From Methylobacter sp. (GTDB taxonomy: Bacteria; Pseudomonadota; Gammaproteobacteria; Methylococcales; Methylomonadaceae): DNA of 43,182 bases. Positions 1 through 43,182 of the stretch are shown one piece after another (the first letter of the stretch is position 1; each line of letters starts with the position of its first letter). Where the stretch lies: the NCBI GenBank assembly GCA_026399025.1, contig JAPLRU010000062.1:1-43182 (forward strand), read 5' to 3'. The notes beneath the pieces were generated by a model that worked only from the letters and a program-made list of their open reading frames with translations, searched no databases and was not told the origin of the DNA. The position numbers and the translations under genes were made by a program.

Positions 1-17
1 GGAGCGGTATTCAGGCA

Positions 18-39
18 TTCCCACGCCGGAGCGTGGGAA
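18..39. repeat. Short palindromic repeat (REP-like)
   Basis: A perfect 9-base inverted repeat, TTCCCACGC and GCGTGGGAA, surrounds CGGA. It lies downstream of bioB, close to the window edge. There is no T-run, so it looks like a dispersed REP-type hairpin rather than an intrinsic terminator. Confidence 0.55.
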
Positions 40-90
40 CGATAGTCTGCCCTCGCATCGAAAGAGGAGACTTTGTAAGGAGTTCATTGA

Positions 91-1059
91 TCAAGCGTAA
101 CTCGAACCGCCGGAATGCACGCCCAAGCGCTCAAACAAGGCCAAATCATGGTTAGTCATCGGATTATCGGTCGTCAATAATTTATCGCCGTAAAAAATCG
201 AATTGGCTCCGGCCAAAAAACACAGCGCCTGCATTTCATCGCTCATATCTTTGCGCCCCGCGGACAAACGGACCCGCGACTGGGGCATCATGATTCTGGC
301 AACAGCTATGGTTCGGATAAAAATAATCGGGTCCAGCGCCTCGGTGCCCATTAATGGCGTCCCCTCAACCTGCACCAGCATATTGACCGGCACGCTTTCA
401 GGATGCTTGGGCAGGTTGGCAAGTTCAATTAACAGCTTGGCGCGATCAACATCACTCTCGCCCATACCGACGATACCGCCGCAGCACACATTAATCCCGG
501 CATCCCTGACCCGCGCCAAGGTATCCAAACGATCCTGATAAGTCCGCGTGGTGATGACTTCGGAATAATAATCTTCGGAGGTATCCAGATTGTGATTGTA
601 ATAATCCAGGCCGCCTTGTTTTAAGCGGATGGTTTGGGCATCGGTCAACATGCCCAAGGTTACGCAAGTTTCCAGACCTAAGGCTTTCACGCCCTGCACC
701 ATTTCCACCACCCGTTCAACATCCCTGTCTTTAGGCTGACGCCAAGCCGCGCCCATGCAAAAACGCGATGCGCCTTGATCTTTAGCTTGTTGCGCCGCCT
801 GTAAAACCTTCTCAACCGGCATTAACGCTTCGGGCGTCAAATCAGAATCATAACGGGCGCTTTGCGGGCAATAACCGCAGTCTTCCGAACAGGAGCCGGT
901 TTTAATGCTCAGCAAGCTACTGATTTGAACTTCATTGGGATCGAAATTCTGCCGATGCATGGTTTGCGCCTTAAAAATCAGGTCATTAAAAGGCAGCGCA
1001 TAAAGCGCTTGCACTTCATCCAACTGCCAGTCATGGCGAATTGCAGGGTTTGCAGTCAT
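91..1059 (-). CDS. bioB: Biotin synthase BioB
   Basis: Radical-SAM enzyme that inserts sulfur into dethiobiotin in the last step of biotin synthesis, in the cytoplasm. The 322-residue length is typical. The radical-SAM cluster motif CSEDCGYC (C57, C61, C64) sits in the usual [17 protein letters not shown] context, and the NNLDTS-like [12 protein letters not shown] and GGIVGMGE segments of BioB are present. The auxiliary [2Fe-2S] cluster ligands would be the later Cys residues and the Arg of RLSAGR. The ATG start is preceded by GGAG at good spacing. The gene diverges from comF across 66 bases that hold only weak promoter-like sequence; I could not find a convincing BirA operator. Other bio genes are not in view. 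Confidence 0.97.
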
Positions 1060-1125
1060 TCTGTTAAGCTCCGGTTACTGTAATATTTAAACAAAGACAA
1101 ATAATAAACTTGTCAACCTGTTCAA

Positions 1126-1833
1126 ATGAAAATGGTATACAACTGGATCAATATTATACAGGATTACCTGTTGCCGCCTACCTGCATCTTATGCGGAAAC
1201 CCCGGCTATGATTCCCGCGACATTTGCCATTCTTGCTATAGCCACTTGCCCAGAAATAACCTGTGCTGTTACCGTTGCGGCGAAATACTGGAAACGCCCA
1301 TCGCCGCGCCCGTACTTTGCGGCCGCTGCCTGAGCCGCCAGCCTGCTTTTGACGAGACTTACGCCCCGTTCGTTCATCAAGGCGCCATCCGGCATTTGAT
1401 CGGCACTTTAAAATTCGGCGCCGATTACAAGAATGCCCGCTTGCTCGGTATGCTGTTGGCCGATCACTTAAAACAAACCGCCGAACGGCCGGATTTGATA
1501 GTGCCGGTTCCGTTACATAAAGCCCGTTACCGCCAACGCGGCTTCAACCAAGCCATAGAAATCGGCAGAACCGTAGCCAAAGCATTGCAGATACCGCTAG
1601 ACCTCACCAGTTGTAAACGGCACCGCGACACGCCGCATCAAACCCAGTTAACCGCCAAAAAACGCCGCAAAAACATGAAAAACGCCTTTTCCGTTATCAA
1701 GCCCCTTCATGCCAAGCATATCGCGATACTGGACGACGTGATGACCACCGGCTCGACCGCCCATGAACTGGCTTATGTGTTGAAACAAGCCGGGGCAAGC
1801 CGGGTTGATGTTTGGGTTTGTGCGCGGGCTTGA
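1126..1833 (+). CDS. comF: ComF family protein (phosphoribosyltransferase fold)
   Basis: ComF-type protein of 235 residues, cytoplasmic, linked in other bacteria to DNA uptake and single-strand DNA handling. The N-terminal third has four Cys pairs (CILC, CHSC, CYRC, CGRC), a double zinc-ribbon. The C-terminal part carries the type I phosphoribosyltransferase signature ILDDVMTTGST near residues 203-213, followed by a short C-terminus. The region LIVPVPLHKARYRQRGFNQA is a family hallmark. It diverges from bioB, a neighbour arrangement common in gammaproteobacteria. No complete competence operon is in view, so a role in transformation is inferred from the family only. Confidence 0.93.
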   Translation: MKMVYNWINIIQDYLLPPTCILCGNPGYDSRDICHSCYSHLPRNNLCCYRCGEILETPIAAPVLCGRCLSRQPAFDETYAPFVHQGAIRHLIGTLKFGADYKNARLLGMLLADHLKQTAERPDLIVPVPLHKARYRQRGFNQAIEIGRTVAKALQIPLDLTSCKRHRDTPHQTQLTAKKRRKNMKNAFSVIKPLHAKHIAILDDVMTTGSTAHELAYVLKQAGASRVDVWVCARA

Positions 1834-1836
1834 TTG

Positions 1837-1875
1837 ATTGCCTCCGATAGGAATTTTGAAGAGGCAATGATTTTT
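1837..1875 (+). terminator. Probable intrinsic terminator of comF
   Basis: An 8-base inverted repeat, ATTGCCTC (1837-1844) and GAGGCAAT (1861-1868), with a 16-base loop is followed by GATTTTT. It starts four bases after the comF stop codon. The loop is long, so confidence is moderate. Confidence 0.5.
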
Positions 1876-2055
1876 CTAAAACCGAAGTCCGAGACTGATC
1901 ATGCAGAAATTGCTGGAGCAATTGCCGTGGAGCGAATATCCGCCCAGGCAATCGTCCTGCTGGAGAGGGGGGTAGATCAACAGCATTGCCGGGCGGCTCC
2001 TACTGCTTAAAAAATACAAATTTTTCCGCGTAAAGACAACAACCGCAAAACCGCA
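1876..2055. other. Noncoding stretch between comF and the TetR gene
   Basis: No credible gene is seen. Around 1951-1970 there is a fragment, CCTGCTGGAGAGG, matching the G/C-rich palindromic repeat cores found complete at 9.2, 25.0 and 31.8 kb. This suggests a degenerate repeat remnant. Confidence 0.4.
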
Positions 2056-2655
2056 TCACTTTTTAACAATCGCATTCCAGGCCGCAAGCCACGCTTGCGA
2101 TTGATAAAAATCGGCTTTCCGGTCAAGAAACCCGGTCAGCACCAGTCGCAGGGTATTGTCAATAATGCCGAAAAAATGAGCGAAGCCCAACTGCGGGGTA
2201 ATAGTGCGAATTTCGCCTTCTTTAATGCCCGACTCGATAATCTTGAGGATTTTTATGAAAGCGGCGGACTCATGAAACGGCCTGGCTTCCGGTAAAAACT
2301 CGTTGACGTTTAAAATCAACAAAAACCGCATCACATCGGGCGCTTCATCGGTCAACTTAAACAGCAAATCGACGATGCTGCGCAATTGCTCGGACGGTTT
2401 TTCGTTTTTACGCCTGATGTCATCAATGGAGACATTTAAGCTGCTGAAAATGGTTGCATGCAATTGCGTGGCAATCATTTGTTTGGTGTTGAAGTGCTGA
2501 TAGATTATGGCCGTGGTTTTTATACCGGCCGCTTCTTTAATATCGATGAGCGATGTATTGAAATAGCCTTTTTCGGCAAACAGCTTCAAAGCCGCCAATA
2601 ATATTTGATCTTGCACTTCAGATTCGGTCTGAATATATTCTATTTCCTGGTCCAT
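2056..2655 (-). CDS. TetR/AcrR family transcriptional regulator
   Basis: One-component DNA-binding repressor of about 199 residues. The N-terminal helix-turn-helix is clear: ILLAALKLFAEKGYFNTSLIDIKEAAG, then YQHFNTKQMIA. The C-terminal two thirds should bind a ligand and dimerise, but the ligand cannot be read from sequence. I place the start at the ATG at 2655, preceded by an AAAGAAG stretch, rather than at a TTG 24 bases upstream that has no ribosome binding site. A perfect 17-base palindrome 58 bases upstream is a natural autoregulatory operator. No efflux or metabolic gene adjoins it divergently, so its target beyond itself is unknown. Confidence 0.88.
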   Translation of the reverse strand: MDQEIEYIQTESEVQDQILLAALKLFAEKGYFNTSLIDIKEAAGIKTTAIIYQHFNTKQMIATQLHATIFSSLNVSIDDIRRKNEKPSEQLRSIVDLLFKLTDEAPDVMRFLLILNVNEFLPEARPFHESAAFIKILKIIESGIKEGEIRTITPQLGFAHFFGIIDNTLRLVLTGFLDRKADFYQSQAWLAAWNAIVKK

Positions 2656-2712
2656 GTTCTTCTTTAACAGCTGATTCAATGCGCTGTATTGTATGTGAGT
2701 AAAAATCCAAAG

Positions 2713-2729
2713 GTCTATAAGTTATAGAC
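2713..2729. promoter_or_regulatory. Candidate operator of the adjacent TetR regulator
   Basis: GTCTATAAGTTATAGAC is a perfect 8-1-8 palindrome just upstream of the TetR gene. A further half-like CTATAG lies at about 2735-2740. Size, symmetry and position match a TetR-family operator. Binding is inferred, not shown. Confidence 0.6.
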
Positions 2730-2842
2730 TCAATTCTATAGTAGAGTGCCGTTTTCTTAAACGTCCTATCCGTCTCGACAATTAGTCCCGCACCGCCCTA
2801 CAGTCTACATCCCGTATCTTAATGGGGCGATGATATCAATAT

Positions 2843-3406
2843 TTATTTTGCGGTCAACACCGCCAATGCGGCGCTTAAATAATTGACCATCGACCATAAT
2901 GTCAATATGGCCGCAATATACAACAAACCGTAGCCGCAATAATTAATGGGTACGCCCAATAAATCATCGCGATACAACAACATCCCTATCGCCAGCATTT
3001 GCGCCGTGGTTTTCCATTTACCTAACTGGGAAACTTTAACATGCGCGCGCTGGCCGATTTCCGCCATCCACTCCCGTAACGAGGCAATGGTTATTTCCCG
3101 GCCGATAATGACTGCGGCGGGAATAGCCAAATAAGGACTGGCCTGCTGCTGAACGATCAACACCAACACCATGGCCACCATCAGTTTATCCGCCACCGGA
3201 TCTAAAAAAGCGCCGAACGGTGTTTCCAATTGCATTTTTCTGGCAAGATAGCCGTCCAGCCAGTCGGTAAACCCGGCAAATACGAAAATCAGCGTACACG
3301 CTAGATTCGAATAGGTCCAGGGCAGATAGAAAATCACGGTTAATAACGGAATTAACGCGATTCTTAACAGCGTGAGGTTTGTAGGTATGTTAAATTCAAT
3401 TGTCAT
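2843..3406 (-). CDS. pgsA: CDP-diacylglycerol--glycerol-3-phosphate 3-phosphatidyltransferase
   Basis: Membrane enzyme that makes phosphatidylglycerol-phosphate from CDP-diacylglycerol and glycerol-3-phosphate, the committed step to phosphatidylglycerol and cardiolipin. It has 187 residues and several hydrophobic segments. The CDP-alcohol phosphotransferase motif D-x2-D-G-x2-A-R-x8-G-x3-D-x3-D is complete: D48, D51, G52, A55, R56, G65, D69, D73. The ATG lies inside the end of uvrC (11-base overlap), so the two are translationally coupled. The uvrC-pgsA order is widely conserved in gammaproteobacteria. No clear intrinsic terminator follows it. Confidence 0.95.
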   Translation of the reverse strand: MTIEFNIPTNLTLLRIALIPLLTVIFYLPWTYSNLACTLIFVFAGFTDWLDGYLARKMQLETPFGAFLDPVADKLMVAMVLVLIVQQQASPYLAIPAAVIIGREITIASLREWMAEIGQRAHVKVSQLGKWKTTAQMLAIGMLLYRDDLLGVPINYCGYGLLYIAAILTLWSMVNYLSAALAVLTAK

Positions 3407-5237
3407 CTTGATGATGAAATAATTCGTAAATCCGTTGTGCCAATTGACGGCTTATACCGTCCACACTGCAAAGTGCATCCACCCCAGCCTGTGAAATACC
3501 TTGCAGCCCCCCAAATTGTTTTAATAAAATCTGCCGCCGTTTAGGACCTAATCCCGGAATGGCTTCCATCGCCGATTGTTTCTTAGCTTTGCCCCGGCGT
3601 TGCCGGTGCCCTGTTATCGCAAACCGGTGCGCTTCATCGCGAATATGCTGAATTAACAGCAGTCCGCCGGCTCCGGGTTTGATGTCTATCGGCTGATTTC
3701 GATCCACCAGTATCAGTTTTTCCATGCCCGGTTTTCTATCCGGCCCCTTGGAAACACCGACTATCATAACATTGTTTACGTCTAATTCCGCCAATGCCTT
3801 TTGCGCTTCATGCACTTGGCCTTTACCGCCGTCTATCAGCAATATGTCCGGGGCCGGGTGCTCGCCCTGCTTTAGCCGCTTAAAACGCCTGAACACCGCC
3901 TGATGAATGGCCGCATAATCGTCGCCGCCGGTTATGCCTTCTATATTAAAGCGGCGATAGGCCGACTTGACCGGCCCTTCCAGATCGAAAACAACGCAGG
4001 AAGCTACCGTTTTTTCGCCCTGAGTATGACTAATGTCAAAGCATTCAAGGCGTTTGGGCAATTCCTTGCAGCCCAATTCTTCCTGTAAGCTCAGGAATCG
4101 GGCATAAATTCCCTGCTTATCGGATAACTTGCTCTGCAAGGAGTTTTCAGCGTTAGTGCAGGCCATTTGCAGCCATTTTGAGCGCTCGCCCCTGACATTA
4201 TGAGCAATAGCCACCGCATGTTTTGCTTGAGCTGCCAGCACTTCCGTCAACAAATCGACTTCTTCCGGTTGATGACTGACGATCAATTCATGAGGCGTTT
4301 GCTTATCCAGATAATATTGCGGAATAAAGGCTTGAACGATAGCGGCCGGATCATGCTCATCATTTATCTTGGGGAAAAACACTTTATTGCCTAAGTGCTG
4401 GCCGTTACGGATAAAAAATACCTGTACGCAAGCCATGCCCGCTTTGCTTGCGCAAGCGATAATATCGACATCGCCGCGCTCGCCGTGAACAAAATGTTTT
4501 TCCAATACCGAGCGCAATTTTACAATTTGATCCCGATACCCGGCCGCCTGCTCATAGTCAAGGTTGCGCGAGGCGGCTTCCATATTGGCAATCAATTGAT
4601 CGATCAGCAGGCCGCCCTTGCCTTCTAAAAACAACACCGTATTATCGACATCCTTCGCATAAGCGGCCTTATCGATTAAGCCCACGCAGGGCGCGGTACA
4701 GCGCCCTATCTGGTGCTGCAAACACGGCCGGGAGCGATTGTTATAGATGGAATCGTCGCACTGTCTGAGCGGAAAAATCCGTTGCAGCAGCTTAAGGCTT
4801 TCTTTGATGGCGCCGATGCCGGGATAAGGACCGAAATATTTACCCTTAAGCTTTTTGGCGCCGCGATGCAGCGTGATTTGAGGAAAATCATGATCCGTGG
4901 ACAGGAAGATATAAGGGTAGGATCTATCATCCCTTAAACAGATATTGTATTGCGGCTTATGCCGTTTGATCAGCTGGCATTCCAGCAATAAAGCCTCGCC
5001 TTCGGTATGCGTCACCGTCACTTCAATGACCGCAATCTTGGGCACCATCCGGTGCGGCTTAAACGAGGCGGTTTGATTTTTAAAATAACTGGAAACGCGG
5101 TTCTTAAGGTTTTTGGCCTTGCCGATATAAATAATCTCGCCCTGATTGTTAAGCATTTTGTAAATGCCGGGGCGCGTGGTCAGGTTTTTTAAAAACGTTT
5201 TTATGTCAAAACGGGTTTCTGCTAACTCGGGGATCAC
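3396..5237 (-). CDS. uvrC: Excinuclease ABC subunit C
   Basis: Nuclease subunit of nucleotide-excision repair that makes both incisions around a lesion with UvrB. It has 613 residues, the usual length. An N-terminal GIY-YIG domain (GIY at 24-26, YIG at 37-39, Arg47) makes the 3' cut. A UVR motif for UvrB binding lies near residues 205-240 (LIDQLIANMEAASRNLDYEQA). The RNase H-like 5' nuclease domain begins around CFDISHTQGE. Helix-hairpin-helix repeats close the protein (IPGLGPKRRQILL, SVDGISRQLAQRI). The start is GTG at 5237. It is the first gene of the uvrC-pgsA unit. Confidence 0.97.
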   Translation of the reverse strand: MIPELAETRFDIKTFLKNLTTRPGIYKMLNNQGEIIYIGKAKNLKNRVSSYFKNQTASFKPHRMVPKIAVIEVTVTHTEGEALLLECQLIKRHKPQYNICLRDDRSYPYIFLSTDHDFPQITLHRGAKKLKGKYFGPYPGIGAIKESLKLLQRIFPLRQCDDSIYNNRSRPCLQHQIGRCTAPCVGLIDKAAYAKDVDNTVLFLEGKGGLLIDQLIANMEAASRNLDYEQAAGYRDQIVKLRSVLEKHFVHGERGDVDIIACASKAGMACVQVFFIRNGQHLGNKVFFPKINDEHDPAAIVQAFIPQYYLDKQTPHELIVSHQPEEVDLLTEVLAAQAKHAVAIAHNVRGERSKWLQMACTNAENSLQSKLSDKQGIYARFLSLQEELGCKELPKRLECFDISHTQGEKTVASCVVFDLEGPVKSAYRRFNIEGITGGDDYAAIHQAVFRRFKRLKQGEHPAPDILLIDGGKGQVHEAQKALAELDVNNVMIVGVSKGPDRKPGMEKLILVDRNQPIDIKPGAGGLLLIQHIRDEAHRFAITGHRQRRGKAKKQSAMEAIPGLGPKRRQILLKQFGGLQGISQAGVDALCSVDGISRQLAQRIYELFHHQDDN

Positions 5238-5452
5238 GCTTTATCCTAATCTTCTTCAACACAGGCGCAGGTTACAGCTTTTTACCTTTTCTCTGCGGCA
5301 GAGGTTTCCGGTGGAATTGGTAAAAAGCGCCAACATAACGGCCTATAGTATAGGCTTCACGCGAGCATGGATGCGGATTTTTTAGAAAGCTGAAATTCTG
5401 GATTTAAAAGCGACAATCAAGGGGGCAGTACGGCTAGGCAAGGTCGTGCAGT
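5238..5452. other. Noncoding junction upstream of uvrC
   Basis: No gene is seen. The last part (about 5416-5452) contains TCAAGGGGGCAG, a fragment of the CAAGGGG-type palindromic repeat whose full copy follows at 5453. The uvrC promoter should lie in the first 100 bases but I cannot pick it with confidence. Confidence 0.4.
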
Positions 5453-5503
5453 CAAGGGGTCAAAGTCATTGAAATTTTTAAGATCAATAACTCCGCCCCC
5501 TTG
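5453..5503. repeat. CAAGGGG-type short palindromic repeat, copy A
   Basis: A 51-base element with imperfect inverted ends, CAAGGGGTCAAAGT and ACTCCGCCCCCTTG, around CATTGAAATTTTTAAGATCAAT. The inner segment is itself symmetric (ATTGA and TCAAT). A near-identical copy is at 8439-8491 and tandem half-copies are at 7414-7473. Copy A abuts a truncated attC site. Confidence 0.75.
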
Positions 5504-5505
5504 GT

Positions 5506-5540
5506 ATGTAACCGCGCTCCGGTTGAGCGCCATGTTAGAC
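5506..5540 (-). other. Truncated attC-like recombination site
   Basis: Read on the minus strand, GTCTAAC (consensus RYYYAAC) occurs four bases after the stop of the 184-residue cassette gene. It is followed by ATGGCGCTCAACCGGAGCGC, which can form a GCGCTC/GAGCGC stem. Sequence homologous to the far half of an attC is missing; the palindromic repeat at 5453-5503 begins there. Confidence 0.55.
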
Positions 5541-5544
5541 ATCG

Positions 5545-6099
5545 CTACCGTCTGGGCAGCCTCATTGGGTTTTTCACAGGAAACCTGTAATAAGAATGCT
5601 CTTGCATATACCACATGATCTGCTTCCGACAATGGTCACGAAATCCATTGTCTGTCCAAAGGTCGCGCATCTCTTTCTTTGACAGACGCGCCCCTTGGTC
5701 CTCCACGTGCTTGGCCGAAAAGACACGGCCAATGTATGGATTGAGCTTTGGCCAAGGACGATTCGCGTTCTGGTAATGGCCATGTGGGACAGAGGGATAA
5801 GAATCAGGGTCAGAGCCAGTGAAATACCAGACTTTAAGTGCGATGAGCTCAAGAATGCGCGGCTCAAGTGGATTTGAAGGGATCGAGGCCCTTGAGGAAC
5901 TGTCCAAGATGCTTTCAAAGGATTGTTCTTCGCCGCATCTCTCGCTAACTTCTACCGTTGGCGTGCGCGGGTCTGATCTAGTGTCGGAGTCGTCATCAAG
6001 CCAAAGTGCGATTTCTATGCGCTCTTCGTATTCATCGAGGCCTATTAACCCAACCTCGAAGCTGAACCCGGCAAGAAATATCATTGTATCAGTTGACAT
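5545..6099 (-). CDS. Hypothetical cassette-encoded protein, 184 residues
   Basis: I do not recognise the family. The N-terminal half is acidic (EYEERIEIALWLDDDSD) and low in complexity through about residue 75. The C-terminal half is aromatic and basic, with HGHYQNANRPWPKLNPYIGR and a predicted helix-rich end containing HCRKQIMWYMQEHSYYRF. There is no signal peptide or membrane segment. The ATG is preceded by GGGGAG at six bases. The gene starts 17 bases after one attC and ends four bases before another attC-like end, the compact layout of an integron gene cassette. Cassette proteins are often of unknown function, and none is assigned here. Confidence 0.72.
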   Translation of the reverse strand: MSTDTMIFLAGFSFEVGLIGLDEYEERIEIALWLDDDSDTRSDPRTPTVEVSERCGEEQSFESILDSSSRASIPSNPLEPRILELIALKVWYFTGSDPDSYPSVPHGHYQNANRPWPKLNPYIGRVFSAKHVEDQGARLSKKEMRDLWTDNGFRDHCRKQIMWYMQEHSYYRFPVKNPMRLPRR

Positions 6100-6115
6100 G
6101 GAACTCCCCTGCGAC

Positions 6116-6182
6116 GCCTAATGTCTGAATTCACCGGCCTGCGCGGCTTTTCGCGCAGGCCCGGTGGAATGATGGGTTAGCC
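6116..6182 (-). other. Integron attC recombination site
   Basis: This 67-base site begins on the minus strand with GGCTAAC two bases after a cassette stop codon and ends with ATTAGGC. Between them is a stem of about 14 base pairs, CACCGG-CCTGCGCG paired with CGCGCAGG-CCGGTG, with one extrahelical base (6160) and a six-base loop. That is the folded single-strand architecture recognised by integron integrases. The crossover core should read GTTAGGC; here the first G is A, so the site may recombine poorly. Confidence 0.82.
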
Positions 6183-6184
6183 GC

Positions 6185-6709
6185 TTAGCAGTCGACGCCA
6201 TTTTGATTGTGGCGCTCCATTTCTGCGAGATGCTCGGGTTCTTCGTAACGCCCATGAACGCCGATGAATGAGCCAGCAGGATGGTATCGGCCATCGGTGC
6301 CCGCAAACGCACCTTTGATGTGGTAGCGCCCGTCGTTTCCCAGAAACGAACCCGCATAGTGATACCGACCGTCTTGACCAAGGAAGCAGCCTTGCGGATG
6401 ATATTTTCCGTCTTGTCCAAGGAAGGCACCTTGTGGATGGTACTTTCCATCCTGGCCGAGGAATTGACCTTGCGGATGGTACTTACCATCTGGACCGACG
6501 AACTGGCCATGCGGATGGTATTTGCCGTCTTGACCGACGAACTCTCCCTTCCGATGGTACTTTCCGTCAGTGCCTAGAAAGGAACCCGCCGGATGGTATT
6601 GCCCGTCTTGGCCGAGGAAAGAGCCTTTGGGGTGATATTTCCCATCAGTGCCGAGAAAAGAACCAGCGGAGTGGTACTGACCGTCAACACCAAGAAATTT
6701 ACCGGGCAT
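6185..6709 (-). CDS. Tandem 13-residue repeat protein in a gene cassette
   Basis: The 174-residue protein is almost entirely twelve consecutive 13-residue units of the pattern G-x-F-[LV]-G-x-D-G-[KQR]-Y-H-P-x, starting at residue 3. They are followed by a short charged tail, EEPEHLAEMERHNQNGVDC. In DNA this is a 39-base tandem array. The regular F, DG and YH positions suggest a repetitive beta structure, and eleven of the twelve units carry a His. No signal peptide or membrane segment is seen. A strong GGAGG lies eight bases before the ATG. attC sites lie on both sides, so it is a cassette gene. I cannot assign it to a named repeat family; it is shorter in period than MORN repeats. Confidence 0.82.
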   Translation of the reverse strand: MPGKFLGVDGQYHSAGSFLGTDGKYHPKGSFLGQDGQYHPAGSFLGTDGKYHRKGEFVGQDGKYHPHGQFVGPDGKYHPQGQFLGQDGKYHPQGAFLGQDGKYHPQGCFLGQDGRYHYAGSFLGNDGRYHIKGAFAGTDGRYHPAGSFIGVHGRYEEPEHLAEMERHNQNGVDC

Positions 6710-6728
6710 AAGAAAATCCTCCAGAAGC

Positions 6729-6766
6729 GGCTAACGTAGAGCTAACCGGGCGCGGCCCGGAAAGCT
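6729..6766 (-). other. Partial attC site
   Basis: On the minus strand the proximal half of an attC is seen. It has a hairpin AGCTTTCCGGG...CCCGGTTAGCT (6740-6766), then TACGTTAGCC, whose GTTAGCC (6729-6735) is the crossover core. It stands 20 bases before the start of the 13-residue repeat gene. The distal half (an RYYYAAC box) is not found; a GACCCC-type repeat end lies there instead. Confidence 0.62.
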
Positions 6767-6777
6767 GAAAAAATAAA

Positions 6778-6803
6778 GACGAATTTAACTTTACTCTGAC
6801 CCC
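6778..6803. repeat. GGGGTCAGAGT-type repeat end at attC junction
   Basis: Minus-strand GGGGTCAGAGTAAAGTTAAA shares GGGGTCAGAGT with the CAAGGGG-type repeats at 5.45, 7.4 and 8.4 kb but then diverges. It occupies the place where the missing half of the attC at 6729-6766 should be. Confidence 0.5.
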
Positions 6804-6829
6804 AATTATTCTGAGCACCATAGATATGT

Positions 6830-7162
6830 TCATGCAGGGTATATTGCTACTGAATAATCTCCACCCATTTTTCCAGAGTTGCCCTTTACAACAAGTTCTT
6901 TGGTTTCTTTTAAGTACTCGTATGTTTGAAACCTTTCAGTGAAGTCAAGATGGTAATTATTCACGGACAAATCGCTGTTGGCAGTTAGCGATATTTTTCC
7001 ATCGTCGTAGCCATTCCTTACAAAGAGGACTTCAGTGACTGATTTTGTGTTTTGGACGCGTGACCTGTAGTCAACAATTGCGCTAAATCTACAGTTCCCG
7101 TACGCATCTGTTTCTAGGCTGTGTGCTTCCATGAAATCCATTACTGGAAAACTGCCGCTCAT
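6830..7162 (-). CDS. Hypothetical cassette-encoded protein, 110 residues
   Basis: A small protein I do not recognise. It has no signal peptide or membrane segment. Composition is ordinary, with beta-like segments (CRFSAIVDYRSRV, SVTEVLFVRNGYDDGKISL) and a short Lys/Gly C-terminus ending SVAIYPA. The ATG at 7162 is preceded by GAGGAAA at good spacing. An attC-type core, GTTAGGC, lies 34 bases upstream and a partial attC lies downstream, so it appears to be the third cassette of the array. Its codon use and AT content are a little different from the flanking housekeeping genes, which fits transfer. Confidence 0.65.
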   Translation of the reverse strand: MSGSFPVMDFMEAHSLETDAYGNCRFSAIVDYRSRVQNTKSVTEVLFVRNGYDDGKISLTANSDLSVNNYHLDFTERFQTYEYLKETKELVVKGNSGKMGGDYSVAIYPA

Positions 7163-7196
7163 ATATTTTTCCTCGATGTGTGCAAAATCGTGTGTG

Positions 7197-7228
7197 GCCT
7201 AACGTTAAGTAGACACCGAAAACGGTGT
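7197..7228 (-). other. attC end upstream of the 110-residue cassette gene
   Basis: Minus-strand AACGTTAGGC matches the attC crossover core GTTRRRY. It is preceded by a hairpin ACACCG/CGGTGT (7213-7228). A possible distant partner is TTTAGG-like sequence at 7364-7370, which would make a long site, but that pairing is weak. Confidence 0.45.
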
Positions 7229-7413
7229 ATATCAAATATCAATTGCTGGGAACAAACGGTGTATAACACCATCCTTTGGTTGCTCAAGACTAGATTCTAT
7301 AGTAATTACACTACTAATAGCAACCTTTTTATGCCCAATAAAAACACACCTTCAAAACCACTCGTTTAGGTGAGCGGCCACATTCACATCAAAACATTAC
7401 GCAAGGTAAAATA
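7229..7413. other. Noncoding AT-rich stretch inside the cassette cluster
   Basis: No credible gene is seen. There is a 7-base inverted repeat GGTTGCT (7278-7284) and AGCAACC (7317-7323) followed by five T on the plus strand. It could be a weak terminator or part of a long attC. Confidence 0.35.
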
Positions 7414-7473
7414 AGATCAAGGGGCCAGAGTCATTGAAATTTCAGATCAAGGGGTCAGAGTTATTGAAATTTT
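7414..7473. repeat. Tandem half-copies of the CAAGGGG-type repeat (copy B)
   Basis: Two consecutive 30-base units begin AGATCAAGGGG and differ at only a few positions (CCAGAGTCATTGAAATTT against TCAGAGTTATTGAAATTT). Each is the left half of the complete element seen at 5453-5503 and 8439-8491. Confidence 0.72.
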
Positions 7474-7489
7474 TAAAGAGAGCCATAGA

Positions 7490-7625
7490 TTGAGCTGAAT
7501 GCAATGAAGCCCAACAATTCTCATCGCTCGCCGCAGGTAAAATCATCAACAGCGCGGTCTGGATGCGGTTTATGCCCGACGTCAATTCGCATAAAATGTT
7601 GGGCAACGAAAAGATGTTGCCCAAC
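7490..7625. repeat. Two GCCCAAC-type palindromes
   Basis: TTGAGCT and AGCCCAA pair around GAATGCAATGA (7490-7514). A perfect 10-base inverted repeat, GTTGGGCAAC (7598-7607) and GTTGCCCAAC (7616-7625), lies further on. These look like a second dispersed repeat type filling the gap between the cassettes and the toxin gene. A 77-residue open frame across them (7504-7737) is not credible. Confidence 0.5.
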
Positions 7626-7720
7626 CTACAAAACTGATGTCATCCATGGGCGTACATTTGAGGATTTAACAGCGGCAGTATCAATTATTAGTGATTTTTC
7701 AGACATAAAAAGTTCCTCTT

Positions 7721-8113
7721 TTACCAAACCTGAGTAACGTCATAGGCTACAAACGCAGTATCCGCACTAAGCAGGGTCATATTTTCAATGCTTGCTTGAG
7801 CGATTAGTAAACGATCAAATGGATCGCGGTGATGAAACGGTAAGCTCATGGTGTGCAGAATATGCTCAAAGCCGATGGGGAGTAATTCAATACGGTTACG
7901 TTCCAATTGTTGTGGAATAAAATCCGCTAACGGCTGTTGTAAATCGAATTTACCCAAACGAATTTTTATCGCCATTTCCCAGACACTGGCTAAACTCAAA
8001 TAAGGCAGCGCATCATTGTCTAAAAATAAGTCCACCGCCGTCTTGCCGCGCAAGTGCGCATAATCGTCATTAATCAACCACAAAAACGCATGAGTATCTA
8101 ATAACAGTTTCAT
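7721..8113 (-). CDS. Type II toxin, PIN-domain ribonuclease (VapC family)
   Basis: A 130-residue PIN-fold RNase that would cleave RNA when not bound by its partner. The acidic active site is complete: D6 in LLLDTHAFLWL, E46 in SVWEMAIK, D97/D100 in HRDPFDRLL, and D118 in LLSADTAF. The LDTHAFLWL start and SLPFHHRDPFDR motif are typical of the PIN subgroup paired with Phd/YefM-like antitoxins. Its ATG overlaps the antitoxin stop by four bases, so the pair is translationally coupled with antitoxin first. It lies between repeat copies B and C, in an accessory segment. Confidence 0.92.
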   Translation of the reverse strand: MKLLLDTHAFLWLINDDYAHLRGKTAVDLFLDNDALPYLSLASVWEMAIKIRLGKFDLQQPLADFIPQQLERNRIELLPIGFEHILHTMSLPFHHRDPFDRLLIAQASIENMTLLSADTAFVAYDVTQVW

Positions 8114-8319
8114 TGATATTCAGCAAAATCAGCTAAGGGTTCATTGAAATCTTCGCTGAGTTGAAATAAGCCTGTTGCTGTCCCCAGTTGACGTTTAGGC
8201 AAGGGATTCAATGGGGTAATTTTAGCGATAGGCTGATTGTGTTGTAACACAATAATTTCCTGCCCTAGTTGCATCAGTTTTAACAATTCGGGTTGTTGTT
8301 CAATGTTTAGGCTTAGCAT
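8110..8319 (-). CDS. Type II antitoxin, Phd/YefM-like
   Basis: A 69-residue partner of the downstream PIN toxin. The N-terminal segment has the short Phd/YefM fold signature, including GQEIIVLQHNQPIAKITPL. The C-terminal 30 residues (LFQLSEDFNEPLADFAEYQ), acidic and aromatic, should wrap the toxin. It presumably also represses its own promoter, as in the family. GGAG lies eight bases before the ATG. Toxin and antitoxin overlap by four bases. Repeat copy C sits upstream, where the promoter should be. Confidence 0.87.
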   Translation of the reverse strand: MLSLNIEQQPELLKLMQLGQEIIVLQHNQPIAKITPLNPLPKRQLGTATGLFQLSEDFNEPLADFAEYQ

Positions 8320-8397
8320 GAGGATTCTCCGACTTATTTGTCTTTTTGGTTTTCCAGCTTTCCAACTTACGTTTTAAGCCTTCGGGACGATTATGTA

Positions 8398-8491
8398 TCA
8401 AGGGGTTATGTATATCAAGGCACCCTATCAAGGGGTCTCAAGGGGCCAGAGTCATTGAAATTTTTAAAGATCAATCACTCTGCCCCCCTTG
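8398..8491. repeat. CAAGGGG-type repeat cluster, copy C
   Basis: The complete element is at 8439-8491: CAAGGGGCCAGAGT, CATTGAAATTTTTAAAGATC, then ACTCTGCCCCCCTTG. Two extra CAAGGGG fragments precede it (about 8399 and 8429). It is near-identical to copy A 3 kb away and lies upstream of the antitoxin gene. Confidence 0.75.
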
Positions 8492-8546
8492 AACCCGTTG
8501 GCCGTGGATTTGCCATGGCTGAATAAGAAATCGAAAAAATGCGGAA

Positions 8547-9146
8547 TCAAGGTAAACCTAACTCTGCATCCCAATCATCATCCAGAACCTTGTCGTAAAC
8601 TTCACGCAAGCTGAGCACGCAGTCTATGCTATCCAGCGGCATCTCAGCATCAAGCCCCAGTGCTTCCGATAATACCCAAACATCCCCTTGCCGCAGATAG
8701 CGTTCGATACTCGGCTGGTCTTGCACCACCAGCAGGTATTCGCGCAGTGTGGGGATTTTTCGATAATGGGCAAATTTACCGCCCCGGTCATAAGCTTCGG
8801 TGGATGGCGACAGCACTTCAATCAGCAATGTGGGATTAAGCAAGGTATCGACATGCGCATCTTCAAATTGCGGCGTTCCGCAGGCAACCACGATGTCAGG
8901 ATAATAATAGCTGCGCGCATCGGCAGCCTTAACGCGCATATCGCTACTGTAAGCTTCGCAGGGGCGTTTTTTGAGCTGAGTACTTAGTTCTCGAGCAATA
9001 TTAACTGTTATGAGATTATGCTTCCGGCTGGCTCCGGTCATTGCATAGATTTGACCGTCGCGGAACTCGCTTTTAATAGATGCGCTACGTTCCAGCGCTA
9101 AATATTCTTCGGCGGTATAGTGAGTTTGTGTAAGTACGGCGGACAT
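8547..9146 (-). CDS. Uma2 family (DUF820) putative endonuclease
   Basis: A 199-residue protein of the Uma2 family, with a PD-(D/E)xK nuclease-like fold. Putative active-site residues are P82-D84 (YYYPDIVV), E110 (TLLIEVLSPST) and K124 (DRGGKF). The Y-T-x-E-E-Y-L-A-L-E start and HYRKIPTLREYLLV block are typical. The family is abundant in cyanobacteria and some gammaproteobacteria and often multiplies within genomes; its biological role is unsettled. The ATG follows GAGGTG. It stands alone between repeat elements, with no partner gene visible. Confidence 0.88.
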   Translation of the reverse strand: MSAVLTQTHYTAEEYLALERSASIKSEFRDGQIYAMTGASRKHNLITVNIARELSTQLKKRPCEAYSSDMRVKAADARSYYYPDIVVACGTPQFEDAHVDTLLNPTLLIEVLSPSTEAYDRGGKFAHYRKIPTLREYLLVVQDQPSIERYLRQGDVWVLSEALGLDAEMPLDSIDCVLSLREVYDKVLDDDWDAELGLP

Positions 9147-9182
9147 GAATCACCTCGTTAAGGAGTTTGTTAAATGCAAGCA

Positions 9183-9347
9183 TATAGAATCCTCAGTTGA
9201 TAAAGCGACGCAAAGCCCTCTCCAGAGGGAGAGGGTTGGGTGAGGGGAAATTAAAATAAGGAAAAAGGCTTGTTTGATCCCCCTCATCCCAACCTTCTCC
9301 CTGAGGGAGAAGGGGTAAATGTCGCTTTACTAATTCTGGACTCTATA
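9183..9347. repeat. MITE-like element with G/C palindromic core
   Basis: A core of about 105 bases (9211-9316) has two G/C hairpins: CCCTCTCC/GGAGAGGG and CTTCTCCCTGAGGGAGAAG. The core is flanked by a 27-base imperfect inverted repeat (9183-9209 and 9321-9347; 21 of 27 match), whose inner nine bases TAAAGCGAC/GTCGCTTTA are perfect. The same core, inverted, lies inside topB at about 24.97-25.08 kb with different flanking inverted repeats. Confidence 0.78.
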
Positions 9348-9393
9348 TCATAGCGTCTAACGGTTGCGTGACGGCTATTGATGGATTGCACTT

Positions 9394-9624
9394 TTAACTT
9401 CCCTCATCAATCCATTCATAAATTTCCGTCAAAGCCGTATCGCATTGGCAACAGCTTGTCCCGCAAGAAGCGGTCAACGGCAATTTTCGCACTTTGCCTT
9501 TGCCGATCCATTTATCCAACATGCCGCGCAAGGCATCGGCATCCATATTGAAGTGAGTGCATAAATCAGCCAACGCAACCCGGCGCTGTTCTTTTAAATA
9601 AGTCCTCAGATCAGACAGGATCAC
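9394..9624 (-). CDS. feoC: FeoC-like protein of the ferrous iron transport operon
   Basis: A 76-residue winged-helix protein that accompanies FeoB. The N-terminal helix-turn-helix-like part (LRTYLKEQRRVALADLCTHF, MLDKWIGKGKVRKL) is followed by a Cys cluster C54-x3-C58-C59-x-C61, which in FeoC proteins can hold an iron-sulfur cluster. Its GTG start overlaps the end of feoB by 14 bases, so it is coupled to feoB. It is the last gene of feoABC. Confidence 0.86.
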   Translation of the reverse strand: MILSDLRTYLKEQRRVALADLCTHFNMDADALRGMLDKWIGKGKVRKLPLTASCGTSCCQCDTALTEIYEWIDEGS

Positions 9625-11959
9625 TTAAAGACTCCCGGTTGGGTTTTACGTCCGTGGTATCGTCATGTTTACCAAGCAACCACAAGCCTAGCAATACAGC
9701 CGAAAAGGCAATGATTAATCCGCTTATCCAGACCAGCGAATAGTCAGGATGCCGACTATAAGTCATCGTTTGATAAAAAATAGTTGCGGTCATATAAGCA
9801 ATGCCGGTCGTCCAAAACAACACGAATAACGTCCAGTTCATGTTGGTTTCCCGATAAATTGCAGCGGTTGCGGCGATGCAGGGGGCATACAATAAGATAA
9901 ACAACAAATAGGCGAAGGCTCCGGCTTTGCCGTCAAAACTTTGCTGCATAGCGGCAAAGGTGTCGGCATTGACTTCCTGCTCGTCGGCAGCCGCTGCTAT
10001 ATCGTTGACGGCGCCGATATTCAGGCCCAATGGGTCTAACAGGTTATCCGCAACGTCATGCAAATTTTTAGGCACGGTTAGGCAGGCATCGATTAAAGCC
10101 TGTTTAAGGTTAAACGGCGCTTTCTCAACGGCATTTGCATCAGCCGATGCCAGTTGGCTATATAAGGCGTCCAGCGTACCGACCACCGCTTCCTTGGCAA
10201 GAACGCCGGTAAAAATCCCTACCGTTGCCGGCCAGTTGTCTTTTTCTATCCCCATCGGTTTAAATGCCGGAGTCAGGCTGCGGCCGATCTCGCTTAACAC
10301 CGATTTATTGCTGTTTTCCCGGCCGAATGAGCCGTCTGTACCCAATGCATTAAGGAAGTTCAACACTAACACCATCGGTACGATGACTTTACCGGCATTG
10401 AACAAAAACGACTTGAGCCGGTCCCAGGTTCTGATAAATACGCCGCGCACGGTCGGCATGTGGTAGGCGGGCAGTTCCATAATAAAGGGGGCCGATTCAC
10501 CCTTAAACAGCGTGTGACGCATGATTAAACCGGTCAATACTGCAACGGCTATACCTAATAAATACAAGCCGAATACCAGATTCTGGCCGCCGACCGGAAA
10601 AAATGCGGCGGCAAATAAGGCATAAACCGGCAATCTGGCTCCGCAGGACATAAACGGGTTCATCAGGTTGGTCAATATCCGGTCGCGCTGGCTTTCCAAG
10701 GTTCGGGTCGCCATAATCGCCGGAACATTGCAACCGAAACCGACAATCATCGGCACGAAGGATTTACCGGGCAAACCGATCATGCGCATAAATCTATCCA
10801 TCACGAAAGCCGCTCTGGCCATGTAACCGGAATCTTCGAGCGCCGATAGAAACATGAATAAAAAGCCGACGATAGGAATAAAGGTGGCGACGACTTGAAT
10901 GCCGCTACCTACGCCATTAGTCATTAATACAATCAGCCATTGCGGCCAATTCATATCAGTCAGCGCCAAGCTTAAGCTGTCTATCAATAAAGCGCCCACG
11001 GCCTGATCGAAAAAGTCGACAAAAGCGCTGCCGATGTTGATGGTGAACATAAACATCGCATACATAACCAGCAGAAAAACCGGAATACCCAGAAAGCGGT
11101 TTAAAACAACGCTGTCGATTTTGTCGGTAATGTGGCGGCTCACTTCGTTCAATTTGCAAACCGCGCCACCGGCTAATTCATTAACAAAGCCATAGCGGGC
11201 ATCAGCCGCGAGAATATCTATTTCATCATCGGTTTGGTTTTCTACCCGGCGTTGCAATTCAGCCACTCTCGGCAATAAATCAGCTCCGGCAAACTGCTTA
11301 GCCAAGGTATCGTCTTCCAGCAAGCGAACGGCCAACCAACGCAGATTACAATGGTGCTGCTTGGCGCGCTCAAGCAATAACGGAGAAATGTCGTTAATCG
11401 CTTGCTCCAGCTCGGAAACATAGCCGATTTTCACCGAAGGTATCGGTTTGGCGCTAGCGGCGCTATTGATTGCCGCTTTTAATGAGCCGATGCCGCCTTT
11501 GACCGAGGCGGTAATCGGAATAACCGGGCAGCCCAAAAACCGCTCAAGGAAATCCACATCGATTTTAATGCCCCGTTGCTTCACCGCATCCATCATGTTC
11601 AGCACTAAGATCATCGGCACCCGCATCTCGATCAGTTGCGAGGTTAAATACAGGTTTCTTTCCAAATTGGAGGCATCGACGATATTAATAATTAGATCGG
11701 CCTCTTGGGAAGCAACATAATCGCGAGCCACTTTTTCATCCAAGGACACTTGGTCGTCGGCAGCCTCCAGGGAATAAGTACCGGGAAGATCGACCAGCTC
11801 GATAAGTTTATGATCGAAGCTGTATTCACCGGTTTTTTTCTCGACCGTAACGCCGGGCCAATTGCCGACATGCTGCCTGGCGCCGGTGAGCGCATTAAAT
11901 AGTGTAGTCTTGCCGCAATTGGGGTTGCCGACAACGCCAACCGTAAAATCAGTTTTCAT
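9611..11959 (-). CDS. feoB: Ferrous iron transporter FeoB
   Basis: Inner-membrane Fe(II) transporter of 782 residues. The N-terminal G domain has G1 GNPNCGKT (11-18), G3 DLPG (57-60), G4 NMMD (121-124) and a G5-like ASVKGG. A helical spacer follows, then about ten membrane segments with the two Gate motifs. Each Gate carries a conserved Cys in a cytoplasmic context such as GFGCNVPAIMATRTLE and YAPCIAATAAIYRE. The ATG overlaps the feoA stop by one base (TGATG), and the 3' end overlaps feoC. Expression should follow iron limitation through the Fur-like site upstream of feoA. Confidence 0.97.
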   Translation of the reverse strand: MKTDFTVGVVGNPNCGKTTLFNALTGARQHVGNWPGVTVEKKTGEYSFDHKLIELVDLPGTYSLEAADDQVSLDEKVARDYVASQEADLIINIVDASNLERNLYLTSQLIEMRVPMILVLNMMDAVKQRGIKIDVDFLERFLGCPVIPITASVKGGIGSLKAAINSAASAKPIPSVKIGYVSELEQAINDISPLLLERAKQHHCNLRWLAVRLLEDDTLAKQFAGADLLPRVAELQRRVENQTDDEIDILAADARYGFVNELAGGAVCKLNEVSRHITDKIDSVVLNRFLGIPVFLLVMYAMFMFTINIGSAFVDFFDQAVGALLIDSLSLALTDMNWPQWLIVLMTNGVGSGIQVVATFIPIVGFLFMFLSALEDSGYMARAAFVMDRFMRMIGLPGKSFVPMIVGFGCNVPAIMATRTLESQRDRILTNLMNPFMSCGARLPVYALFAAAFFPVGGQNLVFGLYLLGIAVAVLTGLIMRHTLFKGESAPFIMELPAYHMPTVRGVFIRTWDRLKSFLFNAGKVIVPMVLVLNFLNALGTDGSFGRENSNKSVLSEIGRSLTPAFKPMGIEKDNWPATVGIFTGVLAKEAVVGTLDALYSQLASADANAVEKAPFNLKQALIDACLTVPKNLHDVADNLLDPLGLNIGAVNDIAAAADEQEVNADTFAAMQQSFDGKAGAFAYLLFILLYAPCIAATAAIYRETNMNWTLFVLFWTTGIAYMTATIFYQTMTYSRHPDYSLVWISGLIIAFSAVLLGLWLLGKHDDTTDVKPNRESLSDPV

Positions 11960-12192
11960 CAGAGCTTCTCTATCAACAATATTGCCGCTTCATCCTTGCG
12001 CAAGGTTAATGAAAATCCGCGTAATTTAATCTCAACGGGATCGCCCATCGGAGCAAAACGGGTCACGCTAAACTCGGTTCCCGGCGTCAAGCCCATAGCC
12101 AGCAAACGTTTGCGATAAGCCTTGCCTGACTGTTCAAAGCCGACAACCTTTCCCGAATCGCCCACAGCTAAATTTTTTAAACTTATTGTCAT
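11959..12192 (-). CDS. feoA: Ferrous iron transport protein FeoA
   Basis: A 77-residue SH3-like cytoplasmic protein required for FeoB activity. It shows the family pattern: LKNLAVGDSGKVVGFE at the start, RKRLLAMGLTPGTEFSVTRFAPMGDPVEIKLRGFSLTLRKDEA in the body. It is the first gene of feoABC and shares one base with feoB. No strong Shine-Dalgarno is seen before its ATG. A Fur-box-like sequence lies 54 bases upstream. Confidence 0.95.
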   Translation of the reverse strand: MTISLKNLAVGDSGKVVGFEQSGKAYRKRLLAMGLTPGTEFSVTRFAPMGDPVEIKLRGFSLTLRKDEAAILLIEKL

Positions 12193-12244
12193 AAATTAAG
12201 CATTGAAATCATGTGCATTAAAAACTAACAGCCTCAGAGTTATC

Positions 12245-12264
12245 AACAATCATTCTCATTAAGA
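12245..12264 (-). promoter_or_regulatory. Putative Fur box upstream of feoABC
   Basis: Minus-strand CTTAATGAGAATGATTGTT resembles the 19-base Fur consensus GATAATGATAATCATTATC, with the AATGA-GAATGATT centre. Its position ahead of feoA is that expected for iron repression. Binding is inferred. Confidence 0.62.
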
Positions 12265-12733
12265 AGGACTATATCACAATAACCGCTGCGTTTTCCGAAT
12301 TTTTAAATCGATATGTTGCAGTTAGAAAAATGTGCAAGCTTAAGCCAATTGCACACGGGGCAAATTAGAAACTTTACGAGAAATTGGAGCGAGAGAAGAA
12401 GAAAACGGTAATTCATGCTTAACCGGTCAGTCGCAAGTTCTCCTCCTCTTGACAATTACTTGGCGGATTTGTCAAAAAATAAGAAAAGTCCATGCAAAAT
12501 CACATCGACCTCGCGTTGAATAATTTTCGAGGTATTTTTTCAAGACAGCATAGTTGGCTGTTGTTTAGCGCCATCGCGATAGGTTTTATGGCTGCACCTA
12601 TTTATGGCTGCACCTAAATGGTCGGTATTATTTCGTTGTGTCTTTTTTAGTTGTTAAATGAAGCGGATTATCATCGGTTGCTCCATTTTTTGTACTTATT
12701 CAGACCTGTAGGCAAATCTTACACTCCAACCCC

Positions 12734-12794
12734 AATAAGGATGACATAGCCCGTTAATGACGGGTAACCCATTTAAATTGAAAACGCTGTCACT
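12734..12794. repeat. Diverged direct repeat, copy 1
   Basis: About 61 bases beginning AATAAGGATGACATAGC and ending around TTAAATTGAAAACGCTGT. A related sequence is at 13054-13113. Both follow an ACTCC motif. Confidence 0.6.
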
Positions 12795-12983
12795 ATTTAA
12801 TAATAGGTTACCAAGATCAACAGTGTATTAACAAAAATGGGAATGTATATGAACTAACTGCCTATAAGCAATTTTATGTGACACCGAAAAATTGCATAAT
12901 TATTTTTATGCGGCGTTGACTAAACTTATTACAGCGTTTTCAAATTCAGTTAATTACAAAAATAATAAAGCCATGGTGTATTT

Positions 12984-13047
12984 GGAGTGCAAGCTTCGCC
13001 TAAAGCGCCTACGTTGGTGCTTTAGGCGCAGAAGAAGCCTGTACTCC
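12984..13047. repeat. Long imperfect hairpin
   Basis: The inner arms CGCCTAAAGC (12997-13006) and GCTTTAGGCG (13019-13028) are a perfect 10-base inverted repeat. The outer arms GGAGTGCAAGCTTC and GAAGCCTGTACTCC pair at 12 of 14 positions. It ends just before direct repeat copy 2. No T-run follows, so a mobile or REP-type repeat is more likely than a terminator. Confidence 0.6.
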
Positions 13048-13053
13048 GGCGCT

Positions 13054-13113
13054 AATAAAGATAACGTAGCTTGTTGATGGTTAGTAACTTATTTAAATTG
13101 AAAACATTGTACT
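13054..13113. repeat. Diverged direct repeat, copy 2
   Basis: Begins AATAAAGATAACGTAGC and shares ATTTAAATTGAAAAC with copy 1 at 12734-12794. The two copies are about 70% alike by eye and sit 320 bases apart, with the long hairpin next to this copy. Confidence 0.58.
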
Positions 13114-13400
13114 TATATTATGCACATCATCCTATAAGTTATTATTTAAATATTCAACGCACCGGCAATCTATAAAGTTGAATAACTCCGTATGTTACCG
13201 GCTATTAAGTCGCTCTTATCAAAAAAAACAAAAGACAACGGATTTGGTAATGGCTTAAATTATTTTTTGAAAAATATAGAGATTGAATATTTATAGTTAT
13301 TGTCTGCGCCGAACCAAAATATCCACAATATTATGAATTGTAGCTATTATCAAAGAGACGAGGATATAGAATAATTGAGTATATATCATAGTTAAATGCA

Positions 13401-13409
13401 TGATATAAT
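13401..13409 (+). promoter_or_regulatory. Extended -10 promoter of the H-NS-like gene
   Basis: TGATATAAT is a perfect extended -10 (TGnTATAAT), 33 bases before the start codon. There is no good -35 at 17 bases; an extended -10 can work without one. AAGGA precedes the ATG at 13442. Confidence 0.55.
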
Positions 13410-13441
13410 GAATATATGTTTTTTTATTTTAAGGACTCAAT

Positions 13442-13756
13442 ATGAACGAATACCAAGATCTTTCTGAAAATGAATTGCAAGCTGTTATTGAAAATGCAAA
13501 AAAGGCACTAAAAAATAAACTGGCTCACAAACATAAAGAAGTTATCGCTCAAATTAAAGAATTGGCTGCCTCTATTGGCGTTAATGTAGAAATTCAGGAG
13601 CCTGAGAAAATGTCCGCTCGCAAGGGTGGAAAAGTCGCCATTAAATATCGCCACCCTGATGACCCAAACAAAACATGGACAGGCCGTGGAGTTGCGCCAA
13701 AGTGGATGCAGGAATTGCAGAGTTCCGGACATGATCGTTCTGAATTTGAAATATAA
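13442..13756 (+). CDS. H-NS family nucleoid-associated protein
   Basis: A 104-residue H-NS-type protein expected to coat and silence AT-rich DNA. The N-terminal 50 residues form a charged coiled-coil oligomerisation region (ELQAVIENAKKALKNKLAHK). A linker (about 51-65) leads to the DNA-binding domain KYRHPDDPNKTWTGRGVAPKWM. The minor-groove loop, QGR in E. coli H-NS and GRGR in many relatives, is G81-R82-G83-V84 here: the last Arg is replaced by Val. That may weaken or retune binding. It has its own extended -10 promoter and lies within AT-rich noncoding DNA, so autorepression is plausible. Confidence 0.88.
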   Translation: MNEYQDLSENELQAVIENAKKALKNKLAHKHKEVIAQIKELAASIGVNVEIQEPEKMSARKGGKVAIKYRHPDDPNKTWTGRGVAPKWMQELQSSGHDRSEFEI

Positions 13757-13785
13757 ATTTTAAGTTATATTTCATTTTCCCTCCC

Positions 13786-13818
13786 GAGAAGCGTATGAGA
13801 CTTGCTCATGCGCTTCTC
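13786..13818. repeat. Hairpin downstream of the H-NS-like gene
   Basis: GAGAAGCGTATGAG and CTCATGCGCTTCTC pair with one mismatch around a short loop. It starts 29 bases after the stop codon but has no T-run, so it may protect the mRNA end rather than act as a classical terminator. Confidence 0.45.
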
Positions 13819-14316
13819 AGCCTGTACTTATTCAGCCCCCTTAGCCACGGGAAGTCTTTGTACAGGAAGTCCCGCCCGCCTTTGACCAATTACTGCGGCC
13901 AAAAAAATCCAAGGTGATTGTTGGCCTACGCGGCAAGTTTCAATAATACTCAAAGGATGACCAAGATTCTGGAGCCCTCTTCAGTTCGTGTACCCTGACA
14001 AATACATCTTAAAATCACCCAATGACGCAAAGCAGATTCGGCTTCATTGTTTACCAGCAGTAAATGTGGATGTGCCAACACTTGGAAAACGACCTCCCTG
14101 CGTATTCTGATTAATTTGAACAGTGATTCTGGCCGAACTTGAACACCTAAAACCTAATGCATCGGTGGAAGTGAATGGCTGTCCCTCAAAACATTTACAC
14201 AGGATGAACTTGAACAGGCCATCAATGAAATTGGCGCAGGGTTTGGCTCAAAATACACATTAACTTTTTGCTAGGCGCTTAATATCAGCTCGGCTTATAT
14301 TCGCAGGTCATTACAC
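13819..14316. other. Noncoding stretch with a possible gene remnant
   Basis: No intact gene is seen. A plus-strand frame at 14188-14274 reads KTFTQDELEQAINEIGAGFG and continues to a stop, with protein-like composition. It is preceded in another frame by LAELEHLKPNASVEVNG. This could be the frameshifted 3' end of a lost gene. I do not recognise the family, and the call is weak. Confidence 0.3.
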
Positions 14317-15366
14317 CTACATTGGCTGATCAAAAAATACTTGATTATAAATCGCCACAGGAATCCCATATTCAATGGCAAGTTCTTCAAAGCTTTTGTT
14401 TTGATTATGAACTGATTCAGCAATAACTTTAAATTCTGCGAGGATATTAGCTTGATTGAGAATGAAGCCGTAACTGGAATAATTGTTTGATTGCCCAGAA
14501 ATTTGTTCATACAAAGCTGTTTGTAAATAACTAGGTAAATCCCATGCTTGAACAATCTTCGCGGATAGTTCCGGCGAATGATCTCGCACGATATTTGAGA
14601 AGACAATACCACGAGGGGTGTAATCTATATATTCACCTAACGCTTTAATCAATAAGGCGAATATAGCTAACTTCCCCACATCGTGCATCAAGCCGACTAA
14701 ATAGGCATTATCAGGATCGCATAGCTGGTAAATTACTGCCAGTACGCGGCAGGCATGAGCGCAGTTGATAGAGTGCTCCCAAAGATGTTGACCGAACATT
14801 TTAAAATAAACCGGTGCAATAACTAACATACGCTTCATCAATGCGGAGCTTATTACCATTTTTAGATTTCCCAATCCTAATATCACTACGGCCTGCTCAA
14901 GATTGACGATCGTTTCGCAACCAGACGGTCTAAACATAGCACTGTTTGCCATATGTAAAACATCCGAAGCTAACGCCGGATCCCGATTAATATTAGACAT
15001 GATTTCAGCAATGGTAATATCTGGATCGCCTAACTGCTTCAGCAATTTTGCTCCGACATCAGGCAGCCTTGGCACAGCGAATTCTGGAATATCGCCAAGT
15101 AACAATTTCTCAAGATTATTGAGTATGGACTGCTCAACATTATTGAGTGAGATTATTTCTGGCGCACCGCTATCAAGCAATAAATCATTAAAACTCGCCG
15201 CAAGTGCCGAATAATCAGAGCTTAAAGGTAAGAGTTTTTCAATAGCCTTTGAATAAATTATTCCCCTAGCAACTTCATTTGATGAAGACTGAAACTTATT
15301 TTGTTTGGAGATGTTTTGAGCTTCCCTTTTATTCCAACGGAAGATCTGTTTAAAAAAACTAAGCAT
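14317..15366 (-). CDS. HDOD domain protein
   Basis: A 349-residue cytoplasmic protein with an HDOD domain, a catalytically degenerate relative of HD phosphohydrolases found in signalling proteins. The domain starts around residue 95 with VPRLPDVGAKLLKQLGDPD and continues through INRDPALASDVLHMANSAMF, VVILGLGNLKMVISSALM and GLMHDVGKLAIFALLI, where an HD pair is still seen. The N-terminal 90 residues are basic then helical and carry no domain I recognise. HDOD proteins often act in motility, cell-cycle or stress signalling. There is no partner gene next to it; the IS66 remnant begins 45 bases upstream of its start and may have cut it from its original promoter. Confidence 0.85.
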   Translation of the reverse strand: MLSFFKQIFRWNKREAQNISKQNKFQSSSNEVARGIIYSKAIEKLLPLSSDYSALAASFNDLLLDSGAPEIISLNNVEQSILNNLEKLLLGDIPEFAVPRLPDVGAKLLKQLGDPDITIAEIMSNINRDPALASDVLHMANSAMFRPSGCETIVNLEQAVVILGLGNLKMVISSALMKRMLVIAPVYFKMFGQHLWEHSINCAHACRVLAVIYQLCDPDNAYLVGLMHDVGKLAIFALLIKALGEYIDYTPRGIVFSNIVRDHSPELSAKIVQAWDLPSYLQTALYEQISGQSNNYSSYGFILNQANILAEFKVIAESVHNQNKSFEELAIEYGIPVAIYNQVFFDQPM

Positions 15367-15456
15367 TGTATTTCCAATATAGAAGTGATGACTACGAAAT
15401 CCGAATAATGGTAAGCGCTCAACCGTTCCACATCATCAGGCCGTCGCCGCTATGAT

Positions 15457-16906
15457 TTAATCGGCTGGGGCAAAAGGCAACAGTTCGTCGATGCGGCTAT
15501 TGGGCCAAGTGGGGAGTTTTTCCAGGGTGTCTTTTAGCCAGGCCGAGAGATCTAGGCCATTGAGTTTAGCGGTGCTAAGCAAGGCCTGAATAACCGCCGC
15601 TCTTTGTCCGGCGCGTTCCGAGCCGGTGAATAACTCGTTCTTTTTGCCCAGCGCGATAGGGCGAATGCAGTTTTCCGCCGGGTTGTTGTCAATGGGTAAA
15701 TCGCCGGTTTCGGCGTAACGGGTCAGCGCAACCCAGCATTTCAAGCTGTAATCGATGGCTTTGCTGGTGGCGGTATTGGGTGCGGCGCAGTGGCGGGTTT
15801 ATTGCAACCAGTCGTGTAAGGCCGCCAGCGTGGGCAGGCTTTTTTCAGTGCGCAGCTGTTTTCGCTCGGCCGTGCTTAAATCACGGGCTTCGGCTTCAAC
15901 TGCATACAAGATAGCGATACGGTTTAGGGCTTCTTGCGCTATAGGACTCTGGCCGGCTTGATAGTCGAAGACGATAATCTTGAGGCCCGGTTGCAAATCA
16001 TTACTGCGATAGGCCCACAGATAGGCTTTCTTGGTTTTACCCTTGCCGGGATCGAGTTGCGGCACGGGCTTCTCATCGGCGTGCAAGCTATCTCTCTGCA
16101 ATAAATGCCAAGCCAATCGATCGACTAAGGGCGCTAAAGCGATACCGAGTCGCCCCACCCAATCCGCCAGAGTGGAGCGTGACAAGATCACCCCATCGCG
16201 AGCGGCGATTTGTTCCATTGTTCCAGCCGGTACAGCGGTAGATGATCCAGGTATTTGTTGATGATCACCCAGGTCAATAAACCGACGGCAGCCAAACCTC
16301 CATCAATCACGGCGGGAGGAATCGGCGCAGCGGTGACGATTTCGCAGGCACGGCAGGCGTATTGTGGACTAATATAGCGATAGACGAAAACTGGGCGGGT
16401 TCGACATCCAATTGCTCGGTCACGTCTCCAGCAACCGCTCCTGCGTTGCTCTACCTCCTGCATCCCTAAAGTTGTCGCCGATTTTGACCAAATCTTTGCC
16501 GCAGTGTCCGCAGGCACAGGATTCCGGTTCGTGGCGGTGCTCGATACGCGGCAGATGATCGCCGACCGGCGCGAGGACGTTTGGGCTTAGCAACGGTTTC
16601 ACAAGGTCTATCGTCTTGTAGTTGCTCAACTTCGGCTTCGGCTTCAATGGCCGAAATGTCGGTGTTCCAGGTTTCCTCGAACACATCGCGTTGCAGCGGC
16701 GCCAGGGCTTCACTCTTGGTGCTGAAACGGATGCGCTTGTAGTAGCCAGCTCGTGCGTGAGTGAGTGCGGCGATTTTGAGGTCTTTGGCCTGGATGGTTT
16801 TTGCATCCCGTTCCGCCTGTTCGAGCAGCGCTTGAATCAGCACAGCCACCTCGGTTTTAGCGGTCGGTTCCAGATTGAGTTGATCAAGTTCGGCGAGTGG
16901 ATTCAT
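15457..16906 (-). pseudogene. tnpC: IS66 transposase tnpC, disrupted
   Basis: Four fragments together cover the IS66 DDE transposase. The N-terminus is MNPLAELDQLNLEPTAKTEV with a helical region (16466-16906). A zinc-finger and mid part with CRACEI and LLTWVIINKYLDHLPLYRLE follows (16188-16517). The catalytic core is MEQIAARDGVILSRSTLADW to AALHDWLQ (15799-16218). The C-terminus contains DNNPAENCIRPIALGKKN (15457-15744). Frames change near 16500 and near 16200, and an in-frame TAA at 15799 splits the core from the C-terminus. An active enzyme is very unlikely. Confidence 0.9.
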
Positions 16907-16991
16907 AGCTATTATTATACCGCAATTACCCGCTGAAAGCCTTGTATTTACTGGTTTTTATCGGTTTTTTATCGCCTGTTTTGCGCGTGCT

Positions 16992-17343
16992 TTAGACCTG
17001 CCAATCGGATCGAACCGATGCCGAAAGTCGCTGCCAATCGACGCCCGCAATTAACCACTGCCATTGTGCCTGACTGATCGCAAACACAGCATCGTTGACT
17101 TTGGGCCAGACAAAACCGCCCTGGTGTAACCGTCGCTGACACATCCAAACACCTGTACCATCCCACAGCAGCAGGCGCAAGCGGTTGCCTGCACGGTTGC
17201 GAAAGATAAACGCCGATCCGGAGCACGGCGCATGATCCAGACTCTGCTGAACAAGGACTGACAGTCCGTCAATCCCTTTACGCATATCCACCGGAGCCCA
17301 CGGCCAACCAAATTTGCGGGGGCGTTTCGATCAAGCCAGACAT
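16992..17343 (-). pseudogene. tnpB: IS66 accessory gene tnpB, frameshifted
   Basis: From the ATG at 17343 the frame reads MSGLIETPPQIWLAVGSGG. It must shift to continue as VDMRKGIDGLSVLVQQSLD and SAFIFRNRAGNRLRLLLWDG, the IS66 Orf2 core. The shift lies just after codons for LAV, near 17295. The start overlaps the end of tnpA by 13 bases, the normal IS66 arrangement. Confidence 0.85.
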
Positions 17344-17627
17344 CGCAGCAACTCCGCTACCCACCTAGCCGACACCGAAGATGGAAGCTCCAACTAATGA
17401 CCGTGACTATGGATAAAGATGATGGCCGCTGTCGCAGGCGTTGCCTCCGAGGCGGACCCGGTTGGCTCAACCTGCATCGGTATAAAAGCAAGCGATCAGC
17501 CTCAGGCAGTCTGCGATAGTCGCTCAGTCGCGCTGTGAAAGTACGCGCATTGATTTGCTGTTGCTTGCGATAAACCGCTACGTTGCCACGCTTCAATATG
17601 CTGACGCCATTTCGATGTGATGGCCAT
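17331..17627 (-). pseudogene. tnpA: IS66 accessory gene tnpA, disrupted
   Basis: Starts MAITSKWRQHIEAWQRSGLSQ at 17627. It shifts frame near 17560 (INARTFTARLSDYR) and ends LELPSSVSARWVAELLRCLA. The C-terminal LELPxSVSxRWVAELLR block is characteristic of IS66 Orf1. A TAG just before LELPSS interrupts the third segment. Confidence 0.8.
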
Positions 17628-17702
17628 GCCTTCTCCTGCCCAAAAAATCACAGGATGCCTTAGGCAGAATATTTTTCACAGGCGGAACGACTGAACGCTT
17701 AC

Positions 17703-17874
17703 ACCCTTTCAGTATTGAAAAATGGTCCAGTAAATGAGTGCTCATGGAATTAATCCTCAAATAAAAAATTTGATAGTGATTAATGAGCTGTTTTTCAAGT
17801 GGTTTTAATGCGTCTACCCTAGTGTGCGGAATGTCGGCAATCAATTTAACATAGCAAATTTTAGGGAAAAAGAC
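17703..17874. other. Noncoding stretch beyond the IS66 right end
   Basis: No credible gene is seen. A minus-strand open frame runs through here into the insertion sequence but begins across the terminator at 17875-17913, so it is not a gene. Confidence 0.4.
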
Positions 17875-17913
17875 AAAAAAAAAACCGCCCCGGTTTCCCA
17901 AAGGCGGTTTTTT
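17875..17913 (-). terminator. Intrinsic terminator of the giant surface-protein gene
   Basis: AAAAAACCGCC and GGCGGTTTTTT form a strong hairpin. Read on the minus strand the stem is followed by about ten T. It lies about 120 bases after the stop codon of the 1755-residue protein. The T-rich tail on both strands could make it bidirectional. Confidence 0.78.
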
Positions 17914-18033
17914 CAATCTCTGTTCAAGCGTGAATCGACAGACAGAAAAGCATTGTCCACCTTACTCAGCTTTCACCGATACCACCGAATAACAATCGAT
18001 TCATCATTCGGAGGTAACGGCTAGTCCTACAAA

Positions 18034-21000
18034 TTAGACTATAGTCAAAACGTTTCCTGCCAATGTTGCAGTACTCAAATCGATCAGACCGGTCAACTGG
18101 ATGATATAGTCTGTACCGTTTACGAAGCTAGGCGTTACTGTAGCATCGTGCTGGCTTTCAACCAAGTAAGTGTTACCACCTGCTTGGAACCAACCGAAGT
18201 GACCATTGACTGACGAATTACCGCCCGCAGTAACAACAGCGTTCGCATAGTCCTGGAACACAGCGGTTGCAGCCAATGTGACTTTGGCTGCTGTGAAAAC
18301 CTCAGTACCGTGGTCTGTAAACGTAATCGTGTCACCCGCCGCAGCATCAGTAACAGTCGAGTAAGTATTAAGGTTCACACCCGCCGCAGTGATGCTGACA
18401 TGATCCGCCCCCGTACCTAAGGTCAGCGTGTTAATACCGCCACCCACACTTACTGTATCAACACCGCTACCACCGATGTAGAGGTTATTACCGTTAGTCG
18501 CGGTAAAGGTATTAGCACCATCACCCAGAGTAACCGTATTGTTGCCTGAACCCAAGGTAACAGTATCAGCACCCGCACCGCTAGTGATAGTGTTAGTACC
18601 GTTGCCGCCGGTAACCACGTTGGCGCCATCACTTAGACTGACTGTATTATTGCCATTACCCAGAGTAACAGTATCCGCACCCGTACCGCCAGTATAAGTG
18701 TTATTGCCGGTAGTAGCAGTGAAAGCGTTGATACCATCGCCCAGATTGACCGCATTATTGCCGGAACCCAGAATAACCGTATCATCACCCGTACCGCCGG
18801 TAACGGTATGCTTACCAGTACCTATACTTGTCAATGCATTAGTGCCATTACCCAAATCGACGACGTTGTCGCTAGTGCCGGCTCCAAACGTAACCGTATC
18901 AGTATCCTTACCGCCGGTATAATTGTTCTTGCCGGTACCTGCGATTAAGCTATTAGCGCCATCGCTTAGACTGATCGTATTGTCGCCATTGCCTAGAGTA
19001 ACCGTATCGGCACCCGTACCGGCAGTGACAGCCAAGCTACCGTTATTCGACCCGGCTACCAAGGAGTTAGTGCCGTTGCCTAAAGCAATCACATCGTTTT
19101 TGGTATTGTTAGCTGTAACACTATCGTTACCTGTACCGCCCGTGTAAGTTACTACGCCACCGGTAGCCGAGGAGAAATCCACCGTATTGGTACCTGTAGC
19201 GCTACCCTTAATTGCTGCTGCAGCTGCCAAAGCACCGGAAGTGTAGGTAAAGCCACCCAGAGTAATACCGCTTGCATCAATCACAGTTGCTGCTGTGCTG
19301 GTAGCGGTCAGGGTTAAACCTGCATTACCGGCCACCGTGATCGTTGATGCGGAATTACCCAAGAGGGTCACGCTGTCGTTGAAAGTACCGGTAGGCGTAG
19401 CCTGAGTATCAGCCGTCGTGATGTTGATGGTTTCAACGTTAGCGGCAGTAATACCGGTAGACGCAAAAGCAACCCCAGCCCCCGAACCGTCGGTCAATTT
19501 CAGAGCCAGCACATCGCTAGCGCCCGGATAGGATGTTGGGCTACCGCTAGTGACAGTATAAGCGGTGCCGGCACCGCTGAGCGTCAAGGCGCCTGCACTG
19601 TAAAAGTTATTCAACGTCAATCCATTACCGCCGCTGGTAACAACATTGATATAGCTGCCGCCCAGTAGCGACAAATCAATCGTTTGATTGGTTGCGCCTG
19701 TCAATGTCAGTTGCTCAAAACCGGTAAATTTAGAAGCAACGGCAGCACTCGCTGCGGCGCTAGCAGTAAGCGTCAAACCATCAATACCGATGCCACCTGA
19801 AATAACCACTGTCGGTAATACGGCACCGCCAAGAGTCAACGCATCATCGCCCGCACCTAAGTCGATTGCTTTTGAAACGACAGATGCAGTAGTAGTTACT
19901 TTGTCAACGCCTGCACCACCGGTGAAAGTTGCCTTGCTGCCATCTACAGTCACAGTCGAATTACCTGTCGTTCCCGAAGTATCAACCGCAGTCACCGTTG
20001 CAGCGGATAAGTCGGCGGTAAGACCGGCTGAACCTGTCACTGTCGCCGTCTTAAGCGCGGTAAGACCGGCTGTCGAGGTCACAGTCAGATTTTTTGTACC
20101 GGCAACTGTCAATGCTGTCACTGCACCATGAGTGATGTTAGCCAATGTCGAATTAGCACCCGCAGTGGTAACATTCAGCGTGGTATAAATGTCAGCATCG
20201 TCAAGCGTACCGCCAGTCAAGCCGTTCACAGTTACAGCCAATGTTTTATTGGTTGCAGTGGTCAGACCGCTGTTATCGATTATGATATTGCCTGAACCGC
20301 CGGTTAAGCTCAACGTGGTCAATGCATTGTCGCTGATAGACACGGTGGTGTAGTTGCTGATGGTAGCCGAAGTAATGGTGCCGGCTTTAGTGGCGCTACC
20401 GCTATTGATATCGGCAATAACCACACTGCTGGCATTCACCCCTGCTACGGTTGCAGACGCAGTAGCTACGGCGGCGTTAGTCACGGTAACATCGGTTGTG
20501 GCCGCCCCACCCTGAACAGCCACCATACCGTTGGTATTGGTTGTATTCACTGCATTAGTATGGGTTTGGGTAACGCTAACCGTAGTACCGCCGGTTATGG
20601 CAATAGTGCCACTTGTAGAACCGCTCTTCGTGTTTGCGTTGCTCACTACGATAGCGCCCGTAGGTGCGGTAGTGTTACCGACAGTAATGCTGCCTCCGTT
20701 TGTGCCTGTTGCGTTTATAGTAATGCTAGTGCCATCATTGACAACAATATCCGATGTGCCGGCAGTTCTAGAACCATTGACGGTCACCGCCACGGCGCCT
20801 GTAGTTTTGCTTACTGTGATGTCACCTACGCTTGAGCCCGTAGCGGTTACATTAACGCTGGAACCGCCTTTAACAGTAATATCGGAAAAATCCGCAGCTG
20901 CGCCCGCAGTGGTATTGCTTACAACTATAGAGCCCGCAGGTGCGGTAGTATTACCAATAGTTATATCACCATCCTCTGAACCGCTAGCGTTTACATTAAC

Positions 21001-23301
21001 AGTAGAACCACCATCAACAGTAATAGTGCCGTCAACCAACGCATTATTAACAACAGCTACCGTAGTACCCGCAGATGCAGTCACTGCTTCATTACCCTGA
21101 CCGATAACAGACAACGTCGTCAGACCTGTCCATCCGGTGGTATCGGCTGTAACTGTTTTGTTTGAATAAAGATTAGCAATCTCAATATTTTTGATGATAA
21201 CGCCAATAGTGTTCACGGAAGCAGCGTTGTCAGAAACATTCAACGTATCGGTACCGATACCGCCATCCAACGAATCCAGAGGGTTAAAAGTAGCTGTATT
21301 GAGTGCGTTAAACGTGTCATCGCCATTGTTGACACCTGTGAAGGCAGCGCCCGAATCCACACCTGTAGTCAGAGTAAAGGTCGCCGGTGCATAGGTAGCG
21401 GCAACCGATGTCGCAGTAGCCACTTGTGCAGCGGCCGCAGTAATAGCGGTAGCAGCAGCGGTATTCGCAGCAGCAGCAGCTGTCTGAGCGGCAGCCGCCA
21501 CAGCATCGTCACCAGCCATTACTGTAGCGGCCGTTGCTGTTACCAGCGCGGCGGCGGCAGTCACGGCGGCAGCCGCGTCAGTTTTCGCGGTTGCGGCGGT
21601 GGAAGCGGCCAAAGCAGCGGCAGTGCTCGAAGCTGTTGCCGTTGACGGAGATGTAACCGCAGCCGCAGCCGTAGTAGCAGCCGCAGCCGCAGCCGCAGCC
21701 GCAGCCGCAGATGTAGCCGCAGTAGCCGCAGCGGCATTATAAGCGACCAGAGCAGCAGCAGCAGTCGGAACATCAGTCGCTTCAGCCGTGGCAGCAGCTA
21801 TTTTTGCAGCAGCGGCAGCAATAGCCGCATCCGCAACGGTAACGGCTGTCGCGGCTGCTGTCGTAGCCGCATTTGCCGCAACGTCATCAGTGGCAGATAC
21901 TGTCGCAGTTGTTGCTACTACCAACGCAGCAGCTGCAGTTACAGCAGCGCTTGCGTCAGCTTTTGCAGTCGCAGCGGTCGAAGCGGCCAGATTAGCGGCT
22001 GTAATCGCGGCAGTGGCTGTCTCTGAATCGACAACAGCCGAAAAAGCAGTGTTGGCGGCTGTAGCAGCAGCTGCTGCCGCAGCGGCAGATGCCGATGCCG
22101 TAGTCGCAGCTGCATTGTAAGCGGTCAGCGCAGCAGCAGCATTAATATCGGGAAGATCGGGATCGTCGTTAATCAAAACAGCTGTAGAAGCAATCACCGT
22201 ACCGCCGTTGAACAAGCTTATTTTCAGACCTTCCAGGCCTTCCGTCAAAGCATCGGCCAACACATTAACCGTTACTGTGGCTGTTGTAGAACCAGCAGCA
22301 AACGATACGACGCCGGATGCCGGAGTATAATCGGTAGCAAGAGTAGCGGCCGACACAGTTCCGCCATTCGTATCGCCTACAACATTAAAAGACAGCTTCT
22401 CAGCGTTGGTTGGATCTATTCGGGTTACGGTAAAAGTAATTGCCTTACCTTCAACCTGCAAAGGAACATCCGAATCCAACGAAAAGCTATTGGTAATAGT
22501 GTCTATTTTAGGATTGGCATGCAATGCGGCCGCTTGGACAGGCGTCAACGTGTCGTCCGCAGTCAAAACAACAACAACCTTATCAGCTGCTTGAAGTTTC
22601 GCCATATTGGCTGGATCAATTGCTTGTTCCGCCGTTAAGGTAATGGCTATTTTATCTTGAGAAGAGTTAATAGCGTCAACTTTTGGGTTCGCTAACAGTT
22701 CAGATAAGTTAGCTTGAATAGCGGCAGTCTTGTCAACGACAGCGAGCGTATCAAAAGATTGCAATTTAACCATATTAGCGGCATTCATTGCTTGCGCTAC
22801 CGTTAAGTTGATTGCCACGCCATCTTGGGATGAATTAATAGCGTCAATTTTTGGATTCGCCAGCAACGCGGGTAAGTTAGCTTGAATAGCGGCGCTTGTA
22901 TCAGCGACAACAAGAAAGTCAGCCGTTTGCAGTTTTACTACATTGGCTGAATTAATCGCTTGCGCTACAGTTAATTTGATTGCTACGGCATCTTGAGATG
23001 AATTAATAGCGTCAATCTTTGGGTCCGCCAGCAATGTGGACAAATTGCTTTGAATAACTGCACTCGTATCAACGATAGTAATTTTATCGGCAGTCTGTAG
23101 CTTTGCTGCGGCTGCATTGAACTGACTAACGTTCAGTTTAGCAGATGGAACTCGAATAATATCAACTTTAGCATCGAGACCCAGTGTGGCAACTTGAGCG
23201 GCAGTCAAGGTCTTACTATTAATGGTAACAATATCATCAGTTGTTAATGTCGGTTTTGCTGCAAAGTAATCTTTTAATGTTGAGTAAGTCTTAGTAGCCA
23301 T
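18034..23301 (-). CDS. Giant repetitive surface protein, probable S-layer or type I secretion substrate
   Basis: 1755 residues, no cysteine that I can find, and very rich in Ala, Thr, Val and Gly. Four 56-residue repeats (residues about 67-280) share LLANPKIDAINSSQD. A Calx-beta-like domain follows (about 285-380; DYTPASGVVSFAAGSTTATVTV). Next come two Ala-rich coiled segments of about 125 residues each (388-650), then long beta repeats. Acidic RTX-like repeats (TGGTGADTVTLGNGNNTV) lead to a C-terminus with GHFGWFQAGGNTYLVESQHD and a hydrophobic last residue series. This end matches C-terminal signals for type I secretion of S-layer-like proteins. There is no Sec signal. The ATG follows AGGAT. 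Secretion ABC genes are not in view. It sits alone with its own terminator. Confidence 0.83.
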   Translation of the reverse strand: MATKTYSTLKDYFAAKPTLTTDDIVTINSKTLTAAQVATLGLDAKVDIIRVPSAKLNVSQFNAAAAKLQTADKITIVDTSAVIQSNLSTLLADPKIDAINSSQDAVAIKLTVAQAINSANVVKLQTADFLVVADTSAAIQANLPALLANPKIDAINSSQDGVAINLTVAQAMNAANMVKLQSFDTLAVVDKTAAIQANLSELLANPKVDAINSSQDKIAITLTAEQAIDPANMAKLQAADKVVVVLTADDTLTPVQAAALHANPKIDTITNSFSLDSDVPLQVEGKAITFTVTRIDPTNAEKLSFNVVGDTNGGTVSAATLATDYTPASGVVSFAAGSTTATVTVNVLADALTEGLEGLKISLFNGGTVIASTAVLINDDPDLPDINAAAALTAYNAAATTASASAAAAAAAATAANTAFSAVVDSETATAAITAANLAASTAATAKADASAAVTAAAALVVATTATVSATDDVAANAATTAAATAVTVADAAIAAAAAKIAAATAEATDVPTAAAALVAYNAAAATAATSAAAAAAAAAAATTAAAAVTSPSTATASSTAAALAASTAATAKTDAAAAVTAAAALVTATAATVMAGDDAVAAAAQTAAAAANTAAATAITAAAAQVATATSVAATYAPATFTLTTGVDSGAAFTGVNNGDDTFNALNTATFNPLDSLDGGIGTDTLNVSDNAASVNTIGVIIKNIEIANLYSNKTVTADTTGWTGLTTLSVIGQGNEAVTASAGTTVAVVNNALVDGTITVDGGSTVNVNASGSEDGDITIGNTTAPAGSIVVSNTTAGAAADFSDITVKGGSSVNVTATGSSVGDITVSKTTGAVAVTVNGSRTAGTSDIVVNDGTSITINATGTNGGSITVGNTTAPTGAIVVSNANTKSGSTSGTIAITGGTTVSVTQTHTNAVNTTNTNGMVAVQGGAATTDVTVTNAAVATASATVAGVNASSVVIADINSGSATKAGTITSATISNYTTVSISDNALTTLSLTGGSGNIIIDNSGLTTATNKTLAVTVNGLTGGTLDDADIYTTLNVTTAGANSTLANITHGAVTALTVAGTKNLTVTSTAGLTALKTATVTGSAGLTADLSAATVTAVDTSGTTGNSTVTVDGSKATFTGGAGVDKVTTTASVVSKAIDLGAGDDALTLGGAVLPTVVISGGIGIDGLTLTASAAASAAVASKFTGFEQLTLTGATNQTIDLSLLGGSYINVVTSGGNGLTLNNFYSAGALTLSGAGTAYTVTSGSPTSYPGASDVLALKLTDGSGAGVAFASTGITAANVETINITTADTQATPTGTFNDSVTLLGNSASTITVAGNAGLTLTATSTAATVIDASGITLGGFTYTSGALAAAAAIKGSATGTNTVDFSSATGGVVTYTGGTGNDSVTANNTKNDVIALGNGTNSLVAGSNNGSLAVTAGTGADTVTLGNGDNTISLSDGANSLIAGTGKNNYTGGKDTDTVTFGAGTSDNVVDLGNGTNALTSIGTGKHTVTGGTGDDTVILGSGNNAVNLGDGINAFTATTGNNTYTGGTGADTVTLGNGNNTVSLSDGANVVTGGNGTNTITSGAGADTVTLGSGNNTVTLGDGANTFTATNGNNLYIGGSGVDTVSVGGGINTLTLGTGADHVSITAAGVNLNTYSTVTDAAAGDTITFTDHGTEVFTAAKVTLAATAVFQDYANAVVTAGGNSSVNGHFGWFQAGGNTYLVESQHDATVTPSFVNGTDYIIQLTGLIDLSTATLAGNVLTIV
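21678..21710 (-). repeat. Hexanucleotide microsatellite in the Ala-rich region
   Basis: CCGCAG is repeated five times in perfect tandem at 21681-21710. It codes for Ala on the minus strand. Slippage in units of six would change the number of Ala residues without a frameshift. Confidence 0.7.
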
Positions 23302-23663
23302 AATCTCAGTTATCCTAAAAATTTAAAATAAAAACACAACGAGTTTCGTGAGGGTAAAAATCCGTAGCCATAATAACCCAAGTCGGGATGCTTGGGTAAT
23401 TATATTGCTCAGCTCGGACACCATTATAGTCGTTAATCATTTTTTTTCAGCCCTCGCTTAAAAAATTAAACCAATTTAATTTACAGATAACACATAAACA
23501 GTTACAACTTAAAGATGCATCAAAACAACAACATTATAAGTCAACTAATTGTAATATATAGATTAATAATAGACCACACATTCTAACCAGAGGCCTAATT
23601 AACGACTGAGCAACCCTATCCACAACAGTTATCTTTACGGGCGATTACTGTGAACCAGTTCAC
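23302..23663. other. AT-rich upstream region of the surface-protein gene
   Basis: No gene is seen. The leader of the surface-protein gene should begin here. A long untranslated leader is plausible for a highly expressed S-layer mRNA, but I cannot fix a promoter. Confidence 0.4.
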
Positions 23664-23744
23664 TAAAGGAAGGCGCATGAAATAACTTGAGCATTTGATT
23701 CTCCTCGGCAATGCAAGAGCAATTGCCGATAGGGAGCTTTTTTT
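23664..23744 (+). repeat. Half copy of the CATGAAATAACTT repeat joined to a hairpin with T-run
   Basis: AAGGAAGGCGCATGAAATAACTT, followed by GAGCATTTGATTCTCCTC, matches the inverted right half of the element at 31736-31836. It runs directly into TCGGCAAT/ATTGCCGA (23705-23729), then AGGGAGC and seven T. The latter has the form of a plus-strand terminator, but no plus-strand gene precedes it. Confidence 0.6.
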
Positions 23745-23813
23745 CTTAACCTAATGGCAGTGATATGGAGCGTGGAAACAATACCGTTTGCTGTATTTTT
23801 TCTTGTGACTCCT

Positions 23814-26372
23814 CTAACGCCCAACAAAATCCATTTCGACTTTCCCCTCGACCAATCTCAGATTAGCTTCAAACTCAGTGCCTTTAGCGGACTTAAAGCC
23901 TTTTAACAACCCCGTCTCACCTTCATTCAGTAATTTTTTAGCCATTGCCGCAGTGATTTTTTTATGCGCAACCGTTTTCCAGATCGTCATTTTGCAACCA
24001 TTGCGCCACTCGCTACAGCTGTAAGCTTTTGGGGTTTCGATGATTTTACCGTTGCATAACGGACAATCGGCAAGACCTTCTTTTACGGCGGACCGTTGTC
24101 CCGACTCGGCTTTGATGTAACCGGTTTCCCCCTGCTTGTTAAGCGTCAGCTGAGCATTAAATATTTCATCGTTTAGCTTGATGGCATAACAGTGCAAAGT
24201 CCGGTTAGTTTGCAATAGCTGACAAGCCATGTCCGAAGTGACAGGCAAGCCATAGACTTGCTTCCATAATACAAATTGGCAACCGGCTTTCCAATCACTG
24301 CAACCGTAGCCTTTACGACCTTCGATAACAGGATGTCCGCACAACGGGCAGTCGCCCAAACGGCTTTGATCGTAAAGCGGCCGATCCGATTGGTCTTTTA
24401 TTTTCTGGGTAAAGCGGATGATTTCGTCCATGAATCGATCGGGATCGTAATCGTTGTGTTCTATTTTTTTGAGCTTGGCTTCCCATTCGCCGGTCATCGC
24501 CGCTGACTTTAACCGGTCGTCGGCGATAATGGAAATCAGATGCCGCCCCGATTCAGTGCTGAGTAAAGTCTTTTTTTGTCGTTGGATGTAGTTGCGCTTG
24601 ATTAACACCTCAATAATCGAAGCTCGGGTGGCCGGCGTGCCCAGTCCTTTTTCTTTTAACGCTTCTTTAAGCTGTTCATCGTCGCACGTTTTACCGGCCG
24701 ATTCCATGATGCTCAGTAAGCTCGCTTCGTTATAAGGCTTCGGCGGCGTGGTTTTGCCCTGAGTTATCGAGAGCTGCTGCGGCCCGGTTTCGCCTTGGAC
24801 AAAATTAGGCAGGATTTTCACCGTTTTATCGGGCTGATAGGTCGCTTCGTTTTTATACAAGACCTGCCAGCCGGGCGATTCGATAATCGTGCCGGTGGTT
24901 TTGAATTTTACGGTGGAGGATTCACCTTTTATCTTCCCCTCACCCAGCAATACTGTTGACTTAAGAACATAAGCCCCTTCTCCCTCAGGGAGAAGGCTGG
25001 GATGAGGGGATTTAAATAAGCTTTTTTCCTTATTTTGATTTCCCCTCACCCAACCCTCTCCCTTTGGAGAGGGCTCTTCGTTGCTTAAGTCAACAGTATT
25101 GCCCTCACCCCGTCCCTCTCCCTGAGGGAGAGGGAGAGGGAGAGGGGGATGAATACTGCCCAGAACGGTGGTGATTTGTTTGATGCAAGGCGGATAAAAC
25201 GCCGCAATAAAGCGTTGCACAATCGCTTCGTAAACTTTGGTTTCATGGCCCGACAGCGACCCCGCCAAGAGTGTCGTGGGAATAATGGCGTGATGATCGC
25301 TCACTTTGGCATCATTAAAGATACGGCTGCTCAGCGCCAGCTTATCCAGATCGAGCGGCTCTATTTGCGGGCCAAAATGTGTACGTAATTTCGTCAACAA
25401 AGGTTTCATGCCCGATTTCATGTCGCCGCTTAAACAACGGCTGTCGGTACGCGGGTAAGTGATGTGTTTTTTCTCGTATAACTGCTGAGCGGAGGTTAAG
25501 GTTTGATCCGCCGTCAGGCCATAGCGCACACTCATGTCTTTTTGCAAATCGGTCAAATCGTACAATAACGGCGGACTGATCGATTCCCGCTTGCCCTTAA
25601 CTTCGGTAATCTTAAAATCCTGTCCCGAAATTTGACTTAGCAAGGCTTCCGCATCGGCCTTATGATCGAAGCGACCGCCGATATAGTGAAAATCGGTGTC
25701 CCGGTACAGGGCATGCAATTCCCAAAAATCCTTGGCCACGAAGCGGCTAATCTCAGAATCTTTTTGCACAATCAGCGCCAACACCGGGGTTTGCACCCGG
25801 CCTATCGTCCACAAGCCGCCCTGCCCGCCGAATTTGAGGGTATAAAGCCGCGTGGCATTCAAGCCGACAATCCAGTCCGATTCGCTACGGCATTTGGCGG
25901 CCCGATACAGTCCATCGTAAACATGGCCGTCCTTTAAGCTGTCAAAGCCTTTGCGTATCGCATCGTCGGTTAAGGAACTGATCCACAAACGTTTGAACGG
26001 TTTTTGCAGACATCCGGCCCAGGTCAGAATGTACCTGAAGATCAACTCCCCTTCCCTTCCCGCGTCGGTCGCACAGATAATTTCATCGGCGGCATTGAAC
26101 AATTGCTTGATGGTGTTCAGCTGTTTCTGGGCGGAAGCATCGCCTCTGGCTTTTAAACCGAATTGCTCGGGAATGATGGGCAGGGCTTCTAAAGACCAGC
26201 GCTTCCAGGCGGGATTATATTCATCCGGCTCTTTCAGTTCGACCAAATGCCCGAACGCCCAAGTGATTTGATAGCCGTTACCTTCAAAATAACCGTCGCG
26301 TTTGTTGTTTATGCTCAGGCACTTGGCTATATCGCGGGCAACGGAAGGTTTTTCGGTCAGGATGACTTTCAT
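23814..26372 (-). CDS. topB: DNA topoisomerase III with an in-frame repeat insertion
   Basis: Type IA topoisomerase that passes single strands to decatenate DNA. 852 residues, longer than the roughly 650 of E. coli TopB. The Toprim domain begins MKVILTEKPSVARDIAKCLS, with TDAGREGELIFR at 102-113. The active-site Tyr is Y306 in HITYPRTDS. Residues about 408-485 are an insertion (HPPLPLPLPQGEG and on to LLGEGKIKGES) encoded by a palindromic repeat; on each side the TopB sequence resumes (ITTVLGSI, then VKFKTTGTIIESPGW). Two C-terminal zinc-ribbon-like modules (CPLCGHPV to CSDWKAGC; CPLCNGKI to CSEWRNGC) follow. All other catalytic parts look intact, so it may still be functional. Confidence 0.93.
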   Translation of the reverse strand: MKVILTEKPSVARDIAKCLSINNKRDGYFEGNGYQITWAFGHLVELKEPDEYNPAWKRWSLEALPIIPEQFGLKARGDASAQKQLNTIKQLFNAADEIICATDAGREGELIFRYILTWAGCLQKPFKRLWISSLTDDAIRKGFDSLKDGHVYDGLYRAAKCRSESDWIVGLNATRLYTLKFGGQGGLWTIGRVQTPVLALIVQKDSEISRFVAKDFWELHALYRDTDFHYIGGRFDHKADAEALLSQISGQDFKITEVKGKRESISPPLLYDLTDLQKDMSVRYGLTADQTLTSAQQLYEKKHITYPRTDSRCLSGDMKSGMKPLLTKLRTHFGPQIEPLDLDKLALSSRIFNDAKVSDHHAIIPTTLLAGSLSGHETKVYEAIVQRFIAAFYPPCIKQITTVLGSIHPPLPLPLPQGEGRGEGNTVDLSNEEPSPKGEGWVRGNQNKEKSLFKSPHPSLLPEGEGAYVLKSTVLLGEGKIKGESSTVKFKTTGTIIESPGWQVLYKNEATYQPDKTVKILPNFVQGETGPQQLSITQGKTTPPKPYNEASLLSIMESAGKTCDDEQLKEALKEKGLGTPATRASIIEVLIKRNYIQRQKKTLLSTESGRHLISIIADDRLKSAAMTGEWEAKLKKIEHNDYDPDRFMDEIIRFTQKIKDQSDRPLYDQSRLGDCPLCGHPVIEGRKGYGCSDWKAGCQFVLWKQVYGLPVTSDMACQLLQTNRTLHCYAIKLNDEIFNAQLTLNKQGETGYIKAESGQRSAVKEGLADCPLCNGKIIETPKAYSCSEWRNGCKMTIWKTVAHKKITAAMAKKLLNEGETGLLKGFKSAKGTEFEANLRLVEGKVEMDFVGR
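24918..25151. repeat. Palindromic repeat inserted in frame within topB
   Basis: About 234 bases, encoding 78 extra residues. A perfect 19-base inverted repeat, GCAATACTGTTGACTTAAG at 24947-24965 and its complement at 25084-25102, frames a core of 118 bases. That core is the same sequence, inverted, as the one at 9211-9316. Outside the frame lie further CCCTCTCCCTGAGGGAGAGGG-type hairpins (25111-25147). The core and its hairpins are read as Gly-Glu-Gly-rich linker. Confidence 0.85.
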
Positions 26373-26500
26373 GGTTGAATCTTTTCAGCAGTGCTGCCGT
26401 TAAGGTTATAGGATGGGTGCGAAGCATACCTTTAAGATGGGCTTCATTATCTGTACAGTATTCACAACCAATGGAACGCAGTGGCGCGGATAGTTATGAT

Positions 26501-26552
26501 GAACGCGGATTCTATTATGATTTATCCGTGCCAATCATAATCATCTGCGTTC
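26501..26552. repeat. Palindromic repeat between ppnN and topB
   Basis: Arms of about 20 bases (GAACGC-GAT...ATTATGATT) pair imperfectly around TATCCGTGCC. Related wording (CCGCGTCATCCGTGTTCC) recurs at 38727-38757. It is a dispersed REP-type repeat. Confidence 0.55.
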
Positions 26553-26579
26553 TATTTTTCTCACTGCTAAATCGTTCCC

Positions 26580-27950
26580 TTACTTGATAATCTTGTAACA
26601 CGGTATGTATTTTTTCCCCGGTAATTTCATGCGCTGCTGCACCACAAATGAGGTCAGCAGCGAATCCATCAACGCCATAATAGCCTCATCGCCGTGAATT
26701 TCGAAATGACCGTATTGCTCGATAGCGCGGATACCTTCGTCTTTGACGTTACCCGCGACAATGCCCGAAAACGCGCGCCGCAGATTGGCGGCGAGCCGGT
26801 GATTTTCCTGGTCTTTATGCAGCGCCAGATTTCTCATGTTGTCATGGGTCGGGATAAACGGCTGCTGGAACACATGGTCAATCTTAAGCAACCAGTTGAA
26901 ATAATAAGCATCCCCGGTTTCTTTACGGAACTGGCGGACTTGCTGAATGCCGGCCTGCATTTCTCGAGCAACCTGCACAGGATTGTCAATAATGATTTTA
27001 TAACGCTGCTGCGCCGCTTTGCCCAAAGTACCGGCAATAAACCGGTCGATTTCCTTGAAGTAGTCCTCCGAGCTGTCTGGACCCGAAAATATCAGCGGAA
27101 ACGGCATATCTCTATTATCGGGATGCAGCAATACGCCTAATATATAAAGTATCTCTTCCGCGGTACCCGCACCGCCGGGAAACACGACGATACCGTGACC
27201 GGTACGCACAAAGGCCTCCAGACGTTTTTCAATATCCGGCAGAATCACCAAATCATTAACAATCGGATTCGGCGACTCGGCGGCAATAATGCCGGGCTCG
27301 CTTATCCCTAGATACTGGCCGTTTTTTATCCGTTGCTTGGCATGGCCGATGGTCGCGCCTTTCATCGGGCCTTTCATCGCGCCCGGCCCGCAGCCGGTGC
27401 AAATATTCAAACCGCGCAGGCCCATTTCGTGACCGACCTGTTTAGTGTAATCATATTCAGTGCGGCTGATGGAATGTCCGCCCCAGCACACCACCAAGTT
27501 CGGCGAAATCATCGGCCGCAAGATATTGGCATTACGCAAAATATGAAATACCGCGTTACTGATGCCGTCCGAGCTATTCAAATCGAACATCGGATTATTA
27601 TTGATCTCGTCACTGACATAGATAATATCGCGCAACACCGCAAACAAATGCTCGTTGATGCCTTTGATCATTTTCCCGTCAACGAAGGCATGGGCGGGCG
27701 CCGCTTTAACATCCAGTTTAATGCCGCGCTGCTCCTGAACCACGCGTATTTCAAAATCGGCATAGCGTTCCAGCAACTCCTTGCCGTCATCCATGCTGCT
27801 GCCGGAATTCAATACCGCGAGCGAGCAATTGCGAAACAGCCGATACAAACCGCCCTGACTGGTATCGAGCAATTTAACGACCTCGGCTTTGGACAGCACG
27901 TCCAGACGGCCTTCGGGAGTAATGCGGGCATCGACGACTTGGTGTTTCAT
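26580..27950 (-). CDS. ppnN: Nucleotide 5'-monophosphate nucleosidase PpnN
   Basis: Cytoplasmic enzyme of the YgdH/PpnN family that cleaves purine and pyrimidine 5'-nucleotides to base plus ribose-5-phosphate; in E. coli it is tuned by (p)ppGpp. It has 456 residues, the family's length. An N-terminal regulatory domain precedes the LOG-like Rossmann core, with CWGGHSISRTEYDY (155-168), CTGCGPGAMKGPMKGA (184-199) and the signature PGGAGTAEE (258-266). The C-terminal domain ends KKYIPCYKIIK. The ATG follows AAGGA. It is separated from topB by a repeat, and the two need not be co-transcribed. Confidence 0.95.
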   Translation of the reverse strand: MKHQVVDARITPEGRLDVLSKAEVVKLLDTSQGGLYRLFRNCSLAVLNSGSSMDDGKELLERYADFEIRVVQEQRGIKLDVKAAPAHAFVDGKMIKGINEHLFAVLRDIIYVSDEINNNPMFDLNSSDGISNAVFHILRNANILRPMISPNLVVCWGGHSISRTEYDYTKQVGHEMGLRGLNICTGCGPGAMKGPMKGATIGHAKQRIKNGQYLGISEPGIIAAESPNPIVNDLVILPDIEKRLEAFVRTGHGIVVFPGGAGTAEEILYILGVLLHPDNRDMPFPLIFSGPDSSEDYFKEIDRFIAGTLGKAAQQRYKIIIDNPVQVAREMQAGIQQVRQFRKETGDAYYFNWLLKIDHVFQQPFIPTHDNMRNLALHKDQENHRLAANLRRAFSGIVAGNVKDEGIRAIEQYGHFEIHGDEAIMALMDSLLTSFVVQQRMKLPGKKYIPCYKIIK

Positions 27951-28110
27951 ACTATTCCTTTAAGTTAGAAGCTATTATATTGATTTAAAAAGCCTGACTA
28001 TCAATGCAACGACCGGCTTTACGGGTTAATCGCAACATTTCGATTCATTCGGCATTCAGCGACCGGTAGCTATTCTTTGAAACATGGATTAACTACTAAG
28101 GGCCGCGACA

Positions 28111-28479
28111 ATGAATTCTATCGTTCGAAAAATACCGCTTATCGGTTTTACGCTACTGCTCGGCGCTTGTGCTAATTATCCAGCGCATTATTCCTATTAT
28201 CCTCGGTATGAAACCTACAGTAGAGGCTATATCGTGACCGACAGAAGCTATTATTACGGCGGAAGGCCGGATTATTACCGTAATAGCTACAGTTATGGTA
28301 ACGCCTATTTTCCACATCATCACTATCATGATCAATATAATGCCCCGCCGCACCGGAACCATGAACATTCGGAGCATCAACATGACGAAGGCCATGATCA
28401 CGCCTTTAACCACGGACGCAGCCGCCAACACGACGATAACAATCATCACAATAGTTTTGCCGGCAGAAACCGCCATTAA
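28111..28479 (+). CDS. Small Tyr/His-rich lipoprotein
   Basis: 122 residues. The N-terminus is a lipoprotein signal, with IPLIGFTLLLGAC ending at the Cys of the lipobox near residue 20, so it should be an outer-membrane or periplasm-facing lipoprotein. The mature part is Tyr-rich (residues 25-66, many YY and SYY pairs). It then becomes His-rich, with clusters such as PHHHYHD and HEHSEHQHDEGHDHAF. The His/Asp/Glu clusters suggest metal binding, but there is no recognised domain and no neighbour that points to a metal. It stands alone on the plus strand. Confidence 0.75.
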   Translation: MNSIVRKIPLIGFTLLLGACANYPAHYSYYPRYETYSRGYIVTDRSYYYGGRPDYYRNSYSYGNAYFPHHHYHDQYNAPPHRNHEHSEHQHDEGHDHAFNHGRSRQHDDNNHHNSFAGRNRH

Positions 28480-28722
28480 CCATTGGCAAATCCGATAAAC
28501 GCAAACCCTTTATCCTCCGTCGACCAAATTTTCAATGGCTATACCGGGGATTAGCCTCTATAATGCGACGCCTAGTAGACAGCATTGCGCACAGACGTAA
28601 TATGCCCGCTTAAGTTTTGCATGTTATTCAGCACTTTTCAGAAATTCCATTCGCTTTTCTCCTTAAAATTGCCCAGCATGATTTGCAATCAAACATTTTC
28701 ATTGATTTATATAGGTAATTTT

Positions 28723-28929
28723 ATGGCAACAGGTACTGTTAAGTGGTTTAACGAAGCTAAAGGTTTTGGTTTTATTTCTCCTAGCGATGGCAGCGCAGAT
28801 GTGTTTGTACACTTTTCTGCAATCGCAAGCGACGGCGGTTTTCGCACCTTGGCTGAAGGCCAAGCTGTTAAGTACGATGTAGAATCAGGCCCTAAAGGCC
28901 CGCAGGCATCACAAGTAAGCGCCGCTTAA
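28723..28929 (+). CDS. Cold-shock protein (CspA family)
   Basis: A 68-residue single cold-shock domain that binds single-stranded RNA and DNA and acts as an RNA chaperone. RNP1 (KGFGFI) and RNP2 (VFVHF) are present in the normal order: [20 protein letters not shown], then [10 protein letters not shown] longer upstream frame is open to 28585, but the ATG at 28723 gives the exact family N-terminus and follows TAGGT. The upstream frame may reflect a long leader, as in cold-induced csp mRNAs. An RRM protein follows 109 bases later. Confidence 0.95.
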
Positions 28930-28952
28930 ACCCGCCTTACTTCCAACAGCAC

Positions 28953-28980
28953 AACCCCGTCTTCGATAATACGCGGGGTT
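28953..28980. repeat. Hairpin after the cold-shock gene
   Basis: AACCCCG and CGGGGTT pair around TCTTCGATAATACG. No T-run follows on the plus strand. It may stabilise the csp mRNA end or act as a weak terminator. Confidence 0.45.
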
Positions 28981-29038
28981 GTGGCATAACCGGTTCATCC
29001 GGCCCATCAACTTCCCCCCATTATTTAGGACATGTCTT

Positions 29039-29305
29039 TTGAAACGAATTTTTGTAGGCAACTTACCTAGCGAAGCCACTGAAGAAACTGTACAGGCTTT
29101 ATTTTCCGAATACGGCAAAGTCCGTTCCATCCAATTGGTTTCCGATATTTTTAGCGGAAAATGCCGGGGCTTCGGCTTTATCGGAATGGAAGGTCACGAA
29201 GCAAGAGCCGCAATAGCCGCATTAGACGGCAATCTCTATTGCGGAAAACCTCTAAAAGTTAAATTTGAAGATACGACTGCCGGTAAAGGCGGCAGACGCA
29301 ATTGA
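29039..29305 (+). CDS. RNA-binding protein with a single RRM domain
   Basis: 89 residues. RNP2 (RIFVGNL) opens the protein and RNP1 (CRGFGFIGM) follows about 35 residues later, a complete RNA-recognition motif with a short basic tail GKGGRRN. I choose the TTG at 29039, which has AGGA eight bases upstream and gives the usual RRM start KRIFVGNLP. The in-frame ATG at 28979 would begin within the csp hairpin and add an unrelated extension, and an ATG at 29032 is out of frame. It lies downstream of a cold-shock gene, suggesting a shared role in RNA handling at low temperature. Confidence 0.88.
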   Translation: MKRIFVGNLPSEATEETVQALFSEYGKVRSIQLVSDIFSGKCRGFGFIGMEGHEARAAIAALDGNLYCGKPLKVKFEDTTAGKGGRRN

Positions 29306-29797
29306 AATCTTAACAGCGCAATCCCCACGCCCCTCTTTCTCTAAACGACCTGAGTCACAAACCAATATCGTGTAGCAAACTGAGTGTTTGCGTCATTCCA
29401 TCTCGGAAGCGGACCGTTCAGTCTTATCAAAGACACTCTAAAGGTCTAAAAGTTGTGGGGATTGTTAGTTTTTCGATTTTCCAAACGAAACGACAGCTAT
29501 CGACGGTTCTATCACCGTCGATAGGCGCTAAACTTATTCTCTCTTTGCGCTACATACCGCGCAGCACGCTGCTTACTTCCAGCATCCGTAAAATCGTCCG
29601 GTCAGTTACACCGCCTTCATAACCTTATGCCCCCCTTTCTAACCTTTATAAATAACACCGGCAGAGTTACGCCGCGAAAATCTATAACGAATAAAGAGGC
29701 CAAGCTAAGCCCGGGCCTGACACGGCAGAGCAACAGGGCGAAATAAATTCTATGATAAAATAAATATTGTTTATCAAAAACACATCCCCCTGACTTA
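29306..29797. other. Noncoding stretch upstream of the LtaS-like gene
   Basis: No gene is seen. It holds a perfect 11-base inverted repeat, CTATCGACGGT/ACCGTCGATAG with a six-base loop (29497-29524), an isolated hairpin of unknown role. The next gene's promoter must lie in the AT-rich part after 29740, but no clear -35/-10 is found. Confidence 0.4.
29497..29524. repeat. Perfect 11-base inverted repeat
   Basis: CTATCGACGGT and ACCGTCGATAG around TCTATC. There is no T-run. It could be a regulatory hairpin or a REP-type element. Confidence 0.5.
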
Positions 29798-31708
29798 ATG
29801 CTATTAAAGCTCTTACCGCTGCTGTCTACGACGCTGTTTTACGCGCTGTATTACCTTATCAGCACCTTTAAATTCGATGTACAAATATTAACCGCGTCAA
29901 TACCTTACGATTACCTGCTGCAACTGGGGGTCGCTTACGTGCTTTATGCCTTATCGAAGCGGGTGTGGATTTTCCTGGTGATTCACGGCCTGCTTATGGG
30001 GCTGCTGTATGTCGGCAACGCGGTAAAAATATCGTTTTTTGGCGGGCCGATTATGCCGGACGATGTTTTTGCACTGCAATCGCTGCTTTTAATACTCGAC
30101 GGTTGGCGGTTTTTTGCCGCCGCCATCCCGCTGGCCGCCATCGCCAGCCTGTTGCTGTTCAATTTCAGTATGCGCCATTGGAGCGCTTATCTGGCCAGTC
30201 TGGCTATTATCTTGCTTGGCATCACCGTGGTTTATAAACCGGCTACCTTGCTGGAGCCTTTGGATGGTTATTTCGGCAACTCGGTCTGGGATCAGCGGTC
30301 CAATTACGTGTGGCGCGGCGCAACCTTGTACACCTTACTGGAAAGCGCGCGTCATTTTGCCGCAATCGAAGTGATTCCCGATGCCGACACAGCCCAAAAC
30401 GCCGCCGATAAATTATTGACCGCCGCTCGCATTAACGCCCTACCGGCCGCGCCAATCCCAACCGCTCTACCGGTCGGCAACGCCGCTTCGCTAACGGTTG
30501 CAACATTTCCACCCGTCCCGCCCAAGCCGTTTACGCCACGTAATATCCATATCGTGCTGTTGGAGTCTTTTTGGGATCCCGATCCCCTCAAGAAAGCAAA
30601 ATTTAAACCTTACCCGCTTTCGCCGGAATTTCGCGAACTATGGAAGAGCGGCGATTACTCGCATGCCCTGTCTCCGGTATTCGGCGGCTTTACCGCCAAT
30701 TCCGAATTTGAGGTCTTATGCGGCTTTCCTACCGTCAAGGACGCAGTCAAATTCGAACGTCAACTGCTGAACGATGTGCCTTGCTTGCCGCATATTCTGG
30801 CCGAAAAAGGCTATCGCACCATCGCCTCGCATCCGAATGTGCCGGTATTCTGGAACCGTGTTAACGCTTATAAACGCATGGGTTTTCAAACCTACTGGTC
30901 GTTGCAGGATTTTGTCCAGGATGACATGAACCGGGAATTCATGTCCGACAGCAGCCTATACCGCCAAGTGCTGGACAAAATATCCGGCTCGATAGAAGCC
31001 AAACAACCGATGCTGGATTACATCGTGACTTATTTCGGACACTGGAATTACCCCTTAAGCGAAAGCCGACCCGACAAAATCAGCTCGCCGTCCAAAATCG
31101 AGGAAGTCTCGGCTTACGCCAACACCGTTTATTACAAGTCGCGGGAATTGATGGCGTTTATCAACGAAATGCGTAAGCGGGACCCGGACGGCATTATCAT
31201 GGTTTTCGGCGATCACCTGCCTTTTCTCGGCGAGAATTTCGCAGGCTATGTCGAATCGGGCGTGTTGACGGCCAATCGCAGCGATTTTACGCCGACTATG
31301 TTCAAAACCTACGTCAGTACGCCGATGCTGATTATCGACGGTAAACGCGGCGCGCTTAAAGTCGGCAGCCTGCCGCTTTACCAAGTCCCCAAGCTATTGC
31401 TCGACCTGCTCAATTTCAATGAACCGAGCATCATGGATTACACAGCGCCCTTGCCTAATCCGCGGGTGCGACCATTGCCCGGCCTGCACTTTAATATTAT
31501 GGCCGACGGAACCGTGGAACTGTGCAAAGAGCCGCCTTATTCGGAGGCTTGCCAGCTGTCCGCGCGCTGGCTGGAGAATATCTCGGTGGTCAGCAATGAT
31601 TTATTCATGGGCCGTCAGTTTACACGACCTAAATACACCCCTGAGAAACCGCCGGAGCTTGTATCGTCGGCGGCAGTTATTCCGCAAGCAATTGCCGGAG
31701 CGAAATAG
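29798..31708 (+). CDS. LtaS/OpgB-like membrane phosphoglycerol transferase (sulfatase fold)
   Basis: 636 residues. About five membrane helices occupy the first 150 residues, and a periplasmic alkaline-phosphatase/sulfatase-fold domain follows from about 245. Predicted metal and catalytic residues are E256 (LLESFWD), the nucleophile T299 in GGFTANSEFEVLCG, and the distal VFGDHLPFLG. In LtaS and OpgB such enzymes move sn-glycerol-1-phosphate from phosphatidylglycerol to a polymer or glucan. The gammaproteobacterial context favours modification of periplasmic glucans or other envelope sugars over lipoteichoic acid. The substrate is not readable from sequence. It starts ATG at 29798. Confidence 0.85.
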   Translation: MLLKLLPLLSTTLFYALYYLISTFKFDVQILTASIPYDYLLQLGVAYVLYALSKRVWIFLVIHGLLMGLLYVGNAVKISFFGGPIMPDDVFALQSLLLILDGWRFFAAAIPLAAIASLLLFNFSMRHWSAYLASLAIILLGITVVYKPATLLEPLDGYFGNSVWDQRSNYVWRGATLYTLLESARHFAAIEVIPDADTAQNAADKLLTAARINALPAAPIPTALPVGNAASLTVATFPPVPPKPFTPRNIHIVLLESFWDPDPLKKAKFKPYPLSPEFRELWKSGDYSHALSPVFGGFTANSEFEVLCGFPTVKDAVKFERQLLNDVPCLPHILAEKGYRTIASHPNVPVFWNRVNAYKRMGFQTYWSLQDFVQDDMNREFMSDSSLYRQVLDKISGSIEAKQPMLDYIVTYFGHWNYPLSESRPDKISSPSKIEEVSAYANTVYYKSRELMAFINEMRKRDPDGIIMVFGDHLPFLGENFAGYVESGVLTANRSDFTPTMFKTYVSTPMLIIDGKRGALKVGSLPLYQVPKLLLDLLNFNEPSIMDYTAPLPNPRVRPLPGLHFNIMADGTVELCKEPPYSEACQLSARWLENISVVSNDLFMGRQFTRPKYTPEKPPELVSSAAVIPQAIAGAK

Positions 31709-31735
31709 AGCGGTCTTGATGACTGATGTTACCTA

Positions 31736-31836
31736 AGGAACGCGCATGAAATAACTTCGGCAACTGGCTCCCTCTCCTGCTGGAGAGGGTTGGGGTGAGG
31801 AGAATCAAATGCTCAAGTTATTTCATGCATGTTCCT
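31736..31836. repeat. Inverted-repeat element with G/C palindromic core
   Basis: Terminal arms AGGAACGCGCATGAAATAACTT (31736-31757) and its complement (31815-31836) match at 20 of 22. Inside is CCCTCTCC-TGCT-GGAGAGGG followed by TTGGGGTGAGGAGAAT, the same half core found at 9.2 and 25.0 kb. A half copy of this element's arm is at 23664. Confidence 0.78.
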
Positions 31837-31967
31837 AAGCGACAAAACCGTCATGAAGAAAATAAATAAAACTTCGTGTTCTTCGTGTCTTCGTGGTGAA
31901 AATATCTTAGCTATTGCGTAACATCGGTTAATTATTCGCGTAACGCCTCTTCTACTGGAGAAAACTC
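31837..31967. other. Short noncoding region before the exported protein gene
   Basis: Contains a near-tandem run of TTCGTGT/TTCGTGG (31872-31897), a low-complexity repeat also seen between genes in other bacteria, and a GGAG ribosome binding site before the next ATG. Confidence 0.45.
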
Positions 31968-33083
31968 ATGCATAAAAATTTCATAGCGACCGTTTTCGGC
32001 CTATTGCTGCTGGTTGTAAGAAGCAGCGCCGCCGATCAACTCAGCGTTCCATTGCAAATCGATTACCGTCTTATCGAAAAAGTCCTGATCTCCCAGTTAT
32101 ATACCGGCAAAGACAACACCGCCGAGTTGTGGAATGACCGCCAAGGATGCAGTTATTTAAGGCTGTCCAAACCCAAGGTTAAAGGCAAAAACGGCCAAAT
32201 CCAACTGTTAAACGAGGTTCAGGCACGACTCGGAACCGGCTTGGGCGGACAATGCTTAACGGTTTTGGAATGGGCCGGGGTATTGGAAACCGTACAACAA
32301 CCGACACTCGATGCCGGGCATTCCGTGCTGAGCTTCCCGGTGGTCAGCGCAACCGCATACGATCATGAAGGCCGTCATCTGACCATTAATAAGCTTCAGG
32401 ATTTGATTAAACGCTTTGCCGAACCCAAGCTTGCCGCAGTAAAAATCGATTTAACCGAATCCCGTGACGATATTGAAAAAACACTGGCGCACTTTTTACC
32501 CAAAGACACTGCGGCTGAAATCAAAGCCATACTCCAGTCGCTCACATTCAGCCGGCTCACTACCGGAGATGACGGCATCGGTGTTAAGCTTGACTTCACG
32601 ACTGCACCGGCCAAAACAGCTGTTGCCAAACCTGCCGCCGCCTTTAACGAGACCGAACAAAAACAATGGCAAGCCCTTTGGCGGCAATATGATAAGTCGT
32701 TGAGTTCAGCCATTGAACAAGCCGCCCAAGATACAAAATCGCCGGAACTGCGCGACACCCTGACGAAAGTGCTGTCGGATTCCCGAGCGGCTTTTGAGGC
32801 CGGATTAGCGGAACATGATCCGAAGGCTACCGACCCGGTGCGGGCGTTTTTTACCGAGACTTGGGAACAACTGGCGCCGCTGTTAAAAACCGCAGCCAAA
32901 CAATTACCGGGGCTGGAAGGCTTACGCTATATCACCTTTATCGCGGCAACCGACGTCATTTACGAGCTTGAACGACTGGGCTCGCCGTTCGGCCTGGATA
33001 TTTCATCCGATGGACTGCGTAGACTGGCTCGTGTTCTAATAGCGGGCAAACAGCAACCGTTAAAAGAGCAGCAACTGCCGTAG
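31968..33083 (+). CDS. Exported protein of unknown function
   Basis: 371 residues with a Sec signal peptide (hydrophobic FGLLLLVV, predicted cleavage after SSAA near residue 22), so periplasmic or outer-membrane. I do not recognise the family. Two Cys lie near residues 60-95 (RQGCSYLRL, GGQCLTVLEW) and may pair. The middle is mixed beta with long Lys/Leu-rich helices. There is no membrane segment after the signal. GGAG precedes the ATG. It ends 24 bases before a TonB-dependent receptor and reads the same way, so the two are probably one operon. It may serve that receptor's substrate, but this is inference only. Confidence 0.72.
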   Translation: MHKNFIATVFGLLLLVVRSSAADQLSVPLQIDYRLIEKVLISQLYTGKDNTAELWNDRQGCSYLRLSKPKVKGKNGQIQLLNEVQARLGTGLGGQCLTVLEWAGVLETVQQPTLDAGHSVLSFPVVSATAYDHEGRHLTINKLQDLIKRFAEPKLAAVKIDLTESRDDIEKTLAHFLPKDTAAEIKAILQSLTFSRLTTGDDGIGVKLDFTTAPAKTAVAKPAAAFNETEQKQWQALWRQYDKSLSSAIEQAAQDTKSPELRDTLTKVLSDSRAAFEAGLAEHDPKATDPVRAFFTETWEQLAPLLKTAAKQLPGLEGLRYITFIAATDVIYELERLGSPFGLDISSDGLRRLARVLIAGKQQPLKEQQLP

Positions 33084-33107
33084 CGCACGTTAAATGCCGG
33101 AACCAGC

Positions 33108-35006
33108 ATGATGCCAACCAAGCTCTACTTTAATCCTCGCCAAAGCCTGGTTTCAGGCAACACATATCCGGCCTCGCTGGTGTTTTTACTGTGCCTATCG
33201 ACCGGCGCCATAGCCGCCAACGACAAGGTTTCGTTAAGCCCGATGACGGTTTACGATGACCGGGTTTATCCGGAATTAATCGAACAACCGCGCCTGCGGA
33301 ACCAATTAAACCGGGAAGATTTACAGGCCGCCGAGACGCCCAATCTTAACGCTGCGTTGAGAACTCAGGGCGGCCTGTCGCTCATCCAGGGGAGCGGACA
33401 GATGATGACCGGCATCAGTTTTCGCGGCGCCGGCGGTGGCGGTCAAGGCTTACTCACGCTGGACGGCATCCCCTTATTTGCCAACTTTGCCGGATTTTAC
33501 TCCTTGAGCCATTATTCATTGGATGCTTTAGACAAAGTCACGGTAACGCGAGGTCCCGGCGGCGAGCGTCACGGCAGCCGCGCACTGGGTGGAGCCATTC
33601 ATTTACAAAGCCGGCGACTACAGGCAAAGGACACTTTTTTACACCTTGAAGGCGGCAGTTACGACACCGTGCGCAGCACCGCCGGCAGCGGTGTAAGCAG
33701 CCAAGCCGGCGATTTTTCGGCTGTGGTCGGTCGTAGCGACGTTTTCAGCGGCATCAGTCAGGCCCAAAACGGCAGCGAACGCGATAACTTCGGTATGACC
33801 CATGTTTCGGGCAATTGGTCCAAAGACTTCGACCGGGGCGGCCTGGATGCATCGGTGTATTTTGTCCGCAGCGATGAGGACATCGACGGCCCCGGCTTGG
33901 TCTTGCCCAGACGCACCCTTGGCTGGGTGGACGATAAGCGGGGCCGCTTTTCGGATGAAACCTGGGTCGCGCAGTTGCGCGGTCAATACGATCTGGCCTC
34001 TTATTGGAACAGCTCGCTGCAATTCGGCTTTACCCAAGATCGGCAAAAAATGGCCTCGACGCGGATTCCCCCGTTTACGTTGACCAGCCAGTTACTGATG
34101 CTGGACTGGAAAAACAGCCATCGCTTTACGCTGGGTACGCATAATAAAAACCAAGCTTTAGTGGTCTGGGGCGTTAACAGCCAACACCAGCAAGCGCTGA
34201 ATTTGCCGATGACGCAAACCGTGATCAGTCCTAATATAAGAGGCGAATTAATAACCGGCGCTTGGCAATGGAGCGCCGATGCCCGTTCCGATCATGGCGA
34301 CAGCTATGGCGACCATCAGGTGTTTTCATTGGGGCTGAACCGTTCTTTGCCGCAAAACATGAATGTATGGGCTAACGGCGGCACCGGCTATCGCCAGCCC
34401 GGCGTCAGCGAATTACTGCATCCGGTATTCGGCAATCCGGCTTTGAAGGGCGAGCATAGCGCCGGCGGCGAACTGGGCTGGCGCTGGCAGCCATTGCCCG
34501 ACAGCGAAGTCAAGGTCAGCGCTTATTATCAAAATTACCGGCAAATGATTACCCTGCAACTGGATTCGAGAACCGGCGCAAGCCGCGCCGGAAATATTCA
34601 GGAAGCGGATGTCTGGGGCTCGGAAATGCAATCTCAGCACCGCTGGTCGAGCATCTGGGAAAGCGGCTTGAATTACAGCTACATGACCACCCAAAACCCG
34701 ATCACCCACCGGCAAGTACCCGCCCGCCCCGAGCACCAGAGCGTATTCTGGAATGAAGTGCAGCTATTGCAACCGTTAACGTTACGGCTGGAATTAACCG
34801 CGCATAGCGGTTACTGGTTTGATGTCGCCAATACAGTGAAAGCCCATTCCGCCGCCCGCGTCAATGTTTTACTAAAATACCGGCTAAGCGCAAAAACGGA
34901 TGTGTATTTGCGCGGCGAAAACATCACCGATAATCGCACGATCGAGCTTAACGACTTCAGTTTTAACGGCGCGGCGTTTTATTTAGGGCTGCGTACCGGT
35001 TTTTAG
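33108..35006 (+). CDS. TonB-dependent outer-membrane receptor
   Basis: 632 residues. A signal sequence with a long basic lead ends near TGAIAA. A TonB-box-like SLSPMTVYDD follows. The plug domain (about 50-170) has GISFRGAGGGGQGLLTLDGIPL and VTVTRGPGGERHGSRALGGAI. The rest forms the 22-strand barrel, ending with the C-terminal aromatic LGLRTGF that is expected of beta-barrel proteins. The receptor takes up a bulky ligand using energy from TonB. The ligand is not readable; it is not obviously a known siderophore or cobalamin type, and I see no Fur box or cobalamin riboswitch upstream. Confidence 0.9.
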   Translation: MMPTKLYFNPRQSLVSGNTYPASLVFLLCLSTGAIAANDKVSLSPMTVYDDRVYPELIEQPRLRNQLNREDLQAAETPNLNAALRTQGGLSLIQGSGQMMTGISFRGAGGGGQGLLTLDGIPLFANFAGFYSLSHYSLDALDKVTVTRGPGGERHGSRALGGAIHLQSRRLQAKDTFLHLEGGSYDTVRSTAGSGVSSQAGDFSAVVGRSDVFSGISQAQNGSERDNFGMTHVSGNWSKDFDRGGLDASVYFVRSDEDIDGPGLVLPRRTLGWVDDKRGRFSDETWVAQLRGQYDLASYWNSSLQFGFTQDRQKMASTRIPPFTLTSQLLMLDWKNSHRFTLGTHNKNQALVVWGVNSQHQQALNLPMTQTVISPNIRGELITGAWQWSADARSDHGDSYGDHQVFSLGLNRSLPQNMNVWANGGTGYRQPGVSELLHPVFGNPALKGEHSAGGELGWRWQPLPDSEVKVSAYYQNYRQMITLQLDSRTGASRAGNIQEADVWGSEMQSQHRWSSIWESGLNYSYMTTQNPITHRQVPARPEHQSVFWNEVQLLQPLTLRLELTAHSGYWFDVANTVKAHSAARVNVLLKYRLSAKTDVYLRGENITDNRTIELNDFSFNGAAFYLGLRTGF

Positions 35007-35289
35007 AAGACCTGAATAACGCGTGCTAAAACCCAAAGCCCGGACGATTTATCCGGTTAAGCCCTCGTCTTAGCCATAACTATCTACATAACTTTTTGTA
35101 TTACAAAGAGTTACAAAGCGGCCTAAGTCCCTGTCCTGCTGGAGAGGGTTGTGTGAGGAGAATAAAATCAACTACTTACACTTTACTTATCTCAACCTTT
35201 GTTCTCAAAGGAGAAGTGGCCGGGACTTGTGTAGATACTTATGCGTCTTAGCCGAAGAAAATTTATCTTCCAACCGCAACGGATAATCG
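35007..35289. other. Noncoding region with a palindromic repeat fragment
   Basis: 35131-35165 (GTCCTGCTGGAGAGGG, then GAGGAGAATAAAAT) matches the half core at 31769-31806, without the flanking inverted arms. No gene is seen. It separates the TonB receptor from the cyclase gene. Confidence 0.5.
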
Positions 35290-37149
35290 ATGACCCCGAA
35301 CGGCCTATGCCGATGCCTGCTGTTTTCCATTTTGTTGGGATTAAACCTGCCGGCCGCCGCCGCTTTGACTGCAAACAAAGTATTGGCGGCCGACCGCTTG
35401 AGCCAACCCCGGATCTCGCTCAGCCCATACTTCACCGTTCTTGAAGATCCCGAGCAAATCTTAACGCCGGCGGATATGCAAAAACCGGAGATTGCGGCGC
35501 GCTTCAAAACCGAGTCAGCGAAGACCGAAGCGCTAAGCTTCGGTTACACCCGTTCGGCCTACTGGCTGCGTCTGAGCTTAGCGAACACAGGCAACAGCCC
35601 GGTGGAACGGATACTGGAAATCGGCTACGCCCGGCTGTCCAGCATTCAGCTCCATCAACCGCTCGCAAACGGGCTGTTTCAGTCCTCAAGCGCCGGTATG
35701 GACATGCCCTTCGCGGCGCGGCCCTATCCCAACCGTTTTTTTGTGTTTCCGATCACCCTGCCCGCGCATTCCGAGCATACCTATTACCTGCGGGTTGCCT
35801 CGAAAAATACTTTGCTCGTCCCTGCCCGGCTCTGGGAACCGCGGGCGTTTCATCAGCACGAACGTAACGATTACCTAAGCCAAGCGTGGTACTTTGGCAT
35901 GGCGACGGCGATGATTTTGTTTAACCTGTTGCTGTTTGTTTCGCTACGGGATGTGATCTATCTGCTCTACGTCAATTTCGTCACGATCATGGCTCTTGCT
36001 TTTGCCGAACAATCCGGCTTAGCAACAGAATTTCTATGGACCGATTCGCCCCGGTGGACCGGTATTTCCACAGGCGTCTGCTATTCGGCTACGTTCGCGG
36101 CTTTACTGACCTTCACACGGCACATGTTGAACACCTGGAAAGTCGCTCCCCGGCTTGACCGGCTGATCAAAATCAGCATCGGCATCTACTTGCTGATCCC
36201 GTTCGGCTTGGCTGTCGCCTATCCCTATCTCATCACTTGGCTTACCCTGTTTCATCTCGTCACCTCCGCACTGGTTTTGTATACCGGTCTGTTTTGCATC
36301 GTTAAACGTCAGCGTAGCGCTATTTTCTTTGTCGCGGCCTTTACCGTCCTGTGTTTGGGCGGAACCGTCGGCGCTTTAAGAGCTTTAGCCTGGGTACCCA
36401 CCAATTTTTTCACCACCAACCTGTTGCAACTCGGTTCGGCCATAGAAATGCTGCTGCTGGCCCTCGCCCTTGCCGACCGCTTTAACGGAATGCGCCTGGA
36501 CAAGGCTAAAGCGCAAAAAGAGGCGCTGGAAGCGCAGCAACGGCTGGTTGAAAACCTAAGATCGTCGGAACATATTCTGGAAACGCGGGTGGCGGAACGT
36601 ACCGCCGAACTGCAAATACTGAATCGTAAACTCGAAGCCTTGAGCACAACCGACGGCTTGACCGGTATCGCCAATCGCCGCCGTTTCGATGAGGTTTTGG
36701 CAAACGAATGGAACCGTGCGGAACGCTTGGCTCAGCCTTTAGCCTTAGCCATGATCGATATCGACTGGTTCAAAAAATATAACGACCGCTACGGACATCA
36801 AGCAGGAGACGAATGCTTACAAGCCGTTGCCGCCGTTTTAACCGCCAACATCTGCCGTACCGGCGATTTAGTGGCGCGCTACGGCGGCGAGGAATTTGCG
36901 TTCATCGCCCCCGCTACCGGCGGCGTCATTGCGCTGGACATGGCGCGAAAAGTGTGCGCGGCGCTGCAAGCGACGGCCTTGCCGCACCCTATGTCAGTCT
37001 ACGGCCAAGTGACGGTCAGCATCGGTATCGCGGCTATGGTTCCGAACCAACAGCTAAGTCCCGATATTTTATTGAAGAGCGCCGACGAGGCCTTGTATTG
37101 TGCTAAAAAACAGGGGCGAAACCGGGCCGTACTTGCGGCACAAAGCTAA
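35290..37149 (+). CDS. Membrane diguanylate cyclase with 7TM-DISM sensor
   Basis: 619 residues. After a signal-like N-terminus comes a periplasmic sensory domain of the 7TMR-DISM extracellular type (residues about 45-185). Seven hydrophobic helices follow (about 195-395), a coiled coil (KAKAQKEALEAQQRLVENLR), then a GGDEF domain. The active site is GGEEF at 532-536, intact. An RTGD five residues before it fits a product-inhibition I-site. It should make cyclic-di-GMP in response to a periplasmic signal, perhaps a carbohydrate, as the DISM fold suggests. No partner phosphodiesterase is close by. Confidence 0.9.
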   Translation: MTPNGLCRCLLFSILLGLNLPAAAALTANKVLAADRLSQPRISLSPYFTVLEDPEQILTPADMQKPEIAARFKTESAKTEALSFGYTRSAYWLRLSLANTGNSPVERILEIGYARLSSIQLHQPLANGLFQSSSAGMDMPFAARPYPNRFFVFPITLPAHSEHTYYLRVASKNTLLVPARLWEPRAFHQHERNDYLSQAWYFGMATAMILFNLLLFVSLRDVIYLLYVNFVTIMALAFAEQSGLATEFLWTDSPRWTGISTGVCYSATFAALLTFTRHMLNTWKVAPRLDRLIKISIGIYLLIPFGLAVAYPYLITWLTLFHLVTSALVLYTGLFCIVKRQRSAIFFVAAFTVLCLGGTVGALRALAWVPTNFFTTNLLQLGSAIEMLLLALALADRFNGMRLDKAKAQKEALEAQQRLVENLRSSEHILETRVAERTAELQILNRKLEALSTTDGLTGIANRRRFDEVLANEWNRAERLAQPLALAMIDIDWFKKYNDRYGHQAGDECLQAVAAVLTANICRTGDLVARYGGEEFAFIAPATGGVIALDMARKVCAALQATALPHPMSVYGQVTVSIGIAAMVPNQQLSPDILLKSADEALYCAKKQGRNRAVLAAQS

Positions 37150-37166
37150 GCGTCACTACCGTTATT

Positions 37167-38642
37167 TTACTTCAACGGAATAGGCAAAAACTGGGACCAC
37201 TTGGCCTCGCCGCCGACTTGGTCCCGACTGGGCAGTTCCGATAACTGCCAACCGCCACCCAGCGCTTTAACCAGCAAAACAGCCGCGTCCAAGCGTTTAC
37301 CTTGAGCAACGACGGCGCTTATCTGATTGCTCAGCGCGGTCGCCTGAACCACCATAACATCAAGATAGCCGACCGTGCCTGCCAGATATTGGTTAGTCGT
37401 CAGCTGAACCGCTTTATGCGCGGATTCGACCGCCTTGTTCTGAATGTGTATTTCCTGCTCCAGAATGCGCAATGCCGCCAGATTATCTTCAACTTCCTGA
37501 AAGCCGCTCAATACCGTCTGCCGATAAGCCGCGACACCGGCATCGTAAGCATCGATGGCTTGCTGCATTTGCGCGCCCCGTGCTCCGCCGTCGAACAAAG
37601 GCAGCGCCAACGCCGCCGGTCCCAAGGCCCAATAACGCGCGGCCGTGGTCAGCAAATTGCCCAGCTTATTGGCTTGTTGGCCATTGGTCGCGGCAAGATT
37701 CAGGGTCGGAAAATAAGCGGCTTTAGCTACGCCTATTTGCGCATTGGCGGCGGCAACCTGACGTTCGGCCGCGGCAATATCCGGCCTGCGCTCCAACAGT
37801 TGCGACGGAATACTGAGCGGAATCGGCGGTACCGCTGAACGCATCGGAGCCGCCGGAATGCTCAGTTCGGCCGGAGTTTTACCGATCAACACCGCTATCG
37901 CATGTTCAAATTGAGCGCGTTGCACACCCAGACCGACCGCTTGCGCACGCGCCGACTCCAACTGTACTTCGGCCTGAACGATTTCCGACTTGGCCGCAAC
38001 GCCGACCGCATAACGATTTTGGCTGATCTTCAAGGTTCTTTCGTAAGTTCCGGCGGTATCGTTCAACAGCTTTATTTGGGCATCCAAGGCTCTCAATTGA
38101 AAATAATCTTGCGCCAATGTCGCCTGAGTCGATAAACGCAATGCCTGTAAAGTGGCGGCACTGGCTTGCGCAGTCGCTTCGCCGGCTTCGACCTGCCTGC
38201 GCACACTCCCCCATAAATCCGGTTCCCAAGCCGCGCTTAAAGCGGCCCCGAACAAGTACTTGACGCCTGAAACCGCCACACTTTGACCGCTTGCGGCCCG
38301 GAAGCGATTAACCGTTGCGGTGCCGGTAACCGTAGGAAAATAAGCGGATGCCGCAGCCTGCACCAGCGCTTGCGACTGCCGGTATTGAGCCTCCGCCTGA
38401 GCGATAGACTGATTGGCGAGATTAACCTGATTTTCCAGCGCGCTCAGGTCGCTATCGTTGAACAGCTCCCACCATTTCAGCGAAAGCGCATGATCGCTTG
38501 GTTGCGCGGGCTTCCAGCCTTTAAGTTCTTTAAAATCCATCGAAACGGCACTGGCCGGACGCCGATAATCCGGCCCTACGGTACAGGCCATGAGTATTAA
38601 AGGACAAATAACGGTTAATAGCCGTAGTAAGTAAGTCGTCAT
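37167..38642 (-). CDS. RND efflux outer-membrane lipoprotein, NodT family
   Basis: Outer-membrane channel of the OprM/NodT type that completes a tripartite RND pump. I start at the ATG at 38642, giving MTTYLLRLLTVICPLILMAC, whose Cys at position 20 is a lipobox; a TTG 45 bases upstream only adds a non-signal stretch. Two repeated OEP domains follow, with ALENQVNLANQSIAQAEAQYRQSQAL and RRPDIAAAERQVAAANAQIGVAKAAYFP as their usual blocks. The gene lies downstream of the two RND permeases in the same direction, consistent with an operon. Confidence 0.92.
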   Translation of the reverse strand: MTTYLLRLLTVICPLILMACTVGPDYRRPASAVSMDFKELKGWKPAQPSDHALSLKWWELFNDSDLSALENQVNLANQSIAQAEAQYRQSQALVQAAASAYFPTVTGTATVNRFRAASGQSVAVSGVKYLFGAALSAAWEPDLWGSVRRQVEAGEATAQASAATLQALRLSTQATLAQDYFQLRALDAQIKLLNDTAGTYERTLKISQNRYAVGVAAKSEIVQAEVQLESARAQAVGLGVQRAQFEHAIAVLIGKTPAELSIPAAPMRSAVPPIPLSIPSQLLERRPDIAAAERQVAAANAQIGVAKAAYFPTLNLAATNGQQANKLGNLLTTAARYWALGPAALALPLFDGGARGAQMQQAIDAYDAGVAAYRQTVLSGFQEVEDNLAALRILEQEIHIQNKAVESAHKAVQLTTNQYLAGTVGYLDVMVVQATALSNQISAVVAQGKRLDAAVLLVKALGGGWQLSELPSRDQVGGEAKWSQFLPIPLK

Positions 38643-38726
38643 AAATAATGTTGTGCTGATTATGTAGTTCCGGTCCGATCGCGCCAAAACAAACAGTGCA
38701 GGAGCGACAATTCACTTGTATTTTTA

Positions 38727-38757
38727 TCAGTGATAATCCGCACCATCCGCGTCATCC
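38727..38757. repeat. Fragment of the CGCGGATGA-type dispersed repeat
   Basis: Plus-strand CCGCACCATCCGCGTCATCC and CGTGTTCC lie between the outer-membrane lipoprotein gene and the permease gene. Related wording is in the palindrome at 26501-26552. Confidence 0.4.
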
Positions 38758-38777
38758 GTGTTCCATTTTTCTAAGCG

Positions 38778-41700
38778 CTATCGTGTTTTTAAGCCCTTCC
38801 GCCCTAAAACCCGCCCGCACCACAACTGAAACCGATCCAAATAAAGATAAATAACCGGCGTCGTGTACAGCGTCAGCAGTTGGCTCAGCAGCAAGCCGCC
38901 GACTATCGCGATACCTAAAGGACGCCGCAATTCCGCCCCGTAACCGGTTCCGAAAGCCAGCGGCAACGCGGCCAGCAAAGCCGCGAAAGTGGTCATCATA
39001 ATCGGCCGAAAACGCATCGAACAGGCGGCGGCAATCGCCGTCTCGGGGCTCATGCCCAAACTGCGCTCCGCATGTAAAGCAAAATCGATCATCATGATCG
39101 CGTTCTTCTTGACGATGCCGATCAGCAAAATAACGCCGATCATCGCAATGATGCTGAAATCGGTCTCGCATATCAACAGCGCCAAGATAGCGCCGACACC
39201 GGCCGAGGGCAAGGTAGACAAAATGGTCAGCGGGTGAACGTAGCTCTCGTACAAAACCCCCAACACAATATAAATCGACACCAGCGCGGCCAGAATCAAC
39301 CAAGGCTGATTTTTCAGGGATTGTTGAAAGGCCTTCGCCGTGCCCTGAAAGCTGCCGCGCACCGACGCCGGTACGCCCAAATCGGCCATGGTTTCGGCAA
39401 TCGCCTGAGTCGCTATCGACAGCGAAGTGCCGGGTTTCAGATTAAACGACAGGGTGCCGGTCGGAAACTGGCTTTGATGATTGACCGACAACGGCGTATT
39501 GGTCAATTCGAAGCTCGAAAAAGCGGACAGCGGCACTTGGCCGCCGGACGGAGACGAAGGACCGGCAGGCACGTTGATATAGATATGCTTCAAAGCATCC
39601 GGGCTTTGCGAGTATTCGGGCGCGACTTCCATGATCACATGGTATTGATTCAGCGGGTTATAAATCACCGAAACCTGCCGTTGCCCGAAAGCGTTATTCA
39701 GCGTCGCATCGATAAGCGCCTGACTGACGCCCAGCCGGGTGGCCGCATCGCGGTCTATGTGCAGCGCGATTTGGCGGCCTTTATCCTGTTGGTTGGTATT
39801 GACATCCACCAGTTCGTCGCGTTGGGACAAGGCTTTGACGATGCGCGGTATCCAGGTGCGAAGCTCGGTCAAGTCGTCGGCTTGTAGGCTGTATTCAAAC
39901 AAGGCCGCGGAACCGCGCCCGCCGATGCGCAAATCCTGCGGCGGTTGCAGCACCAAAGTGGCCCCCGGCTCGTTCTCCAGTTTGGCGCGCAAGCGCGCCA
40001 TCAATTGATTGACCGTCAACTTGCGCTCCGCCAGCGGTTTCAGCATCGCGAACATCAGCCCGCTGTTGCTGTCTCGTTGACCGCCGGTGAAGCCGATAAC
40101 CGTCTCGACTTCGGGATCTTGACGCAAAATCTCGACAAAATCCGCCAGTTTCTGCTTCATCGCCTGCGATGAGATGCTCTGGTCGGCTTGTATCGTTCCC
40201 GACAGTCTGCCGGTGTCCTGCACCGGAAAAAAGCCCTTCGGCACGATCATGTAAAGATAGATATTCAAACCTATCGCGCACAACAACAGTAACATCATCA
40301 GCGGCCCGTGGCGCAAAGCCCAATGCAACGAACGTTCGTAACCGGCGGTCCAGCGCTTAAAACCTTGTTCGACCGAGCGATAAAAACGCTTGCTCGGCCG
40401 GGGTTGTATCGGCTTTAACCAAAGCGCGCACAGCATCGGCGTCGTGGTTAACGAAATCAGCAAAGACACCAGCACCGCCGCGGACAGCGTCACCGCGAAT
40501 TCCTGGAACAAGCGCCCGACAATGCCGCCCATTAATAAAATAGGAATGAATACCGCAATCAGCGAAAGACTCATGGTCAATACCGTAAAGCTGACTTCGG
40601 CCGCGCCTTTCACCGCCGCTTCCCGGGGCGGAACGCCCCGCTCGATATGACGCGAGGTATTTTCCAAAACCACAATCGCGTCATCGACGACAAAGCCGGT
40701 GGAAATGGTCAGCGCCATCAACGAAAGATTATCCAAACTGTAGCCGCATAAATACATCACGCCGAAAGTCCCTATCAGCGACACCGGCACGGTAATGATA
40801 GGAATCATCGCTGAACGCAGATTACGCAGGAACAAAAACACCACCGCAATCACTAACACCACCGCAATCACCAGGCTCAGTTCAACTTCATGCAACGAAG
40901 CGCGGATGGTGATGGAGCGATCCAAGACCACCGACAAATCGATTGCGCTCGGAATCGACGCCTGTAATTGCGGTATCAGCGCCAGGACTTTATCGACGGT
41001 GTCGATGATGTTGGCGCCGGACTGCTTGTTCAGTATCACCAATACCGAGGTTTTGCCGTCTTTAAGCCCCGACGTCCTTATATCCTCGACCGAATCGAGC
41101 GCCTGACCGACATCGGACAGATGCACCGCCGCGCCGTTACGGTAAGCCACGATCAGCGGCAAATAGTCACTCGCGGTTTTGGCTTGATCGTTGGCATAGA
41201 TCAGCCGGTAATGATCGGCGTCTTCCAGCGCGCCTTTGGGTTGATTGACATTGGCCTCGGCAATGGCGGCGCGCACCTGTTCGAAGCCGATCCCGTATTG
41301 AGCCAGCGCCACCGGATTAAGCTCGACCCTGACCGCCGGCAGCGAACTGCCGCCGACGATCACTTGACCGATGCCTTGCACTTGAGAAATTTTTTGCGCC
41401 AAAATCGTTGAAGCCGCATCGTAAATCTGGCCTCGAGTCAGGGTTTCCGAGGTCAGCGCCAAAATCAAAATCGGCGAATCGGCCGGATTCATTTTGCGAT
41501 AACTGGGACGGCTGGGCATGTTGCCGGGAAGAAGAGTGCTCGCCGCATTAATCGCGGCCTGGACATCGCGGGCGGCGCCGTCAATGTCGCGGTTAAGGTC
41601 GAACTGCAAGATGATATTGGTGCTGCCGACCGAACTCGAAGAGGTCATTTCGGTGATGCCGGCGATACGCCCCAAGGCGCGCTCAAGCGGCGTCGCGACC

Positions 41701-41885
41701 GAAGTGCCCATGGTTTCGGGGCCGGCTCCGGGCAACGACGCTTGTACCGAAATCGTCGGAAAGTCGACTTGAGGCAACGGCGCGACCGGCAACTGAAAAA
41801 AGGCAATCAGCCCGGCCAAGGTAATCGCCAGCGTCAGCAGCGTGGTTGCGACCGGCCGGTAAATAAAATAAGCCGATAAGCTCAC
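38778..41885 (-). CDS. mdtC: RND efflux permease, MdtC-like
   Basis: 1035-residue proton-driven inner-membrane transporter of the hydrophobe/amphiphile efflux family. The N-terminus [43 protein letters not shown] and the [27 protein letters not shown] segment are typical of MdtC. TM4 carries the proton-relay Asp pair in [13 protein letters not shown]. The C-terminal half contains [22 protein letters not shown]. The start is GTG, sharing one base with the preceding permease's stop (TAGTG), so the two are coupled. MdtB and MdtC form a hetero-trimer in E. coli, exporting bile salts, novobiocin and other compounds. Confidence 0.94.
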
Positions 41886-43182
41886 TACAAGCCCTTGCCG
41901 GAATTAAGCTCGGTCCGTTTACCCGCCCAACGCAGGCTCAAGCAGTCGAAAGCCAGGTAAATCACCGGCGTGGTAAACAAGGTCAACAACTGGCTCAGGA
42001 TCAAGCCGCCGACCATCGTAATACCCAACGGATGACGCAATTCAGAGCCCACGCCGCTACCCAACATTAAAGGCAGCGCGCTGAGCAACGCGGCCATGGT
42101 CGTCATCATGATCGGGCGAAAGCGCAGCAAACACGCTTGGTAAATAGCCTCGCGCGGCGATTTGCCTTGGTTGCGCTCCGCATCCAACGCAAAATCGATC
42201 ATCATGATGGCGTTTTTCTTGACGATGCCGATCAGCAAAATAATGCCGATGATCGAGATAACGCCCAAATCGTTACCCGACACCATCAACGCCAGCAACG
42301 CACCGACACCGGCCGACGGCAAGGTCGAAAGAATGGTGACCGGATGAATATAACTTTCATAAAGCACGCCTAGCACGATATACACAGTAACGATGGCCGC
42401 CAGTATCAGCCACAGCGTATTCGCAAGCGATGCGTTAAAAGCCAGCGTGGTGCCCTGATAATTCGCCTGTATGCTCAGCGGCAGGCTTATTTCCTGCTTG
42501 GCCGTTTCGATAGCCTCAATCGCTTCGCCGAGAAAAGCGCCGGGCGCCAGATTAAAGGACACCGTGGCCGCCGGAAACAGCTCCAAATGATTGGTTATTA
42601 ACGGCGCGGTCTGTTCCGACAGGCTGACCATCGCCGATAGCGGCACTTGTATGCCGGTCGAGGAAGTCACACGTAGATTTTTTATATCGTCAAGCTGTTG
42701 CCGGTATTCGGGTTTGACTTCGAGCACGACGCGGTACTGATTGGACTGGGTAAAAATAGTCGACACCAAGCGTTGCGCGAAAGCATCGTAAAGCGCATTG
42801 TCGATAGCGGCGATACTGACGCCCAAGCGTCCGGCGGTGTTGCGATCTATCGTCACCAAGGCTTGCAAGCCGTCATCCTGAAGGTCGCTGGCGACATCGG
42901 CAAACTGCGGTTTCGCGGCTAAGTGCTCGACCAACAAGCCGGTCCATCGGCTCAATTCCTTGCGATCCGCCGCTTCCAAAGTAAATTGGTACTGGTTGCG
43001 ACTCACCCGGTTTTCAATGGTCAAATCTTGCACCGGCTGTAGATACAAAGCGATGCCTTGCACTTGATCAAGCCGAGGTTGCAGCCTATGAATAACGTCA
43101 GTCACGCCGATGCCGCGAACGCTCAGCGGTTTCAGGTTAATCATCAAGCGCCCGACGTTAAGCGTCGGGTTGGTGCCGTCGA
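41885..43182 (-). CDS. mdtB: RND efflux permease, MdtB-like (5' partial)
   Basis: The C-terminal part of a second RND permease, open to the right edge; its frame continues beyond the window as [11 protein letters not shown] before MINLKPLS, so the visible start is internal. It shows [34 protein letters not shown] and [21 protein letters not shown], as in the sister permease. The C-terminus is only loosely like the MdtC-like protein's, which fits a B/C pair rather than a simple recent duplicate. The periplasmic adaptor (mdtA) should lie upstream, outside the window. Confidence 0.92.

Follow-up and report, generated by a model that had tools for sequence, protein, structure and literature searches.

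Catalogues of repeats usually keep MITEs, REPs and IS elements apart, and the origin of MITE interiors is an old open question. To our knowledge, MITE families have one interior each. The accessible parts of the literature already describe MITEs, REP/BIME sequences, IS elements with REPs as their targets, and a REP-containing MITE (QMITE2, PMC10969869); the last belongs to Coxiella and is reported to carry a GTAG palindrome that is recognised by IS1111 (PMC10969869). The window examined here, the whole 43,182-nt stretch of Methylobacter sp. DNA that was analysed (contig JAPLRU010000062.1, assembly GCA_026399025.1), carries a palindromic repeat, the core, set between pairs of inverted ends (frames) that belong genome-wide to five families, A to E. 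As far as the available portions of the papers permit comparison, the framed copies resemble IS-derived MITEs (PMC10969869) in being short, in lacking a transposase gene, and in having terminal inverted repeats and family-specific duplications; they differ in that one interior recurs across five families of ends and a single family of ends encloses many interiors. REP/BIME sequences and their RAYTs (PMC3733652) are similar in part: the core is an inverted pair of hairpins, is dispersed, and elsewhere is mostly unframed, but it lacks the GTAG/CGTC tag, had no RAYT beside it that we could find, and in its own genome is mostly framed and accompanied by duplications. QMITE2 joins one MITE family to one palindrome, whereas the relation here is many-to-many. 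Like the IS elements that target REPs (PMC1525189), E-framed elements can occupy the tip of a core hairpin, but most E elements (9/11) hold the same palindrome themselves. The palindromic elements of Rickettsia (PMC10969869, PMC3733652) share with this locus the in-frame insertion of a palindrome into a protein gene, here topB; the topB insert differs in that a framed copy lies inside a naked one, and the two are likened by description, not by sequence. In the literature searched, which covered few subscription journals and some papers in part, we found neither a report of one interior common to unrelated bacterial MITE ends nor one of a many-to-many relation of ends and palindromes.

Each of the five frames has its own inverted ends and its own target duplication; the palindromic repeat is therefore probably a cargo, captured several times by different IS ends and copied by the transposase of each. 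The frames would be mobilised in trans by IS transposases, of the IS4 type for B, and a palindrome could come to be captured between two ends either when, still naked, it enters a short element or when gap repair switches templates. A broader proposition is that IS ends and REP-type palindromes form a modular, many-to-many system across phyla, such that any abundant palindrome can be captured as a new mobile element; on this we are almost evenly divided, leaning slightly against. If true, such a system would be a general birth route of bacterial MITEs and would explain their palindromic interiors. Because one palindrome is present in five frames, and relatives still display a single site as empty, naked or framed, the sequence of events can be put to the test. 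A further implication is that repeat finders that cluster by interior alone or by ends alone would merge or split families wrongly.

The core and its copies

The core consists of a CCCTCTCC/GGAGAGGG hairpin, followed by TTGGGGTGAGG, an AT-rich spacer, and a second hairpin in inverted orientation; its copies are dispersed hairpins in inverted pairs. In the copies inspected by eye, the foot of the hairpin read GCTCCCTCTCC or AAAGCCCTCTCC, with neither a GTAG nor a CGTC tag there. Self-pairing z values, relative to dinucleotide shuffles, were -6.4 for the A element of the window, -6.8 for the interior of the B element, and -5.3 for the C element. A scan of the window against Rfam gave no matches at the gathering threshold.

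A preliminary description of this DNA had reported the same core at three places, and all three were confirmed; its three frames (A, B and C here) were also real, but it had missed an E-framed copy and a C/D chimera. None of these framed elements is assigned a strand. The A-framed element occupies 161 bp (9185-9345), where 9211-9316 had been proposed, with ends at 9185-9210 and 9322-9345, TA at 9183-9184 and 9346-9347, and core hairpins at 9216-9235 and 9293-9313. It lies just upstream of an adjoining gene (8547-9146), near TATGATA, a possible promoter box; this gene has 11 matches in its own genome and many in congeners. The B-framed element is 154 bp long (24948-25101), with IS4-type ends at 24948-24965 and 25084-25101, core hairpins at 24976-24996 and 25054-25073, and an 11-bp target duplication with one mismatch (CCCTCACCCAG/CCCTCACCCCG, 24937-24947 and 25102-25112). 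The inverted repeat seen earlier at this site, given as a perfect 19 bases, is real, but each end measures 18 bp, and the nineteenth pair lies in the target duplication. The element interrupts a naked half core within topB, on the minus strand with approximate edges at 24930-25135. The C-framed element is 99 bp long (31737-31835, corrected from 31736-31836) and contains only the first half of the core, its hairpin at 31770-31789; its ends (31737-31757 and 31815-31835) differ by two mismatches, and TAA is found at 31734-31736 and 31836-31838. The E-framed element (35075-35243) encloses a degraded core (approximately 35129-35168) and is flanked by a perfect 9-bp target duplication, CGTCTTAGC, at 35066-35074 and 35244-35252. 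The chimera (23668-23762) has a C-type left end and a D-type right end, joined via core remnants; the core has been mostly replaced by a piece of a GTAG-bearing insert of about 45 nt, and no target duplication was seen at this site.

In the genome as a whole (5.23 Mb in 138 contigs, with many core copies at contig ends), the core pattern matched 167 sites and a reversed control pattern matched none. Loci for retrieval were chosen from among the 100 best of the 167 matches; the other 67 carry two or three mismatches. This count bears on a first alternative, that these are unrelated ordinary MITEs whose G/C-rich interiors came to resemble each other by chance or through convergent selection for hairpins. 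The interiors of short elements are indeed often palindromic, but the reversed control found nothing, and the cores of A and B elements match over about 98 bp, AT spacer included, with a mean identity of 87% and values up to 98%; we consider coincidence of this kind hardly credible.

The loci retrieved first contained 133 distinct core arms, of which 110 were bordered on their outer side by a recognised end; the 23 that had none were mainly truncated, degenerate, or hairpins with an insert. For arms with full context in the own genome, the same frame was present on both sides in 91/110, while 17/110 were one-sided or mixed and 2/110 had none; in other genomes, 0/78 core arms had any of frames A-E. 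Most loci of the own genome were retrieved by queries containing ends, and for this reason the count was repeated on loci retrieved by the core-only pattern: 15/22 arms had the same frame on both sides, 7/22 were one-sided or mixed, and 0/22 had none. In another count, the frame was the same on both sides for 123 arms, 51 arms were one-sided, three had none, and 10 were mixed, these last being mainly nested or adjoining elements. A frame-blind test for inverted flanks, based on mononucleotide shuffles that keep single-base content only, was positive at p<=0.05 for 42/67 sites in the own genome vs 8/74 in other genomes, and at p<=0.005 for 37/67 vs 2/74, so that the flanks in the own genome are distinguishable from random sequence.

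Some core hairpins themselves contain inserts. A repeat of about 45 nt (CGACTGCATGGATGCAGGAGGTAGAGCAATGCAGGAGCAATTGCC and variants) was observed in L019, L021, L024, L028, L029, L054, L055, L066 and L067; by eye it is REP-like, with a GTAG-footed hairpin, and it apparently enters at GA, with GA repeated. Its count in A elements is inflated by the sub-terminal sequence of A itself. A second hairpin insert (CAAATCCGCCGGGAGCGGATTTGC...) occupies the other core hairpin in L022, L098, L109, L212, L213 and L231, and a similar piece lies inside a different palindrome in L310.

Five end families and their contents

The earlier suggestion of non-autonomous elements that keep their core while their ends differ was borne out and can be extended from three to five end types in the one genome: A is TAGAGTCCGCAGCTAATAAAGCGACA-like, B is CAATACTGTTGACTTAAG, C is GGAACGCGCATGAAATAACTT, D is CACTGCCATTAAGTTAAG, and E is CATAASTATCTACACAA. 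Each left a characteristic footprint; a duplication of at least 8 bp was allowed one mismatch. All 27 complete A elements had TA on both sides. A duplication of 10-11 bp accompanied 9 of the 13 complete B elements and was missing from 4/13. Frame C was the most numerous, with 44 complete elements, 36 of them flanked by a 3-bp duplication (20 TAA, 16 TTA). For the 28 complete D elements the duplication was 10-12 bp, present in 17/28 and missing in 10/28, including all three D elements that enclose core 4 (the numbered cores other than core 1, the core described above, are different palindromes). The 11 complete E elements had a 9-bp duplication in five cases (two with one mismatch) and none in 6/11. 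Inverted ends with a constant target duplication, a property of MITEs, were found for A, C, D and E, incompletely so for C, D and E. In the total of 123 complete elements, L263 is entered under B and again under D, and L003 contributes an E element that lies inside its B element. Depending on the pattern used, the numbers of core-bearing elements in A/B/C/D/E were 25/7/30/21/10 or 25/10/29/22/9. Judged by footprints alone, A may be IS630-like and C may be IS5-like. B and D ends both terminate in TTAAG and leave footprints that are alike, and the two frames may be distantly related.

The preliminary description had also offered the idea that the core inserts into palindromic targets, which was not supported. 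We observed the reverse: in L003, the tip of a core hairpin within a B element is occupied by an E-framed element, with a 9-bp duplication, CCCTCAGGG. One side of the same arrangement is present in L070, L125 and L081, and L064 has the E duplication CCCTCAGGG again, outside any recognisable core. The pairing of E ends with the core also extends to other genomes, as seen in L305 and L318 (isolate STB_183, Methylococcaceae), where E-like ends surround a C-rich relative of the core (CCCTCCCCCTGGCAGGGGGAGGGTTAGGGTGGGGG), and in L391, where E ends surround the core.

Frames without core 1 mostly enclose other palindromes or their remnants. In the own genome, a second palindrome (core 2) was present in 9/44 C elements and cores 3 or 4 in 4/28 D elements; frame A contained core 2 once, and L263, the element with core 5, fits the ends of both B and D. 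Two C elements, L270 and L279, contain neither the core nor another palindrome and are ambiguous; L279 was considered as an empty C frame and set aside, as its interior could have arisen by deletion and retain a piece of the insert of about 45 nt. As a birth mechanism we also considered a fold-back duplication of one end around a palindrome, which was rejected in that it does not predict the unlike sub-terminal sequences on the two sides of C and D.

A survey of frame B in other genomes, based on a scan with at least 115 loci and with one end matched exactly, gave at least 63 complete elements, at least 35 of them with an 8-14 bp duplication, and their interiors fell into at least 23 single-linkage clusters, most of them palindromic. 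Fold z was below -2 for 48/60 of the interiors listed vs 8/60 random segments (shuffles of single-base content; three of the at least 63 elements lacked the length for folding). One interior repeat, in isolate Dive96_bin3.184, occurred six times framed and 12 times naked in 81 kb, one of the naked stretches being a merged stretch that also holds a B end. The spacers between end and repeat in this isolate were mostly 6-8 bases, with 21-33 in others; L369 and L384 were treated as loci of this isolate, and the count was also repeated without them. Corresponding counts were six framed and none naked for Desulfonema magnum and eight framed and one naked for isolate STB_183. Cargo and frame are independent of each other.

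These interiors bear on a second alternative, in which each frame made one old capture, the cores were kept alike by gene conversion, and no capture continues. The junctions between frame and core 1 that were inspected are alike within a frame, and a tree of cores fits this account in part: all D cores group together in a single clade (support 100/100), while A and B cores are interleaved, as expected from conversion, the B core of the window grouping with an A core (93/91). The tree was based on 98 columns with one starred inner branch and on standard-length elements only, sampling 12/25 A, 3/7 B and 10/21 D core-bearing elements. The mixed A and B cores could be explained by gene conversion without any exchange of frames. 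Against single captures stand the other palindromes within the same frames here and the many interior clusters of B elsewhere, and we regard this account as somewhat unlikely. Such varied contents call for many captures in all, although those of core 1 need not be recent. Under repeated capture, core sequence would later be shared between frames via recombination. Further chimeras were found in L053 (E/C) and L133 (E/D), with no duplication seen; we infer that the chimeras point to recombination within the core.

Filled, empty and nested sites

A comparison of filled with empty sites, as proposed at the outset, was informative at two places in the window. The A element was inserted at GATA|TGCTTG, and an empty site was present at 6/11 of the relative loci inspected, from five genomes: four read GCTATGATATG and two had diverged to GCTATGATGTTC. 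At the other five loci, the upstream sequence was unlike that of the window. The window also contains a 33-nt repeat in four copies (TCAAGGGGYCAGAGTYATTGAAATTTTTAAAGA-like, 5452-8470) and a stretch of 39-bp period (6321-6710) with eight overlapping register copies inside small reading frames.

The second place is the conserved gene topB (reading frame 23814-26372), which framed palindromes enter in frame and which among named matches is closest to Methylobacter proteins. Both the naked half core and the B element are in frame: element plus duplication make up 165 bases, or 55 codons without a stop, and the reading frame therefore stays open. The B element inserted into a naked half core of topB, with its 11-bp duplication. 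Homologues such as P0008 have a corresponding naked half core (peptide LPLPQGEGRGEG), as judged from proteins only. Within the genus, the linker that holds these insertions could be read in 19 genomes, counting the own one, and was sorted by eye: it was empty (21-36 bases) in 11/19, held a small core-like hairpin in 2/19 and other palindromes in 5/19, and in the own genome had the framed copy inside the naked one. Inserts were always multiples of three bases, and the linker is a hot spot for palindrome insertion. In the congeners L477, L484, L488, L492 and L493, two other kinds of palindrome were observed in it, always in frame.

Movers of the frames and of the naked palindrome

Even unframed, the naked palindrome would be able to spread. 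The core pattern was found in 55/299 genomes of the phylum (own included) and 31/154 genera, with no match to the reversed control among the matches listed. Copies read in other genomes mostly had no inverted flanks; they comprised 30 loci, one per genome (L431, from the own genome, was left out), and 40 places chosen by hand, so that the unframed share describes a hand-picked subset. A Y1-type enzyme may move the naked copies.

Such an enzyme is central to a third alternative: the core itself is the mobile unit, and a Y1- or RAYT-like enzyme puts the naked palindrome into short elements, with a preference for palindromic ends, the frames being its targets. Unframed palindromes do vary between close relatives, as the empty topB linkers and the three kinds of palindrome in the others illustrate; the core is widespread in the phylum; and the own genome has four matches to Y1 transposases (PF01797), one of them below the cut-off and one broken. 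None of the four has a core within the 0.2-1.5 kb examined on each side, the search brought up no clear example of a frame lacking the core that might have served as a target, and the duplications belong to the frames. For the last two reasons, we prefer cargo capture to a core-centred hairpin transposase, which we judge unlikely. The alternatives are not mutually exclusive: insertion of a naked palindrome would be one route of capture, and single captures would be a slower version of the same process.

IS200/IS605 elements are not known to have terminal inverted repeats or to produce a target duplication. The preliminary description had named IS200/IS605 or RAYT transposases as possible movers, and for the framed copies this did not hold. 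These have inverted ends and duplications of 2-12 bp, which does not fit an IS200/IS605 derivative, and the ends of frame B are those of IS4-type elements elsewhere; a RAYT was rejected in that no core lies beside the Y1 genes examined.

The ends of frame B have owners elsewhere. The 18-bp B ends were found on three full-length elements, L317, L374 and L375, all in other genomes, whose transposases exceed the cut-off of NCBIfam NF033592 (IS4). Perfect 11-bp duplications flank L374 and L375, matching in length those of the short B elements; no target duplication was seen at L317. Frame B and the autonomous IS4-type elements thus share both terminal inverted repeats and duplication length. In the own genome, searches with PF01609 and PF01797 revealed no autonomous partner for B or the other frames, and, because the assembly is fragmented, a copy of the B partner may have been collapsed. 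The same two profiles yielded no autonomous IS for A, C, D or E in the retrieved loci; by eye, the reading frames pointing inward from unpaired ends look like ordinary genes. PF01609 had two matches in the own genome, neither enclosed by a pair of A-E ends. One broken PF01609 transposase (L286) has a single D-like end, with three mismatches, about 440 bp upstream, and may possibly be a decayed relative of D or a chance neighbour; a GTAGGAGCGGGC-type palindrome was also observed about 440 bp upstream of it.
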